DNA from: Chitinophaga sancti
GTDB lineage: Bacteria; Bacteroidota; Bacteroidia; Chitinophagales; Chitinophagaceae
Assembly: GCF_034087045.1 (NCBI RefSeq)
Contig: NZ_CP139247.1
Coordinates: 7,404,001 to 7,468,000 of the forward strand
DNA: 64,000 bases
Reading direction: 5' to 3'
Both the position numbers and the translations under genes were made by a program. This document shows, in pieces, positions 1 through 64,000 of this stretch. The notes beneath the pieces were generated by a model. That model did not search any database. It saw only the letters and a list, made by a program, of their open reading frames with translations, and was not told the origin of the DNA. How positions within the stretch are numbered: the stretch's first letter is position 1; every line of letters begins with the position of its first letter.

Positions 1-2714
1 ATCACACTCCATGCATAAGCATTGGTATATTTAGGACCGTTAGTCACTGCTCCGGTTACCGCACTTTGCCAGATCTTCATCACAGTAGTAGAACCGTCAG
101 CCGTTGCGTAAGAAGCATCATTGGTAGTCGCCTTCCCATAAGTCGCACCACCGTCATTATCTGTATTAGGTTCCCATATACCAGTAGTACTATTATACTT
201 TAATACCTGTCCGCTGGTTGGGGTAGCTGCTGATACCTTGACTCCCTGTACTTTACTCGCATTCCATATAGCCAGAGAGCTATCAGCATACAATGTACCT
301 GCGGTAGTCAGCTTGAGGGTATTATCTAAAGTCACTTCCTGTGCAGCACCGGAGCCGGTTGAATACCTACCCAGCAATTTCTGAGTTGTTACATTCTGGA
401 TATCGCTGATACCTAAAGCCCTGAAAGTAGGTGTAGCAGCCGCCCCTGAAGATGGACCTGCAAAAACAGTATTCGCCGTCTGTGTGTTGAATGAAGCAGT
501 CAACGTACCATTTGCAGTTAATGGTGAATTGGTGACTGTGAAGATCGAAGGCATAGATAAACCTACAGATGTAAGACCTGAGGCAGAAGCACTTGGTGTA
601 GCCCATGACAACGTCGTACCATTAGATGTCAATACCTGTCCGGATGTACCAACCGTTGTCAACCCGGTACCACCCTGCGATACAGGCACTGTACCTGTAA
701 TCTGTGAAAAAGGTAAGGCAGGAATATCTGCTGTTACCAAACTACGGAAAGTTGGTGTTCCTGCAGACCCGTTTGGCGCAGCAAAAACTGTATTCCCTGA
801 TTGAGATGCCAGCGTCGCTGTAATTGTTCCATTTGCGGTAAGCGGTGAACCCGTTACAGAAAACAAAGAAGGTAAAGTCAATCCTACTGATGTCAAACCA
901 TTATCAGTAGCTGGTGACCAGTTCGTACCATCATATTTTAATACCTGACTGGTAGCCGGTGCCGTAAATGCGACTCTTACACCTTGCAGCTTGCTGGCAT
1001 TCCATACTGATAATGCGCTATCTGCATACAGGTTACCACCGGTTGTAAATTTCAAAGTATTGTCTAGGGAGATTTCCTGTGCACTACCTGCTGTAGTGGC
1101 ATATCTACCTAACAATTTAGAAGCGCTGACATTCTGGATCTTAGCATATGTCACTGACTGGTTCGCAATAGTGGTTGCTATCGTACCAGATGAACCTGTG
1201 CCAGTCACATCCCCTGTCAGGGTAATTGTAGGAGTTGCATATGACAGGTTTGTTCCATCAGACATCAGTACCTGTCCCGCTGTTCCTACTGTTGTTAATC
1301 CTGTACCACCCTGAGATACAGGCACTGTACCTGTAATTTGAGAGAAGGGTAATGAAGGAATATCACTAGCTACCAGGGAACGGAACGAGGGCGTACCTGC
1401 AGCTCCGTTGGGTGCACCTAAAAATGTATTTGCTGTCTGTGAGCTCAATGAACCCGTCAGTGTACCATTCGCTGTCAGCGGGGAATTCGAAAATGTATAC
1501 AGTGGTAATGTTATTCCAACAGAAGTCAGACCCGCATTATCATCAGCAGCCGGTGTCCAGCTTGTACCATTATATTTTAATACCTGTCCGGTAGTAGGTG
1601 TTGCAAGGGATACTGCTATACTCTGGATTTTGCTCGCATTGTAAACAGCCAGTGTAGTATCTACGTATATATAACCACCGGTAGTCATTTTCAATGTTCT
1701 GTCCATTGATACAGACTGCCCTGTACCTGTACCATTTGAATAACGGCCTACAAGACGCTGTGTGCCCAATGTCATATCAGTAGGAACCAGTGAGCGGAAG
1801 GTAGGTGTACCTGCACTTGCATCAGGAGCAGCAAATACCGTATTCGCAGTCTGACTGCTTGTACCAATTGTAAATGTTCCATTAGCAGTTAACGTGGCCG
1901 GAGATACTGTCAGAAAAGAAGGTACTACTAAACCAATAGAGGAAATAGAACCACTGTTATCATCAGCAGCAGGTGACCAGGTGGTACCATTCCATTTCAG
2001 TACCTGACCGGTAGTTGCTCCTGCCTGTGCTATCTTGGTACCTGTTACAGCACCTGCACCAATAGCAGGATTAGGATATGTACCTGTGAGGTCACCACCC
2101 GCTGTACCTACCGGAGGTAATCCGGTCAGTTGTTTCTTCAGCAGTTTGCCTCCATCGATCAGTAGTACACTATCCTTGGTATTATCTATATTGATCCCCG
2201 TCAGGAACACATCCTGATTAGCAGTCAATGTATTTGTAAATGTCTTGGCGCCCGCCAATGTCTGTGCATTGGTATTCACAAAACCACTATTGGTAGCTGT
2301 CGCATCCGGTATATTTAAAGTATGCGCTCCTGCCACTGACGTAAAGCCAAATGTACCGGCTGTATTTGTAGTAGCGAGTGACTGCACGGCAATCGTCTGT
2401 CCATTCAGACTGGTGATCGCATACCCCTCAGGCAGCAATGGATGCCAGTGCCCATTACTACGAATGCACAGGCTATTGTTGAGCGTGAGGTAAATGATCA
2501 TACCATCAGGAGCAGTGGTGATAACACCAGATGTAGTATCAGCAATCCTGGGCAGTAGTAACCCCTGGGATTTACTTTCAAGTTCCAGTAACGCTGACTT
2601 TTGCTGAGAACTGGGATTATCCCCCAGTTTTAACTGTTGTGCATACATCAATGTGGACCAAAACAGGAACACTGGCAATAGTTGAACGGTTCGGACAAGG
2701 AATTTAGTCTTCAT
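1..2714 (-). CDS. Large secreted fibre-like repeat protein, C-terminus beyond the left edge
   Basis: An open frame without stops runs leftward from an ATG at 2714 to base 1, so at least 904 residues are present and the C-terminus is missing. It starts with a signal peptide ending near MYAQ. A module follows (QLKLGDNPSS, then KSALLELESKSQGLLLPRI) that is nearly the same at the start of the genes at 6764 and 8710. The body repeats Gly/Thr/Ser/Ala-rich units containing phrases such as TANTVFA, FRALV and GQVLKYN, like phage tail fibres or beta-helical surface proteins. No enzyme motif is visible. It is the last visible gene of a co-oriented set of four. The secretion route cannot be judged without the C-terminus. 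Exported structural protein is fairly sure; its role is unknown. Confidence 0.75.
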   Translation of the reverse strand, partial: MKTKFLVRTVQLLPVFLFWSTLMYAQQLKLGDNPSSQQKSALLELESKSQGLLLPRIADTTSGVITTAPDGMIIYLTLNNSLCIRSNGHWHPLLPEGYAITSLNGQTIAVQSLATTNTAGTFGFTSVAGAHTLNIPDATATNSGFVNTNAQTLAGAKTFTNTLTANQDVFLTGINIDNTKDSVLLIDGGKLLKKQLTGLPPVGTAGGDLTGTYPNPAIGAGAVTGTKIAQAGATTGQVLKWNGTTWSPAADDNSGSISSIGLVVPSFLTVSPATLTANGTFTIGTSSQTANTVFAAPDASAGTPTFRSLVPTDMTLGTQRLVGRYSNGTGTGQSVSMDRTLKMTTGGYIYVDTTLAVYNASKIQSIAVSLATPTTGQVLKYNGTSWTPAADDNAGLTSVGITLPLYTFSNSPLTANGTLTGSLSSQTANTFLGAPNGAAGTPSFRSLVASDIPSLPFSQITGTVPVSQGGTGLTTVGTAGQVLMSDGTNLSYATPTITLTGDVTGTGSSGTIATTIANQSVTYAKIQNVSASKLLGRYATTAGSAQEISLDNTLKFTTGGNLYADSALSVWNASKLQGVRVAFTAPATSQVLKYDGTNWSPATDNGLTSVGLTLPSLFSVTGSPLTANGTITATLASQSGNTVFAAPNGSAGTPTFRSLVTADIPALPFSQITGTVPVSQGGTGLTTVGTSGQVLTSNGTTLSWATPSASASGLTSVGLSMPSIFTVTNSPLTANGTLTASFNTQTANTVFAGPSSGAAATPTFRALGISDIQNVTTQKLLGRYSTGSGAAQEVTLDNTLKLTTAGTLYADSSLAIWNASKVQGVKVSAATPTSGQVLKYNSTTGIWEPNTDNDGGATYGKATTNDASYATADGSTTVMKIWQSAVTGAVTNGPKYTNAYAWSV
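640..1880 (-). repeat. Repeated fibre modules inside the left-edge gene
   Basis: Within the left-edge gene the same DNA phrases recur. The stretch around 660-830 is closely repeated around 1290-1460 (a DIPSLPFSQITGTVPVSQGG-like unit followed by TANTVFA), and further copies of the TANTVFA part lie near 440-480 and 1810-1860. The copies are diverged, not identical, which fits old duplication of a structural unit. A related unit also occurs near 6010-6110 in the neighbouring gene. Confidence 0.6.
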
Positions 2715-2851
2715 AAAAATTACCCGGATTTAAACAAAAACTTATAAATATGACTAAGAAAGCAGGCAGGGTTTATTATTCGTCCCACTTGCTTTCTTCG
2801 CCATGAAATTATTTGTCCTTGTTTAGTTTCAATTCATTTTCGGTTGTCTTA

Positions 2852-4417
2852 TCAATGATCAATCACTATTACTTTGCAGGTATACACTTCTTTCATTGTG
2901 TCTTTTTGTTTCATCACGAGGAAGTAAGTACCAGCTGGTAAGTTGTGTACTTCCACATCTCCGGCTCCTGTAATCTCCTGTCTACGCATCACCTGACCCC
3001 ATACATCGTATAATTGCATTACCAACGTGGTCTTGATACCTCTTACGTTGATCTTGAAATCGCCCCAGTTCGGGTTCGGGTAAACGGTTACAGCCACCAG
3101 TGGTCCGACTTCTCTTACATCAGAGTAGACGTACTTGCCGGTTTTTGATACTGCCTTAATGCGATAATAGCTCCATCCATCGTAGGCATTCGTATCCTGA
3201 TAATAGTAACTCAATTTTGTTGTGCTGTTTCCATTTGGCGCTTTCGTGGCTACGGTGCCTACCTTGGTAAAGGTTTCTTCGTTATCCAGTCTGCGCTCTA
3301 CTTCAAACACATTCATGTTAGTCTCTCTGCTGGTGATCCAAACCAGATCTACCAATGAGATACTTACACGGTAAGCGTTGAAGTCAATAATGGTAGCTGG
3401 AGTATAGCTGTTGGAAAAGTTAGTCTTTTTAGCAAAATAAGCATTCAAACCAATGCCCCCGAAACCGCGGGAATGCATGGTGGCAGATGATGCCATGGCC
3501 TGGGAAGTCAACGTACCAGTGCTCATGTTGTCATTCACGCTGTAACGATGTTCCCATTCACTATCCTTGAATAAAGAGATATAACTCTCATCCCTGTTTA
3601 AACTATATTCATCGCCCTCATTACTATCCATATGCTGCAGGGTTACAGCTGTTTTGCCGGTACCACCCAGCTCCTCTCCTATGTTCCATGTTTTGTACAC
3701 AACGGTGTCATAGATAGAAGTTCCGGAACTGGCATATTGATAAACACTGTCAAATACACGTGCATGAAAATCTTCTGCATCTCCTTCATACTGCACAGCT
3801 GCTGGTGCATAATTGAGGGCAGAGCTACCTATCGGAAATACCACCTGTCCTGCACTGCTGTTTAGTTTGGAACGATACAGGAATCCTCCGGTGGAGGTAG
3901 TACCTGTTACCACAAAACGCCGGTCTGAATAACCAATGATAGATCCTGCAGAGGTATCGCCTACCATGAGGTTCTGTCCGTTCAGGAATATGAGCCCGTT
4001 AGATAAGCTAAGGGTATTTCTGATCTTCAGGTCATTGAGGTTATAAAAGATAACACCATCCGGGTTATTGATATTTACGTTGGGAAAACTCGCACCAATC
4101 TTTGCAGCCACATTGAATCCGCCGGAAATGGTTTGCTGTCCGCTACTACCTGCAAAACTAAAAAAGCCTCCGGTGCCTTTGAGGCCGGAGGTGCTTTCGT
4201 CTCTGAGAGAAGCATTAAAGCCATTCGTCCATACTTTACCATAAAAATAAAGGTTAGCATTTGGGCTCGATCCTAATGATCCCTCATTCGTTATGTTACC
4301 AAATACCCCGACGTTACCAAAATTCCATACCTGCGCACCGGTAGAGATGTAAGTCTCCTGCCCATAGCTGAGATGGAACGTAACGCAAAAAAGTATTATG
4401 GAGAATAAGAACTTCAT
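2852..4417 (-). CDS. Secreted protein with T9SS type A sorting domain
   Basis: 521 residues. The signal peptide is MKFLFSIILFCVTFHLSYGQ. Residues 20-330 are Gly/Asn/Ser-rich, probably beta-structured, and match no enzyme I know. A fibronectin-like segment follows, around WITSRETNMNVFEVERR. The last about 80 residues are a T9SS type A sorting domain: VYPNPNWGDFKINV, then LYDVWGQV, then LPAGTYFLV. The family signal sends the protein through the type IX pore to the cell surface, usually with cleavage of the tail. It lies 16 bp after the 776-residue gene in the same direction and may be co-transcribed with it. It is the only one of the four neighbours with a visible T9SS tail, so it might be the surface anchor or partner of the fibre-like proteins (inference). 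Confidence 0.85.
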   Translation of the reverse strand: MKFLFSIILFCVTFHLSYGQETYISTGAQVWNFGNVGVFGNITNEGSLGSSPNANLYFYGKVWTNGFNASLRDESTSGLKGTGGFFSFAGSSGQQTISGGFNVAAKIGASFPNVNINNPDGVIFYNLNDLKIRNTLSLSNGLIFLNGQNLMVGDTSAGSIIGYSDRRFVVTGTTSTGGFLYRSKLNSSAGQVVFPIGSSALNYAPAAVQYEGDAEDFHARVFDSVYQYASSGTSIYDTVVYKTWNIGEELGGTGKTAVTLQHMDSNEGDEYSLNRDESYISLFKDSEWEHRYSVNDNMSTGTLTSQAMASSATMHSRGFGGIGLNAYFAKKTNFSNSYTPATIIDFNAYRVSISLVDLVWITSRETNMNVFEVERRLDNEETFTKVGTVATKAPNGNSTTKLSYYYQDTNAYDGWSYYRIKAVSKTGKYVYSDVREVGPLVAVTVYPNPNWGDFKINVRGIKTTLVMQLYDVWGQVMRRQEITGAGDVEVHNLPAGTYFLVMKQKDTMKEVYTCKVIVIDH

Positions 4418-4433
4418 TATTAACTTTTGTTTG

Positions 4434-6764
4434 TTAGTAGCCTTGGTTTGAACCTTTATACAACACTACCCAATAAGAACCTGTACTTTGTATCGCGGCT
4501 GAAATACGTTCGTCCAGTGTCATCGCTGTATTATTGCCCAAACTGCCAATAAATTCACTGCTGCTTGGTTTTACGTATAACTTACCGGAACCGGAGCTGG
4601 TGACAGTATTGGAAAATACATATATTCTGCCCGGGCAGGTAGCTGCTGATGGCAGGTTGGCTGTTACCGAAGCTATATTCCCATAATTGGAGCTTAACCT
4701 TGCTACCATATAATAAGTCTCATCCAGGTTCACCGTAACTGCTGTAGAAGGGTTATCATAACTGGCAACGGCTGTAGCAAAGGAACCATTCACGTGCAGT
4801 GTACTGGAAGGTGTGGTTGTTTTGATCCCCACATGGCTACTGGCATCCACACGCATTACTTCGGTACTATTCGTCTTTACCACCAGTGCTTTACTATCAG
4901 TAGTACCAATGAAGTTAGTCCCTGCTGTAGTGCCGCTGTTACCAGTCGTAGACCAGGTACCGCTACCACCCGGACTTCCGGAAACTGTCGTAGGCGTCCA
5001 ACTGGTACCATCATATACAAGGTACTGTCCGGAAGTAGGTGCAGTACCTGCTACTGCTGTACTTTGTAGTTGATTTGCATTCCAAACGGCACTTGTATTA
5101 TTTGCTTTAACAGATCCGCTGGCAATGCTGAGTGTAGTTGCATCATACCCTAATGTTGCAATGTCACCGCTGGTGCTGTTACGACCTAATATATTATCAG
5201 GAGTACCGGTGCTACCAGTCAGGCGCATCGTTCCTCTTACATCCAAAGTTTGTGCAGGTGTTACCCCCGCCATGTTGATACCTACTTTCTTTGACTGCAT
5301 GCGCATCATCTCAGTATAAGATGAATCTACATAGTAGTAACTTTTGAACAGAATAGGCTCATCCCCATCATCACCGATGATGAAATCAAAACCACCGGCA
5401 TTGTTACTGCCAGTAGAACCTAATTCAAAGAAATCAGTACCTGCAGCAGATCCTTTGAGGCGGAAGTTGCCGTCAGTGGTAGTATAGAATTTAGGTTTAT
5501 AAAACTGAACAGTGGAAGGTACATCGAACTGCAAGGCAGACTTCATCAAGGTTACACTTTCATCACTATCTGTATAGCTAGGGTAATTCTGTACCAATCC
5601 TAAAGTAGCACGGCGGCCAAACTCAAGGAAAGAGGTGTTGTTGGATTTGATCACCATCTTCACATCATTGGTTGTACCAAGGAAATGAGTACTTGAATTT
5701 ACATTTGAGTTACCGGTAATTAACCAGTTATTGGCAGCTGCATTTTGAGTAACTACCACATCACCGTTGGCATTCACCGCAAGGGTATTGGCCATTGAAC
5801 TTTGTAAAGTGGCAGCTCCCAGGCCAGTCAGTCTTAATCCTGACAAACCAGAAGCAGCGGTCGTACCACCTACTTCCAAAGTATTGGCAGGCGTCGTGCT
5901 GATACCTACTCCCAGGTTAGTACCAATCAAACCATTACCACTGATAGAGAAGCTGGCAGCCTGTGTGCCGGTTGATATATTTTGAATATAATTACCAGAT
6001 CCTGAAGGAATATCTGCAGCTACCAATGCACGGAAAAAGGGCGTACCGTCAGTTCCGTTTGGAGCAGCGAATACAGTGTTAGCAGTCTGTGAATTGAATG
6101 TGCCAGACAGTGTACCGGTAGATGTAACAGGGCTACCACTAACTGTGAATACTGAAGAAGGTAATGACAATGCAACGGAAGTAACAGAACCAACTGCTTT
6201 AGGCAGCCAGGTGCTGGTAGCAGCACTCCATGTCAGCACATCCTGATCGGCTGGTGCTGTAGTGCCAATGTTGCGGCCCTGTAGCTGGGCCGCATTCCAT
6301 AAATTAGAAGTATTCAAAGCTGAGATAACTCCTGTACCGGATAAGCTGATACCCGTGCCGGCACTGAACGCCGCTCTTGCTCTCGCGTCAGTATAATAAA
6401 GGTTGACAGATTCTGAAATATTGGCGGTGGTTAAGCTAACAACTGGACCAGTTTGTCCATTTACAGATGAAATTGCAGATGTTTCGTCTACGAGTTTTTT
6501 CCATACTCCGTTCTTACGGATGTATAATAATTTATCAGGAACATAGTATATAATCATACCATCAGGAGCAGTATTCAGCGGAGCGACGGTATAGTCGGAA
6601 ATTCTTGGGAGTAATAAGCCTTGTTTGTCACTATTCAGGTCCAGTAGTGCTGACTTCTCAATTGAAGTGGGATTTTTCCCCAACTTCAATTGCTGGGCTC
6701 CTAAATATGCTGATGATAGCATAAGCAGGCACAAAAGCACAAGCCGGTTTGAGAAAGTTATCAT
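4434..6764 (-). CDS. Secreted fibre-like protein, 776 residues
   Basis: A signal peptide (MITFSNRLVLLCLLMLSSAY..AQ) is followed by the shared module QLKLGKNPTSIEKSALLDL and QGLLLPRISD. The middle is rich in Thr/Ser/Gly/Asn with units like those of the left-edge gene (TANTVFAAPNGTDGTPF, FRALVAADIPSG). The C-terminus ends in GSYWVVLYKGSNQGY and shows no T9SS sorting tail. No catalytic motif is recognised. The next gene starts 16 bp downstream, suggesting an operon 8710 to 1. It could be a surface or tail-like fibre; this rests on composition and repeats only. Confidence 0.75.
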   Translation of the reverse strand: MITFSNRLVLLCLLMLSSAYLGAQQLKLGKNPTSIEKSALLDLNSDKQGLLLPRISDYTVAPLNTAPDGMIIYYVPDKLLYIRKNGVWKKLVDETSAISSVNGQTGPVVSLTTANISESVNLYYTDARARAAFSAGTGISLSGTGVISALNTSNLWNAAQLQGRNIGTTAPADQDVLTWSAATSTWLPKAVGSVTSVALSLPSSVFTVSGSPVTSTGTLSGTFNSQTANTVFAAPNGTDGTPFFRALVAADIPSGSGNYIQNISTGTQAASFSISGNGLIGTNLGVGISTTPANTLEVGGTTAASGLSGLRLTGLGAATLQSSMANTLAVNANGDVVVTQNAAANNWLITGNSNVNSSTHFLGTTNDVKMVIKSNNTSFLEFGRRATLGLVQNYPSYTDSDESVTLMKSALQFDVPSTVQFYKPKFYTTTDGNFRLKGSAAGTDFFELGSTGSNNAGGFDFIIGDDGDEPILFKSYYYVDSSYTEMMRMQSKKVGINMAGVTPAQTLDVRGTMRLTGSTGTPDNILGRNSTSGDIATLGYDATTLSIASGSVKANNTSAVWNANQLQSTAVAGTAPTSGQYLVYDGTSWTPTTVSGSPGGSGTWSTTGNSGTTAGTNFIGTTDSKALVVKTNSTEVMRVDASSHVGIKTTTPSSTLHVNGSFATAVASYDNPSTAVTVNLDETYYMVARLSSNYGNIASVTANLPSAATCPGRIYVFSNTVTSSGSGKLYVKPSSSEFIGSLGNNTAMTLDERISAAIQSTGSYWVVLYKGSNQGY

Positions 6765-6850
6765 AGGTATTAATTGGTTTCACGAATACAGGCACACAAA
6801 AGGAATAAACAGGAGCAGCAGATACTGCTCCTGTTATAAAATCTTATCCC

Positions 6851-8710
6851 TTATTTCTTGATGATATACCAGTCAGTACCGTCAGTTTGTACGGTAATGA
6901 AAGTCCAATCGTTGTAAATAACATAGCTGGAGCCACCTTCGATACTGTTAGCTCCTGGCATGATGGTAACTGCTTTGTCGATATCACCACCAATCTTCTT
7001 GATAGTGTAGATACGACCTACGATAGTAGTAGCAGGCGCAGGGAGTGTAATAGTGAAAGCACCCGCACTAGCATCTGCCAGGATGGTGTTGTCACTACCA
7101 GTTACAGTGTAAGTACCGGTAACAGGCTTGATCGCCATTGATACGGAACCATTTACTGTCAGTGTAGAGTTAGCAACAGTATTCTGACCGATTGCTACGC
7201 TATCAGTGTAAGATTTGCTACCAGCGAAAGACTGTCTGCCTGTAGAAACCACACCTCGTTGAACTGCAGTATGGCTAGCATCAACTGCGCTTGCGTCTGG
7301 CAGGTTGAAGGTAACTGTCTTGGCAGTACCGTCGGCTACGATATTGAAGTCTGTACCGGCAACATCTGATTTCAGTTCTACATCGCTACCAGCGGTAGAA
7401 GTAGCACCGGTTTTGATCAGAGTGATTGCGTTGGCGATAGCGTCAAAGGAGAAGGATTTTGCTTCAACGGCTTTAGTAGTGGCATTTTGAACCAATACAT
7501 TCAGAGAATTGGACTCAGTGTTTGCAGCAACAGTGTTCATAGTTACAGTACCACCTAATGTAGTAGTACCACCTACAGATGCGTTACCGGAAGTCAATGT
7601 TAAGTTGCCGGAAGTCACAGCTACGTCACCGCTGGTTACGTCTACTCCATTATTCAGCGTTGCTTTACCAGTTACATCCAGTGTGTTGCCCAGGGTAGTT
7701 GCACCGGTTACACCCAAAGTGTTGCCCAGGGTAGTTGCACCAGTTACACCTAAAGTGCTGTTCAGGGTAGTTGCACCATTTACAGTGACAGTACCAGTGA
7801 AGGTTTTAGCGCCCGCAAAAGACTGCGCGCCTGTGGTCACGATACCATTTCTATCAGTAGATGCTTCGATCAGAGATAGTTCGTATTGTTTGCTGGTAGA
7901 GTTATAAGTGATCATGGCACCTTTGGTAGCATCAAAAGTAGTAGCTGCTGCAGTGATCAGATTCGCTACAGTAAGGCTGTTACCAGCTGCCAGGTTGTTC
8001 AGGGTGGTCCAGTCAGCCAGGGTCATGAAACCATAAGACTTAGTGGCGGTACCATCCATGATAGGCGCATTGATAGTCACCTGACCATCGGTTGCCTGGG
8101 TAGTGTTCAAAGTAAGAACAGATGCATCAACGTTTGTGAGCAGACTTTTGAAAGCATAAGCTGGCAAAGACTTTTTCACGATTGTACCATCAGCCTGAAT
8201 GATCAATACATCCAGTGCTGCATCTGTAGTAGTAGCAGCAACCTGTTTCAATTGTACATTACCGTTGGTCTGCACACTGATTGCTTCAGTTGCATTTGCA
8301 CGGATAGAGAGCGGCTGTGCATCGGAAGTTCCGAGGTAGTTAGTAGTTGGATTAGTGCCTGCGTTGCCGGTCAGACCCCAGTTTGCAAGTGCATCAGCGG
8401 CGCTGGCGATTTTCACCCACGCACCTGCTTTACGCATATACACACCGTTATCAGCTGCAACAGTGCCATTCAGGTATACGATCATTCCGTCAACAGCATC
8501 AGAACCGATCGCTGTATTGATGGCAGTAAAATCGCTCAGCCTTGGCAGTAACAGACCTTGTTTGGTACTGCTGAGCTCCAGGATCGCAGACTTAGTAATC
8601 TGTGAAGGATTATCACCAATTTTCATCTGTGCGTTTGCCGCAGTAGCTGCCAGGGTGATTCCACCAGCCAATAAGAGTTTGCGTGAAACGTTGTGTAAAA
8701 CTGTTTTCAT
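6851..8710 (-). CDS. Secreted fibre-like protein with tandem repeats, 619 residues
   Basis: First gene of the four-gene exported set. It has a signal peptide (LLLAGGITLAATAANAQ) and the shared start module KIGDNPSQITKSAILELSS and QGLLLPRLSD. Residues about 310-350 are three near-identical 12-residue units of the type GVTGATTLGNTL, encoded by 36-bp DNA repeats. The C-terminus ends in FITVQTDGTDWYIIKK, similar in style to the end of the 776-residue neighbour. No T9SS tail is present. Beta-helical or fibre architecture is inferred from the short Thr/Gly/Ala-rich periodicity. Function unknown. Confidence 0.75.
   Translation of the reverse strand: MKTVLHNVSRKLLLAGGITLAATAANAQMKIGDNPSQITKSAILELSSTKQGLLLPRLSDFTAINTAIGSDAVDGMIVYLNGTVAADNGVYMRKAGAWVKIASAADALANWGLTGNAGTNPTTNYLGTSDAQPLSIRANATEAISVQTNGNVQLKQVAATTTDAALDVLIIQADGTIVKKSLPAYAFKSLLTNVDASVLTLNTTQATDGQVTINAPIMDGTATKSYGFMTLADWTTLNNLAAGNSLTVANLITAAATTFDATKGAMITYNSTSKQYELSLIEASTDRNGIVTTGAQSFAGAKTFTGTVTVNGATTLNSTLGVTGATTLGNTLGVTGATTLGNTLDVTGKATLNNGVDVTSGDVAVTSGNLTLTSGNASVGGTTTLGGTVTMNTVAANTESNSLNVLVQNATTKAVEAKSFSFDAIANAITLIKTGATSTAGSDVELKSDVAGTDFNIVADGTAKTVTFNLPDASAVDASHTAVQRGVVSTGRQSFAGSKSYTDSVAIGQNTVANSTLTVNGSVSMAIKPVTGTYTVTGSDNTILADASAGAFTITLPAPATTIVGRIYTIKKIGGDIDKAVTIMPGANSIEGGSSYVIYNDWTFITVQTDGTDWYIIKK
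7685..7790 (-). repeat. 36-bp tandem repeats coding 12-residue units
   Basis: Units at 7685-7720 and 7721-7756 are almost identical, and a third partial, more diverged unit runs from 7757. They encode GVTGATTLGNTL-type peptides in frame, so gain or loss of a unit by slippage would keep the frame and change fibre length. Confidence 0.7.
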
Positions 8711-9180
8711 ATTAGTATAGGGATAGATAGATTTTAAAATTTTATTTATCCGTTTTCTTTTTTATTAAATATTATGTACCTGGCATACCACTGGTCTGTT
8801 GCACAGATTGAAACTCTGCAAGGCATATGGTAGGCTTTCAAATAAAAAACGGTTAAAAGAGGCAAAATGTAATGTCCACTGTTGTTGTGATGTTCACGAA
8901 CCTGAAATGAATAGAAAGGTTCTTCGATTCTTATGGCGCAAATATCTAATATTACTAATATTAGTTAAATGACATGAACGTATCATTTTAATTTTAAATG
9001 GGTATCATATAAACAATTGATTATCATTATTAAAAATGTACATGTAAAAATATCCTGCAAAAATCAGCAAATGGAAGAGCCTGAATGGGGGGAAATGGGG
9101 GTTATTGGCGGGGAAACAATAACACCTACGTGTTATACCCATTCGATTTTTAGTTCATTTTAGCGATTTTTAATGCTATT
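8711..9180. other. A+T-rich intergenic region before the fibre operon
   Basis: No convincing gene is visible. The region should hold the promoter of the minus-strand set starting at 8710, but I could not place a clear TAnnTTTG element. A perfect inverted repeat with 8-base arms (CTAATATT, three bases, AATATTAG) lies at 8946-8964 and could be a regulator site or chance in A+T-rich DNA. Confidence 0.4.
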
Positions 9181-9950
9181 TTAAGGGAAAATAATATCAA
9201 TATCCGATTCGGCATACAACTTTTGTAGAAATGCGACTACAGGATAATTCATAAAAAAAACGGGGTATTTTTTTAGAAGGCCTCTATTTGGATTTTCAGG
9301 ATGGATGATCCTTTTTTTCCAGGTTCTCCGGATTAGCAAAACATTCACAATTTCTAGTGTAAACTGATGTATCCATTGCCCGAAGTGATCCAACTGAAAG
9401 TATAGGATTTAATCAACAAGTTCGGCTTATTGTTATAAATAAAAGTGCCGGTAGCAGCCTGGCTCATACGTCCCACATCCTCCTTTGCAATTATTCCTTT
9501 CCTGATATTTATCTGTTTATTGTCCATTAGCAACATCAGCTGCTTTTCCCCAATCTTTTTTACTATCTCTTCAAGATTGCGCGGGGCTACTGAATCTTCC
9601 ATCGGAAGATGGCCACCGGTCACATAGATTGCGCAGTCGATATGATTGATAGTATCTAGTCCCCATCTGAGTGCAAGGTCTTCATCTTCATCCAAGATAT
9701 ACTGCTTTGCCACAAGGTCTTTCTCTCTAAAAAATGGATCTTCGGTTTTATTCTTCAGTTGATTGAGCCTTTCTTCATCTTCTATCTCTTCTTCACCGGA
9801 TCCTTCATTTACCTCCCGGGTACTGGTATCTACAGCTACCCGATCTCCGGTACAATAAGGGCTGTATCATTTACAGTCGCAGTGGTAGTGGTTTTTTTGA
9901 TGGCATGCCACCATCCCCAAAAAACCTAATAAAGAAACTAATTTCCTCAA
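9181..9950 (-). pseudogene. Frameshifted lipoprotein gene with GldM-like C-terminus
   Basis: Reading leftward from a TTG at 9950 gives a lipoprotein-like start (RKLVSLLGFLGMVAC, lipobox before Cys) that stops soon after. Near a run of A residues (9890-9900) the sense shifts to a frame reading KTTTTATVNDTALIVPEI. Near 9855 it shifts again to DRVAVDTSTREVNEGSGEEE, which runs on into an open frame ending at 9354 (…NGYISLH). A further continuation, with VFFMNYPVVAF and KLYAESDIDIIF, lies in another frame to 9181. The part from GIIAKEDVGRMS to LLIKSYTFSW resembles the C-terminal beta domain of gliding-motility protein GldM, from my knowledge of that family. So it may be a decayed exported GldM_C-type protein. 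The pieces are clear; the family match is moderate. Sequencing error is an alternative. Confidence 0.5.
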
Positions 9951-10027
9951 TTCACAAACATATGTTAAAATATAAAATTAGTCTTTTTCTTCACACAAAA
10001 GGGGTACAAAATCACTCATATACTCAT

Positions 10028-10057
10028 AAAAAAACTCCCGGGAAATAATCCCGGGAG
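10028..10057 (-). terminator. Rho-independent terminator after clpC
   Basis: CTCCCGGG at 10035-10042 pairs with CCCGGGAG at 10050-10057 around a 7-base loop. On the minus strand it is followed by a run of T residues (complement of 10028-10034). It lies about 40 bp past the clpC stop codon. Confidence 0.85.
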
Positions 10058-10097
10058 CCTTTATTGGAAAACATTTCTATCAACTACGGCTTTAAAA

Positions 10098-12629
10098 TTA
10101 AGCCTCTGATTTTTCAGATTTGATATTTCTTGAGTTCTTTAAAGTAAAGATCAGTTTCTGATTTTCCTTATCCAGATCAGCAATCAATACATCTCCGTTG
10201 TGAATATTCATATTCAGGATCTCTTCTGCTAAAGGATCTTCCAGGTATTTCTGGATCGCCCTGTGCAGCGGACGGGCACCGAACTGTTGGTCGTAGCCTT
10301 TTTCCGCAAGGAATCCTTTCGCTTCTTCCGTCAGTTCCAGGCTAAAGCCAAGATTTTCCAGACGTTTCAGCACACTCTGCATAGTGATATCTATGATTGT
10401 ATAGATATGCTCTTTGCTCAGTGAATTGAATATGATCACATCATCAATACGGTTGAGGAACTCAGGAGAGAAGGTACGTTTCAGTGCTTTTTCAATCACT
10501 GATTTTGTATTCTCTTCTTCGCTGTTGGATTTCGCATTTGTAGAGAAACCTACACCTGCTCCGAAATCTTTCAGCTGACGAACCCCAATGTTGGAGGTCA
10601 TAATGATCAATGTATTCTTGAAGTCTACCTTACGGCCAAGGCCATCGGTGAGGATACCATCGTCCAGCACCTGCAGCAGGATATTGTAAATATCCGGGTG
10701 TGCTTTTTCGATTTCATCCAGCAGGATTACAGAGTATGGTTTACGGCGAACTTTTTCAGTCAGCTGACCACCTTCTTCATAACCTACATATCCCGGAGGC
10801 GCACCAATCAGGCGGCTTACAGAGAATTTCTCCATGTATTCACTCATATCTATACGGATCAGAGAATCTTCTGAATCGAACATATAGCGTGCGAGTGACT
10901 TAGCCAGCTCAGTTTTACCTACCCCTGTAGGACCCAGGAAGATGAAAGTACCGATTGGTTTCTTTGGATCTTTCAGACCTACGCGGTTACGCTGAATAGC
11001 TTTTGTTACTTTGGAAATGGCTTCGTCCTGACCAACCACTGCACCTTTCAGGTCTTCGCCCATGCGACGCAGTTTTTCGGTTTCGGCCTGTACCATACGT
11101 TTAACAGGGATACCTGTCATCATGCTCACCACTTCGGCGATCGCTTCTTCATCGATTGGGTAGCGTTTGTGTTTCACTTCTTCTTCCCAAACGGCTTTCG
11201 CTTTCTCAAGGTCCTCGCCTAGTTTCTTTTCCGTATCGCGTAGTGCTGCAGCCTCTTCGAAGCGCTGGCTCTTCACGACTTTATTCTTTTCCTGCTTGAT
11301 ATCTTCGATCTGTTTTTCCAGATCCAGGATGTTCTGCGGAACATTGATGTTCTTGAGGTGTACACGGGCGCCTACTTCATCCAGTACGTCGATCGCCTTG
11401 TCTGGCAATAAACGGTCTGTCATGTAGCGATCGCTCAGTTTTACGCACGCCTGAATTGCATCTTCAGAATAGCTTACGTTGTGATACTCTTCATATCTTG
11501 GTTTGATATTGTTGAGGATCTGTATTGTTTCCTCCACTGTTGGAGGGTCTACCATTACTTTCTGGAAACGACGGTCGAGTGCACCATCTTTCTCGATGTA
11601 CATACGATACTCATCCAGGGTGGATGCACCGATGCACTGAAGTTCTCCACGGGCCAGGGCTGGTTTGAAGATATTGGAAGCATCCAGGGAACCTGAAGCA
11701 CCACCTGCACCAACGATCGTGTGAATTTCATCAATGAACAGGATTACATCTCTGTTTTTTTCCAGTTCATTCATGATAGCTTTCATCCTTTCCTCAAACT
11801 GGCCACGGTATTTTGTACCGGCTACCAGTGCGGCGAGATCGAGGCTTACAACACGTTTGTCAAACAAAACGCGTGACACCTTACGCTGCACAATGCGCAG
11901 TGCCAGGCCCTCTACGATAGCGGTTTTACCCACTCCCGGTTCACCGATCAGGATCGGATTATTCTTTTTACGGCGGGATAATATCTGCGATACACGCTCA
12001 ATTTCCGCTTCGCGACCTACAATTGGGTCAAGGCTGCCACTCTCGGCCAGCTTGGTAATATCCCGGCCGAAATTATCCAGCACAGGCGTTTTAGACTTCG
12101 TATTTGTCTGTTTGGCCTTAGAGGCAAAACTCTTGCGTTCATCTTCAAATTCTTCCTCTCCTGGATCGTCAAATTCTGCTTTAGGGTCAGAAGACTTTAC
12201 GAAGCCCAGCTCGTTTTTAAAAGTGTCGTAATCCACGTCAAACTGTTGTAAGATTTGTGTACAAACGTTTTCTTTATTCTTGAGGATAGAAAGCATTAAG
12301 TGTTCCGTTTCTACGGTAGGACTTTTCAGTGCCTTTGCTTCGAGCACCGTAACACGGATTACTTTCTCTGCCTGCCTTGTAAGCGGGAGGCTATTGATAT
12401 TGGCTATATTTTTTCCTGTCTTGTCTTTTACGGCCAATTCAACCTCCTTACGTAGTTCATAAAGGTCTACATTCAAGGCCTGCAGAATTTTAACAGCTGT
12501 CCCTTCCCCCTCTCGGATAATGCCAAGCAGCAGGTGTTCTGTGCCGATGAAATCATTCCCCAAGCGTAGAGCTTCCTCTCTGCTAAACGAAATGATCTCC
12601 TTTACTTGCGGTGAAAAATTCTGGTCCAT
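10098..12629 (-). CDS. clpC: ATP-dependent Clp protease ATPase subunit ClpC
   Basis: 843 residues, the usual length for ClpC. It unfolds substrates for the ClpP peptidase in the cytoplasm. The order seen is: two N-terminal Clp repeats (residues 1-150); first AAA+ module with Walker A GEPGVGKT and Walker [10 protein letters not shown]; a UVR-type coiled segment in the middle domain ([19 protein letters not shown]); second AAA+ module with GPTGVGKT and [11 protein letters not shown]; and a GAGVGFSTN loop, the ClpP-docking position where ClpC proteins carry VGF. The C-terminal D2-small domain is complete. It is transcribed alone, divergent from the STAS gene, with its own terminator. Confidence 0.97.
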
Positions 12630-12824
12630 TGTGAGAATATTAAATTATTAAAACCCTTACCGGGACTTGCTTATACAATATTAGCAAATAATTTTGATTT
12701 ACCTTTACCCTAACACTTTAATAGTATAAAGATCATTGAGAAGGGTAGAGCAGTAAGAAGAAGGCTGTTAGTGGGCAGGATTCCGATTACTATTTACTAA
12801 ACTTATAAAACAAAATCTTACCGA

Positions 12825-13199
12825 ATGGAATTCAAAATTGATACCAAAGAAAAAATTCTTGTTATACAACCACAAATAAGTTTGCTGGATGCTAATTTGG
12901 CAGACGCTTTTGTAAAAGAAGTATCAGATCTACCAGGTTTGGAAGGCCGCAATCTTATACTGGATATGGCATTGGTGTCAAATGTGGAGGAAGCTGGATT
13001 GAAAGCCATTTTAACAGTCTACTACCAGCAGTATGACAGCGGTCTGTCCTGCGCCATCACCGGACTAAACAGTGGCCTTTTAGCACAAATTAAAGCTGCC
13101 GATGAAAATGTTGTAAACCTTGCCCCTACTATGTTAGAAGCCATCGACCTCGTCATGATGGAAGACCTGGAAAGGGAATTATTAGGGGAAGATGAATAA
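12825..13199 (+). CDS. STAS-domain protein (anti-sigma factor antagonist-like)
   Basis: 124 residues forming one STAS domain (MEFKIDTKEKILVIQPQ at the start, LILDMALVSNVEEAGLKAI in the middle). In the SpoIIAA family the residue before the central Gly is a phosphorylated Ser or Thr. Here the loop reads NVEEAG, without Ser or Thr, so regulation by a SpoIIAB-like kinase at the usual site is unlikely. The C-terminus is acidic (LERELLGEDE). The rnz coding region starts 99 bp downstream on the same strand, and the pair may be co-transcribed. Confidence 0.85.
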   Translation: MEFKIDTKEKILVIQPQISLLDANLADAFVKEVSDLPGLEGRNLILDMALVSNVEEAGLKAILTVYYQQYDSGLSCAITGLNSGLLAQIKAADENVVNLAPTMLEAIDLVMMEDLERELLGEDE

Positions 13200-13298
13200 T
13201 TTTTGTGTGCCACCTCAGTGAAGGGAATATAGTTCCGGAATGTGGAAAATGGTTCCATATTCCGGAATTTTTCATTTTATAAATACGTATTTTCGGGC

Positions 13299-14207
13299 AT
13301 GTTTGCGGTAACCATACTAGGTAATAATTCGGCTCTTCCCACGTTAGACAGGCATCCAACGGCACAGGTAGTCACATGTAACGATATTTTGCTACTCGTA
13401 GACTGTGGCGAAGGTACACAAGTACAGATTGCGCGCTATAAGATTCGGCGTAGCCGGCTCAAGTACATCTTTATCAGTCACTTACATGGCGACCATTATT
13501 TTGGTCTCATTGGTCTCATCAATACCCTGAGTCTGCTGGGACGCCAGGATCCACTTTATTTATTCGGGCCTCCTGAATTGGAACAGATCCTCAAACTTCA
13601 GATGGAGTGTGCGGCTACAACTTTGCAGTTCCAATTGAATTTTACTCCCTTAACAGAAGAAAATCAAGGCGTTATCGTAACCGATAAGGACCTGCAGGTA
13701 AGCTATTTTGCGACCAGGCACCGGATTCCCTGCTATGGTTTTGTGTTTGATATGCAAAAACGGAAACGGCGGATTATACCCGAACAGGCAAGGGCATATG
13801 AAATTCCTGCGGCCTTTTTCTCCCAGTTAGCCGAAGGAGCTGATTATCAGCGAAAGGATGGCTTACTGGTGAAGAATGACTGGGTCACCCTCCCTCCTGC
13901 CCCAGGAAAAAAGTACGTTTATTGTGCAGATACAAAGTATACGGAGGAATTATTGCCATATGTTCATCAGGCAGATCTCGTGTATCACGAAACGACCTAT
14001 TTACATAATCTGGCAGAAAGAGCGGCGGAAAGATATCACAGCACAAGTGTGCAGGCTGCTACATTAGCGGCAAAAGGAGAGGCTAAAAGATTGATTATCG
14101 GACATTTTTCATCGAAGTATACAGATTTAATACCTTTTCTGGAGGAATGCAAACCAGTGTTTCCGAATACTGATTTGTCGCTGGAAGGGGCTACTTACAT
14201 TATTTAG
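13299..14207 (+). CDS. rnz: Ribonuclease Z
   Basis: 302 residues from the ATG at 13299 (MFAVTILGNNSALPT), the typical start in this phylum; an in-frame ATG at 13242 would add 19 residues that do not look like the family. It is a metallo-beta-lactamase-fold endonuclease that trims the 3' ends of tRNA precursors. The zinc motif HLHGDH is present, followed by a conserved CADTKYTEELL segment (Asp ligand), HETTYLH and the late LIIGHFSSKY histidine region. It ends just before a strong hairpin shared with convergent dapA. Confidence 0.95.
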   Translation: MFAVTILGNNSALPTLDRHPTAQVVTCNDILLLVDCGEGTQVQIARYKIRRSRLKYIFISHLHGDHYFGLIGLINTLSLLGRQDPLYLFGPPELEQILKLQMECAATTLQFQLNFTPLTEENQGVIVTDKDLQVSYFATRHRIPCYGFVFDMQKRKRRIIPEQARAYEIPAAFFSQLAEGADYQRKDGLLVKNDWVTLPPAPGKKYVYCADTKYTEELLPYVHQADLVYHETTYLHNLAERAAERYHSTSVQAATLAAKGEAKRLIIGHFSSKYTDLIPFLEECKPVFPNTDLSLEGATYII

Positions 14208-14211
14208 AAAT

Positions 14212-14252
14212 AAAGAAAAAAGCTTTTGCCTGAGGCAAAAGCTTTTTTCTTT
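14212..14252. terminator. Bidirectional terminator between rnz and dapA
   Basis: A long, nearly perfect inverted repeat (AAAGAAAAAAGCTTTTGCC, short loop, GGCAAAAGCTTTTTTCTTT) lies between the convergent stop codons. It has T-rich flanks on both strands, so it can end transcription from both sides. Confidence 0.9.
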
Positions 14253-14258
14253 ATTTTT

Positions 14259-15137
14259 TTAACTGAATTTCTTCACAAAAGCTGCAATTCTCGCCTGCAG
14301 TCCGTCGCTTACAGGTATTACCGGCAAACGGAACACATTTTCAATCAAACCACCCTCCTGTAAAAACGCTTTCACGCCCGCAGGGTTGTTTTCTTCAAAC
14401 ATGAGATCAAAGGCTTCCTGCAATTTATAATGTAAAGTTCTTGCTGTAGGAAAATCGTTCTGCAGGGCAGCACTTACCATACCAGCGGTATCTTTTGCAA
14501 AATAATTGGCTGCTACAGAGATCAAACCATCCATACCGGTTGCAATCTGTGGCATAGCCAGGGCATCATCCCCGCTCACCACGATGAAATCTTTCGGTTT
14601 GTCACGGATTATCTGCATGCATTGTACCATATCACCGCTGGCTTCTTTCATAGCCACGATGTTTTCCACCTCATGTGCCAGGCGCAGGGTGGTCTGAGCG
14701 GTCATATTACGACCGGTACGACCAGGTACATTGTAGAGAATGACTGGCTTTGGCGCAGCTGCTGCTACGGCCTTATAGTGCTGGAAAATGCCTTCCTGAC
14801 TTGGTTTGCTGTAATAAGGAGCAACGCTGAGTATGGCAACGGCTTCATCGAGCGGACAGGTTTCGAGACGCTTGACTACATCACGGGTGTTATAGTCTCC
14901 AATACCCACCACCACCGGTACGCGTTTCGCTACTTTTTCAAAGGTGAACTTCATGATGTCCAACTTCTCTTCTGCGCTCAGTGTAGGTGTTTCACCGGTT
15001 GTCCCCAGGGATACTACATAGTCAACCCCGCCGGCAATCACATGATCGATGACTCTCTCTAAAGCATTCCAGTCGATGCTTTCGTCTTTTTTAAAGGGCG
15101 TAACCAGCGCAACGCCGGTGCCTCTTAATTGTTCCAT
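14259..15137 (-). CDS. dapA: 4-hydroxy-tetrahydrodipicolinate synthase
   Basis: 292 residues from the ATG at 15137 (MEQLRGTGVALVTPFKKD). The frame stays open to 15188, but the extra 17 residues are not family-like. It condenses pyruvate with aspartate semialdehyde in the lysine/diaminopimelate pathway, cytoplasmic. The TIM-barrel motifs are present: SLGTTGETPTLS, the proton-relay Tyr in ILYNVPGRTG and the Schiff-base Lys in VAMKEASGD. It is a single gene between rnz and accA. No attenuator or riboswitch was recognised. Confidence 0.96.
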   Translation of the reverse strand: MEQLRGTGVALVTPFKKDESIDWNALERVIDHVIAGGVDYVVSLGTTGETPTLSAEEKLDIMKFTFEKVAKRVPVVVGIGDYNTRDVVKRLETCPLDEAVAILSVAPYYSKPSQEGIFQHYKAVAAAAPKPVILYNVPGRTGRNMTAQTTLRLAHEVENIVAMKEASGDMVQCMQIIRDKPKDFIVVSGDDALAMPQIATGMDGLISVAANYFAKDTAGMVSAALQNDFPTARTLHYKLQEAFDLMFEENNPAGVKAFLQEGGLIENVFRLPVIPVSDGLQARIAAFVKKFS

Positions 15138-15259
15138 ATTACGTAAAAATTCCGGATAAGAAATTCCAAATTGCCCTCTCTGGATCACCCTTCAAGAGGT
15201 GAAAATCCTGAAAGGAGGTGCAAAGATGACAATTTGAAATGGTTTATGTCAAATTATTT

Positions 15260-16213
15260 TTAGCGTTCGTCAAAAAAGCCCATGTTGCTATACTTGTCAA
15301 TACGCTGCTCGATTCTGGTGTCAGCGTCGAGCTTCTTCAGTTCCGCCAAAGTTTCTTTGATCTTTTGCTTCAGGATCACCGCCATTTCATCAGGGTTTAC
15401 GTGCGCGCCACCCAGCGGTTCATCGATAACACCATCAACGAGACCAAAGTTCTTCATATGATCAGAGGTCAGTTTCAGCTCTTCGGCAGCTTTTTCCTTG
15501 AAGTTCCAGCTACGCCAGAGGATGGTAGAACAGTTTTCAGGAGAAATTACGGTATACCAGCTGTTTTCAAGCATCAGCACACGGTCTCCGATACCGATGC
15601 CAAGGGCACCACCGGAAGCACCTTCCCCGATAATGATACAGATAACTGGTACACGCAGCTTCACCATTTCAAATATATTGCGGGCAATTGCCTCACCCTG
15701 CCCACGTTCTTCCGCTTCCAGACCTGGGTAAGCACCCGGGGTATCTATGAGCGTTACGATAGGCTTGTTGAACTTTTCTGCCAGTTTCATGAGACGCAAT
15801 GCCTTGCGATAGCCTTCAGGATTAGCCATACCGAAGTTGCGGATCTGGCGCATTTTGGTATTTACCCCCTTCTGCTGACCGATAAACATCACTGTTTCGC
15901 CATCCAGGTCGGCGAAACCGCCTACCATCGCCTTATCGTCCTTTACATTCCTGTCGCCATGCAGCTCCACAAAGTTGGTACACATCTTCTCAATGTACGC
16001 CAGGGTATAGGGCCTATCCGGGTGCCTGCTAAGCAGTACCTTTTGGTAACTGGTCAGATGATCATAGATTTCCTGACGGGTATGAGCGATCTTAGACTCA
16101 TATTCCACCACGGTAGCTGTCACGTCAACACCAGACTTGGCGCCATTCTCTTTCAGTTTTTCCAGCTGATCATACAAGTCCGCAATAGGTTTTTCGAATT
16201 CCAGGAATTGCAT
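15260..16213 (-). CDS. accA: Acetyl-CoA carboxylase carboxyltransferase subunit alpha
   Basis: 317 residues. It transfers the carboxyl group from carboxybiotin to acetyl-CoA together with AccD, the first step of fatty-acid synthesis. It starts [20 protein letters not shown]. Crotonase-fold motifs are seen: [45 protein letters not shown] and [14 protein letters not shown]. Length and order fit the family. It is divergent from the tRNA-Asp promoter region. Confidence 0.97.
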
Positions 16214-16278
16214 ATTTATGTTATAAATTGGTTAAAGTACGGTGTAAAGATAACGGCTAAAATATTTTTTAAAAAAGA

Positions 16279-16311
16279 TTTGCAAAATTGGTGGGTTTGT
16301 CGCTATCTTTG
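16279..16311 (+). promoter_or_regulatory. Bacteroidota-type promoter of tRNA-Asp
   Basis: TTTG at 16279-16282 and TATCTTTG at 16304-16311 are spaced 21 bases apart. They match the -33 TTTG / -7 TAnnTTTG promoter pattern known for this phylum. The position, about 80 bases before the tRNA, suggests a short 5' leader. Confidence 0.6.
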
Positions 16312-16388
16312 CAATCCCAAAACGGGAAACACAACAGTGTTAAACAGGGGTAGAAGGACTCAGTTTCCTTCGAACTAAATTGGGATAA

Positions 16389-16462
16389 GGATCAGTAGTT
16401 CAGTTGGTTAGAATGCCGCCCTGTCACGGCGGAGGTCGCGGGTTCGAGTCCCGTCTGGTCCG
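16389..16462 (+). tRNA. tRNA-Asp (anticodon GTC)
   Basis: A cloverleaf is visible. The 7-bp acceptor GGATCAG pairs with CTGGTCC (one G-T pair), the anticodon stem CCGCC/GGCGG encloses the loop CTGTCAC with anticodon GTC, and the T arm is GCGGG TTCGAGT CCCGT. The discriminator is G, and CCA is not encoded. A promoter lies upstream and a terminator hairpin directly downstream. A recombinase remnant ends antisense inside the tRNA. Confidence 0.95.
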
Positions 16463-16937
16463 CTAAGAGGGACTGATTATCGAAATGATAATCGGTCCCT
16501 TTTTCGTTAGTAACCGTATTGCCCACCTGTTGGGCAATACGGTTGAAAATATAGTTGACTTTTGGAGTTCGAAATGCCTCATTTTGGCGGTCATAGATGA
16601 TTCCATCGGGGAATACGAGGGTTTGCAGCTTTTCTTTTGCACCTGTGTTACTGGAACGCCATACCATAGCGAGATTGGAAGAAAGAGCTATGGCTTGGTT
16701 GATTACTTCTTCTGGGTTCGAAATACTTCCTGTACATTTTTCCAGTTCTGTGGAAATAAGATTACGCTCCTTACTATACCGGGAATAAAACTTATCAAAC
16801 GTCTCCTGCCCTATTTCTTTTAATACATACCTGCTTTCCTCCAAGCTGTCGATCCTATTATCAATTTCCTTTAATTGGGCGGTTAAAATTTTTTGATGCT
16901 CCAAGCTCTCCTTATTCATTTCATTATACTCTTCCAT
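16392..16937 (-). pseudogene. C-terminal remnant of a large serine recombinase
   Basis: 181 codons. A coiled-coil stretch (LKEIDNRIDSLEESRYVLKE) and the following segment (IALSSNLAMVWRSSNTGAK, LQTLVFPDGIIYD) match, from my knowledge, the C-terminal tail of Bacteroidota recombinase/resolvase-family integrases. The catalytic Ser domain and the zinc-ribbon region are absent, and a stop lies just upstream of the first Met. The last about 35 codons are antisense to the tRNA-Asp terminator and gene, so the frame ends inside the tRNA. This suggests a past integration at tRNA-Asp followed by decay. An IS5-like remnant lies just upstream. Confidence 0.65.
16469..16504 (+). terminator. Terminator of tRNA-Asp
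   Basis: GGGACTGATTATC and GATAATCGGTCCC form a 13-bp stem with a 5-base loop, followed by TTTTT. Confidence 0.85.
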
Positions 16938-16984
16938 AAGTACATTCTAATGGATTCTACCTGATTATCATTAAAACAGAATTG

Positions 16985-17520
16985 ACTTAGAACATGTTTA
17001 AATTTCTTACGGCCTCATTTTAGAAGTAGATTAATGAAAGCTACCTGAATGCAACAGATGATTCAGGTAGCCTTTCATGATCCTTATCTAACCTTCTGAA
17101 AAAATTCAGCCATGCGAATGATCGTTCTACCTGCCACCTGCAGGTTTGTGGGACGAAGCCCTTTACTGTCGGCGGTTTTTGGGTTATTTCTATATTCCAT
17201 TTATAGTAAATTTCAACAGTATCACTGAATTCCCCCCTTAGGCCATATCAGTACGAATTAGCTTCATTCTTGAACTATTTTTTTCTATTCTCCACAATAA
17301 GTCAAATCCACCTACAGAGTCATGAATATCTGCTGCACTGACACTGATCGCTATCGGTAAGCCCAGGCTATCCACCGCCAGGTGCCTTTTTCGTCCATTA
17401 ATATGTTTTCCGCCATCAATGCCCGTTTCTATATTTATAAATGGACTCCTTTTTATACTCTGGCTATCAATCGCTGCTGTAGAAGGTGCATAATTTCGGC
17501 CTACCGCATAAACATCATTA
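16985..17520 (-). mobile_element. Decayed IS5-like transposase remnant
   Basis: Minus-strand translation, in pieces and with stops, reads AAIDSQSIKRSPFINIE-like sequence, then GIDGGKHINGRKRHLAVDS, then SAADIHDSVGGFDLLW, then FVPQTCRWQVERSFAWLNFF. These are typical middle and C-terminal DDE segments of IS5-family (IS427-type) transposases. In-frame stops and a missing N-terminal half show it is dead. A sequence near 16985-17010 (GAACATGTTTAAATTTC on plus) may be one IS end. It abuts the serine-recombinase remnant and probably helped to break it. Confidence 0.6.
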
Positions 17521-17561
17521 TTCTGTACGTAAAATGTTCTGAAATTAAGTTGGCAGCAAGT

Positions 17562-18578
17562 TTACTTAATAATAAGTGTACCGGGTTGTGAATATTGGGC
17601 GTCATAAGTAAGCTGAGTACCTTCATTATTCTTCCATAATTTTACAATATTGGAAACCTGGCCCAAAATATAAATAACACTATCTTTTTTGGCTATTTCA
17701 AAAGGAACTGCCGGATTGGTACCGTCTTTGAATTCGGTAGTCACTCCATTCTTCCATATTTTGCCTGTTTTATTGGCACCAATGTTTTCTTCCAGTGTGG
17801 CATATACATCTTTACCGTCTACCAACAGACCGTAAACGTATGTCTGGTATTTGCCATCAGAGAGTGTAGTTGGGGTTCCGTTCTTCCAGATTTTCGCTAC
17901 GGCTACCTGTGCACTATTGAACTCGATCCCGCCCACATATACATCAGTTCCAGAAACAAAAACTTTAGATAGACCAATATAAGCCTTGCCATCAGTTAAT
18001 TTGGTAGGCTGGCCATTTTTCCAAATCATACCTACATTAGGAACAGATGCGTTGTTGGAATACATGGCTTCTCCTATCACATATAAGTCATCACCAACCA
18101 CTTCCATGTCGCTTACAGTAGTTCCAAAAGTGGCATCACTACTAAGGGTCGTTGCCACGCCGTTTTTCCAGACTTTAGCAACCATCTTGCCGACATATTC
18201 GTAACCTGCGACATAAACATTTTTATTTGAAACATTGATGGCTTTTGCCTGCAATTGACTATTGGCGGTTGCAAGTGTATCCGCTTTACCATTCTTCCAA
18301 AGCAGGATGTAATTGCGATTTGAGCCCTGGATGGAACCACTTGAAACTGCATAAACATCATTACCATCTACAGCAATATCCATGAGCGTGGCATCGTAAG
18401 AAGCAGATGTATTGTCTTTCCATATTTTAGAGGTGTATTTGCCGGAAGCATCGGCGGAACCGGCAAGTGCGTAGACTGTAGTTTTTTGGGGATCGTTACC
18501 GGTCGTTTCCTGATTATCTTTGCTGCAGGACATTAATAAGATAGTCGCAATAAATGTTGCCAGAATGTTTGTTTTCAT
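17562..18578 (-). CDS. Lipoprotein with beta-propeller-like repeats
   Basis: 338 residues. The signal MKTNILATFIATILLMSCSK has a lipobox ending in Cys 18, so export and lipid anchoring are expected. The rest is about seven repeats of 40-45 residues with the pattern (K)IWKNG..T.L.DG followed by ..VDG.DVYA.G, as in bacterial WD40/NHL-like propellers. No catalytic site is seen. A possible ligand- or partner-binding surface protein; function unknown. It lies 24 bp beyond the next exported gene, same strand, and is probably its operon partner. Confidence 0.75.
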   Translation of the reverse strand: MKTNILATFIATILLMSCSKDNQETTGNDPQKTTVYALAGSADASGKYTSKIWKDNTSASYDATLMDIAVDGNDVYAVSSGSIQGSNRNYILLWKNGKADTLATANSQLQAKAINVSNKNVYVAGYEYVGKMVAKVWKNGVATTLSSDATFGTTVSDMEVVGDDLYVIGEAMYSNNASVPNVGMIWKNGQPTKLTDGKAYIGLSKVFVSGTDVYVGGIEFNSAQVAVAKIWKNGTPTTLSDGKYQTYVYGLLVDGKDVYATLEENIGANKTGKIWKNGVTTEFKDGTNPAVPFEIAKKDSVIYILGQVSNIVKLWKNNEGTQLTYDAQYSQPGTLIIK

Positions 18579-18602
18579 GTTAAATTATTAGGATATAGTT
18601 AA

Positions 18603-19595
18603 TTATTTAATTTTGCTACAATCGATACGTTCACCGTTGGTGCGAACTTTCAGGCTACCATACTTTCCGTTGCCTTCATAAGGACGTTCGAAGATCACGT
18701 TGTCATAATAACAGTTACCTGTCTTTTTATCTTTATAGGCAACCATGATATAACGGTCAGTTTGTTTGTATAAGATCACTCCCAGTGCATTTTTCATCAC
18801 TTTATAGTCATCACCGGGGCCAACTACAAACTTTAAAACTTCGATGTTCTCAGGCAGGAATTTCAGGATGTTGGCTTTACTCAGCTGGGGGTCCGCAAAA
18901 GCATGACTGGGCTGATCAAATTCTTCCGGCAGATCAGCTTTCATTGCATCGTCATTCTGGGCAAAAGAATTGGCTTTCTGCTGGATAGGCGCAACAAATG
19001 CTGCAAAACTGTGGGTGTTCTTTGTTGTCAGGTAAAAGGTACCTTCCAGTCCTTCCACTTTCCAGTTGAATTCCGTTTTCACACCTGGTTCTATGTGTTG
19101 CATTACCATTGCAATAAGTGACGGAGCCTGAAGACGGTCAGCGTATAAAGTAGTGGCTTGTTTTGGGTCAGCCAGTACATCAAAGTCGAGCTGGGTGGCT
19201 TCCTGGTTGGCTTTTGTAACGTCGATCTTTACCTGGTTCACGTTATAATCGTCGTCATCGGCTTCCTTGTGGGCTACATCGAAGGTGATTGTATTGTCAG
19301 ATACATATTCTTTGAGCGGCTTCGGGAAAACGATCCGTCCATAGATATAATCTCCTTCTGTAAAATCGGAGCTGGCACCTGTGGTGCCTTCACCAAACCT
19401 TGTTTTTGAAAAGTAGATGTTAACTTGTCCCATTTTTTTGTTTACTGTTGAAGTTGTTGTGTTTGCATTACTCTTAAGTTCTTTTGCTTTGTCAGCACCA
19501 GAGCTGGCCTTTTCTGCCAGTTTACCAAATTGAGCGCTGGCATCTTCTGTGGTAAAGAGCACGGCCAGTAGCCCGGTAAGAAGCATTCTTTTCAT
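18603..19595 (-). CDS. Exported protein of unknown function
   Basis: 330 residues from the ATG at 19595 (MKRMLLTGLLAVLFTTEDASAQ gives a signal peptide). The longer frame to 19673 adds 26 residues with no signal character. A short Ala/Lys/Ser-rich linker (KLAEKASSGADKAKELKSN) is followed by a beta-rich domain (VNIYFSKTRFGEGTTGASSD, YIYGRIVFPKPLKEYV). I recognise no family. A periplasmic or outer-membrane location is inferred from the signal. It precedes the propeller lipoprotein by 24 bp. Confidence 0.7.
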   Translation of the reverse strand: MKRMLLTGLLAVLFTTEDASAQFGKLAEKASSGADKAKELKSNANTTTSTVNKKMGQVNIYFSKTRFGEGTTGASSDFTEGDYIYGRIVFPKPLKEYVSDNTITFDVAHKEADDDDYNVNQVKIDVTKANQEATQLDFDVLADPKQATTLYADRLQAPSLIAMVMQHIEPGVKTEFNWKVEGLEGTFYLTTKNTHSFAAFVAPIQQKANSFAQNDDAMKADLPEEFDQPSHAFADPQLSKANILKFLPENIEVLKFVVGPGDDYKVMKNALGVILYKQTDRYIMVAYKDKKTGNCYYDNVIFERPYEGNGKYGSLKVRTNGERIDCSKIK

Positions 19596-19626
19596 TCTAT
19601 TTAGGTTTTCTATATTAATACCATGT

Positions 19627-19875
19627 TTATGAAGGAGTTGTAACGTAAAATAATGTCGCATTTCCATTTCCACGCCTTACCCGGGCATCAAACGGGCAAT
19701 TTTCACAGTAAAGCAGGCATTCAGGTATGCGGAGTCTCCCGTGGTAATAACGATTATGGGTTAAGAAGGGGGACAGGTCATACAGGATACAGTTGGTATT
19801 GTCGGCATTATCTCTTGTAGAAATTTTTGGGCAAAGTTCAGAAAGCTCCCGGTCAAATCCATTTACATTTGGCAA
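19627..19875 (-). CDS. Doubtful small Cys-containing ORF
   Basis: 82 codons with five Cys (CPKIS, CILYD, CLLYCENC). The composition is not absurd, but there is no family match and it fills the leader of the 19595 gene. It starts 17 bp from a run of twelve G on the plus strand (C on its own sense strand). It could be a real small protein, a fragment or chance. Confidence 0.25.
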   Translation of the reverse strand: MPNVNGFDRELSELCPKISTRDNADNTNCILYDLSPFLTHNRYYHGRLRIPECLLYCENCPFDARVRRGNGNATLFYVTTPS

Positions 19876-19892
19876 GATTTTTTCATATTTAT

Positions 19893-19904
19893 GGGGGGGG
19901 GGGG
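19893..19904. repeat. Homopolymer run of twelve G
   Basis: Twelve consecutive G on the plus strand. On the minus strand this is a C run just upstream of the ORF starting at 19875 and about 300 bp upstream of the exported protein at 19595. Such tracts vary in length by slippage and can tune a promoter. Whether that happens here is not known. Confidence 0.6.
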
Positions 19905-20162
19905 ATAAATATAAATGACAATTGAAATGAAGTATAAAAAAGGTGCCAAAAATGTACTGAAATGCAATACAGTATTGTATTGTCCTGCTTTGTCAAAAGC
20001 TATAATTTATCAATTCCTTCCACTATCTCTTTAATTTGTTTGATAAGAATCCTCGGCTTGACATCATCAGTATGATAGTCTTTACCTGACTTGAATTGTT
20101 TAGTAATTTCTGCAAAGTACCTATTAAGAAATATTAAAAAAAAACCATGAAATTATACAAAC
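19905..20162. other. Intergenic stretch with a coding fragment
   Basis: On the minus strand from about 20136 to 20000 there is an open stretch (RYFAEITKQFKSG, KPRILIKQIKEIVEG, ending IDKL and a stop) with no in-frame ATG; the nearest ATG at 20148 is one base out of frame across a run of nine A. It looks like a short remnant or a slippage-disrupted small gene. No family recognised. Confidence 0.35.
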
Positions 20163-20195
20163 AAAAGAGCTGGTTCTTTATAAACCAGCTCTTTT
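20163..20195 (-). terminator. Hairpin terminator
   Basis: AAAAGAGCTGGTT and AACCAGCTCTTTT form a perfect 13-bp stem. It lies just past the stop of the small minus-strand ORF at 20209-20370, with T-rich sequence after it on that strand. Confidence 0.6.
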
Positions 20196-20208
20196 GATAA
20201 CTTTCTAA

Positions 20209-20370
20209 TCATTTTCTATAGTGCTTATTATACCACCTGTGCCAAGCCTCCCATATCTTTTTGCTAAACCAGATCCGTCCAATTAAAGTACCTTCTCCAT
20301 CAGCTGGAATTCCTGTATACTCTTCCATAAATTTTATCTGCATGGGACAGTTAAAATATTTATTCTTCAT
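20209..20370 (-). CDS. Small hypothetical protein, 53 residues
   Basis: Starts MKNKYFNCPMQIKFMEEYTG and ends WHRWYNKHYRK. It is aromatic and basic in the C-terminal half, with IPADGEGTLIGRIWFSKKIW between. No family recognised. A strong hairpin follows the stop, which supports a transcribed unit. It lies between the IS110 gene and that hairpin and could be a passenger or chromosomal gene. Confidence 0.4.
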   Translation of the reverse strand: MKNKYFNCPMQIKFMEEYTGIPADGEGTLIGRIWFSKKIWEAWHRWYNKHYRK

Positions 20371-20447
20371 AGGATTTTCATTAACCACCGAGTCTAGTGG
20401 CTTTCATAGAGCTGATTTCCCACCTTTCTAACAGTACTTCCATATAA

Positions 20448-21821
20448 CTAAGCGACATGTTTTTTTAGTGATTCCAGCTTTCTTTCCAAGTAAGCGATTT
20501 TGGCATTTTTCCGCTGTTCCTGATATTGTTGCAAATCTAAAGGATTGAACTCTACCTTATTTGTAACCATTTTATAGTAAATAGTTGCTATTTTATTGGC
20601 GGTTGCTACAATAGCATACTTGTTTCCTCCTTTCGCCTTCATCCGTCTAAAATAGTCTCCCAGCCAGTGATCACTTCGCTGAACACCGTTAGCTGCCATC
20701 CGGAATGCCTGGCTGGCGGAATTAGGCTTCTTTTTCATCAACTTACTGCTGATTATTTTTCCGCCCGATTTTTTAGTGTTGGGGCATAAATTCAACCAGG
20801 ACACAAAATGTTTTTCGCTTTTCCATTTACTCAAGTCAGTTCCTGTTTCTGACAGTATTTCCAAGGCACAGATGTCACTCATTCCATAAATAGCCAGGAC
20901 ATCGACCCGAAGAATATTTTTCAAAAATGATCTGGTATTAAATATAGGAGCGTTTTTACTCCTCTTTTTTGCTTTGGACAGAATATCTTCTTTCTTTGTT
21001 TCTATCAAAGGGATCTCTCCTTCATTTTGTATAGCTGCATACCTCTGTAATTGTGCTTCTATTGCTTTCTCGCATGCTATAATTCGTTGCTGAAAGAATT
21101 TGTAACTGATATAATTCTCTTCCAATGTGAACAACTGCTCCGCGCGCCAGTTGCCTTCTAATGATTTTATTATAACTTCATGACTAGCTTTTATGCGATA
21201 ATCAAGAAATGGCAAAAAATTCGCAGCATTTCTTTCTCCGGCAATGATAGCTTCGATGATGGCTGTACCAGACTTACCCACTATATCGCTGATCACTGTA
21301 TGCAATTTAATATTCATCATCTCCAGTGCCTTTTGCATCCGCAATACAAACCGGCTACTTTCCTCGGTAAGGGTTCTCCTGTGACGAACCAATGTTCGCA
21401 ATGTTTCCTGCTCATTTTCCGGCAAATAGCTGCTTTTTACTAATCCGCAACTATGCAGTTGTTGTAGCCATTCCGCGTCACTCTGATCCGTTTTTCTACC
21501 GGTGACATTGCGTACATGCTGTGCATTGACCAAATAAACATCAAATCCATACAGAATCAAATAGTTGAATAAAGGTTTCCAGTAAACCCCTGTGCTTTCC
21601 ATCGCTATGGTATCTATGCCACATTTTTCCAACCAATCAACTATTTCCTTTAGATCACAACTCATCGTTCCAAAGACTCGAACAGACTGTTGATCTCGAT
21701 CTTTGGGAACTGCCACTGCATGGATGGTATCCCCAATGTCAATTCCTGCGGCATTCGGATTAACTACAGGCATTGGTACAAAACCTGGATTTGCTACTTT
21801 TTTGGATGTTTTTTTTGGCAT
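20448..21821 (-). CDS. IS110-family transposase (DEDD recombinase)
   Basis: 457 residues. The N-terminal RuvC-like domain shows the DEDD set: Asp28 in AGIDIGD, Glu75 in IAMESTGVYW, and Asp112 and Asp115 in GRKTDQSDAEW. A coiled linker follows, then the Tnp_20 domain with the catalytic Ser region SASQAFRMAANG and a long basic C-terminus. The frame looks intact. IS110 enzymes join donor and target DNA with a bridge RNA encoded in the element's own non-coding end. The long non-coding stretch just upstream (21822-22020) is where that RNA would be for the IS110 group. Element ends were not located. Confidence 0.92.
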   Translation of the reverse strand: MPKKTSKKVANPGFVPMPVVNPNAAGIDIGDTIHAVAVPKDRDQQSVRVFGTMSCDLKEIVDWLEKCGIDTIAMESTGVYWKPLFNYLILYGFDVYLVNAQHVRNVTGRKTDQSDAEWLQQLHSCGLVKSSYLPENEQETLRTLVRHRRTLTEESSRFVLRMQKALEMMNIKLHTVISDIVGKSGTAIIEAIIAGERNAANFLPFLDYRIKASHEVIIKSLEGNWRAEQLFTLEENYISYKFFQQRIIACEKAIEAQLQRYAAIQNEGEIPLIETKKEDILSKAKKRSKNAPIFNTRSFLKNILRVDVLAIYGMSDICALEILSETGTDLSKWKSEKHFVSWLNLCPNTKKSGGKIISSKLMKKKPNSASQAFRMAANGVQRSDHWLGDYFRRMKAKGGNKYAIVATANKIATIYYKMVTNKVEFNPLDLQQYQEQRKNAKIAYLERKLESLKKHVA

Positions 21822-22020
21822 AGACTTTTTACTTTAAGAAGCAAAAGAGCTTTGCCTTCAAGCATAAATAAGTATAATCTTCCATACGGGGTCTAGCCCC
21901 AATTTGAAACCTAAAAAGCAAGAAGAACCAAACTATGAGATGAATTTTATATTCATTGGACTGTCAGGTCTTACTGCAAAGTCTTTTGCTTTTTAAATTT
22001 ATATTATTCTTGAACATCAG
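21822..22020 (-). ncRNA. Candidate bridge-RNA region of the IS110 element
   Basis: About 200 bp without a good ORF lie directly upstream of the IS110 transposase start, the position known for bridge RNAs in IS110-group elements. Short inverted words are visible (for example AAGCAAAAGAGCTTTGCCTT near 21840), but I could not fold the RNA or pair its loops with flanks. Call by position and family only. Confidence 0.4.
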
Positions 22021-22244
22021 TCGGTGGGCCGCCCCCAGTTATTTTGCGCGAAACATAAGCTGGTTATTCGTATACTATGAGGATGCTAAGACTGCCTTCG
22101 TCCTTCTCCTTATCTTCGATCTCTCTCGATGCGGATACCTCCTCGTATTACCTTTTCTTAGCGCATAGCAAGGTGGTAATACAAACCTTGGATGCCTGGA
22201 TTATTTCTTATTCGGTAAATCCTTAAAAAAAAACCGACTTCCGT
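22021..22244. other. Intergenic stretch between IS110 and intron fragment
   Basis: No gene is supported. It contains a G+C-rich inverted word (GGTGGGCCGCCCCC near 22022) and a run of nine or more A at about 22225-22233, immediately before the intron fragment. It may include the left end of the IS110 element. Confidence 0.3.
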
Positions 22245-22588
22245 TCGGAGACGTTAGGCTCTCCTGTGTTCCCGTATTACCCCTGTCTGCCTTTGATATG
22301 TTCTCAGACACCGGTAGAATCGCCCCTGCTCGTCAATAACGCAAGTTTGATGTTGCATTAGCTTTTCGAACAGCTAAAGCTTCAACATCGTGGACAGTTT
22401 CGAGGCTCTGGTAGCATACCTTCAGCAGTCACTGTCTACGCTTCGTGCCATCATCTCTAATGACTACGCAAGACTCGCTTCCGGTGGTTGACTAAACCTT
22501 GTCGGGCAGGATTGGTCACCTGCCGGGTAATTTCGAGGCGTTTCATCTATAAATTCCCGCCTCACGGACTTTGCACAACGCAATCGAA
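22245..22588 (-). mobile_element. 5' fragment of a group II intron (copy C)
   Basis: Closely similar, with scattered differences, to the first about 340 bases of the longer intron at 39690-41195, on the same strand. It covers the 5' domain I region and ends in the first codons of the reverse transcriptase (words GAGAGCCTAACG and CACGAAGCGTAGACAG shared). The rest is missing. The shared 5' end lies near TTCGATTGCG followed by TGTGCAAAG. The 3' part of a similar intron lies 3 kb to the right at 25488-26181, so the two may be halves of one split copy. Confidence 0.7.
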
Positions 22589-22615
22589 CTTCGTCCCCGG
22601 TAGCCCGCAAGCTTT

Positions 22616-22751
22616 AAGCCCTCAGGTCGAAAGATCTGGGGGCTTTGTTTTGAGATGGAAAAAATATTTGTTTTGAAATGGAATTTGCCTGTCATGTCAT
22701 GAATAATTTTGACTGTAACAGGTCCGGGGGGTCGAATCCATCTTTCTCCGC
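22616..22751 (+). repeat. Direct repeat 1: tRNA-Ser 3'-end fragment plus upstream arm
   Basis: 22711-22751 reads like the variable arm, T arm and acceptor 3' strand of a tRNA-Ser (GACTGTAACAGGTC, GTCGAATCC, CTCCGC), but no 5' half precedes it. It matches 54520-54560 at 34 of 41 bases, same orientation. Similarity continues upstream (GTCATGTCAT; TCAGGT and ATCTG hairpin words) for roughly 80 more bases. This is the shape of an attachment-site remnant at the 3' end of a tRNA gene. Followed by a terminator. Confidence 0.65.
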
Positions 22752-22752
22752 G

Positions 22753-22791
22753 AAAAGCAAGACCCGCTCTATAAGCGGGTCTTGCTTTTTT
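22753..22791 (+). terminator. Terminator after the tRNA-Ser fragment
   Basis: AAAAGCAAGACCCGC and GCGGGTCTTGCTTTTTT form a strong stem with a short loop and T tail, as expected behind a tRNA gene. Confidence 0.85.
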
Positions 22792-22888
22792 ACACATAAT
22801 CATGAATCCCTAACTTGTTTGTTTTCAACTACATTTAAGTTCGAAATCAATTGAATTTTCTGATGTAGCAATTCCCTGTTAATGTTAA

Positions 22889-23968
22889 TTAACTTTTTAG
22901 CAGTGCAAATAAGCTTGTATTGATATACAATATTTCCTTCCACACACGCCTGGATTCTAATATCCCGATTTCTTCCAATCCTTTCAGATATTTAGATGCA
23001 GTAATTCTTGATACACCTAATCGCTCAATCACATATTCAATTCTACAATAAGGCTGTTCAAATAATAGTTCTACCAACTCTTTATCATATAGCTTTTCAG
23101 CCTCAAGTTTTATTTTCTCCTGTGTGGTAATAAATAACCTATTAATCTCTTTAATCTGATTAATTGTTTGCTTTGCAGTTTGCTCAATTCCGTTCAGGAT
23201 ATAAAGAATCCATTCTTCCCATTCTCCACTTATGCGCACTTTCTGTAACAGTCTGTAATAGTCAGGTTTATTCTTTATTATGAAATCACTCAGATATAAT
23301 ATCGGACTATCAATCAATCCATGAATGATCAAATAAAGCACATTGATGATTCTTCCGGTGCAACCATTACCATCATAGAAGGGATGAATACTTTCAAACT
23401 GATAATGTTGTATTGCCAGTTTAATAAGGGGAGAAAGATCGTCTTTATAGTTTAAATATTCTTCCAGATTTTTCATCAGCTTAAGGATAGTATCATAGTC
23501 ATCAGGGGGAGTGTAAATAACTTCTCCTGTAGCTCCATTACGCAATGCTGTTCCTGGTAATTTACGTATACCTGCATTATTCTCTTCCAGCTTTTGTTGA
23601 ATACTGACAATTGAGTTGGTGTTTAAAAATCCTTTCTGCCTGATAAAATTGAATCCATATAAAACTGCTTCCCGATAGCGAAGCACCTCCTTCGTTGCCG
23701 GATCAACTAAGGATGTATCAGCAGATAATGCCTGATAAAGTTTATCCTGAGTTGTAATAACATTTTCAATCTCTGAACTGGCACTTGCTTCTTTTAATAT
23801 AACTGCATTGAGCAAAATATTGGGATTGGGTAGAATATTGGCCAATCCTTTTAACTCCGCTAAAGCCACTGACGAATTAACCAATTGCCTTAATATAGGC
23901 AGGGTTTCTATCATCGTTCTTCGTGGAGGAAGTGGAATAAGATCATTATATGGCTTATCAGGCTTCAT
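22889..23968 (-). CDS. Fic-family AMP-transferase with winged-helix tail
   Basis: 359 residues. The Fic core motif HPFYDGNGCTGR (from His195) is present and matches HPFxxGNGxxGR, so AMPylation (or related NMP transfer) on a hydroxyl side chain is expected. An upstream SSEIEN (64-69) fits the inhibitory S/TxxxE(G/N) helix that blocks ATP in self-inhibited Fic proteins. The C-terminal part (about 280-359, GVSRITASKYLKGLEEIG) is a winged helix, suggesting autoregulation or DNA binding. It is monocistronic, with no separate antitoxin. Just inside the first tRNA-Ser repeat, so probably island cargo. Confidence 0.9.
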   Translation of the reverse strand: MKPDKPYNDLIPLPPRRTMIETLPILRQLVNSSVALAELKGLANILPNPNILLNAVILKEASASSEIENVITTQDKLYQALSADTSLVDPATKEVLRYREAVLYGFNFIRQKGFLNTNSIVSIQQKLEENNAGIRKLPGTALRNGATGEVIYTPPDDYDTILKLMKNLEEYLNYKDDLSPLIKLAIQHYQFESIHPFYDGNGCTGRIINVLYLIIHGLIDSPILYLSDFIIKNKPDYYRLLQKVRISGEWEEWILYILNGIEQTAKQTINQIKEINRLFITTQEKIKLEAEKLYDKELVELLFEQPYCRIEYVIERLGVSRITASKYLKGLEEIGILESRRVWKEILYINTSLFALLKS

Positions 23969-24194
23969 ACATAGAAATTATACATGAGGCAATTGTCATG
24001 TAAAGATAATTCAATTTTTTATACATGACAAGTAATAAATAAAGAAGAATTGCAGTTAATCAATTCATTATCAATAATATAATAATTTTATCAGATGTAG
24101 ATATAGTGTAGCCAATCGCTGATATTTTTGGAAGGTGATTTTTGTAACACTGATGTTTCGATATCAAACCAAGTATACCCCTAAAGATGTAAAT

Positions 24195-24311
24195 GAAATT
24201 TGATCTATATCTGGCTTTCAACAGATTTTTAATTTCATTTTACCAATAAAGTTGTGAATCTCAGATAAATCTTCTGTAAATAGGTTAGAAAGTTGTCACC
24301 CAGTAGCCCGC
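24195..24311 (-). repeat. Sequence resembling the empty target site of the group II intron
   Basis: 24263-24286 matches the 3' flank of intron copy A (25468-25491) at 19 of 24 bases, and looser similarity extends leftward (TTGAAAGC.GATAT on minus). 24297-24311 matches the 5' flank of intron copy C (22595-22608; CCCGGTAGCCCGC against CCCAGTAGCCCGC). Here the two flanks are only about 10 bases apart, with no intron between them. Read as a fused exon junction, this is an intron-free relative of the target. Confidence 0.45.
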
Positions 24312-24762
24312 TAAATCCCGAAGGACCCCTCGCTAGTCACGGGTTTTTCTATTTAGGTTGATTAGTTAGTCGATTTCACCCCATTGCGATTGACAATATT
24401 ATTTTCTTCACACACCTTATGCTTGATTTGACAATGCAAAAGTCTATAGAAGTATAGTGACTGCACGGGAACTACATAGTAAGTTCAGTGTGTGGTAAAT
24501 CTCATTATTTCGAAATCAGGCTTAGGGCTTCTTTTTAAACAATGCACTATTCATACAGACCAAGGAACTCGTAAAGGCTAAAGTTTCCGAACTCACACCA
24601 CCAACATGATGATACAAATCTTCATCATCACCTCATAGACCGAACGCAGTTGCTGACAGTTCTTGTTACTATATCCCATCCTGGAGGTTTTATTGAGGGA
24701 ATAATTAGAAAATTAAGTGGGAAGTTCAGCTTGGGTTGCTACTATTGGGTACATAGACAATT

Positions 24763-24808
24763 AAAAGCAAAGCCACAAACCACTTAACGTATTCTGCGGC
24801 TTTGCTCT
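24763..24808 (-). terminator. Terminator of the RRM gene
   Basis: AGCAAAGCC and GGCTTTGCT form the stem, with a loop of about 23 bases and a T-rich tail on the minus strand. Located about 50 bp after the stop of the RNA-binding protein gene. Confidence 0.6.
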
Positions 24809-24858
24809 TCTGCTCTCTTAACAGATAAAGGTAATCGACGTTTTAAAACATCCAACTA

Positions 24859-25167
24859 TTAGTATCTGGGTCTAAATCCAGGTCTTGGGCCGGATCTGGA
24901 GAAACGATCATTTTCTGGTCTTTCAGGTTTTGGACGAGCCTCATACACTACTATTGTCTGGCCAGCAACTACTGAATTATTCAATTCCTTAATTGCCTGT
25001 ACTGCATTGGAATCGTCTGGCATTTCAACGAATGCAAAGCCTTTAGAACGGCCACTGTACTTATCATAAGCCACATTAATACTATATACAACTCCAAATG
25101 GGTCAAATAAAGACCATATTTCATCTTCAGTTGTTCTGTCACTTATATTACCTACAAAAATATTCAC
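24859..25167 (-). CDS. RNA-binding protein with one RRM domain
   Basis: 102 residues from the GTG at 25167 (VNIFVGNISDRTTEDEIW). An in-frame ATG at 25191 would add eight hydrophobic residues unlike the family, where proteins start at the first beta strand. RNP2 (IFVGNI) and RNP1 (KGFAFVEM) are both present. The tail after residue 80 is Arg/Pro-rich (RPENDRFSRSGPRPGFRPRY), as in cold-shock-linked RRM proteins of Bacteroidota and cyanobacteria. Single gene with its own terminator. Probably an RNA chaperone in the cytoplasm. Confidence 0.9.
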   Translation of the reverse strand: MNIFVGNISDRTTEDEIWSLFDPFGVVYSINVAYDKYSGRSKGFAFVEMPDDSNAVQAIKELNNSVVAGQTIVVYEARPKPERPENDRFSRSGPRPGFRPRY

Positions 25168-25487
25168 AATTATAATTTTAATTAAATACACATATTACTA
25201 AAAAACAGCAACTTAGGAAGAAAAGAAACCCAAAATAAATCAGAAGGGGCCAAATGCAACCTTGCTAAAGTTAGAGCAATAAATTGGGTAATACAGGATT
25301 AATTTATAGGGATATTACATTATTATTAAATTCTCTAATAAGGATTGCTGTATTAGTACTACAGAACAGATCAGATCGACTGAATGCACTGTGACATAGA
25401 TAGATTAGATAATATCCAGCTTTCAATATATTTTCATATTTAATCCAGCAATGAAACATTGGATGGCAGACAAATCTTCTACAAACT

Positions 25488-26181
25488 GGTTCCGGGTAGA
25501 GCGGTTTGTTACCTCCCCGCTCCCCTACAGATCCGTACGAGCGGATTTCCTGCACACGGTTCCTCTATTTACGGTTTCGCTAATCGATAACTGTGATGGA
25601 TCTTGGGTCGTATAAGTGGTATCCACTCTGTAGTCTGCTTCGCAATCCTATTCCATGTCCAGACACGTTTCCCGCCCCGATGGTTGAGCCATTTATGGAG
25701 CAGATGTTTTGTCCGGTTGTAATAAGTATGCAGCTTCCTACAGTTGAATGTTATACCGTAGTAGGCATAATGGCCGCGCAGCTTTTGGTTCAGCTCTTCG
25801 ATAAGTTCCCTCATCGGAAGCTGATGTCGGAAGCACTTGATCCAGTCGCTTATGCGTTTCAATGCTTGATTCAGTTTCTTACTGCTTGTTTTGCGCTTCA
25901 GGATTGGTTTTCCTTTTTGGCTTTTACTCATGTAATGGGTAAACCCTAAGAAGCCAAACGTTTTAATTGGATGATTTCCGTCTTTCTTTTCTTCTTCCAG
26001 GTCAATTAGTCTGGTCTTTTCAGGGTGTAGGGCAAGCCAAATTTCCCTAATCGCTTCGGCAGTACTTCCATCACCCGTAAAGCATCTTCCCTGTTTGTAA
26101 AACCCAACAGAAAATCATCCGCTTTGCGGATGATGAAGCTGCCACCTCTCAATAATGGCTGGAGCTGCTCTTTGAACCAGG
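25488..26181 (-). mobile_element. 3' fragment of a group II intron (copy A)
   Basis: It matches the 3' half of the intron at 39690-41195. It contains the C-terminal maturase part of the reverse transcriptase (open 25931-25569; LIEELNQKLRGHYAYYGI, KHLLHKWLNHRGGKRVW), then a domain V hairpin at 25528-25565 (GAACCGTGTGC, CTCGTACGG) and a domain VI-like stem. Homology stops abruptly at 26181 in the codons for WFKEQ. A 7-base deletion near 26030 relative to copy B breaks the frame. Dead fragment; the flank right of it is a truncated dehydrogenase gene. Confidence 0.8.
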
Positions 26182-26238
26182 TAACAAACTTTCAGATATA
26201 ATCTGAAGGCTTATTAATTGATCCTGTGCTCGAGGAAG

Positions 26239-26618
26239 CTATTGTAATTCCCTTTCCAATGGCTTTGCAACCATTTTATTAAAAATCTTCAGGGGAAGCA
26301 ACCAACGGAAAAAGAATGCAGATTTCGCCAGATAAGTTGCAGGATATCGCAATTTATCACGGTTATCAGTTATGGCTTTAAACGCTACTTTGGCTACAAC
26401 GTCAGGGATTGGTGCGTTTTTATCGCTTGCTATCATATTATGCTGAACCTTATTTGCATAATGATCGTAGTCGCTATTGGAAACGAACTGAATGTTATTA
26501 ACAAACTCACTTTTGATACTAGCTGGCTCCAGATTTTTTATAAGAATATTAAAGCCCCTGAGTTCATATTGCAACGCTTCCATAAATCCTTCTAATGCCC
26601 ATTTTGTGCTGTTATATG
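26239..26618 (-). pseudogene. Truncated short-chain dehydrogenase (SDR), C-terminal part
   Basis: The frame reads IGTYNSTKWALEGF (the YxxxK active-site region) and then MEALQYELRGFNILIKNLEP to ERELQ, the normal SDR C-terminus. The Rossmann half with the nucleotide-binding glycines is missing, because the homology starts 3 bp from the stop of the DJ-1 gene. So a deletion or rearrangement joined the DJ-1 end to an SDR tail. No complete enzyme is possible. Confidence 0.75.
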
Positions 26619-26621
26619 TAC

Positions 26622-27443
26622 CTATTTTTTAATCAACCAGTTTTCTACCGCTCTGGAAAAATCTGCTACATCAATAGGATGTCTGCTGGTAACCAGATTG
26701 CCATCGGTGACTACCGGTTGTTCTAACACAGTGGCGCCGGCATTTATCAGGTCACTTTGTATATTCCAGTAGCCGGTAAGCTTTTTTCCTTTGATGATAT
26801 CAGCAGATGCCAATACCACAGGTGCATGACAAATGGCTGCTATTAGTTTTCCGGATCTGTTAAATTCCTGCACAAATCTGATCACATCTTTATCAGCCCG
26901 AAGATTATCCGGATTCCAGGCGCCGCCGGGAATGAATACAGCATCATAGTCAGTAACATTAATCTGGTCTGCTGTACGATCGAATTTTATCCAACCTACG
27001 GGCTGCAGGTATTGTATAGCCATGACGTGAGTCTTTGACATCTCCGGATAAGCAAGCCCATATCTTTCCGGAGCTGGGTTGTACTTAGGCGCCACTATAT
27101 CAACGGTTGCTCCCAACTGTCTGAAATACCATACCGGCCCTGTTAATTCAATTTCTTCGAAACCGTCGGCCACAAGTACCGCTATCTTCTTACCTTTCAA
27201 AGCTGAACTATTTTTTACCGGGGTTAAGAAAAATGCTTTTAATGCTTCGTTGCCCGGTGCATTTAATAATTTTGATACGGGCATGTTTACAATAGCGGAT
27301 TGTGTTGATAATTGATTGACAATTTCCAGTTCGTTTGCGTTTACTGTATTCATATGTTCCGTTTTTACTTTTACCTGCGCTTTTGCAGTTGTAGCGATTA
27401 TAGTCAGTATTACCGCTACAATGACATGATTAAATGGTTTCAT
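26622..27443 (-). CDS. Exported DJ-1/PfpI-family protein
   Basis: 273 residues. A signal peptide (MKPFNHVIVAVILTIIATTAKAQ) is followed by a 60-residue linker and a DJ-1/PfpI fold (KGKKIAVLVADGFEEIEL, YDAVFIPGGAWNPD) with the nucleophile Cys in AICHAP. The Glu of FEEIEL sits at the usual acid position. Family members act as glyoxalase/deglycase-like hydratases, peptidases or chaperones; periplasmic location makes this one unusual. It starts 25 bp after the DJ-1/ABM fusion gene, so the two are probably co-transcribed. Confidence 0.85.
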   Translation of the reverse strand: MKPFNHVIVAVILTIIATTAKAQVKVKTEHMNTVNANELEIVNQLSTQSAIVNMPVSKLLNAPGNEALKAFFLTPVKNSSALKGKKIAVLVADGFEEIELTGPVWYFRQLGATVDIVAPKYNPAPERYGLAYPEMSKTHVMAIQYLQPVGWIKFDRTADQINVTDYDAVFIPGGAWNPDNLRADKDVIRFVQEFNRSGKLIAAICHAPVVLASADIIKGKKLTGYWNIQSDLINAGATVLEQPVVTDGNLVTSRHPIDVADFSRAVENWLIKK

Positions 27444-27468
27444 TTTTTTATTTTAATAGTTAATGATA

Positions 27469-28893
27469 CTATTGAAGAATAAGGGGTGCGAATTCAATCA
27501 GGTTATGCAGTCCCTTCTGAAATGGCTGCTCTTTGATACTTGAATTGAGGTAATCGATCACCGGTTGAATAGGCGGAAAATTAAGATGATATTGAAAAGC
27601 CGCATTACTTCTAAACTTTTCATATGTCACAAACTGAGTATCGTCTTCTTCCAATTGTGATAGTTGATAAGTAATGACGCCAGGTTCACTTCTGAATTGT
27701 GGCATTGCTACATGGTAAACATCCTTAAATCGCTGCTGTGTTCCAACCTTTGCACTTACAAACAGCATAATGGTAAGCTGACTGTCTGCTGCATTGGCTG
27801 TTTTACGCCATTGTTGTTTTGAAAGTGGTTCCAGGTCTTTTATAAGTATGCTTTTTATCGGATTCAGCAAAGCCTTTTCAGCTAATTGACTTACTGCCTG
27901 CGATTGAGCGTTACTTTTTGTTTTCATCCATTCTTCAATACTCCCCCACCGCTCTATTACCCAAAGTATGGAAGGATTTTCCCTTTCATAATAGGCTTCT
28001 GCCATAATATTGCTTTCAATATCGATAGCATATGATATGTATTCCGTAATTGCTTCTTTGAACTGGTCCTGGTATTCGGATTTTACTTCATAACGGGTAA
28101 GCCTTGCCACAGCCTGTTGCTGTTGCAAGGCTGATAATACAGCTTCTCCAACAGCTTTGGCCGATTGTGGATTCTGACCTGTAACCACGCGTTGGTCCGT
28201 TACAACATTTGATTGCCAGAGACCTGATTTTTCAAATATGGCCCCCCGCTCTATTAGTTTCGACTCCAGCAGAAAGGGCACAACCTTGTCAAGTTTAACA
28301 GCTACTTCTTCTTCATTGGTAAAGGCATTTATTTTTTTGCCATCAACCAGGTATTGGCCATTGGAAAGCCTGATATTGACAAGTCCTGCCGGGCCATGAC
28401 AAACAGCGCTTACAATGCCTCCGTTCTCATAGATCTTTGCCGCAATGGCAGCTAAAGCTGTATCATCTGCAAGATCCCACATAGCACCATGCCCACCCGC
28501 ATAGTGAATGGCAGCATATTGAGCGGGATCAACTTCGGATGGTTTTCGTGTGTTTTTAATTTTCTCCCTGTAAATAGCATCGTTCCAGAATTTTTTATTG
28601 ACAGCATCCCCCAGGTTGAAACCATCCACAGGTGCCTCTCCTCCTTTGGGACTAACAAAATCAATATCATAGTCAGCATCCGTAAGCACCTCCCAGGGAT
28701 AGGCCACTTCTGATAAATAGAATCCTGTTCTTTCACCAGTATTCCCTTTTTTATCGTGACTGGTTACTACAAATAGAATTTTCTTTTTCATCTTACTTAC
28801 ATTTAGTGCCATTGTATATGAGGTGCTTAACAAGAGAACCGTTATCAATACAAGCACACTATTGGTCTTAAATAGGCAAGCATTTACCCTCAT
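27469..28893 (-). CDS. DJ-1/PfpI (Hsp31-like) fused to two ABM-like domains
   Basis: 474 residues. A hydrophobic start (about 1-30) suggests export or membrane anchoring. Residues about 35-255 are an Hsp31-type DJ-1 domain (KKILFVVTSHDKKGNTGERT, HYAGGHGAMWDL, Cys in AVCHGPAG). Residues about 260-365 and 370-465 resemble antibiotic-biosynthesis-monooxygenase (ABM) dimeric alpha-beta barrels (RYEVKSEYQDQFKEAI; LFVSAKVGTQQRFKDVYH, FVTYEKFRSNAAFQYHL). ABM domains often act on quinones or haem. The combination suggests removal of reactive carbonyls or quinones (inference). An internal Met at KMKKKILF could be a shorter cytoplasmic start. Confidence 0.8.
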   Translation of the reverse strand: MRVNACLFKTNSVLVLITVLLLSTSYTMALNVSKMKKKILFVVTSHDKKGNTGERTGFYLSEVAYPWEVLTDADYDIDFVSPKGGEAPVDGFNLGDAVNKKFWNDAIYREKIKNTRKPSEVDPAQYAAIHYAGGHGAMWDLADDTALAAIAAKIYENGGIVSAVCHGPAGLVNIRLSNGQYLVDGKKINAFTNEEEVAVKLDKVVPFLLESKLIERGAIFEKSGLWQSNVVTDQRVVTGQNPQSAKAVGEAVLSALQQQQAVARLTRYEVKSEYQDQFKEAITEYISYAIDIESNIMAEAYYERENPSILWVIERWGSIEEWMKTKSNAQSQAVSQLAEKALLNPIKSILIKDLEPLSKQQWRKTANAADSQLTIMLFVSAKVGTQQRFKDVYHVAMPQFRSEPGVITYQLSQLEEDDTQFVTYEKFRSNAAFQYHLNFPPIQPVIDYLNSSIKEQPFQKGLHNLIEFAPLILQ

Positions 28894-29033
28894 TTCATTT
28901 TGTTTTTAACGTGTATGAATAAATTGCCAATTCAAAATTAGATGAGTATATATTCTTTAAGAAGTAATCAGATCACTAATAAAGTGTGATTTGAATCACG
29001 GCCAATGATGTGCACCATTAGCCGTGTCCGTTG

Positions 29034-29846
29034 TTATTCCGCTATGCTGAGCAATAGCTTAGACACTTCATGTGGTTGAGAGAGAAATGGGGAATGACTG
29101 GTATTTACTGTAAGGACGGTAGTAATGTGTGCTGCAGCTATCATATTGTCCTGCAGGGCTGGTGAAATAACAATATCCTTCAGTGTTTTGATATATATTT
29201 TTTTAACTGCGCCAAAAGCTGCATCAGTCAACGTAACCTTGTTGGAAAATGGAATGGCTGGCTCTGCACGATAATTATCAATTACCTGTTGTTTAACAGC
29301 GGGCGTACCATCATTGATAAAAAGCCAGGTAAGGCTATCGGCCTTTACATCGAGCGTCAACATGTCGGAAGAGGGAATTAATGAACCGCCCAGTTTAGAA
29401 TCAGGATCAGTGGGCGCCAGATCAGCCAGGGCCTGTCCCGATGCTGGCAGGAAAGCGCCAATGTAAACCAATTGGCTGATTTTGGAAGGGATCATCTCTG
29501 CCACAGCAGTGATCACCATGCCTCCCATGCTGTGCCCAACCAGGATAACTTTTTCATTTACTGTAGCAATGGCAGCTATCACTTTATCCCGGTAAACATC
29601 CAGACTCAATGATTGTGGGGGTGTTTTGTCACTGCCATGCCCCGGAAGTTCAACAACAATTACTTTGTTGCCTTTATTTAAAAGATCAGTACGTACGGCA
29701 TCCCAGACGTAAGACGCCTGCCATGCGCCATGTACCAGTACATAGGTCCTGGGGGTTCTGATAGTATTGTCTCCATTTTTTTTGCAGTCCGCAAATGTGG
29801 AGATCGTGAATGCTGCTGCTAGCAGCAGGGAAATTGTTTTTGTCAT
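29034..29846 (-). CDS. Exported alpha/beta hydrolase
   Basis: 270 residues. The N-terminus MTKTISLLLAAAFTISTFADC fits a lipoprotein or other signal peptide. The fold has YVLVHGAWQASYVWD (oxyanion HG), the nucleophile elbow GHSMGG, and the late His in NTSHSPFLSQP. It belongs to the esterase/salicylate-esterase-like branch (short lid, HGAW motif). Substrate unknown. It is spaced 140 bp from the downstream fusion gene and 384 bp from the upstream one, where a decayed fragment lies. Confidence 0.85.
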   Translation of the reverse strand: MTKTISLLLAAAFTISTFADCKKNGDNTIRTPRTYVLVHGAWQASYVWDAVRTDLLNKGNKVIVVELPGHGSDKTPPQSLSLDVYRDKVIAAIATVNEKVILVGHSMGGMVITAVAEMIPSKISQLVYIGAFLPASGQALADLAPTDPDSKLGGSLIPSSDMLTLDVKADSLTWLFINDGTPAVKQQVIDNYRAEPAIPFSNKVTLTDAAFGAVKKIYIKTLKDIVISPALQDNMIAAAHITTVLTVNTSHSPFLSQPHEVSKLLLSIAE

Positions 29847-29942
29847 CGTTTGTTGTTTTTTTGTGTTGATGTTTCTATATGGGGCGGAATCAGTTTGTAC
29901 ATTACCCGGTTAAGAATCCTTGAGAGCATGGTTGAACTGATT

Positions 29943-30105
29943 AAGCGCCAATAAGTACAATAGCCAATGGGGCGATCAGCGGGTTAGGTTTCAGGGCAAG
30001 TGGTATAAGTCCACAGATGGCCGTTATAGTAATTTACAAAACAAGCAGGAAGCGGGTTTCGAAGGAGATGGCAGCTATTGGGCCGAGCGACACAGCCGCG
30101 TTTCT
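29943..30105 (-). pseudogene. Possible remnant of an RND efflux permease
   Basis: Minus-strand translation reads AAVSLGPIAAISFETRFLLVL, stop, ITITAICGLIPLAL, then NPLIAPLAIVLIGA and a stop. The second part resembles the cytoplasmic-loop and following membrane segment near the end of AcrB-type pumps. It is short and interrupted, in an otherwise empty 384-bp gap. Moderate match at best. Confidence 0.35.
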
Positions 30106-30230
30106 GCGTAAAATATTCGCTGTTTGAAAGGAAAGTTTCCATAGTATGTCCTGGCCCTCACCAAAGAGACTGACTATAATATTGGCTTCCAGCGGCTTCC
30201 ATCTCTTATTTAATTGGATAATATTGCGCG

Positions 30231-32459
30231 TTAACCGAAGTCGTCCATATTTATTTTGTCAATGGGAACACCTTCCCGGATCAATAACTGCTTCATTGAA
30301 GCCAGGAAGGGAGAAGTGCCCACTAAGTAATAATCATATTGCAGCAGGTCATTCAAATGATATTTTAGCAGATCAATATCGATCCTCTTGCTGGTTGAAG
30401 TAATGACAGGTAGATAGGTGTAATTTTTTATTTTTGTATTTTCCAGCTCCCGTTGATATGCTGCGGATGCTATTGTTCTATTGGAATTAAAAAGATAGAC
30501 CTTGCTTTTAAATTGTTTCTTTTTCAGTTCCTTTAGCATGGGAAGGACGGGGGTTATGCCGATGCCACAAATAAGGAATACGATGTGCCCCATGCCTGGT
30601 TTCAACAGAAAATTACCGCAGGGCCCAAAGATGGTGACTTCCTCCTCTATCTCCATTTGTAAACAGGAGTTTTTAAAGCTGCTTTCACTTACTCTCATGG
30701 CAAAACGAAGGGTGGGTTCGTCGGGATGAGAGACTATAGAGAGTGAACGAAAGGGAAGATCCAACTCGATATTCTTTGGTTTATTCAGACGAAGAATGGC
30801 GTATTGTCCTGGCTTATGGTAAAATCCTGGTGGTTTCTCAAAGGTCAGCTCTATACTGTTTTCCGCGATTACCTGCGTTGTCAATAATTTGACGATCCTG
30901 CTATCTTCCATTAACTGTTTGTTATAAGTTTGCCATTTGATCGCTTTATTCATAGACGTGGCAGCCCAATATCCGCCGGAGATGGCCCCGGTAAATCCGC
31001 CGCCGGGAAAAGACCATGCTGAAGCGAAATACATATTTCTAACAGGAGATCTTGCGGGAATTCTTTTTATACCCGATTGTGAAGGGCGCTGTGCGTAACC
31101 ATAAGGTGTACCATTGGGATTAAGTGTATACCGTTGAATAGTTCTGGCGGTACCTACTTCATAAAAAATGATATGCTGAAGAATGCCGGGGTAATAGGTC
31201 TCCAGTCTTTTTAAAAAGAGCTGTGCAACCTGTTCCTTTTTGTTTTTATAGGCCAGTTCATCCAAACTTTCCCACTCCGATAAATAATCGGCTGCGCAGA
31301 TCACGCCAAAGCTTTTGCCTGCAGGTGTAATGCCGGAGTCGATCTGGCTGTAATCGACAAATACAAAAGATTTATTCCCCCAGTCTCCAATGTTGTTGGC
31401 TTTAATGTCTTTCAGCTGGTTGATTCCTTCGCCCTGAATAAAAGTGGAATAATGTTGTACCCCAAATTGTTTCAGATCAATATCGAAACCTATGTAAATT
31501 GAAATAAGCGAGCAGGATGCTTCCAGATCTTTCGTTTTGTTTTTCAATGATTGTCTATAGGGTTCGGGGATCATCTTTATAGCACATGGTATGGCCGCGT
31601 TCACAACAATGGCATCTGCATAAATGGTGACAGGTTCCAGCGAATCATTGAAAGCATCGCGGTATTGCACACCGGTAGCCCTGCCATTTTCAACCAGGAT
31701 ATTTTCTGCTTTCTTACCTACCAATACCTGTCCGCCATTCTTTTCAATAAAGGAGGTAAGGTAATCGGAAAGATTTTGTGAGCCGCCCTTGATATAATAG
31801 CCACCACCGGTTATATAACCAGCTTGTGCAATAGCAAAATGTAATAACGATAAATTGTATGGATCATCACCATAATACAAAACGTTGGCAGTAAGCACCA
31901 GTTTAAGCTGTTCATCGGTGATGTGTTTGTCAAGCCAATCGCCGCAACTGAGGTTTATTGACTTGAAAATATTTGAGTACAGAACAGGTATAAATGGATA
32001 GATCAGTGTCATCTTCCACTTTTCTTTGGGCATCCGGTAAATTTCATCGAGCACATTGGTCATCAGTCTGAAAAAAGCCTGAATACCTTTTGTTTCGTGA
32101 GGAAATTTTTCTATCAGGGCCTGTTGAGCGCGTGCTGTGCCATGTGGAAAGGTGAATTTGGTAGCTGCAGAGCTTACATGAAAGAGCTCTGGCACCTGAA
32201 CAAATTGTATAAACTTGTTTATGTCAAGCAGACCGAATACTTCAGCTTTGATATCTTTATCATGAAAGCCGTTCATCTCGTGTAACCCTACTTCCATGAT
32301 AAAATCCTTGCGCTTGAAGTTAGTGGCGCATCCCCCAGGTATATAGTGCTGCTCAAGGACCAGCACCTTCTTTCCCAATTTTGCTAACGTGGCGCCGGCT
32401 GTCAAACCACCCAGTCCGCTTCCTATAATTACTGCATTGAATTTATTGATCGCATCCAT
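30231..32459 (-). CDS. CrtISO/retinol-saturase-like FAD oxidoreductase fused to a ferredoxin-reductase domain
   Basis: 742 residues. Residues 1-505 are a phytoene-desaturase/CrtISO/retinol-saturase-type flavoprotein: FAD site VIIGSGLGGLTAGATLAKLG, then IPGGCATNFKRKDF, and the C-terminal NMYFASAWSFPGGGFTGAI. Residues about 515-742 are a ferredoxin-NADP-reductase module: FAD motif RSLSIVS, NAD motif CGIGITPVLPML and the ending YYLVGTSP to MDDFG. So one chain may pass electrons from NAD(P)H through one flavin to another and saturate or isomerise a lipid double bond (inference). It has 36 bp to the CMD-like gene upstream. I know of no well-studied protein with this pairing. Confidence 0.85.
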   Translation of the reverse strand: MDAINKFNAVIIGSGLGGLTAGATLAKLGKKVLVLEQHYIPGGCATNFKRKDFIMEVGLHEMNGFHDKDIKAEVFGLLDINKFIQFVQVPELFHVSSAATKFTFPHGTARAQQALIEKFPHETKGIQAFFRLMTNVLDEIYRMPKEKWKMTLIYPFIPVLYSNIFKSINLSCGDWLDKHITDEQLKLVLTANVLYYGDDPYNLSLLHFAIAQAGYITGGGYYIKGGSQNLSDYLTSFIEKNGGQVLVGKKAENILVENGRATGVQYRDAFNDSLEPVTIYADAIVVNAAIPCAIKMIPEPYRQSLKNKTKDLEASCSLISIYIGFDIDLKQFGVQHYSTFIQGEGINQLKDIKANNIGDWGNKSFVFVDYSQIDSGITPAGKSFGVICAADYLSEWESLDELAYKNKKEQVAQLFLKRLETYYPGILQHIIFYEVGTARTIQRYTLNPNGTPYGYAQRPSQSGIKRIPARSPVRNMYFASAWSFPGGGFTGAISGGYWAATSMNKAIKWQTYNKQLMEDSRIVKLLTTQVIAENSIELTFEKPPGFYHKPGQYAILRLNKPKNIELDLPFRSLSIVSHPDEPTLRFAMRVSESSFKNSCLQMEIEEEVTIFGPCGNFLLKPGMGHIVFLICGIGITPVLPMLKELKKKQFKSKVYLFNSNRTIASAAYQRELENTKIKNYTYLPVITSTSKRIDIDLLKYHLNDLLQYDYYLVGTSPFLASMKQLLIREGVPIDKINMDDFG

Positions 32460-32495
32460 ATTTTGGCAATTGTTGCAGTGGAAGTATTTTTTATT

Positions 32496-33065
32496 TTATC
32501 CATTACTTTCAGGCGCAGGCATGTCAAATCCATTTAATACCGTTGCAATGAGGCAATAGCCGCTGATGAGAAAAATGAGCTCTCCGGTTTCATTTTGCCC
32601 AAGCACCTTGACAGCCTGATTATAGGTTGAAGCGGGAACGACATGGCCTTTAACCAATGCTGATGCTACGTCATGTGCGATCGCTTCCTGCTCGTTTAAA
32701 CCTTCCGGGCGGCCACCTGCAGCCAATGCTGCGATAATACCTGTTGAAATACCAAAGGCCTCCGCCATGATCTCATGCGCATATAGCTCAAAGCGGGAAC
32801 CAAAGGCACTGCCTACCGTTAGGATGGCCACTTCACGCACTGTTTTCGGAAGTGTTGCGTGATTATCTAACGATTTCAAAAATGTTAGTGCAGGTATGCC
32901 AAATTGCGGAAAATGTAACATGGGCGGAAACGGACCCAATAGTGCCCCCTCGCTATTGATCATTATGACCGGGCCCTGGCTTCTGGTGATCAAATTTGCG
33001 ATCTCATCATGTACATATCGGAGTTCGGGACTAAGTGTATGAGGTGGCAACGGTTGTAAGCGCAT
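32496..33065 (-). CDS. Carboxymuconolactone decarboxylase/AhpD-like protein
   Basis: 189 residues. The CMD fold is seen in LPKTVREVAILTVGSAFGS and FELYAHEIMAEAFGI. In true AhpD peroxidase partners a CxxC sits in this helix; here only the His of YAHE is present, so peroxiredoxin-like chemistry is doubtful and a decarboxylase, isomerase or uncharacterised role is more likely. Tightly packed in the operon (17 bp to the cupin gene, 36 bp to the fusion). Confidence 0.8.
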   Translation of the reverse strand: MRLQPLPPHTLSPELRYVHDEIANLITRSQGPVIMINSEGALLGPFPPMLHFPQFGIPALTFLKSLDNHATLPKTVREVAILTVGSAFGSRFELYAHEIMAEAFGISTGIIAALAAGGRPEGLNEQEAIAHDVASALVKGHVVPASTYNQAVKVLGQNETGELIFLISGYCLIATVLNGFDMPAPESNG

Positions 33066-33082
33066 GATGTTGTTTTTATGTT

Positions 33083-33652
33083 CTAAAGAAGTTCTTTGGT
33101 GAATTCACCGTCGATAAGAATAAAAGCCATACGGCAAGGAAGTCCCGACCGGTTTGCCCAGGCATGGTTGGTACCACGTTGAATGATAATGTTGCCGGCT
33201 TTGATAATTACTTCATCCTGGTCAACTATCAATGTCATTTCCCCCTCCAGCACAATACCATAATCAATCGTCGCCGTGCGGTGCATCAAAGGATGAGGTG
33301 CACCCAGTCCTGCTTTCGAAGCAGCTTCGCCACCCATTGCTTTAAAGTGCGAACCGGCTTCTTCTTTCGTAAGATTTCGGATCTCTTCCCCTTCTGGTGG
33401 AAAATCAATAACCCTGATACGGGTACCATTTTTAGGAGGTCCCAATACCAGGCTGGTTTCTTCCGGATCGCCGGAAACAGGATCAATCAGTGCGGGTGAT
33501 TGGCGGGTATTCCATACTTCGTGAAACTTTGCGCCGCCTGGTCCTCCAATCATATACGTTTGACCGGGTGAAGCGTCTGACACGATAATTGCTTTCCCAT
33601 CTGCGTTATGACCTGTTACGATACGTCTGACTGTTTTTTGTTGCTGATCCAT
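33083..33652 (-). CDS. Cupin-domain protein
   Basis: 189 residues from the ATG at 33652 (MDQQQKTVRRIVTGHNADG). The in-frame ATG at 33691 would overlap the 2TM gene by 17 bp and adds 13 non-family residues. One cupin barrel occupies the C-terminal half: TATIDYGIVLEGEMTLIVDQ, then IIIQRGTNHAWANRSG. The His pair and Glu could bind a metal. Similar cupins occur beside aromatic- or quinone-modifying enzymes. Operon spacing is short on both sides. Confidence 0.85.
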   Translation of the reverse strand: MDQQQKTVRRIVTGHNADGKAIIVSDASPGQTYMIGGPGGAKFHEVWNTRQSPALIDPVSGDPEETSLVLGPPKNGTRIRVIDFPPEGEEIRNLTKEEAGSHFKAMGGEAASKAGLGAPHPLMHRTATIDYGIVLEGEMTLIVDQDEVIIKAGNIIIQRGTNHAWANRSGLPCRMAFILIDGEFTKELL

Positions 33653-33674
33653 GAATGTAGTTTTTAGATGTTCA

Positions 33675-33869
33675 TTAATTTTTAAAAACAAAAACGCCCA
33701 GGTAGTGAAACAGGACGCCTATTGCCCATGCCGGTGTTGACCATAAAGGCCATGGATAAGTGCGGTCGGTCAGATACCACACTATCCAGATGGCGGGTGT
33801 GGTCAATAAGAAAACGATCAGATGGATCCTGAAACCTTTTTTGGGGGATATCGGATGTGACATACGCAT
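33675..33869 (-). CDS. Small membrane protein with 2TM domain
   Basis: 64 residues with two hydrophobic helices (IHLIVFLLTTPAIWIVWYL and TPAWAIGVLFHYLGVFVF), as in the 2TM family often fused or linked to regulators. First gene of the 33869-to-30231 set; the cupin gene starts 22 bp after it. Probably an inner-membrane protein of unknown role. Confidence 0.7.
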   Translation of the reverse strand: MRMSHPISPKKGFRIHLIVFLLTTPAIWIVWYLTDRTYPWPLWSTPAWAIGVLFHYLGVFVFKN

Positions 33870-33971
33870 TAATTTTCTGATGTGATGTATAGGATTTTGT
33901 ATAACAACTTTTGTGAAATAAAATTACTATCATCACAGTTGGAGACGAGGACGCCTGCTCACTATTTGGAT

Positions 33972-34008
33972 GTGAGTAGACTCACTATTGCCGGGTGAGT
34001 CTACTCAC
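33972..34008. promoter_or_regulatory. Two tandem Crp/Fnr-type operators
   Basis: GTGAGTAGACTCAC (33972-33985) and GTGAGTCTACTCAC (33995-34008) are perfect 12-of-14 palindromes with centres 23 bp apart. Each contains GTGA-N6-TCAC, the Crp half-site arrangement. They lie 103-139 bp upstream of the 2TM-cupin-CMD-fusion operon and just past the terminator of the adjacent Crp/Fnr gene. A wider CCTGCT/AGCAGG pair (33954-34019) encloses both. Confidence 0.75.
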
Positions 34009-34028
34009 TCATAAGCAGGGAGCTGATT

Positions 34029-34074
34029 AAAAAAGATGAGGGAGTATCAGTATCAATACTCCCTCATCTTTTTT
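34029..34074 (-). terminator. Terminator of the Crp/Fnr gene
   Basis: AAAAAAGATGAGGGAGTAT pairs with ATACTCCCTCATCTTTTTT around an 8-base loop. A 19-bp stem with A/T runs on both sides makes it strong and possibly bidirectional. Confidence 0.9.
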
Positions 34075-34092
34075 AATCACAATCTAAAAGAC

Positions 34093-34662
34093 TTACTTAT
34101 GGTTAGTATATAACCTGCTTAGCGTTTCGCGGCGCAGGCCAAGAAACTCGGCGATCATTTTTTTGGGTATTTGTTGTATTAAGACGGGATATAATTTTGC
34201 AAATTCTTCATATCTTTTTTGGGGTGCATTGCAAAGCAACATTTTGATCCGTAGCTGCAGGGCAATAAACCCCCTGGTCATTTTCATCCTGAAAAAATGT
34301 TCCATTTTGTGCAGCTCTGCAGCCAGCTTTTCTCTGCCATAAAGACTGAGGCATAATACTTCACCTGGCACTAAACATTCAAGGTACATGCTTGCCGGCT
34401 TCTGGTTAAAATAGGAATTATAGTCAGACATCCACCAGTTCTCCTGGGCAAACATGCAAACATATTCCCTTCCCTGATCGTCGGAATAAAATACTCTATA
34501 TATGCCAGAGAGCACCAGGTACTCGTATTTAACATCATCTCCTTCCTGTATCAGGTATTGATTCTTGCGTACTCTTTTTAATGTAAAGAACGATTTGATG
34601 AATTCAAATTCTTCATCGTTAATGGGTGTTATTTCTTCAATGTGTAACCTCAATCTGTTCAT
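34093..34662 (-). CDS. Crp/Fnr-family transcriptional regulator
   Basis: 189 residues. An N-terminal cyclic-nucleotide-binding-like barrel (KNQYLIQEGDDVKYEYLVLS, REYVCMFAQENWW) is followed by a short dimer helix and an abbreviated DNA-binding domain ending IPKKMIAEFLGLRRETLSRL. The recognition helix has RETLSR, which fits RETxxR of Crp, whose Arg and Glu contact GTGA. No Cys cluster for an iron-sulfur centre is seen, so it is not an Fnr-like oxygen sensor. The barrel ligand is unknown. It sits beside tandem GTGA-N6-TCAC sites and probably controls the adjacent operon. Confidence 0.88.
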   Translation of the reverse strand: MNRLRLHIEEITPINDEEFEFIKSFFTLKRVRKNQYLIQEGDDVKYEYLVLSGIYRVFYSDDQGREYVCMFAQENWWMSDYNSYFNQKPASMYLECLVPGEVLCLSLYGREKLAAELHKMEHFFRMKMTRGFIALQLRIKMLLCNAPQKRYEEFAKLYPVLIQQIPKKMIAEFLGLRRETLSRLYTNHK

Positions 34663-34827
34663 GTTATCAGGTCTATATAATATTTTAAAGTGATACTAAC
34701 TCCAAGTGACGCCATTTGCATGCCATTTAATCCAGATAGTATGAACAGGATATTTTTATTCACAACGAATTGAAAATGAAAGTTTTAATACTCTTATAAT
34801 GAGGGGTACTTACAAACAAAGACAAAC

Positions 34828-34856
34828 AGCCACCTCCAATTTTTTTGGAGGTGGCT
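34828..34856 (-). terminator. Terminator of the sigma-54 activator gene
   Basis: AGCCACCTCCAA and TTGGAGGTGGCT form a 12-bp stem with a short loop, 32 bp past the stop codon, with T-rich sequence after it on the minus strand. Confidence 0.8.
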
Positions 34857-34887
34857 ACAAGAAGTCTAAAAATATTGGAGTTGGCCT

Positions 34888-36855
34888 TTACGGGGTTCCT
34901 GTGGATTGGATAAAATCCTGTCTCTTAATGTTCAGCTTAGTTATTCTTGCTTCCAGCGTGGTTGGTTTGATATTCAATATTTCCGCAGCGCCATTTGTTC
35001 CGCGTATACGGCCATTCGTTCTTTTTAAGATCGAAATAAGATAAGCTCTTTCTGTTTCCTGCTGAACGTGCTTTACATCTTCCAGTGTTTCGATATTTAT
35101 TTCACCGCCTGACGCAGGCACTACCACGGTAAGGCTTCGCCTTAATTCCAGTTTCGATTTGCCATCGTTAAGGATTACAGACTGCTCCATAATATTCTCC
35201 AACTCCCGAATATTCCCTGGCCAGTTGTAAGCACGCATCTCTTCCATCATGGAAGCTGAAATACCGTGGAATAGCTTATTAAATTCCTGGCAAAACCTGT
35301 TTGCAAAAAAAAGTGCCAGTGTTTCAATATCAGTTTTCCGTTCACGTAAAGGAGGTAAGGTAATGGGAAAAACATTGAGTCGATAATAGAGATCAAGCCG
35401 AAAATTCCCTTCTGCTACTTCTTTTTCCAGGTTTCGGTTGGTAGCGGATACAATTCTGACATTCACTTTTACAGATGAACTGCCCCCTACAGATGAAATT
35501 TCCTTTTCCTGTAAAACACGGAGTAATTTTACCTGCATATCCAGCGGCAGCTCTCCAATCTCATCTAAAAAAATAGTGCCTCCATCGGCTTGTTCAAATC
35601 TTCCTTTTCGTTTTTCTATAGCACCGGTAAATGCTCCCTTTTCATGGCCAAATAACTCAGATTCTATCAATGTGGTTGGAATGGCAGCACAGTTTACTTT
35701 TACGAATGGGCCCTTTTTTCTTTGTGACAGCGCGTGAATATAATGAGCTACCTTCTCTTTTCCTGTTCCACTTTCACCGAGTATCAGGACCGATGTATTA
35801 TAAGGCGCGATCTGAGTGGTAAGATCCAATGCAGCCAGTAAAAGCGGGTGATTGCCAATAATACCCTGAAATCCGGGGCGATTCGCGACTTCACTATGGT
35901 CTTTGTTAATGGAACCGCGTTGATCGGCTGCGCGCGGTGCATGCGTCATTTTCTCTGCAAGTTTTGCCAGGTACATTTTTAAACGATCCAGTAAAGCAAT
36001 GTGCTTCTCTGTGTAAATAGCGCACTGTCGGCTGTAAAAGAAGTAGTGAACTGCCAAACCATTCTTTACAGCCACCGGGAAAACCAGGGAAGCCTGACAA
36101 TTAAAGGAATCAAACCATGTTTTTTGTAGCGAAGGATCATTCAATTCCTGTTTTGTTATATCATTTTTGTAAATGTTCGCGTGCGCATCTGTATGGCTGT
36201 TCTTAATGATATTGGAAAGCTCGTCTTTACTTAAACCGGTAATTGTTCTTAATTCATTTTCATGAATAAGCTGGTATTCATCAAACCCGATACGTAGAAA
36301 GGCTGTATCATTGAATTGCGCATTATCAAATGGCCTGGGCCCTATGGAAATAAGGTCAAATGGGATATATGATTGTAACAAACGGGCGATCTTCAGTAGC
36401 CTTTGTTCAGCCGTTGCAGCTTCATTGCTTATTGTTGCTAAATGCTTTTGCAAAAAATCCTCCTGCCTGAGCTGGGCTTCCAGGCTATGACGATGACGAT
36501 ATAGGGCAATTTCCAATGCTACCAGCAGGTCATTTTCCCTGAATGGCTTTACAAGAAATCCATAAGGCTCAGTTTTCTTTGCTTCTTCCAGTATTTTCTG
36601 GCTTGAATGTGCAGACAAATAAATGAAAGGAATATTTTCGGTCCTCAGTTTCCTGGCCAGGTCTATACCTGAACTTTCCCCTTCTAATCGGATATCTAGC
36701 AGCACCAGGTCCGGTTGCTGGTTCCGGATATTTTCTTCTGCCTCTTCCACCGACGCCACTATACCTGTTACACTATAACCAGCCGACCCCACTGCTAAAC
36801 GGAGTGCATTTCCCACAATAAATTCATCTTCTACAATCAGTATTTTGATATTCAT
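34888..36855 (-). CDS. Sigma-54-dependent response regulator (NtrC-like with GAF)
   Basis: 655 residues. The receiver domain has phospho-acceptor Asp54 (VLLDIRLEG) and Lys in FLVKPF. A GAF-like domain spans about 150-310. The AAA+ sigma-54 interaction domain has Walker A GESGTGKE, the GAFTGA loop and Walker [15 protein letters not shown] Fis-type HTH ends the protein ([18 protein letters not shown]). It activates sigma-54 promoters when phosphorylated. The kinase gene is 19 bp upstream, so the two form one system. I did not find a clear -24/-12 promoter near it; its targets may be elsewhere. Confidence 0.93.
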
Positions 36856-36874
36856 ATTAATATTGTTACTGAGT

Positions 36875-39394
36875 TCATTTAATTAAGATTGGAAACCTTA
36901 CCGTTATGTGTACGCCATTATTGCTTTCAATGTAAAAGCTGCCCTTTAGCTGCCTGGTAAGCCCCTGCATAAGATCCAGCCCGAGTGAATGATGTTTACT
37001 GGTGTCAAGTCCTGCCGGTAAACCAATACCATTGTCCGATATTTTCAGCAATAATTGATCAGCGCCCTCATATTGCAAATGAATGCTTACAATGCCTTTT
37101 TGTTCATTCAGGAAGGCATATTTGATAGCATTGACAATACTTTCTGTAATGATCAATCCGAGGAGGATGGCCTGCGATACATCAAGATCAACCGATTCGA
37201 TCGTTTGTTGAAAAGTTATCTGATTGTTAGCATCAAAACTTTCATGCAGGTAACGCACCAGGTCTTTGATATAAGCGGGCATCAAAATGGTTGACGTATT
37301 TTCATCCTTGTAAAGCTTCTGGTGGATCATTGACATCGCCTGCATCCGTCGCAGACTATCATTTACAGCAAGCCGGGCTATATCATCCTCAAGATACTTA
37401 GATTGTGCATACAGTAAGCCGGTTACCATCTGGAGGTTGTTCTTAACCCTATGGTGTAACTCCCTGATCAACCATTCTTTTTCTTTGAGTAATTTATCCT
37501 GCTCTGTAGTCAGTTTTTCCAAAAATAAGTTTTTCTGATCCAGTTCTTTCTGATTAGCCTTGAGCTTGCGATTGTTTCTTTGTTTTATCAGATAGCGGTT
37601 AAATAGCAGGCCTACAATGATCAGCAGTAGTGCTACATAGGCCAGGATTATGTTCTTTGTTTTATTAGTCTGCTCAATACGAATACGCTGCAGTTGATTT
37701 TGGTTGTTAAGCAGTTTAATATCCTTTTCCTTTTTAGCGGTTTCAAATTGAACCTGTAATTCTTCTATTTGCCAGTGCTTGGTTTCATTAAAGATAGAGT
37801 CGCTCAATTGCTTGTGTCTCAGTAAATGCTGTATAGCGGAGGTATAATTCCCTACGCCGGAATCCCCCTTGAAGAGCATCAGGTGCACATCTTTAATTAG
37901 TGCAAGGGAATGCCTTATTTCTGCAGCGCCAAGTGCTTTTTGCAAATAGGAAATTGCTTTCCTGTATTGTAGCTTATTGATAAAATATTGCCCTATCTCG
38001 TAATAGACATCAGTGGTTATTTCATTATCTTCCTGCAGCTGCCCTGCCAGCGTTATTAATTCAAGATAATACTTGTCGGCCTGTCGATGCTGCTTCACAG
38101 CCTGGTAACAATACGCCAATGAACTTACCAGGCATATTTTTGCGTCAACCCCGATAGGTTTGTTTTTAGCGTTGATGTCAATAATATAGGCAAGCGCTTC
38201 CTTCTCTCTTTTTATTTTTACAAGTTCCCTTGCAAAGAATCCCGCATCCCTGAATTTATAAAAATTGTCGCTATCATTAAATACACGGTTATTGAGCGCT
38301 TTCGAGTACCACTCCACACTTTTTTCTGGCTGCCCTATTTCCCGGTACATATTGGCAAGGCGACTGTAAAACGTAAGAGATGAAGTGGAATCATTTGTAG
38401 CTTCAATGCTTTCTATTGCCATTAGCCCATAAGCAACACACTTATTGAAATCGCCTTTATAACGGTAGGTAACAGCCAGCAGATCATAAATATAATGCAG
38501 GTCCCGATAGCCGATCGCTTTGTAAAGATCCAGTGAATTCAATAACGCTGTTTCCGCCAGGTTTAACCTGCCATTTACTAAATGTATATCAGCTATCGTT
38601 TTTAAAACAAATGCTTCTCTTTCCTGGTTACCACTTTTTTTATAAAGTGAGCGCATTTTCATGAAACAATACAATCTGGTTATTCCAGTATTCTCACGTA
38701 ACGGAATCAGCATTGCCAGCTCGTACCACAAAAGGGCTTCTCTTTCTTCATTACCAGGCATGTTTATTTGATCTATCGCTTCCTGATATAGGTTTTTAGC
38801 TGGCTGCAACCCTTTGGTAATAAAGCTAACCATTGCCTTGATATGTGCACGTTCAGGTAGCCATTTTGCCGACAAATAAACCGGTGCTACTTTACCTGCC
38901 TGCTCAAGGAAAATCATTGAGCTGTCTAAATTCTGTTTGGTGTATCCGGATTTATGAAACAGATAATGGCGGCCCAATATGATCAATAAACGGAAACGGG
39001 TTGAATCCTGTAGCGTGCCTAATAGGTTAAGCGCAGGTTCTATTTCATTTTTTCTAATAAAGGCATCTCCCTTTAACAAAAGGGCTTCATTTTTCCCATT
39101 TTCATAATTTAAGGCCTCACTAAGATGGAAGGCCTGGGTTGCAAACAATTTTGCGCTATCAAGTTGTGTCCATGGATTTCCTGTTTTGTAAACGTAATAT
39201 TCCCTCAGCAAGTAATATTGGCCAAGTTTTAACATAACATGCACCCGGCCAGTATCCGCATTGCTTTCCCGGAGTTGTAATAACAAATCTGCTTGTTCCT
39301 TCCATATCCTTTGAGCAAAAGAAAATAGAGGAGTAGCCAGCAAAACGACAATTGTGGTAATAAAAAAAGCGGTTCTTCTATTATAAAGCTTCAT
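36875..39394 (-). CDS. TPR-containing histidine kinase (HisKA_2 type)
   Basis: 839 residues. A signal or membrane segment at the start ([19 protein letters not shown]) is followed by about 500 periplasmic residues with TPR-like helical repeats (for example [38 protein letters not shown]), one membrane helix ([17 protein letters not shown]), a coiled coil, and the HisKA_2 phospho-acceptor site [17 protein letters not shown]. The ATPase domain has [10 protein letters not shown] and [11 protein letters not shown]. This class senses through the TPR array, often by protein or peptide binding. It forms an operon with the sigma-54 regulator. Confidence 0.92.
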
Positions 39395-39689
39395 GTATTA
39401 TAAGAGAATTTCATGTAATTAGGCCTGGCTGTGTAGCATTCAACTTTCAGGTTATGGGTGTCTTCAAATTTTAGCAATAATAATCAAATTGAAACTGAAT
39501 TCAATAACCTATTGACTTACCTAATGAACTCAAAAAAAGGGGTATAAGATTGAATTAGAGGGGAAAGCAGTATTCAAATTCCCCGACAAAAAAATAATTA
39601 AATTAATAGATATATCATAATTACCAATGATGAGTTAAGCAAAATATGTCACCCATACATTCACAAATGTTGATAAATCCTCCATAAAC

Positions 39690-41195
39690 TGGTGCCAGGT
39701 AGAGCGGTTTGTTACCTCCCCGCTCTCCCACAGACCCGTACGAGCAGATTTCCTGCACACGGTTCCTCTATTTACGGTTTTGCTAATCGATAACCGTGAT
39801 AGATCTTGGGTCGTATAAGTGGCATCCACTCTGTAGTCTGCTTCGCAATCTTATTCCATGTCCAGACACGTTTCCTGCCCCGATGGTTGAGCCATTTATG
39901 GAGCAGATGTTTTGTCCGGTTGTAATAAGTATGCAGCTTCCTACAGTTGAATGTTATACCGTAGTAAGCATAATGGCCGCGCAGCTTTTGGTTCAGCTCT
40001 TCGATAAGTTCCCTCATCGGAAGCTTATGTCGGTAGCACTTGATCCAGTCGCTTATGCGTTTCCAAAGCTTGATTCAGTTTCTTACTGCTTGTTTTGCGT
40101 TTCAGAATTGGTTTTCCTTTTCGGCTTTTACTCATGTAATGGGTAAATCCTAAGAAGCCAAACGTTTTAATTGGATGATTTCCGCCTTTCTTTTCTTCTT
40201 CCAGGTCAATTAGTCTGGTCTTTTCAGGGTGTAGGTGTAGGGGCAAGCCAAATTTCCCTAATCGCTTCGGCAGTACTTTCATCACCCGTAAAGCATCTTC
40301 CCTGTTTGTAAAACCCAACAGAAAGTCATCCGAAAAGCGGACGATAAAGCTGCCTCCTCTCAATAATGGCTGGATCTGCTCTTTGAACCAGGTGTCCAAA
40401 ACATAGTGTAAATAAATGTTGCTAAGCAACGGGGATAGGTTTACCCCTGCGGCGTTCCTTCTGTCGGATACATCACCTGGCCATTTTCAAATATGCCGGC
40501 CTTTAACCACTTGTCGATCATTTTCCTTATCACGCCATCTTTTATCTTCAGGTCAAGGAACTCCCGTAAACATTGATGATTGATACTGCCAAAGTAGTTT
40601 TGCATGTCAGCGTCTATTATATAGCGCATCCGGTTTACACTTACTTCTCTGGATAATTCCTCCAATGCATGATGTTGAGATTTCCCCGGTCTAAAACCAT
40701 ACGAACATGGATAGAATATTTCCTCGTAGACTGGTGTCAGGACTCGGGTTACCGAAGTCTGAAGTAATTTAACTTCTAACGTAGGCAAGCCAAGCGGCCG
40801 GTATTTGCCCTCTCCTTTGGGTATAAGTACGCGTCGAATATGGGGTGCACGATTTGGAAACGTTAGGCTCTCCTGTGTTCCCGTATCACCCCAGTCTGCC
40901 TTTGATATGTTCTCAGACCCCGGTCGAATCGCCCCCACTCGTCTTTAAAGCAGGTTTGATATTGCCTTCGCTTTTCGAACAACTAAAGCTTCAACGTACA
41001 GGACAGTTTCGAGGCTCTGGTAGCATACCTGCAGCAGTCGCTGTCTACGCTTCGTGCCATCATTTCTGATGACTACGCAAGACTCGCTTCCGGTGGTTGA
41101 CTAGATCTTGTAGGACAGGATTAGGTACCTGCTGGGTAATTTCGAGGTGTTTCATCTATAAATCCCCACCTCACGGACTTTGCACAGCGCAATCG
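39690..41195 (-). mobile_element. Nearly complete group II intron (copy B)
   Basis: It runs from a 5' end near 41195 (TTCGATTGCG, then TGTGCAAAG) to a 3' end near 39690. The 5' part (domain I region) matches copy C, and the 3' part matches copy A. The reverse transcriptase lies within (pseudogene). Domain V is seen at 39731-39768 (GAACCGTGTGC, CTCGTACGG), followed by a domain VI-like stem with GGTAACAAACC. Splicing of the RNA may still be possible if a maturase is supplied in trans, but its own is broken. Ends are estimated from where the copies diverge. Confidence 0.8.
39772..40938 (-). pseudogene. Group II intron reverse transcriptase/maturase, two frameshifts
   Basis: Pieces in order are: 40938-40441 (fingers/palm; IPKGEGKYRPLGLPTLEVKL, CSYGFRPGKSQHHALEEL, IIDADMQNYFGSINH, ending TPQG), 40429-40025 (LSNIYLHYVLDTW; catalytic loop VRFSDDFLLGF) and 40017-39772 (maturase X domain; KLRGHYAYYGI, WLNHRGRKRVW). 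A missing G after TPQG and an extra G near 40070 (found by comparison with copy A) break the frame. The active-site box is FSDD instead of the common YADD. No HNH endonuclease domain is present. The GTG at 40938 is the likely start. Confidence 0.85.
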
Positions 41196-41217
41196 AAAAC
41201 TGTCCCGTCTGGTCGGC

Positions 41218-41268
41218 AAAACCCGGCTTAATGAGAATAATCTCAGAAAGTCGGGTTTCGCTTTTTTC
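41218..41268 (+). terminator. Terminator near the intron 5' flank
   Basis: AAACCCGGCTT and AAGTCGGGTTT form a stem with a loop of about 17 bases, followed by CGCTTTTTTC on the plus strand. What it terminates is unclear; a similar hairpin lies beside intron copy C. Confidence 0.55.
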
Positions 41269-41426
41269 TGAAGTGCCCGACAAATCTGCAAAAAGGAAAA
41301 TATTCTATTCATCTTTTCGGTTCGAGGTTGATGCTTTTTCTGGTTATAATAGATTCCTCCTGGAATATCCCAAAGATCTCCATAAAATAATTCGTGCAAT
41401 CTTAAGCCCCTACTATTGTTCAGTAA

Positions 41427-43283
41427 TTAATTATCCAAATCAGAATATTCATGTAGTAATTGCCTGTAACGATTTAAAATATCTGATTTAGATATAAACC
41501 CAATAAGGCGGCCTTCTTTTATAACAGGCAAATCCCAGGCATTCACTTCATCCAGTTTTTGTAAAACGCTAACCGTACTGTCTTCTAATTGAATAGCAGC
41601 AGGCACCTCTTTCATTAAGTCCATAACTGTAACAGTATCATATAAATTATGATTAAACATAACTGGACGTAAATCCTCCATTGTTATGATACCTTCCAAT
41701 ACATGATGCTGATTAACTACTGCAACTATATTACGTTTACCATATTTTACCAGTTCTACCAATTGTCGTAAAGAAGAATGAATATCAATCTCCTGCACAT
41801 CTTTTTCTATGAGGTCTTCTACTTTAAGTATAGATAATATATTCTTGTCATGCTCATTAGTAAAAATTTTTCCAGCGTCTGCTAACTCTTTCAGGTCTGG
41901 TGAAATTTGCGAAAACCATTTGCCTATCAGATAAGATGAAGTGCTTACAATCATTAATGGAATAAAAAGGTCATAGCCAGAGCTTGATTCCGCTATTAGA
42001 AATATAGCAGTTAAGGGAGCATATAATACGCCACTCATTACACCTGCCATACCTACAATTACCAGGTTTACTACCGGTACGTCAGTTATACCTAACTGAG
42101 TACAAATCATTGCAAAAAAATATCCCAGGAAACTGCCTGCAAACAGAGAAGGTGCAAAATTTCCTCCGTTCCCACCGCTGTGTATCGTAAAGGCTGTAGA
42201 AAAAACCTTTACCAGGCAGATACAACCCGTAAACAATAATATAATCCAACCTTTTAATGGCATAAACCGAAGAAGAGTGTGCTGCATTATACCTCCGATA
42301 TCTCCATTTGCCAGCGACTTTACAGATAAGTAGCCTTCTCCGAATAAAGGAGGTAGCAAAACACATAATAAGGATACTACAATACCGCCAAGTATGGCTT
42401 TCTGCAATTTGCTCCAGGATAATTTATGAAATAAATATTCAATCTTTTGTGATACTACTACAAAATAACGTGCATAAAACCCACACAATATCCCCAATAC
42501 CAGATAATATGGCACATTATGATAGTTGAATGGATGACGGGATTCAAAATGAAAAAGCACATCCTCCTGCAAAATAATCTTAGAGAGCAAACTACCACAT
42601 ACGGCTGCCAATATCAATGGAATGAAGTCTGAAAAAACAACACCAGTAAGGAGTATTTCAAAAGCAAACATCACACCTGCTATTGGTGCATTAAATGCGG
42701 CAGCAATACCTGCCGTTGCACCAGCTGCCAGTAATAGGGTTCTTTCTTTATATCCAAGAAGATAAGTTCGGGCATAATTAGAACCGATAGCAGCTCCCGT
42801 AACTGCAATTGGACTTTCCAATCCTGCAGAACCTCCAAAGCCTATAGTAATAGCGCTTTGTATGATCTGCGAATACATTTTTACCGATGGTACCAGACTG
42901 CTATTTTGGGCAACCTCATAAAGAATTGCAGGTATACCTTTGCGGGACTCACCTTTGAAAAACCACGATACTGTAAGTGTGGTTAATACAATACCAAGAA
43001 AAGGAAACAGTGCATAAAATATTACCTGTGTGCTAAAATGTACTTTATACGTAATCACATAATGAATATAATGCACTAACATTTTCAGACCTACACCAGC
43101 TAAACCAGCAGCAATACCAACTAATATACCTGACAGTATAAGAAACTGTTTTCGGTTCATCTTACTCCTTAGCCAATGAAAAACAACCTCGTAACTCCTT
43201 GCCTTTTTTAAACTATAACGTTGAAAATCCTGTTTAAACCGTAAGAAACTATGATATTTACGTATATACTTTGAATTCTTCAT
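41427..43283 (-). CDS. CLC-family chloride/proton exchanger with CBS pair
   Basis: 618 residues. The CLC membrane domain covers about 40-440 with GSAGLESPIAVTGAAIGS (the Glu aligns with the external gating Glu of EcCLC, although the usual GREGP reads GLESP), and GGNGGNFAPSLFAGS. Two CBS domains (about 460-610; VEDLIEKDVQEIDIHSSLRQ and VTVMDLMKEVPAAIQLEDS) probably bind adenine nucleotides and control gating. A retained gating Glu suggests an H+/Cl- exchanger. Inner membrane. First of a block of ion transporters. Confidence 0.9.
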   Translation of the reverse strand: MKNSKYIRKYHSFLRFKQDFQRYSLKKARSYEVVFHWLRSKMNRKQFLILSGILVGIAAGLAGVGLKMLVHYIHYVITYKVHFSTQVIFYALFPFLGIVLTTLTVSWFFKGESRKGIPAILYEVAQNSSLVPSVKMYSQIIQSAITIGFGGSAGLESPIAVTGAAIGSNYARTYLLGYKERTLLLAAGATAGIAAAFNAPIAGVMFAFEILLTGVVFSDFIPLILAAVCGSLLSKIILQEDVLFHFESRHPFNYHNVPYYLVLGILCGFYARYFVVVSQKIEYLFHKLSWSKLQKAILGGIVVSLLCVLLPPLFGEGYLSVKSLANGDIGGIMQHTLLRFMPLKGWIILLFTGCICLVKVFSTAFTIHSGGNGGNFAPSLFAGSFLGYFFAMICTQLGITDVPVVNLVIVGMAGVMSGVLYAPLTAIFLIAESSSGYDLFIPLMIVSTSSYLIGKWFSQISPDLKELADAGKIFTNEHDKNILSILKVEDLIEKDVQEIDIHSSLRQLVELVKYGKRNIVAVVNQHHVLEGIITMEDLRPVMFNHNLYDTVTVMDLMKEVPAAIQLEDSTVSVLQKLDEVNAWDLPVIKEGRLIGFISKSDILNRYRQLLHEYSDLDN

Positions 43284-43323
43284 CAGGTAATTTTAGGAGG
43301 CAATTAACCTCATATATACTGCA

Positions 43324-43512
43324 TTACTTCTCAAGCGCCCCATTCTTTCTACTCTTTATTTCTTCTGTTAAAAGCTTAATCAGCTCTTTACATTTTCTGT
43401 ACTCTTCTTCCGGGCCACCTATCCTAAGCATATTCATATAATCAGAGGTCTTATTCGCAAGCATATCTACCATTGTAATCATATCCAGATTTTTCAGTTC
43501 TCCTGCTTCCAT
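43324..43512 (-). CDS. Small conserved-style hypothetical protein
   Basis: 62 residues from an internal ATG at 43512 (MEAGELKNLDMITMVDMLAN); a frame to 43554 adds 14 non-typical residues. It is helical and charged: DYMNMLRIGGPEEEYRKCKE, then LIKLLTEEIKSRKN. I have a sense of similar short proteins in Bacteroidota but cannot name a function. It follows the shared upstream region with the response regulator and precedes the CLC gene, same strand. Confidence 0.6.
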   Translation of the reverse strand: MEAGELKNLDMITMVDMLANKTSDYMNMLRIGGPEEEYRKCKELIKLLTEEIKSRKNGALEK

Positions 43513-43554
43513 TATGACAAATAGATTTGTATGACGCTGAGATTGTATGGTCAC

Positions 43555-43874
43555 GGGATGCGTATCTGTTAGTTGTACCTTTATCCCAATAGTTACACCA
43601 ACTGTAATATAATTTCCTGATACATCACATATCCAGCATCCGCAAACCTACATAAATATGAAAAGAAGGATGCCCTGTCCGTATTAGAATAAGATTAGAA
43701 TTCCTTATTTCGTCCAATCCTACCAGTATACAAATGCTTAACCGGCATCAAAAATCCCCCACTAAACCAGGTATTCCCCCAGGATGACATTAGAATTAAA
43801 TTAGAAATGAAGCGGGAGGATAATCGTCCGGAAGGAAAGTTTAAGTTGTAAATTGCATTATTTAGAATACTTAC
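43555..43874. promoter_or_regulatory. Divergent promoter region with paired direct repeats
   Basis: About 320 bp without a gene. Two 18-base sites, 43683-43700 and 43789-43806, agree at 16 of 18 bases. Each contains two ATTAGAA words 11 bases apart (ATTAGAATAAGATTAGAA and ATTAGAATTAAATTAGAA), the shape of a site for an OmpR-type dimer. The right site lies 68 bp before the response-regulator start; the left one faces the minus-strand gene. Autoregulation and control of both directions are likely (inference). Confidence 0.55.
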
Positions 43875-44573
43875 ATGACAATGAATAATATGCGTATCTT
43901 ATTGGTAGATGATGAGCCCCGGATAGCTGATACCCTTTCTTTTGGGTTGTTCGAAAACGGATACAACGCTACAGTGGCATATGATGGAGAAACAGGCTAT
44001 GGCATGTTTCATCAGCAACAATTTGACCTCCTGGTCCTGGATATCAACCTTCCCGGACTGAACGGTTATGAGTTATGTAAACGAGTGCGGAAAGAAAATG
44101 CTAAAATACCTATTATCATGCTAACAGCTCTTTCAACATTGGAAGATAAAATAGAAGGTTATGACGCCGGCGCAGACGATTATATTGTCAAGCCTTTTGA
44201 ATTCAGGGAGCTGATGATGAAGATAAAGGTATTACTCAGACGGAGTAACAATACAGTTCAGCCCACTGGAAATTTACTCCATGCAGGAGACCTTATAATG
44301 AATGCCGATACACGTGAGGTAACCCGTGCCGGTACTCCGGTCAACCTGACGGTGAAGGAATCACAATTGCTGGAATTTCTTTTGAGGAACAAAAATAGGG
44401 TTATATCCCGGGCAGATATCGCCATAAGTGTATGGGAAATTGACTTTGAAACAAACACAAATATAATTGATGTATATATAAATTATCTGCGTAATAAAAT
44501 TGATAAGCCTTTTTCTGAAAAGCTTATTCATACACAGGTGGGATTGGGTTATATTTTGAAAGAAACTAAGTAA
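43875..44573 (+). CDS. OmpR-family response regulator
   Basis: 232 residues. Receiver domain with an acidic pair in LLVDDEPRI, phospho-Asp in LLVLDINLPG and Lys in YIVKPFEF; winged-helix domain in the C-terminal half (VNLTVKESQLLEFLLRNKNR, NIIDVYINYLRNKID). It resembles CusR/CopR-type regulators. The kinase starts 3 bp after its stop. Upstream repeats with ATTAGAA words are the probable operators. Confidence 0.93.
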   Translation: MTMNNMRILLVDDEPRIADTLSFGLFENGYNATVAYDGETGYGMFHQQQFDLLVLDINLPGLNGYELCKRVRKENAKIPIIMLTALSTLEDKIEGYDAGADDYIVKPFEFRELMMKIKVLLRRSNNTVQPTGNLLHAGDLIMNADTREVTRAGTPVNLTVKESQLLEFLLRNKNRVISRADIAISVWEIDFETNTNIIDVYINYLRNKIDKPFSEKLIHTQVGLGYILKETK

Positions 44574-44576
44574 TAT

Positions 44577-45959
44577 ATGCCTATTCGTCTACGTATTACT
44601 TACCTATTCACATTATTGGCAATGATCATTCTTGGAATTGTCTGCTTTGCCATCTATTATTTTTCTGCTGTTGTAAGATTAAATACTATAAAAACGCGAT
44701 TAACCAATCGGGCTATTACTACTGCCAGATTACTTAAAAGTTCAGGTCAGATTAATAAAGGCCTCATGCACCGTATTGATTCTCTGACTGCACTATCTTT
44801 AAAAAGAAAATGTGTTCAGGTGTATGGTAGCCAGGGTGAGATGATATATTATTATAGTGACATTCCTGGAGACACAATGGATGTGAGTTACGAAATACTA
44901 CAGCAAGCAAGAAAACGGGAGACATTTTATTTTACAGCCGGCAATAAGGAAGCGGTAGCATACTATGCCCAGGAAAATCAGGAAAGCAACATTATCATTT
45001 CTGCTGCCGAGGATGGTGAGGGAAATAAAGCACTTGAACAACTTGGACAAATTCTAATTTTCAGTTTTATCTCTGGCACCTTATTATCATTCGGAGGAGG
45101 ACTCTTTTTCTCAAGGGGGCTACTGGAGCCAATACGGAAGATTACTGAAGAAGTAAATGATATATCCGCATACAATCTGGACAGGCGTATTAATACCACT
45201 GGGAGTAAAGATGAATGGTACAGGCTTTCTGAAACACTTAACCGTCTGCTTGACAGATTAAAAAACGGTTTTGAGCTCCAGAGACGTTTTATTTCGAACG
45301 CCTCACATGAGCTGTCTACCCCACTAACGCTTATTTCTACCCAGGTTGAAATAACTCTCCAGCGCAATCGTAGTGAAGAAGAATATCAACGTATTATGAC
45401 TCAGGTACTGAAAGATGTACAACACATGAATAATCTCGTGCAGACCCTGTTAAAATTTGCAACTACCTCAGGTAATGCAGGTGGTCTCCGATTGGACCCC
45501 GTTCGTATAGACGAAGTATTAATGCGTCTTCCTGCCGAAATACAGAATAATACGAAAAACCATAGTGTTGCACTTCATTTTCCGGAACTACCAGAACAGG
45601 ATGAAAAAATGCTGGTATTCGGGAATGAAGAATTGCTTTTTACCGCCATATCAAATATCGTTTTAAACGCCTGTAAATATTCTCATGATAATCACGCAGA
45701 AGTAACTCTCTATTTAAACGAGGAAGAATTTGTTATTACAATTGTTGATAAAGGAATCGGAATGGAAGAAAAAGAACTGGCAAATATTTTTCAACCCTTT
45801 TACAGAATTCAGCAAAGGAGTAATGTAAAAGGTTTTGGGCTGGGTCTGGCACTTGCCTCACAAATCATCAAACTGCACAAGGGTGAAGTGAAAGTCACAT
45901 CTGTAAAAGGAGAAGGCACAACATTTACCATTTATCTTCCTTATTTACAAGTACTTTAA
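44577..45959 (+). CDS. Sensor histidine kinase, HAMP type
   Basis: 460 residues. Membrane helix 1 (about 8-29), a periplasmic sensor of about 125 residues, helix 2 (about 157-180), HAMP, HisKA with phospho-His in FISNASHELSTPLTLIS (usual ELRTPL reads ELSTPL), and HATPase with NIVLNACKYS, VDKGIGME and GFGLGLALAS. It pairs with the preceding regulator (CusS-like). The sensed signal is not shown by sequence; the neighbouring ion transporters and DUF305 protein hint at metal, pH or salt stress. Confidence 0.92.
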   Translation: MPIRLRITYLFTLLAMIILGIVCFAIYYFSAVVRLNTIKTRLTNRAITTARLLKSSGQINKGLMHRIDSLTALSLKRKCVQVYGSQGEMIYYYSDIPGDTMDVSYEILQQARKRETFYFTAGNKEAVAYYAQENQESNIIISAAEDGEGNKALEQLGQILIFSFISGTLLSFGGGLFFSRGLLEPIRKITEEVNDISAYNLDRRINTTGSKDEWYRLSETLNRLLDRLKNGFELQRRFISNASHELSTPLTLISTQVEITLQRNRSEEEYQRIMTQVLKDVQHMNNLVQTLLKFATTSGNAGGLRLDPVRIDEVLMRLPAEIQNNTKNHSVALHFPELPEQDEKMLVFGNEELLFTAISNIVLNACKYSHDNHAEVTLYLNEEEFVITIVDKGIGMEEKELANIFQPFYRIQQRSNVKGFGLGLALASQIIKLHKGEVKVTSVKGEGTTFTIYLPYLQVL

Positions 45960-46061
45960 TGCAGAAAATATTACTATATTATTAATAGAGGATAACATAT
46001 AAGATCAAATTCTTTTTTTTCAAAAGCTATTGGTTACCATCTTATAGCCTGTGTCTTAAAA

Positions 46062-46505
46062 TTAGTTTTCCATTTCCTTTAACTTCGCTTTCATAATAGC
46101 AATCTCTCTCTCCTGCGATTCTATAATACTATTTGATAATTTTTTTACTTCCGGGTCCTGAATATCCGCATGTTTGCTTGTAAGGATCGCAGAAGAATGA
46201 TGGGGAATCATGGCCCTCATGTACTCGGCATCACTTATAAAAAATTGCTTTCTTAACATAACAAGTACAATTATAAATATAACTGCACTGGAAGCAAGAA
46301 TCCTATAATTAAGTTTTTTGTTCGCGTACATTTTACCCATCATTAATAGCATAATCAATGCCATTGGGGCAACCATCAGAATTGTCATGTAGAGCCGGGT
46401 AATGCTTAAATAAACATGACTGACCTCATCCACGTTTAAAAACATTACCACATACATAATTATAAACGAAAGGCCCAGCGTAATGAAAAATCTTTTATAA
46501 CTCAT
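46062..46505 (-). CDS. DUF305-type membrane protein
   Basis: 147 residues. Several hydrophobic helices (about 5-100; LYMTILMVAPMALIMLLMMG) are followed by MIPHHSSAILTSKHA, the HH-containing motif of DUF305, and SQEREIAIMK. DUF305 proteins are often found with copper-resistance genes and may bind metal through the His pair. It is convergent with the two-component pair. Exact function unknown. Confidence 0.8.
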   Translation of the reverse strand: MSYKRFFITLGLSFIIMYVVMFLNVDEVSHVYLSITRLYMTILMVAPMALIMLLMMGKMYANKKLNYRILASSAVIFIIVLVMLRKQFFISDAEYMRAMIPHHSSAILTSKHADIQDPEVKKLSNSIIESQEREIAIMKAKLKEMEN

Positions 46506-46588
46506 CTTTACATATTTTTGGATTAGTTGGTTAGATTATCCACAATATGCGCTCAATTATAGGGCCATGAATCTAAGTGAAGAGCTCA

Positions 46589-47821
46589 TTATTGTAATTT
46601 ATTTGCAAATCTGCCTATTGTTAAGCCTTGTACAAGAATTGAAAATACCACAACAATATATGTAATGAAAACAAACTCATCACGGTGCATAAATGGACTA
46701 AGTGAAAGTGCAAGTGCTACTGAAATTCCACCTCTAAGTCCTCCCCATGTAAGTATAGCCACGGCATGTTTTTCAAACTTTATCTTGTAACGCAGTAAAA
46801 ACACGGGGAAAATAACTGATACCCAGCGGGCAAAAAGTACAATCAGGATGCATATTACTCCTATTATAAATATAGTTGTATTCACCTTTACAATCAGCAT
46901 TTCCATACCAATTAATAAAAAAAGAATGGCATTTAAAATTTCGTCAATTAACTCCCAGAATTTCCCCAGGTAATCACGCGTCAAGTCAGACATTCCTTCC
47001 TTTTTTGCTTTATTACCCGTAATAATACCGGCTACAACCATTGCCAGTGGCCCTGACACATGCAGGTGATCTGCAAAAAAATAACCGCCCATCACAATAG
47101 CTAAAGTAATTAACACCTCTACCTTATAATCATCAATTGAACGCAAGGCATAATATCCCATATATCCCAGCAGTGCACCAAACAACACACCTCCTATAGC
47201 TTCTTCGAGAAATAAACGTCCAATCGCCAATGCTGAAAACTCTCCCCCTGAGGAACGTGCAATCTCTTCTATACTGATAAATATCACTACTGCCACTCCA
47301 TCATTAAATAACGACTCCCCGGAAATTTTACTTTCAAGTGAAGAAGGGATATTGGTCTTCTTTAGAATTCCAAGTACAGCAATAGGATCTGTTGGAGAAA
47401 TCAAAGCCCCAAAAAGCAGACAATATATAAAAGAAATTGGCAGCTTGAATAATCCAAAAAGATACCACACAAGACCTCCAATAATAAAAGTAGAAATTAG
47501 TACCCCCAATGTGGCCAGTAGCATAACAGCCCATTTTTCCTGCTTCAATTTTTGTGCATCGATATGTATCGCGCCAGCAAATAAAAGAAAGCTTAGCATA
47601 AAATTCATCAGCAGATCCTTAAAATCAACAGATTCCGCAAGTTGAACGGCCTTCTCTGATAATACAGAATGAGCGCCTCCCATAAAAGCAAGCACAATCG
47701 ATGACATTAAGGATAGCGCCATTATTCCTATGGTAGGTGGCCATTTGATGAAATGGTGATTAATGTAAGCAAATATGGCTGTGAGTACAATTGTGATAGC
47801 TAAAATCTCCTGTATGCTCAT
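46589..47821 (-). CDS. CPA1-family Na+(K+)/H+ antiporter (NhaP-like)
   Basis: 410 residues with 12-13 membrane helices. Signature residues are ISPTDPIAVLG (Asp) and GESLFNDGVAV, where the Asn-Asp pair fits electroneutral CPA1 exchangers. No long cytoplasmic C-terminal domain. It exports Na+ or K+ in exchange for protons. It neighbours a second antiporter (nhaA), which fits a role in salt/alkali tolerance. Confidence 0.92.
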   Translation of the reverse strand: MSIQEILAITIVLTAIFAYINHHFIKWPPTIGIMALSLMSSIVLAFMGGAHSVLSEKAVQLAESVDFKDLLMNFMLSFLLFAGAIHIDAQKLKQEKWAVMLLATLGVLISTFIIGGLVWYLFGLFKLPISFIYCLLFGALISPTDPIAVLGILKKTNIPSSLESKISGESLFNDGVAVVIFISIEEIARSSGGEFSALAIGRLFLEEAIGGVLFGALLGYMGYYALRSIDDYKVEVLITLAIVMGGYFFADHLHVSGPLAMVVAGIITGNKAKKEGMSDLTRDYLGKFWELIDEILNAILFLLIGMEMLIVKVNTTIFIIGVICILIVLFARWVSVIFPVFLLRYKIKFEKHAVAILTWGGLRGGISVALALSLSPFMHRDEFVFITYIVVVFSILVQGLTIGRFANKLQ

Positions 47822-47866
47822 GTATATTTTTTAATTAATAGATAGTCGGAAGTGATTAATTTAAAA

Positions 47867-49603
47867 TTAGATAATCAGGCGCACTCCTCCAAGATCTGAA
47901 ACCCGATGAGAAAAACGGTCACTAGGTGAACTTATAAACATAAAGTTTATTGGAATATTCCATTCTTTACTTAGCTTTTCAATCATTTCAGGACAAAATG
48001 TACCATGTACCTGTACATATTCTATTTTGATATCTGGATATGCCCGATCCAATACTTCCAGATCGCTTAGAAAATGATCCGATATTCTAATGCTTTCATT
48101 TAATACAGTAACTATTTTAAGTTTCCTTGTAATTTCATTCTCCTGCACATAGATCATTACTTTATTCAATATTGAAATGTCGTCCCCTTTAGTAAAGTAA
48201 ATAAATTCCTGCTCCTGCAATTTCTTCAATGTTCGGGAAAGATGGAATCTGCTTATAGCTGCTGCATTTTTTAATTTTATAAAAAACTTATCCACTACAA
48301 CTAGCATGTACTTCAGAATTTCATTCCTATTTAAGAGTAGAAATATAATTATGATGGAAGGCAGGAAATACTGCAGGAAGACGATAAGGTAACCTGCATG
48401 CAAAGATATATTACCATAAAGGGCAGCAGCTACTGCGCAAATAGCGATAGCAACAGAAAAGGTGCTTGCCTTTTCATGTCTGGGCAACCGGCTTCTTTTA
48501 ATTTTTAGCAGGAAATTTCCAAATCCAAAATAGATCATTACCAGTAGGAACGAAATAGTATAAACACCTGCAAGAGGGCCTAGCGCCCCATGAGTAATAA
48601 ACAGTACTGACAAACAAAGTAAATAAAATAGAATCAATATTCTTGGAGTACTACCATTTCTATTTTCTTTCAGCAGAAATTGTGGTAAAATACGGTCAAG
48701 TGTCATTCTTTTTATCAATCCATTGACACCAACATATGAAGTAAGGAGCGCTCCGCTTAATACCAGTACAGCGTCAATTGAAATGAATATTTGAAGCCAG
48801 TGCCCACCTGTATTATTTCCCAGGTAAGAGAGCAAGGCTTCTTCATGACTTATAACATCCGAAATCGGGAGAACCATTATTGCCGTAAGTGCCATCAGCG
48901 GATTAATAATAGTAACCGCTACCCACATATTTCTCAGGGTTTTTCTGAATACTCCGTTTTTTTGTTCTTCTACAAAGTTAGCAGAACTTTCAAAACCAGA
49001 AATCCCAAGCATTGCAGTACTAAATCCTAAAAACAAAGCAACCCCAAAGCCACCATTCATTGGTGTATGAAAATTAAGTTTTGCAATATTCAGCCCGTGA
49101 TAAGTAACATACCATATGCCACTAATGATAAGCGTTAACATGGCCAATATATGCAATACAAAAATGATAATCGCAACAACCGAGGATTCACTTATACCTG
49201 ACATCACCAATAGCAGAAATACGGTGATCAGTAAGGTAGTTGCTAAAATAACATTAACGGACGGGAAAATACCATGCAGGTAATGCATAGCTTCACTTGC
49301 AGATATTACCGCGGTCGTCATATAAGATAGTATAGTAAGGCATGCTGCAATGGATGCATTACTTTTACTGGTAGTATTTAGCAGAACATTATAAGCTCCC
49401 CCGTTTAATGGAAGTGCACCTACCACTTCACTATATATTTTACGGAAGAGAAACAATACTCCTGCCACAATAAGTAATGCCAGCCAGGCATATTGTCCCG
49501 CATAGATAATAGTAAGAGCAGATACATACAGGCATGACGAAGTAATATCATTTCCACAAATTGCTGTAGCGGCGAGTTCACTTAATTTTTTAGGATGTTT
49601 CAT
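47867..49603 (-). CDS. APC-family permease with C-terminal cytoplasmic domain
   Basis: 578 residues. About 12 membrane helices in APC order (SELAATAICGNDITSSCLYV at the start; GGAYNVLLNTTSKSNASIAA; GISGFESSANFVEEQKNG). Residues about 450-578 are soluble (TRKLKIVTVLNESIRISDH), reminiscent of a universal-stress-like domain. APC members move amino acids or, in related branches, K+; the ion-transport neighbourhood leaves either open. Starts 45 bp upstream of the CPA1 gene, same strand, so likely one operon. Confidence 0.85.
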   Translation of the reverse strand: MKHPKKLSELAATAICGNDITSSCLYVSALTIIYAGQYAWLALLIVAGVLFLFRKIYSEVVGALPLNGGAYNVLLNTTSKSNASIAACLTILSYMTTAVISASEAMHYLHGIFPSVNVILATTLLITVFLLLVMSGISESSVVAIIIFVLHILAMLTLIISGIWYVTYHGLNIAKLNFHTPMNGGFGVALFLGFSTAMLGISGFESSANFVEEQKNGVFRKTLRNMWVAVTIINPLMALTAIMVLPISDVISHEEALLSYLGNNTGGHWLQIFISIDAVLVLSGALLTSYVGVNGLIKRMTLDRILPQFLLKENRNGSTPRILILFYLLCLSVLFITHGALGPLAGVYTISFLLVMIYFGFGNFLLKIKRSRLPRHEKASTFSVAIAICAVAAALYGNISLHAGYLIVFLQYFLPSIIIIFLLLNRNEILKYMLVVVDKFFIKLKNAAAISRFHLSRTLKKLQEQEFIYFTKGDDISILNKVMIYVQENEITRKLKIVTVLNESIRISDHFLSDLEVLDRAYPDIKIEYVQVHGTFCPEMIEKLSKEWNIPINFMFISSPSDRFSHRVSDLGGVRLII

Positions 49604-49747
49604 ACAGGTATTTCTTTAGCCTTTAGACAGCCATGATTCTAAATTAACACAATAATGCCGGAAAAATAGTGTATCCCTTATTTTCGGGCCGATTTAAGAT
49701 GTTTGAGTATCTTTAATCTGATGTTTTCATATAACACAATAAAATAT

Positions 49748-51067
49748 ATGGCTAAATCTCCTATTGAACAACTACTTCAACCTGTTAACAGATTTATACA
49801 TCAGGAATTTACAGGTGGAATTATTCTTTTTGTAAGCGTATTGTTAGCTATTGTCTGGGCAAATTCTCCATGGCAGGAATCTTATCATAATCTGTGGGAT
49901 ACAAAATTCGCCGTTAGCTTTGCAGGAAAAGAACTTGACCAACCGCTTCATGTCTGGATAAATGATGGTTTAATGGCTATATTCTTTTTTGTAATTGGAC
50001 TGGAACTAAAAAGGGAATTTATGGCCGGCGAACTTTCATCTATGAAGAAAGCATCTCTTCCTATGATGGCTGCTTTGGGAGGAATGTTAGTTCCTGCAAT
50101 TATTTATTACTCAATTAATAAAGGCCTTCCATCTGAAAACGGCTGGGGAATACCTATGGCTACTGATATAGCCTTTGCACTTGGTCTTTTATCTCTTGCC
50201 GGAAAACATATTCCGGTATCTGTCAAGGTATTTCTTTCTGCGCTTGCTGTGGCTGATGATCTGGGGGCTGTTCTGATAATAGCGTTCTTCTATACAGCAC
50301 AAATAGCCGTAGCTCCATTAGTTATTTCCGGTATATTGCTCTTATTACTAGGAGCAGGCAATTTTCTTGGTATTCGTAATACCCTGTTTTATCTTATTGT
50401 AGGCATAGCTATATGGGGAGGATTTCTTTTCTCTGGCGTTCATGCAACTATTGCAGGCGTACTCGTTGCATTTATGATACCTGCAAGAACAAAAATAGAT
50501 GAGAACGAATACCTGGATAAAATAAATAAACATTCAGAAGAGTTTAAATTATCTATTCCTCAGAATGGATCTCTTATTACAACGGAACAACATCAAACTA
50601 TTGAGAAAATAAAACAATTATGCCTTGATGCGGAAACCCCTCTGCAAAAGATTGAATATGCGTTACATCCATGGGTAGCATTTATAATTATGCCGCTGTT
50701 TGCATTGGCTAATGCAGGCATGCATATCGGTAGTAATTTCTTTTCTTCTCTCATGAATCCAGTCAGTATGGGTGTAGCCGCAGGTCTCCTTATAGGTAAA
50801 TTTATAGGTGTACTTACTTTTACCTGGTTGATGATCCACTTTAAATTAGCTGAATTACCTAACCAGGGAACCTGGAAACATATATCCGGCATCGCAATGC
50901 TGGCTGGGGTAGGCTTCACCATGTCTCTTTTTGTTACAGGTCTTGCCTTTAATGATGAGATAATGATTGACCATTCTAAATATGGCATTCTCCTGGCCTC
51001 AATAATAGCAGGCATTGCCGGAATTGTTATATTAAGGAAAGGTCAGGTCCACGAAAAACAAATGTAA
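49748..51067 (+). CDS. nhaA: Na+/H+ antiporter NhaA
   Basis: 439 residues from the ATG at 49748 (MAKSPIEQLLQPVNRFIHQE); the in-frame ATG at 49703 adds 15 residues that do not fit the family. The ion-binding Asp pair is in ALAVADDLGAV, and MATDIAFALGLL and VGFTMSLFVTGLAF are conserved. It exports two protons' worth of Na+ exchange under alkaline conditions in the inner membrane. The last extension has HEKQM. Divergent from the APC gene; the DUF389 gene follows 43 bp later. Confidence 0.95.
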   Translation: MAKSPIEQLLQPVNRFIHQEFTGGIILFVSVLLAIVWANSPWQESYHNLWDTKFAVSFAGKELDQPLHVWINDGLMAIFFFVIGLELKREFMAGELSSMKKASLPMMAALGGMLVPAIIYYSINKGLPSENGWGIPMATDIAFALGLLSLAGKHIPVSVKVFLSALAVADDLGAVLIIAFFYTAQIAVAPLVISGILLLLLGAGNFLGIRNTLFYLIVGIAIWGGFLFSGVHATIAGVLVAFMIPARTKIDENEYLDKINKHSEEFKLSIPQNGSLITTEQHQTIEKIKQLCLDAETPLQKIEYALHPWVAFIIMPLFALANAGMHIGSNFFSSLMNPVSMGVAAGLLIGKFIGVLTFTWLMIHFKLAELPNQGTWKHISGIAMLAGVGFTMSLFVTGLAFNDEIMIDHSKYGILLASIIAGIAGIVILRKGQVHEKQM

Positions 51068-51110
51068 ACCGGTTACGTATATATTACCAGAGAATGCTTA
51101 TAACAAGAAT

Positions 51111-52439
51111 ATGACAGAACTGAGGTTTATAAGAATATTAAAAGTTACGATTCGCAGAAGGTTTAATCTCCATCTGGATAAAGCAAATGAGGATGACGTT
51201 GTGCTCACTATTAAGAAAAATTCTGATTTTATCGGTGCTAATTTATGGACGCTGATATTTGCCATTTTCATGGCATCGATAGGCCTTAATGTTAATTCCA
51301 CTGCTGTCATTATAGGAGCGATGCTTATATCTCCGCTAATGGGTCCAATAATGGGAATTGGTCTTGGCATCGGAACGAATGATTTTCAGTTAGTAAAAAA
51401 GGGGAGTCGTAATTTACTGCTTGCTACCTTCATTGCTATCTCCACTTCTACCTTTTATTTCTGGATAACACCCTTACATGATGCACAAAGTGAGTTGCTT
51501 GCCAGGACGACCCCATCATTATGGGATGTTTTTATTGCTTTCCTTGGTGGTCTTGCAGGTATTGTAGCAGGGACAAGAAAGGAAAAAAGTAATGTTATTC
51601 CCGGGGTAGCCATTGCAACAGCATTGATGCCCCCATTATGTACCGCAGGGTTCGGATTGGCTTCAGGAAACCTTTATTATTTTTTAGGCGCACTATACCT
51701 GTATTTTATTAATAGTGTATTTATTTGCATAAGTACATTTTTAATAGTCCGGTTTCTAAAATTCAAAAAAATCCACTTTGAGGATAAAGGATATGAGAAA
51801 AAAGTATCCCGGTATATTCTTCTCACTATCATCATTACGATATTACCAAGTATTTTTATGGCATACCGTATTGTAGATAAAAGTATCTTTGAGAATAACG
51901 CAAGGTCCTTTCTAAGGGAAGAATTCAATTTTAAAAACACACAGATTGTAAATAGATCGTTCCTTTATAATCCCAAAGGAAATGAGATTGACCTGTTACT
52001 TATAGGAAGAGATCTTAGCCCCGAAACAATCGACTCCATAAAAGGGAAAATGAAAAAATATCATCTTAAAAACACTAAACTTTCAGTGAGACAAGGCTTG
52101 AATGCCAAACAGGAAATTGATTTCACCCAAATTAAAGCCAGTATTCTTGAAGATGTCTTTAAAAGAGATTCCGCTATAAAAGAAAAAGTTACTGTATCAT
52201 CTTATTCAGAAAAGCAATTGCCCGATATCCGTGAAGAATTAAAATCATTATATCCTGAGATAAAATATTATACTTTATCTAATGTGGTTTTTCACAGTAT
52301 GGATTCCCTCAGGAATGATACCCTCACACTTGTTATAGCAAAATTTGTTAAACCTATCAGGAAGATAGATGCGAATAAGTTGCAGAATTGGCTCAAACAA
52401 AGATTAGAAGCAGATTCCATAAAGTTAATAGTTCAGTAA
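51111..52439 (+). CDS. DUF389 membrane protein (TIGR00341-like)
   Basis: 442 residues. The DUF389 core with conserved NSTAVIIGAMLISPLMGPIM and GLAGIVAGTRKEKSNVIPGV, PGVAIATALMPPLCTAGFGL lies in about 20-230 with 6-7 membrane helices. A soluble C-terminal half (about 240-442) follows. Family function is unknown; it is often near transporters and salt-stress genes. It sits in tandem between nhaA (43 bp) and mscS (31 bp to its ATG). Confidence 0.85.
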   Translation: MTELRFIRILKVTIRRRFNLHLDKANEDDVVLTIKKNSDFIGANLWTLIFAIFMASIGLNVNSTAVIIGAMLISPLMGPIMGIGLGIGTNDFQLVKKGSRNLLLATFIAISTSTFYFWITPLHDAQSELLARTTPSLWDVFIAFLGGLAGIVAGTRKEKSNVIPGVAIATALMPPLCTAGFGLASGNLYYFLGALYLYFINSVFICISTFLIVRFLKFKKIHFEDKGYEKKVSRYILLTIIITILPSIFMAYRIVDKSIFENNARSFLREEFNFKNTQIVNRSFLYNPKGNEIDLLLIGRDLSPETIDSIKGKMKKYHLKNTKLSVRQGLNAKQEIDFTQIKASILEDVFKRDSAIKEKVTVSSYSEKQLPDIREELKSLYPEIKYYTLSNVVFHSMDSLRNDTLTLVIAKFVKPIRKIDANKLQNWLKQRLEADSIKLIVQ

Positions 52440-52469
52440 TATTTGTTCATAAAAGGTCATTCAGTTATT

Positions 52470-54359
52470 ATGTACAGCAAAAAATCATTCGTCATATTTG
52501 CGATAGTATGCCTTTTTTCAATGATTGCTTTTTCTCAAAGCAAATTGACGAAAGACAGCATGTATGCTGATTCTTTACATGAGGAAACTGAGCAATTATT
52601 GATACAGAGCCGGCAACAAAAGCTAATAGATTCATTACTAAAAAGTCAATTGCAAAAAGATCTTTTATCTGCAGCAAATGATAAACAAAAAACAAAAGAA
52701 CTTGAAGATAAAATAAGTCGAATGGCTATTCAGGATTCCATTCAAAAAGCAGCACAATATAAGAGACTAAGTGAACTAAAAAAACGAGCCACCCGTTTTG
52801 CGGTAGCCCCCTTTTCTGATACTTTATTCTATATCTACACCAAAATAGGATCATTTAGCCCCCAGGAGAGGGCTGTAGCCATTAATCAAAGAATAATACA
52901 ATTATATGAAGATCCATTTTTCCAGTCAGATTCTTTGAAAATAAGCGAATCAGATGACAGTTATGATATTTTATATAATAATGAGAAGCTTGTACTATCT
53001 ATCACCAGTCTTGATGCTCTTTGGTTAAATAAAGGGCAGAAGCTGCTGGCGAATGAATACCTGGACATAATTAAAAAATCAATTATTGCTGAAAAAAAGG
53101 CAAACAGCTTCGATACATGGCTCAAACATTTCGCACTTGTCCTGATCATTATTGCAGGGTTAGCTATTCTGATATTTCTAATCAATAAGATTTTCAAGCA
53201 TCTCACAAATTTATTAAATCAAAAGAAGGACCGGTATTTAAAAGGATTGACCTTCCGGAAAATAAAAATACTGAGTGCCGAACAACTTCAACAGGTTGCT
53301 ATAAAAATTAAGAATATACTTAGGGTTGCTGTTATTATACTATCAATATATCTTTCACTTCCACTGTTATTTAATATTTTCCCCGAAACTAAAACCTGGA
53401 CAGGGAAATTACTGGAATGGATATTCACCCCTACTAAATCTGCACTAAATGGAATCATGCACTTCCTGCCTAATTTGTTTACTATACTGGTTATATATTT
53501 CCTTTTCAGATATGCTATAAAAGTGTTGAAATATTTTGTAGATGAAATTGATAAGGGTAATATTACCATTAGCGGTTTTCATGCCGATTGGGCACAAACG
53601 ACCTTCAACATTACTAAATTCATGCTGTATGCATTCATGTTAGTTCTTATCTTTCCATATTTACCTGGATCTGGATCTGCCGCATTTCGGGGCGTCTCTG
53701 TCTTCGTAGGTGTGATTTTTTCGCTTGGATCATCCAGTGCTATCTCAAATATGGTTGCAGGTTTAGTGATTACTTACATGCGTCCATTTAAAATAGGTGA
53801 CCGTATAACAATCGGGGAAATAACAGGAGATGTAATTGAAAAAACGATGCTGGTTACAAGAATCAGAACTATCAAAAATGAAGATGTAACTTTACCCAAC
53901 TCTGCTGTTTTATCGGGTAATACGATTAACTACTCCAATAACACCAAACCTGAGGATAAAGGGTTAATTCTGCATACTACCGTTACTATTGGATACGATG
54001 TACCATGGCAAGAGGTTCACCAGGCGCTGATAAAAGCAGCATTAAGAACTGACATGATCCTCAGTGACCCCACTCCTTTTGTGTTGCAAACCGGGCTTGA
54101 CGACTTTTACGTTTCTTATCAGATAAATGGATATTCTAAAGAGGCAAACAAACAAGCCAATATATATTCTGATTTACATAAAAATATACAGGATTGCTGT
54201 AATGAAGCAGGGATAGAAATATTATCTCCTCATTATCGTCAATTGCGGGATGGTAATATGACAACTATTCCAAAGGACTATTTAGACAAGAACTATGAAG
54301 TGCCCGAATTTAATATCAAAATTAAAAATGATCAATCTGATAATGGTTCTCCCAGCTAA
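52470..54359 (+). CDS. MscS-family mechanosensitive channel, large form
   Basis: 629 residues from the ATG at 52470 (MYSKKSFVIFAIVCLFSMIAF gives a signal peptide); a TTG at 52443 is possible but adds nine residues before the signal. A long periplasmic coiled-coil region (about 25-220) is followed by four membrane helices and the MscS core: LGSSSAISNMVAGLVITYMR and PFKIGDRITIGEITGDVIEK, then LPNSAVLSGNTINYS. It releases solutes on sudden osmotic downshift. Ends the nhaA-DUF389-mscS set. Confidence 0.9.
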   Translation: MYSKKSFVIFAIVCLFSMIAFSQSKLTKDSMYADSLHEETEQLLIQSRQQKLIDSLLKSQLQKDLLSAANDKQKTKELEDKISRMAIQDSIQKAAQYKRLSELKKRATRFAVAPFSDTLFYIYTKIGSFSPQERAVAINQRIIQLYEDPFFQSDSLKISESDDSYDILYNNEKLVLSITSLDALWLNKGQKLLANEYLDIIKKSIIAEKKANSFDTWLKHFALVLIIIAGLAILIFLINKIFKHLTNLLNQKKDRYLKGLTFRKIKILSAEQLQQVAIKIKNILRVAVIILSIYLSLPLLFNIFPETKTWTGKLLEWIFTPTKSALNGIMHFLPNLFTILVIYFLFRYAIKVLKYFVDEIDKGNITISGFHADWAQTTFNITKFMLYAFMLVLIFPYLPGSGSAAFRGVSVFVGVIFSLGSSSAISNMVAGLVITYMRPFKIGDRITIGEITGDVIEKTMLVTRIRTIKNEDVTLPNSAVLSGNTINYSNNTKPEDKGLILHTTVTIGYDVPWQEVHQALIKAALRTDMILSDPTPFVLQTGLDDFYVSYQINGYSKEANKQANIYSDLHKNIQDCCNEAGIEILSPHYRQLRDGNMTTIPKDYLDKNYEVPEFNIKIKNDQSDNGSPS

Positions 54360-54439
54360 ATGAAGCTTGTCAATGCCAACTAAAGATGCAATTGCAGCAG
54401 TATAGAGGAATGTGTCAAACATATTGCAGCAGCGGAATT

Positions 54440-54560
54440 GGTCAGGTGAAAAATCTGAAGGCCTTTTTGTATTTGGGAAGTTTAAGATGGAATCCGGAGG
54501 TCATGTCATAAAAGATTTAGACGGTAACGGGTCTGGGGCGGCGAATCCCTCTTTCCCCGC
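54440..54560 (+). repeat. Direct repeat 2: tRNA-Ser 3'-end fragment plus upstream arm
   Basis: 54520-54560 (GACGGTAACGGGTC, GGCGAATCC, CCCCGC) matches 22711-22751 at 34 of 41 bases, same orientation. Similarity also runs upstream (GGTCATGTCATAAA; TCAGGT and ATCTG words). No 5' half of a tRNA and no terminator after it. With repeat 1 it brackets a 31.8-kb segment. Confidence 0.65.
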
Positions 54561-54563
54561 ATC

Positions 54564-55451
54564 TTAAGCGCTAATCTCAAGCTTATATCCTTTGCCGCGT
54601 ACAACAGCAATTTTGATATTCGGATCCAATTCCAGTTTTTTTCTAAGTTTTGATATGAACATATCCAGGCTACGCCCTACAATAACACCTTCATCCTCCC
54701 ATATCTCTTTTTGCAGCCGGCTTCTCTCTATTGTCTGGTTAGGAGACAAGGCAAAAATAAGCAGCAGACGTGCTTCAGTTCCAGTCAGGTCTATAGTTTT
54801 CTCATTTATTGTCAATTGCCGGTTCTTCGCATCGAACAACACCGAGCCCAAAGTTAACATGTCTGGATTTTGAGCCACAGGCACGGTGCTTCTCGGTTTA
54901 ACCGATCTAACAAAAACAAAACCAACAAACGCCAAAACCGACAGGCTGCCCAGAAGATATCCATTTGCCGTATTTATTCCTGTCGGTTTAAATTTAAAGT
55001 TGACCATGTAACATCCTTTGGGTTGCACCCTCCCTCTACAAGCTACAATATCATCCTTTTTATTGTTGGATATAGCGTATCCATAGGCTACACTGGAGTT
55101 GCCACAGTTCAGAACGTTAACTACATAATCACTTGCGAGAGGGTCTTTGGCCAACAAACGCCGGGTAGTATTCACCAGCGAGTCCGGTTGAAAAGTAAAC
55201 TCATTCTCAAACCTGATCTGGTACTCATTTTCCGCGATCTTTATTACCGGGAGCACCCTTGATTTACTGTCGCCCGACTGGGTGAGTAGCTCATCTCCTA
55301 TCTTCCGAAGCAAAACTTCTCTCCTGGCGAGATCAAAATCGTCACTGCCGGTCATAATGAATGCCGCGCAAATCACAGAGATAAGCGAGAGTAATATCAC
55401 TCCCCACAGGTACCTGCGCCTCCCGGAAAGTAAATTTCGGCCATAAAACAT
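54564..55451 (-). CDS. ToxR-like membrane-anchored winged-helix regulator
   Basis: 295 residues. Helix 1 (about 14-33, WGVILLSLISVICAAFIM), a periplasmic domain of about 125 residues with two or three Cys (VNVLNCGN, VACRGRVQPKGCY), helix 2 (about 165-182, YLLGSLSVLAFVGFVFV), and a C-terminal OmpR/PhoB-type winged helix (TEARLLLIFALSPNQTIERS, GRSLDMFISKLRKKLELD). The DNA-binding domain is C-terminal and cytoplasmic, the reverse of ToxR/CadC order, but works on the same idea of a one-component membrane sensor. It is divergent from an exported-protein pair (98 bp gap), its likely target. Confidence 0.8.
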   Translation of the reverse strand: MFYGRNLLSGRRRYLWGVILLSLISVICAAFIMTGSDDFDLARREVLLRKIGDELLTQSGDSKSRVLPVIKIAENEYQIRFENEFTFQPDSLVNTTRRLLAKDPLASDYVVNVLNCGNSSVAYGYAISNNKKDDIVACRGRVQPKGCYMVNFKFKPTGINTANGYLLGSLSVLAFVGFVFVRSVKPRSTVPVAQNPDMLTLGSVLFDAKNRQLTINEKTIDLTGTEARLLLIFALSPNQTIERSRLQKEIWEDEGVIVGRSLDMFISKLRKKLELDPNIKIAVVRGKGYKLEISA

Positions 55452-55548
55452 ACCATTTACAATTTATTTACAAAGGTTACATTTTTATTTACAATGCAAG
55501 TTCGTCAGGCTGAAACATATCAAAGTATTTTTGTTGCATCAAATTTAA

Positions 55549-56172
55549 ATGGATATGAAAAATCTAAAAAATGCCTTAAACGAATCTGATTTATCAGCAG
55601 ATAGATCTATGTTGATTAAACCTACAAAAAATATGAAAAAAGTCATTTATGCGCTGATCTTACTGCTGGTTGTAGTAAGCGGACTGGTATTTGCTAATCG
55701 CGAAATTAAAAATGAAACTTCTAAAAGGCCAACCCCAAAATCCCTCTCAGCTGCTGAAAGGGAATCCGAACTGAAGAAATGGGAGGCTACCCCTGAGGGT
55801 GTAAAGTTCAAAAAATGGGAAGCGTCTCCCGCAGGTAAAAATGTGTATGCCGGTGCTGCTAAAATAAAGAAACATATAATCAATTTTACAAATATGGAGG
55901 CTATTATAACCTCTCTTTCTCTTCCGCCAGGATCAAGATTAGGTTTCGGTGTGATGGCCAGGATTAATGGTGTCGATTACATTGTAACATTTGATCCGGA
56001 AAAGTCTCAACTTGAACAATTGCATAGCCTGAAAGTTAACGACAAGATAATTATAAGAAGCCATTACGTATCGTACGCACCCAAGTATTTATACCCAATA
56101 GTATCGGGTGAATATGCAGAACGAGATAGTAAAGTAATTTTTAAACGTGTCCCTCGCAAAGGTGGCTGCTGA
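55549..56172 (+). CDS. Membrane-anchored protein of unknown function
   Basis: 207 residues. One hydrophobic anchor (about 32-49, VIYALILLLVVVSGLVFA), a Lys/Glu-rich stretch with an internal repeat (KKWEATPEG, KKWEASPAG), and a beta-rich C-terminal domain (SRLGFGVMARINGVDYIVTF). It ends RKGGC. Start MDMKNLKNALNESDLSAD; ATG at 55618 or 55633 (IKPTKNMKKVIY) is possible if the real start is later. No family recognised. Divergent from the ToxR-like regulator. Confidence 0.65.
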   Translation: MDMKNLKNALNESDLSADRSMLIKPTKNMKKVIYALILLLVVVSGLVFANREIKNETSKRPTPKSLSAAERESELKKWEATPEGVKFKKWEASPAGKNVYAGAAKIKKHIINFTNMEAIITSLSLPPGSRLGFGVMARINGVDYIVTFDPEKSQLEQLHSLKVNDKIIIRSHYVSYAPKYLYPIVSGEYAERDSKVIFKRVPRKGGC

Positions 56173-56183
56173 TCAAATAAATT

Positions 56184-56309
56184 ATGAAATACGTATGGTA
56201 TGCCTTATGCCTGGTAACTGTATTGTACTCTTTTTGCAGAGGGCCAAACAAGAATTTTACCCCCCGGATCATGGCCTCGAACATGCCTCCATTTTATTTA
56301 TCTCAGTAA
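56184..56309 (+). CDS. Very small exported-type ORF, 41 residues
   Basis: Starts 11 bp after the preceding stop: MKYVWYALCLVTVLYSFCRG, then PNKNFTPRIMASNMPPFYLS and a stop. A hydrophobic core next to Cys 18 resembles a signal peptide or lipoprotein start, but the -1 residue is Phe, which is not a normal lipobox. Could be a small secreted peptide controlled with the upstream gene, or chance. Confidence 0.35.
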   Translation: MKYVWYALCLVTVLYSFCRGPNKNFTPRIMASNMPPFYLSQ

Positions 56310-56384
56310 ATATTTATTGCTACTCAATAAATTTATTTTGAGAAGTAATAAATTATAATTTCCTTTGTTGGAAATTACCACCTC

Positions 56385-57008
56385 ATGAAACCTACATACA
56401 TTATCGCTACTTTTAAAGTGCTTACCACTATAGGCTTTTATTTTCTCTTAATTATAACAACAGTCTTCCTATTCTTCTCATTGATGAATGCAACCGGCAG
56501 TAAATCATTTAATACGCCAATGTTCAAAAACAACAATTACAAGGTGATGTCCTTTAGTGAAAGCAAAGGCAAGACTGAAATCCAATATTCAGCTGACAAA
56601 CAGCTGCGTTACCAGTTACTGCAAAATGAATACTATGTGCAGATCAATCCATCTACCCCATTTGGATATTATACAATGCTCATTACTTTCATTCACCTGT
56701 TACTAGGTATCTTTACCCTCTGGACGTTCAGAAAGATCCTAAAAGAAATCCAGCTGAAAGCTCCATTCGCCGGAAAGATTGTACCACTTTTAAAATATGT
56801 GGCGGCTGTATTTATAACGGCTGATTTAATAAATGTGATAAATTATATCATTTTCAATCAATATCTGCATCAACAAATGCCGACAATGGGATTTAAGTTG
56901 GTTTCAGAGATAGGTAGTGGATTTATCATTGGTTCAATTACATGGATAATTGTGGCAATTTTTCAACGCGGAGTAGAATTACAAACAGAAAACAACTTAA
57001 CTGTATAA
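56385..57008 (+). CDS. DUF2975 membrane protein
   Basis: 207 residues with four hydrophobic helices (about 12-32, 95-115, 130-155, 175-197; for example FYFLLIITTVFLFFSLM). It matches DUF2975 in length and helix layout and, as usual for that family, is followed by a small XRE/Cro-type repressor. The XRE start lies 2 bp after its stop. Thought to be a membrane regulator or immunity-like partner; exact function unknown. Confidence 0.85.
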   Translation: MKPTYIIATFKVLTTIGFYFLLIITTVFLFFSLMNATGSKSFNTPMFKNNNYKVMSFSESKGKTEIQYSADKQLRYQLLQNEYYVQINPSTPFGYYTMLITFIHLLLGIFTLWTFRKILKEIQLKAPFAGKIVPLLKYVAAVFITADLINVINYIIFNQYLHQQMPTMGFKLVSEIGSGFIIGSITWIIVAIFQRGVELQTENNLTV

Positions 57009-57010
57009 TT

Positions 57011-57214
57011 ATGCCGATTATAATAAACTTAGACGTAATGCTGGCCCGGCGCAAAATGTCTCTGACAGAACTAAGTGAAAAAGTCGGCATTACTATGTCA
57101 AATCTTTCCATTTTAAAAACAGGTAAGGCAAAAGCGATCAGACTGGAAACGCTTGACGCGCTATGCAGGGTATTGAATTGCCAGCCAGGAGATCTTTTGG
57201 ATTACACAGAATGA
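57011..57214 (+). CDS. XRE/Cro-type helix-turn-helix regulator
   Basis: 67 residues from the ATG at 57011 (MPIIINLDVMLARRKMSLTE); the longer frame to 56942 overlaps the DUF2975 gene. A helix-turn-helix is seen in LSEKVGITMSNLSILKTGKA, ending CQPGDLLDYTE, the usual YozG-like form. Paired with the DUF2975 gene in one transcript. Confidence 0.9.
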   Translation: MPIIINLDVMLARRKMSLTELSEKVGITMSNLSILKTGKAKAIRLETLDALCRVLNCQPGDLLDYTE

Positions 57215-57290
57215 TGTCACCATAAGATCCTGAATTTATTATTGTCCCATTTTTTCTTCTAAATTTTAGAAACACCGGGTATTTAAATGT

Positions 57291-57298
57291 TATATTTG
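57291..57298 (+). promoter_or_regulatory. Possible -7 element before the adhesin gene
   Basis: TATATTTG matches the TAnnTTTG pattern of Bacteroidota promoters. It is about 150 bp before the adhesin ATG, and the -33 element is not clear. Confidence 0.3.
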
Positions 57299-57450
57299 CT
57301 CCACCTATAGCGCTAAATCTGACTAAAAAATCGCTATAAACTAGAGACACAACACAAATTCTGAAATATTTTAACCACAACAATATTTGATACCCTTAGT
57401 AAGCATGCCAGCTACGCTGCCTGCCATCTGTTTTCTTTATACCAATATTT

Positions 57451-60400
57451 ATGAATAAAAAAGCTACCCTTACATTCCTTATTCTATTTTTATTGATATT
57501 GGCGCCCAAAGGGTATGCGATTACCCCTCCGGCAATTGCTAACCTGGATGGCGACGCAGTATCTTTTACTGTAGCAGGAGCCCCCGTTCTGCTGGATGCA
57601 GGCAGCAATGCAAATGTTACAGCCGGAACCGCGAATAACTTTACCGATGGAATGTTGACTGTTTCTATTACCAACAGTACGAGATTCAGTGAAGATGAAA
57701 TCAGTATCAAAACTACCGGACAAATTACTGTCAACGCAAACCTGGTCTATTATGCAGGCACCCAAATCGCCGCATATTCGGGTGGCAAATCAGGCAGGAA
57801 CATGAAAATCCGGTTTAACAGCAATGCCACAGCCACGGCTATTGATGCATTATTGCAGAGTATTACCTACTATGACAATTACAGCTACTGGCCCTCTACG
57901 GACACACGTATCATTCAGTTTATTTTAAGTGATGGGAATGGTGGTATAAGTACTCCTGCTAACATTACGGTATCGTTTATCAATATTAACCACACCCCAA
58001 TAGCTAATGATGAATATTATGTTGGCGCTATGGATCAGGTCATCTCTAAAACCGCCCCAGGTCTCAAAGCGAATGATTACGATATTGATGGCGATGCCAC
58101 TACATTTAGTCCTGTCGGTCTACCACTGCATGGTAGCTTATCTCTCAGCAACTCTGGTAGTTTTTCATTTACACCTGACGCTGGTTATATAGGATTAGAC
58201 AGTTTTACATATAAGTTGTGTGATCCTGCCGGCGCCTGTTCCGGTGCAGCGAAAGCACTCTTCTTTATAGGAGGCGCTAACGTTACGCCCTCCCCAGCCA
58301 ATGATAATTACACTGTCAACCAGGATGTAGCGCTATATGTAAGCAAAACTACTGGGGTGTTAAGTAACGACAATGATCCTAATAGCGGATCAAGCCGCAT
58401 TTTCAATCAGGCATCGCTGGTTACGGCACCCGCTCACGGCATCCTCAGACTGGCTGTTGATGGTAGTTTTGACTATTATCCCAATAAGGGATTTAGTGGC
58501 ACAGATCAATTTGTATATAGTAACTGCGATGCGCAGGGTGCATGTGCAAACGCTACCTGTACCATCACAATAAACAGCGTTAATACACCTCCTTATGCAG
58601 TAGATGATGTTTATACAGGGGATGATAATACCGCGATTACCGGCAATGTATTATCGAATGATACTGATAATGAGGGAAATGCACTAACTGCTTCTCTTAT
58701 ATTCGCGGCCGCAAACGGTACTGTTATTTTTAATGCAGACGGTTCATTTACCTATACGCCCTTTAATCCGTTCGGCGGTATAGATAAATTGCAATACCAG
58801 GTCTGTGATAATGGCATACCTTCTAATTGTGATACCGCAGAATTGATATTTGTAATTAAAAGCGTGAATGCTACGCCTGTAATTACGACTACAACCCAGG
58901 CTGCTGGACAGGAAGATATACCTACAGCTATCAATAGTTTCTATTTTTCAGATCCAGATGCCGACAGCAATGCGGTTACAGTAATATTGTCAGTTAATTC
59001 CGCCGTTGGTACATTGTCAGCGAACCCTGCTCCCGGAATTACGATCGTTCCATCAGCGAATGATTCCGTCATTATTAAAGGAATTATTGCTGATATCAAT
59101 ACCTATATTTCAAGCGATAGCGTAAAATTTACAGGTGCTCTTAATACATACGGTAACGTAGTGCTGACTATTACAATCAACGATGGTGGATTTACCGGCG
59201 AAGATCCGGGTACTTCAGGAGATGCAGGCAGTGAGGAAAGTACCAAAACAATTTCTTTCAATATTACAGCGGTCAATGATTCACCCGTAATTACCGTACC
59301 TGCTGCCAAAACAGTAGCCCTGAACACTAATCTTGTTATCAGTAATGAAGTGTCTGTGTCCGACGTGGATGCAGGATCAAATTCCGTACAGGTAACAATG
59401 ACTGTCACCCACGGTGTGATCTCGTTATCGTCTACAGCCGGACTGGTATTTTTGATTGGCTCAGGCACCGCCGATGCTACGAACACATTCTCTGGTACAC
59501 TTACAGATATCAACAACGCTTTAAGCACAATTATATACACTCCAACAGGTAATTATACAGGTACCGCTACCTTACAGATCACAGTTAATGACCAGGGTAA
59601 TTCAGGTAGCGGTGGATCAAAAACGGATACCAAAACAATTGATATTGCAGTCGGACCATTAAAACCATTCATCATCAACGTCACTTCAACTAACCTGGAT
59701 CAGGTATATAAAACAGGGGATATCATTACCGTGAAAGTTGTATTTAACGAGGAAGTAATTGTAACCGGCACGCCGGTGTTAATTTTGGAAACCGGTACTG
59801 TCGATCAAAATGCCGTTTATGCTGCAGGTACAGGCACAGATACGCTGCAATTCACTTATACTGTACAAAGCGGCGACCTGTCTGCCGACCTGGATTATAC
59901 TTCAATGAATGCATTAAGCGGTGGTACAATTAAGAATAATACCAGCAGTAAAGATGCATTGTTAGACCTGCCAGCACCGGGCGCCACAGGTTCATTATCT
60001 GCTAATAAAAATCTTCAGATAGATGGTATAGCACCCGTAGTCACTGCGGTTACTTTACCCTCTGACAGCACCTATAAAACAGGAGATGAACTGAAATTTG
60101 TAGTCAATTTCAGTGAAGCAATAACGCTCACTGGTGCCGCTTCATATTTGCCCATACAGGTTGGGGCCAATACTGTAAATGCCACCTTCCTGTCATCCAC
60201 TTCCACAAGTGTGACTTACCACTATACCATACTGGCAGGACAACAGGATACTGATGGAATAGGAATAGGACAATTACAATTGAGCACTACTACAATCACA
60301 GACATTGCTGGCAACAATACCGTACTTACATTTACTCCTGGCAATACCACGGGTATACTTGTAGATGCAGTGGCTCCTTCAATAAATAACTTAACCGTTA

Positions 60401-62199
60401 CGCCAGGATACTATAAAGAAGGTACAAACATTGATCTTACCGTTACCTGGCAGGAAAGTGTGCTCGTAACAGGTACGCCACGTATCAGTCTACTGATAGG
60501 AAGCACATCCGGGTATGCTACCTATATAAGCGGTTCCGGTACTAACACACTCACATTCCGTTACACCGTGCAGGCTGGAGATAATGATACTGATGGAATC
60601 GGGATCGGAACAGTGATTGCTATGGGCACTATCAAAGATGCTGCTGGTAACGCTGCGGATCTTACTATTAATTACGCGACTACGCCGGGAATTGTATATG
60701 TGGATACCAAAGCACCTGCCGTAGTAAACGTAACGGGTCCTGCCGATGGCACTTATCATGCCGGACAAATACTTAGCTTCAACGTAAATGTAGATGAGAC
60801 TATAACAGTAGACCCTACAGGCGTAACTCTGCCCGTGACGATCGGCACCATGCAGGTAAATGCGACACTCGTAAGCAGTAGCGCTACCCAACTGGTATTC
60901 AATTACACGGTAGTCAACGGTGATTCCGACAATGATGGCATTGCTGTAACAGGCCCCCTAAGCGTTCCTGCAGGTAAGATCACCGACCTGGCAGGCAACG
61001 AATTGCTCCCTGCACTCAACAACGTCGCCTCATTGAATGCTGTGCTGGTAGATGCTTCAGCTCCTATTGTGACTGCCGGCCAATCTTTCAGCTTGTTTGA
61101 AAACAGCAACAGTAGTACGATCATTGGTACTATAGTGGCAACAGACAATAGCAGTACCTTGAAAAACTGGCAGATCACACAAAATGCAGATACAGACAAT
61201 GATAATGTGCCCGCATTTGCTATCGATGCCACAACCGGACAATTAACTGTAAACGATGCTGACGAATTCAATTTCGAAAAAACTGCTCAGTTCAATATCG
61301 CTGTAACTGTCAGCGATGGATATAATACAAGCGCTGCAGGCATAGTCAGCATCTTCCTGAAAGATGTGAACGAAACGCCGACAGTAGGCACAGTGACGGA
61401 TCAGACAATCTGCGCAGGTGGTGAGCAGGTTGTTACGGTCACCGGCATCTCTGCAGGACCAGAGATCGCTCAAACCACCACACTTACTGTTTCGGCAGAC
61501 AAAGATGCATTCACCACACAGACTGTCACAGACAACGGTGATGGGACTGCAACATTGCGCTATGAGCTGAAAGCGGATGTGACAGAAAACGCTACTGTTA
61601 CATTAACCGTGAAAGATAACGGGGGGACTGCCAATGGCGGTGTTGATGAAATCAGTACACAATTTACTGTAAACGTATCCGTTCCTCCTGTTCTCAGCAT
61701 CAGCAGCGATCAGGGTACTACCGTGTCAAAGGGTGCTACCATCTATCTCACTGCCACAGGAGCTGCAACCTATACCTGGGAGGATGCTGATAACATTCTT
61801 GGCGGACAAAACACCGCTACTTTAAATGTTCGCCCACAGGCAACGGCTACCTATACTGTAAATGGAGTAACAGCCGGAGGTTGTACCGCCCAGGGATCTA
61901 TCGTTATCACAGTAACAGATGATTATAAACTGGATGCTACAAACCTGCTGACACCAAATGGCGACGGTATTAACGATAAATGGGTGATCCGGAATATTGA
62001 CAGTTATCCTGATAATGAGGTGAAAATATATGACCGCACAGGCCGGTTGATATATCACAAAAAAGGATATCAGAATGAATGGGACGCTACAATTAATGGA
62101 TCTCCGCTGGCCGAAGGTACTTACTACTACATTGTAACGTTCCCTTCAGGACATCATACATTTAAAGGATTCATCACTATTGTTCGCGATCAGAAATAA
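57451..62199 (+). CDS. Giant cadherin/Ig-repeat adhesin with T9SS type B tail
   Basis: 1582 residues with a signal peptide (MNKKATLTFLILFLLILAPKGYA). Three cadherin/Big_9-like repeats (about 185-470) each have an ANDxY start and a SFxYTPxxGFxGxDxFxY end. Further cadherin-like units follow (470-740), then about four SwmB-like repeats (about 745-1200; YKTGDIITVKVVFNEEVI). A cadherin-like repeat and a PKD/Ig-type end region follow. The last about 90 residues are the gliding-motility-associated type B sorting domain: LTPNGDGINDKW, VKIYDRTGRLIYHKKG, LAEGTYYYIV. Surface-anchored or released, with the PorP/SprF gene 5 bp downstream. Confidence 0.92.
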   Translation: MNKKATLTFLILFLLILAPKGYAITPPAIANLDGDAVSFTVAGAPVLLDAGSNANVTAGTANNFTDGMLTVSITNSTRFSEDEISIKTTGQITVNANLVYYAGTQIAAYSGGKSGRNMKIRFNSNATATAIDALLQSITYYDNYSYWPSTDTRIIQFILSDGNGGISTPANITVSFININHTPIANDEYYVGAMDQVISKTAPGLKANDYDIDGDATTFSPVGLPLHGSLSLSNSGSFSFTPDAGYIGLDSFTYKLCDPAGACSGAAKALFFIGGANVTPSPANDNYTVNQDVALYVSKTTGVLSNDNDPNSGSSRIFNQASLVTAPAHGILRLAVDGSFDYYPNKGFSGTDQFVYSNCDAQGACANATCTITINSVNTPPYAVDDVYTGDDNTAITGNVLSNDTDNEGNALTASLIFAAANGTVIFNADGSFTYTPFNPFGGIDKLQYQVCDNGIPSNCDTAELIFVIKSVNATPVITTTTQAAGQEDIPTAINSFYFSDPDADSNAVTVILSVNSAVGTLSANPAPGITIVPSANDSVIIKGIIADINTYISSDSVKFTGALNTYGNVVLTITINDGGFTGEDPGTSGDAGSEESTKTISFNITAVNDSPVITVPAAKTVALNTNLVISNEVSVSDVDAGSNSVQVTMTVTHGVISLSSTAGLVFLIGSGTADATNTFSGTLTDINNALSTIIYTPTGNYTGTATLQITVNDQGNSGSGGSKTDTKTIDIAVGPLKPFIINVTSTNLDQVYKTGDIITVKVVFNEEVIVTGTPVLILETGTVDQNAVYAAGTGTDTLQFTYTVQSGDLSADLDYTSMNALSGGTIKNNTSSKDALLDLPAPGATGSLSANKNLQIDGIAPVVTAVTLPSDSTYKTGDELKFVVNFSEAITLTGAASYLPIQVGANTVNATFLSSTSTSVTYHYTILAGQQDTDGIGIGQLQLSTTTITDIAGNNTVLTFTPGNTTGILVDAVAPSINNLTVTPGYYKEGTNIDLTVTWQESVLVTGTPRISLLIGSTSGYATYISGSGTNTLTFRYTVQAGDNDTDGIGIGTVIAMGTIKDAAGNAADLTINYATTPGIVYVDTKAPAVVNVTGPADGTYHAGQILSFNVNVDETITVDPTGVTLPVTIGTMQVNATLVSSSATQLVFNYTVVNGDSDNDGIAVTGPLSVPAGKITDLAGNELLPALNNVASLNAVLVDASAPIVTAGQSFSLFENSNSSTIIGTIVATDNSSTLKNWQITQNADTDNDNVPAFAIDATTGQLTVNDADEFNFEKTAQFNIAVTVSDGYNTSAAGIVSIFLKDVNETPTVGTVTDQTICAGGEQVVTVTGISAGPEIAQTTTLTVSADKDAFTTQTVTDNGDGTATLRYELKADVTENATVTLTVKDNGGTANGGVDEISTQFTVNVSVPPVLSISSDQGTTVSKGATIYLTATGAATYTWEDADNILGGQNTATLNVRPQATATYTVNGVTAGGCTAQGSIVITVTDDYKLDATNLLTPNGDGINDKWVIRNIDSYPDNEVKIYDRTGRLIYHKKGYQNEWDATINGSPLAEGTYYYIVTFPSGHHTFKGFITIVRDQK

Positions 62200-62204
62200 A
62201 TAAA

Positions 62205-63104
62205 ATGAAAAAATTCTATACCCTTATACTCTTAATTTGTAGCTCACAGACATTACAGGCGCAATCTGCTGGCAACGCTGTTTCGAATTTTGAACCACCG
62301 GAATCACAGTACTTTTTTAATCAATACCTGGCTAATCCGGCAATGGCCGGACTGGATTCAGGCATTCATATCAATGCTTCCTACAGACGTCCGTGGGATG
62401 CTATACCTGGTGCGCCCATTACACAAACTTTTACTGCCGATGCGAACCTGAAGAACAGGGTCGGTGCCGGATTGAATATTTTCAACGATAAGTCTGGCTT
62501 ATTGCAGCGTACCAAGGTAGGGCTTACTTATGCATATCACCTGCCATTGGGCATGCATGCACAGGCGTTACATTTCGGATTATCACTGGCGCTGGACATA
62601 CAGCGTCTTGATACCAAAAGCGTAGATGGAGAGACAAATGACCCGTCGCTGGGTCGTTTTAACAGGCGGGATAATTACTTTGAAAGTGATTTTGGGGTGG
62701 CTTATACTGATCAGCACTTAACAGTTCAGGCAGCCTTGCCGAACCTGATATCGACGTTTAAAAACGATAACCGGGATGTTTCCGGACTTGCCACTTACTA
62801 TACCGCAGTCTCTTACAAATTCTATACGGGTACGGAGATTTCTAAAGTGGAACCTAAAATCGCCTACCGGGGTGTAAATGGCGCTGACAATATTATTGAC
62901 GCAGGAGTAAATATTGGTTTGCTGGATGACTGGGCCAATGTATCAGGAATGTATCATAGCAGTGGAAGCGTAAGCGCAGGAGCAGGATTTAATTACCAAT
63001 CACTTTTTTCCGTGCAGGTGATATACATCACCCAGACTACGGGCTATAGTACTATTATGGGAAATAGTTTCGAGATCAACCTGCGCGTGAATATCGCGAA
63101 ATAG
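62205..63104 (+). CDS. PorP/SprF-family T9SS membrane protein
   Basis: 299 residues with a signal peptide (FYTLILLICSSQTLQAQ). Family features are QYFFNQYLANPAMAGLDSG, SYRRPWDAIPGAP, and an outer-membrane beta-barrel-like body ending MGNSFEINLRVNIAK. Such proteins are found beside type B sorting-domain adhesins and help to attach them to the cell surface. It starts 5 bp after the adhesin and is followed by a strong terminator. Confidence 0.95.
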   Translation: MKKFYTLILLICSSQTLQAQSAGNAVSNFEPPESQYFFNQYLANPAMAGLDSGIHINASYRRPWDAIPGAPITQTFTADANLKNRVGAGLNIFNDKSGLLQRTKVGLTYAYHLPLGMHAQALHFGLSLALDIQRLDTKSVDGETNDPSLGRFNRRDNYFESDFGVAYTDQHLTVQAALPNLISTFKNDNRDVSGLATYYTAVSYKFYTGTEISKVEPKIAYRGVNGADNIIDAGVNIGLLDDWANVSGMYHSSGSVSAGAGFNYQSLFSVQVIYITQTTGYSTIMGNSFEINLRVNIAK

Positions 63105-63119
63105 ATACAGCTGATCAGG

Positions 63120-63159
63120 AATATAGGGGCATATGTTGAAAGACATATGCCCCTATATT
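63120..63159 (+). terminator. Terminator of the adhesin-PorP operon
   Basis: AATATAGGGGCATATGT and ACATATGCCCCTATATT form a 17-bp perfect stem with a 6-base loop, 15 bp past the PorP/SprF stop. Confidence 0.9.
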
Positions 63160-63359
63160 ATTTATACCCATTTAGAGTGGGTCATACAGACTTTATTATA
63201 AGTTGACAAAGTGAACCGAATATAATGAAGGCTAAATTTATTTTATAACCTGGGGATTATTATAGGAGAAAGATATCTGCTCTTTTCAATTAGATCAAAA
63301 CAGTATGCAGGCAATTCAGGAATCACTTTCCTGTTCTGATCGATCATATCTGCACGACA

Positions 63360-64000
63360 TTATATGGTTGAGCGGCAGGCATTTTTTTTCGCAACAGTAA
63401 CTGCAAAATATTCATATAGTGCTACCTGTGAGCCTATCATTAATAAACCATAAAAAATATCTTCTACTGGTATTGTCAGTATTCTTAATCCGATTATTTC
63501 ATTGTTGTTATACCATACTATAGGTTCCGCAATCCAACTGCCTGTGAGAAGCCCATTAACGATTACAAACGGTATTAACATGATTCCATAGCAAAGATAA
63601 AAATTCCCTATCCAATGTCTTTTCCTGCTATACCAGATGAAAATTGTCAGCAGCAGAAAAGTAGTAGCCGGGTATTTATAATGCGAAAAGAAAATTGTTA
63701 TGCTTATGCCACCTATCATCATTATCCATGAAATAAAGGCCGAAATACGCTGTGATAGCTTAAAACCTGGCCAAAGCGTTTTAAGACAATGATAGGAAAA
63801 TATACAGGCATACGGTATGCATAGAAAGAAAAAAACTTCCTCTGCTGGCAGTGAGAAAATGTGTAATCCCGTTATATATGCATCATTGAATCCCCAAACA
63901 TGAATGCTGGTAAAATAGATATCCCAGCATATAAAAATACCGCCTGACAAAAACAGTGCGGGAAATAATATGGGCCATTTTTTATAAAATTGCAGCCGGG
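63360..64000 (-). CDS. Lycopene cyclase domain protein (CrtYcd type), N-terminus beyond the right edge
   Basis: At least 213 residues; the frame is open to base 64000 (FYKKWPILFPALFLSGGIFI), so the listed internal TTG at 63950 is not the start. It has six or so hydrophobic helices and paired LPAEEVFFF and IPVEDIFYG motifs, as in heterodimer-derived fused lycopene cyclases of Bacteroidota. It would cyclise lycopene ends in the membrane for carotenoid synthesis. No other carotenoid gene lies beside it in the visible part. Confidence 0.85.
   Translation of the reverse strand, partial: RLQFYKKWPILFPALFLSGGIFICWDIYFTSIHVWGFNDAYITGLHIFSLPAEEVFFFLCIPYACIFSYHCLKTLWPGFKLSQRISAFISWIMMIGGISITIFFSHYKYPATTFLLLTIFIWYSRKRHWIGNFYLCYGIMLIPFVIVNGLLTGSWIAEPIVWYNNNEIIGLRILTIPVEDIFYGLLMIGSQVALYEYFAVTVAKKNACRSTI

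Follow-up and report, generated by a model that had tools for sequence, protein, structure and literature searches.

The closest known system to the locus described here is found in Dehalococcoides, where the ssrA genomic islands lie in tandem downstream of a stable-RNA gene and have a serine recombinase, DsiB (McMurdie et al. 2011, PMC3146451). In the parts of that paper available to us, DsiB has about 540 residues, is encoded on the reverse strand next to attL and overlaps the RNA gene with its 3' end. Several of the islands have no integration genes and are proposed to be cis-mobilizable, and the authors suggest that a complete recombinase may exist only in the circular form or where an adjacent island has the 3' gene fragment (PMC3146451). 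The term cis-mobilizable element (CIME) is used there, and the staphylococcal cassette chromosome is named. Serine recombinases that specify tRNA genes are said not to be known in the relevant passage of PMC4383910, and to be rare in that of PMC3218068, which gives as cases the phage phiRSM1 at a tRNA-Ser 3' end and the mycobacterial AICEs at tRNA-Leu.

We analysed a 64,000-nucleotide stretch of the Chitinophaga sancti chromosome (the window), in which an initial annotation had marked out the 31.8 kb between two tRNA-Ser 3' fragments. We consider it probable that this segment is a row of separately acquired cassettes, belonging to a tandem accretion array of large serine recombinase (LSR) elements that mostly lack a recombinase. 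Going by the available parts of PMC3146451, the locus shares with the Dehalococcoides islands the tandem stacking at a stable-RNA gene, the reverse-strand serine recombinase overlapping that gene and the recombinase-less members; it differs in involving three tRNA genes rather than the tmRNA gene, in having a separate right-end motif with a C-terminal tail, in its small cassettes and in the genus. The features, with positions and strands as observed, are as follows.

16389-16463, plus strand: tRNA-Asp(GUC), called by ARAGORN; left edge of the variable region, with its CCGC end as the joint
16437-16946, minus strand: LSR remnant (C-terminal third), opposite the tRNA-Asp and overlapping it
16464-16508, plus strand: terminator hairpin, forming the left end of the recombinase element
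22299-22515, minus strand: 5' part of a group II intron in site 1 (RF02005, 108 bits)
22584-22608, plus strand: motif-iii site 1, right half, ending CCGC
22711-22751, plus strand: tRNA-Ser(UGA) 3' tail 1, closing the terminator-plus-tail unit 22609-22751
22752-24311, no strand assigned: Fic cassette, with a Fic/SoFic-like gene at 22889-23968 (minus; Pfam) and homologues in genomes G081 and G014
24263-24311, plus strand: motif-iii site 2
24312-25491, no strand assigned: RRM cassette, with an RRM gene at 24859-25191 (minus; Pfam)
25461-25491, plus strand: motif-iii site 3, left half
25492-25862, minus strand: 3' fragment of a group II intron, homologous to G081 locus L291
26239-39394, minus strand: redox and signalling gene block; left limit provisional, right end common to YR573
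39664-39694, plus strand: motif-iii site 4, left half
39695-41192, minus strand: group II intron splitting site 4 (RF02005 at 40908-41124; RVT_1; reverse-transcriptase frames broken)
41193-41217, plus strand: motif-iii site 4, right half, ending GGC
41218-54560, no strand assigned: ion-transport cassette (ClC, response regulator and kinase, Na/H exchangers, permease, MscS-like)
54520-54560, plus strand: tRNA-Ser(UGA) 3' tail 2; YR573 homology restarts at 54562

Much of what had been read around the two tails was borne out. They lie at the annotated positions and share 34 of their 41 bases by visual count, and the 3' part of intact tRNA-Ser(UGA) matches them at 39 and 34 of 41 bases. Both are without a 5' half, because the only tRNA gene that ARAGORN calls in the window is the tRNA-Asp at 16389-16463. 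The intact tRNA-Ser that the annotation proposed to look for exists as two identical tRNA-Ser(UGA) genes elsewhere in the chromosome, with ends at C1:7569519 (plus) and C1:6645234 (minus). The nearest tRNA-Ser to the window is 111 kb past tail 2, on the same strand, and we rejected the tails as the displaced end of this gene at 7.5694 Mb. The similarity reported further upstream consists of a common terminator hairpin, about 40 nt and then GTCATGTCAT...ATTT. This terminator-plus-right-end unit precedes each tail, and its pattern recurs in 30 of 79 congeneric genomes (reversed control 0), in line with the suggestion that the tails are right ends of related elements; against Rfam at a loose threshold it gave no convincing match. 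Searching all 8.32 Mb for the last 21 nt of tRNA-Ser(UGA) with at most 3 mismatches gave 10 matches and none in the reversed sequence, which is far above chance: the 2 intact tRNA-Ser(UGA) genes, 2 other tRNA-Ser genes, 5 tails without a 5' half (including both in the window) and one, C1:4573223, that appears unrelated.

The extent of the variable region does not coincide with the tails. A single 31.8-kb island, inserted between both tails or carrying them, would account for their shared orientation and for the absence of the 22.7-54.6 kb region, taken whole, from the closest relative (G014), as the annotation had anticipated for related genomes. But the part that varies against G014 is larger, about 17.0 to 68.1 kb in the window frame; synteny extends to 16989, and the variable region begins beside the LSR remnant at the tRNA-Asp, not at a tRNA-Ser. 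Parts of the segment are also found separately: G081 has Fic, as does G014 at a different location; 39 of 79 genomes gave an RRM match, in some cases a weak one; and YR573 has the redox block without the ion-transport cassette. On the synteny with G014 and on YR573 we rejected the single island, to which we give practically no credence. The GC shift looked for at 22.7 and 54.5 kb is missing as a sharp step in 2-kb bins (0.392 between the tails, 0.432 to the left and 0.417 to the right). Conserved order in relatives, which the annotation said would speak against its reading, was not found; the repeat is dispersed in the genus, yet tied to tRNA-Ser. An IS110 transposase lies at 20448-21821, and blastn found no tRNA-Asp 3' fragment in 7.364-7.576 Mb.

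Further sites divide the segment. Same-strand motif-iii sites at 22608, 24311, 25491 and 39694/41217 split it into Fic, RRM, redox and ion-transport blocks. Tandem islands of the DsiB type are bounded by copies of the 3' end of their RNA gene. Here motif iii, with 43 matches in 0.96 Mb of fetched sequence, resembles a tRNA end only in GGTTCGA and CCGC, whereas the tRNA-Ser tails are true tRNA copies; the last 15 nt of the right half of site 4 are like the tRNA-Asp end at 14 of 15 positions. At the intron fragment a second reading frame (25569-25931) carries a maturase domain (GIIM). We also considered that the redox block had interrupted one group II intron, and dropped this because 39672-40063 holds a second copy of the intron 3' part.

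The blocks have relatives of their own, some next to different neighbours and breaking at the same joints. In G081 the Fic cassette is homologous from window position 22753 on and is preceded by motif iii instead of a tail, while homology to the G014 Fic copy stops 1 nt past the site. Six genomes match the RRM block at 93-97% identity and the core block at 81%. We had first accepted the RRM gene, from synteny, as an ancestral anchor between the tails; this was rejected because the RRM block is itself mobile among genomes, and its presence in G014's own variable region may reflect vertical descent. In YR573 the redox block and right flank are present, with no ion-transport cassette between homologous flanks. 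The joint there is not clean: the site ends GTAGCATAC instead of CCGC, with about 220 bp of other sequence after it. Among the matches listed, five genomes have their relatives of the MscS-like and regulator genes on separate contigs, and in a sixth the two are separated by 2.36 Mb. Within 8-kb flanks of the 80 named loci listed, ClC or MscS was never beside the regulator gene, and YR573 alone had redox genes next to it. In G062 and G076, 28-kb segments at first resembled full elements, but we rejected them as such: they are flanked by pairs of tRNA-Ser arrays, and no recombinase was seen by eye among their frames.

Breakpoint positions bear on whether the arrangement could consist of dispersed repeats that homologous recombination, insertion sequences or group II introns have spread and shuffled, without site-specific recombination. 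Group II introns do lie within three window sites, the IS110 transposase is nearby and the sites are multicopy. Against this, in all 24 regions with at least two sites, among regions picked for tails or recombinases, the sites are on one strand, and breakpoints fall within a few bases of the site end. Among the cross-region alignments 33 of 199 have their right end at a site in both partners, as compared to at most 1 in 300 random placements. The set is redundant, reducing to 31 distinct sites (22 tRNA-Ser ends or tails, 7 motif iii and 2 tRNA-Asp), and motif iii is joined to motif iii in only 4 alignments. The LSR is also next to tRNA ends at 18 of 18 examined loci. We therefore regard such shuffling as very improbable.

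The LSR family gives the array its likely origin. The annotation, noting that integrases attach at tRNA 3' ends, had seen none inside the segment, and the 24 larger reading frames scanned there indeed contain no recombinase or integrase. A relic does exist at a tRNA end, outside the segment and from a serine and not a tyrosine recombinase: the remnant at 16437-16946 is 82% identical to residues 281-450 of L071:851-2272 and was matched by tblastn too, while Pfam alone found nothing. The 18 LSR copies examined in 12 genomes each abut a tRNA 3' end or, once, a fragment (9 tRNA-Asp, 5 Ser-GGA, 3 Ser-UGA and 1 Ser-GGA-like fragment). As in DsiB, the gene is on the reverse strand and adjoins the RNA gene, which its 3' end overlaps, although in the window as a remnant only. 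The terminator hairpin is kept at 17 of 18 copies aligned side by side, the eighteenth having been read separately. At one G014 locus the LSR reading frame runs on into motif iii as its C-terminus, which was seen at one LSR-like frame only; a less strict scan gave two further frames ahead of motif iii, neither of them LSR-like by eye. Outside the window the C. sancti genome also encodes two LSRs in long open frames. In one genome the tRNA-Ser(UGA) and tRNA-Asp loci share an 8.3-kb stretch at 97.3% identity. Islands of the DsiB type have a six-gene integration module with a second, small serine recombinase; here the neighbours of one LSR, from the few scanned, include HEPN, IS66 and HisKA.

From these observations we infer that the LSR catalyses the exchanges and moves the cassettes, with CCGC as the crossover and the tRNA-Ser tails as LSR sites. 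Elements would insert just 3' of tRNA genes ending CCGC (Asp, Ser-GGA and Ser-UGA), and the intact tRNA would then adjoin their left end, made up of a terminator and, after it on the other strand, the LSR gene. The right end would be motif iii, a P-arm-like site with a CCGC end of its own that would supply the LSR with a C-terminal tail. Successive insertions would pile up elements head to tail, and most would have lost the LSR gene, leaving site-bounded cassettes that could be moved by nothing but a recombinase acting in trans. As for the tails at 22.71 and 54.52 kb, they would be sites at the right ends of elements of this family or an allied one, and the array at tRNA-Asp would then read LSR remnant, site 1, tail-1 unit, Fic, RRM, redox, ion-transport and tail 2.

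The assignment of the tails is where an alternative has some weight. Two systems may have been at work, the LSR making the motif-iii cassettes and an unrelated tyrosine-integrase family at tRNA-Ser leaving the tRNA-Ser(UGA) tails as attR scars, with the window a later patchwork. Because identity to tRNA-Ser starts in the variable arm and not at the T-arm, the tails may belong to another integrase. Additionally, the island at the tRNA-Ser(UGA) at 6.645 Mb of the same genome has a tyrosine integrase beside the tRNA and tails 73 kb downstream, and tail arrays follow tRNA-Ser(UGA) without an adjoining LSR in, for example, G010, G031 and G032. However, in G081 and G086 LSR left ends lie directly beside tail units, the same cassette is preceded by a tail in one genome but by motif iii in another, and no tyrosine integrase was seen by eye inside the G014 tail array. 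We find two systems unlikely on balance, and keep to an LSR accretion array.

Such an array has partial counterparts among other mobile elements. CIMEs and tandem accretion are reportedly treated by Pavlovic et al. in 2004. The segment has att-like sites at both ends and no recombinase in the 24 scanned frames, and so resembles CIMEs in its recombinase-less, site-bounded cassettes and tandem stacking; it differs in that mobility in trans is putative here, and in its serine recombinase, the classic CIME case having a tyrosine integrase. The staphylococcal cassette chromosome uses large serine recombinases (CcrA/CcrB), inserts at the 3' end of the conserved gene rlmH and forms composite tandem cassettes. 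All three traits have their like here, except that the target is a tRNA and not rlmH, and the NCBIfam CcrB model gives 48 bits with a cut-off of 900, which does not make the recombinase a CcrA/CcrB. In integrons, small same-strand gene cassettes have different neighbours between genomes, the tyrosine integrase IntI lies beside the array and the attC sites recombine as folded single strands; the cassettes here are likewise small, same-stranded and found with different neighbours, but their sites resemble tRNA 3' ends and the window has no tyrosine integrase. It likewise departs from a classic tyrosine-integrase tRNA island, where an intact tRNA at one end is paired with its displaced 3' fragment at the other: the window has no tRNA-Ser, no tRNA-Asp 3' fragment was found in 7.364-7.576 Mb, and no tyrosine integrase is in the window, all 12 PF00589 matches of the genome lying outside it. 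With phiRSM1 and the AICEs the locus shares a serine recombinase at a tRNA gene, but each of those has one tRNA type in the available part of PMC3218068, while here one family has three, with stacked cassettes.

An element family of this kind, with a serine recombinase at tRNA genes and tRNA-end-like joints, is rarely described, and no report of such a system from Chitinophaga or Bacteroidetes was among the papers listed in our searches of open-licence literature. More tentatively, and with less than even confidence, we propose a genus-wide, integron-like system run by a serine recombinase: small cassettes with tRNA-3'-end-mimicking sites may travel in trans between the tRNA-Asp locus and two tRNA-Ser loci, and on integration the recombinase may exchange its own C-terminus for antisense tRNA sequence, so that the free and integrated enzymes would differ. 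The locus also cautions that same-orientation tRNA fragments need not delimit a single island. One LSR family sits at three tRNA genes, against a literature view of none or few. If our inference holds, Chitinophaga would offer a system for asking how one serine recombinase can use several tRNA genes as targets, whether its direction is set by exchange of the C-terminus, and how cassettes without a recombinase come to spread across a genus.

The two 41-base repeats that the initial annotation had read as tRNA-Ser 3' ends were confirmed at 22711-22751 (tail 1) and 54520-54560 (tail 2), and match each other at 34 of 41 bases. The C. sancti genome is one 8.32-Mb contig (C1, of which the window is C1:7404001-7468000) with two intact and identical tRNA-Ser(UGA) genes, ending at 7569519 (+) and 6645234 (-); their 3' half matches the first repeat at 39/41 and the second at 34/41. 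A tRNA scan of the window found no tRNA-Ser gene inside it. The tails are orphans, with a same-strand tRNA-Ser 111 kb beyond tail 2. Both are preceded by a common unit made of a terminator hairpin, about 40 nt and a stretch whose last bases are ATTTT or ATTTA. This joint pattern, allowing up to 2 mismatches, was found in 30 of 79 congeneric genomes (27 of the 76 good ones), and a reversed control gave 0 matches.

Large serine recombinases (LSRs) also occur at tRNA 3' ends in these genomes. The remnant next to the tRNA-Asp of the window is recognized by homology and not by Pfam alone. Resolvase and Recombinase domains are present in three long-frame relatives, and the best NCBIfam matches of one long-frame LSR, XisF and CcrB, were far under the cut-offs. 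Among the best homology matches and further retrieved loci, 18 different copies were examined across 12 genomes, many weaker homologues lying outside this set. Nine of the copies are at tRNA-Asp, 5 at tRNA-Ser(GGA) and 3 at tRNA-Ser(UGA), while the last one adjoins a short 3' fragment that resembles tRNA-Ser(GGA). The gene lies on the strand opposite the tRNA, with its reading frame extending into the antisense tRNA, and the element opens with a conserved terminator of 45 nt. In the congener G014, an 8.3-kb stretch at tRNA-Ser(UGA) is 97.3% identical to one at tRNA-Asp. Two more remnants, in G081 and G086, each adjoin a tRNA-Ser tail unit.

A second site family, motif iii, is 48 nt long and was matched 43 times in 0.96 Mb of searched sequence, mostly downstream of tRNA-recombinase loci. 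Its opposite strand encodes LAGYRGQLSNQFVEDLSKIHAFISEI or similar. Because a G014 frame near 27.37 kb with a recombinase end (NEKGTDHLLDNQSLLA) continues into motif iii and stops after ...GCRGQSSNLFNEDLSKIADFLRKYE, we read the motif as a putative right-end arm carrying the C-terminus of the LSR itself. McMurdie et al. (PMC3146451) raised the same possibility for DsiB, whose 3' end always overlaps attL and which may be intact solely in the circular form or next to an island that carries the 3' fragment. Two half-site searches, run over both strands of the window extended by 6 kb, returned 4 places, and five shuffles returned none.

Recombinase remnant and sites in the window
16437-16946, LSR remnant directly after tRNA-Asp
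22584-22608, +, site 1, right half of motif iii
22711-22751, +, tail 1, tRNA-Ser tail
24263-24311, +, site 2, motif iii
25461-25491, +, site 3, left half of motif iii
39664-39694 and 41193-41217, +, site 4, motif iii split by a group II intron
54520-54560, +, tail 2, tRNA-Ser tail

Site 4 differs from the other motif-iii sites in its final 15 nt (41203-41217), which match the tRNA-Asp 3' end at 14/15. Group II introns break the motif at roughly one position, GGT^TCGAA, in three sites of the window (22583/22584, 25491/25492 and 39694/41193) and once in G081 (locus L291, near 16.16 kb); they lie on what would be the sense strand of the recombinase C-terminus.

The site map therefore divides the segment into four parts.

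Parts of the segment
22752-24311, Fic cassette
24312-25491, RRM cassette
26239-39394, genes of the redox block, left joint unmapped
41218-54560, ion-transport cassette

Other genomes bear on these joints. Homology to the Fic cassette of G081 starts at window 22753, two bases beyond the joint in both genomes, and the cassette is preceded there by a motif-iii site and in the window by tail 1; a G014 Fic homologue lies at a different locus, its homology stopping 1 nt beyond the site. The start of the RRM cassette adjoins a tRNA-Ser tail in G026 and site 2 in the window. The relative YR573 shares the redox block (window 31944-39693, 88%) up to a motif-iii-like site that is uninterrupted. Homology returns about 220 bp later at window 54562 (94.6%), with no ion-transport cassette between redox block and right flank; this joint is not clean, the site ending in GTAGCATAC. 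Across regions, 33 of 199 right ends of alignments fell at a site in both partners (at most 1 in 300 random placements), as did 6 of 183 left ends, or 48 of 183 if the tRNA T-arm is allowed, all counted from the full breakpoint set, which is redundant and mostly tRNA-Ser ends and tails. Motif iii was joined to motif iii in only 4 alignments. Sites lay on one strand in 24/24 regions with two or more, the regions having been selected because they contained tails or recombinases.

Cargo blocks flanked by tails or motif-iii sites also recur across genomes, at L070/L225 (G014, G086) and L077/L227 (G031, G064). An HxlR-SDR block shared by G031 and G064 is 93.6% identical over 2.7 kb, and the shared part stops 4 nt beyond the site.

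The proposal that 22711..54560 is a single island was not borne out. G014, 96% identical to C. sancti over a 5-kb core block, is collinear up to 16989, 0.5 kb beyond tRNA-Asp, and again from 68081 (window frame), and the DNA between differs. The only strong DNA match there is the RRM gene block at 24674-25399 (95%), a second one at 24146-24377 being short and weak. The RRM block is 93-97% identical in G026, G010, G063, G096, G028 and G064, against 81% for the core block; the gene shows zero third-position differences from G026, with 96% identity in the non-coding flanks. Judged from sequence, the block is apparently mobile in its own right. Third codon positions of the RRM gene (24859-25191) are almost unchanged in the closest copies.

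The tRNA-Ser tails may belong to the LSR: its remnants adjoin tails, and one cassette can stand after a site of either family, but tail identity begins in the variable arm. The tails could instead belong to a tyrosine-integrase family at tRNA-Ser(UGA); C. sancti itself carries such an integrase on an island at this gene (6.645 Mb). This island of about 73 kb (C1:6571821-6645319, L083-L086), with the integrase adjoining the tRNA, carries three tail fragments at the end far from it, and we take adjacent frames to resemble conjugation genes.

Elsewhere in the genus, tandem tail units directly follow an intact tRNA-Ser(UGA) in G010 (L044), G032 (L045) and G031 (L042), as cargo-free arrays whose units of 115-156 bp comprise tail, terminator and right-end stretch. 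In G014, tails are scattered across 13 kb with cargo genes in between. In G014, tyrosine recombinases also occur as adjacent triplets at five places (C1:41497-43970, 3148234-3150707, 4022406-4024879, 4275084-4277557 and 8603560-8606012), which resemble recombinase-in-trio elements. A gene block of about 28 kb, much alike in content in G062 (C20) and G076 (C1), lies between two tail arrays, both of which include complete tRNA-Ser genes (L220-L223).

According to PMC4383910, serine recombinases were not known to target tRNA genes, and PMC3218068 calls such targeting rare. In its architecture the system matches the Dehalococcoides ssrA islands combined with CIME accretion, transferred here to tRNA genes.
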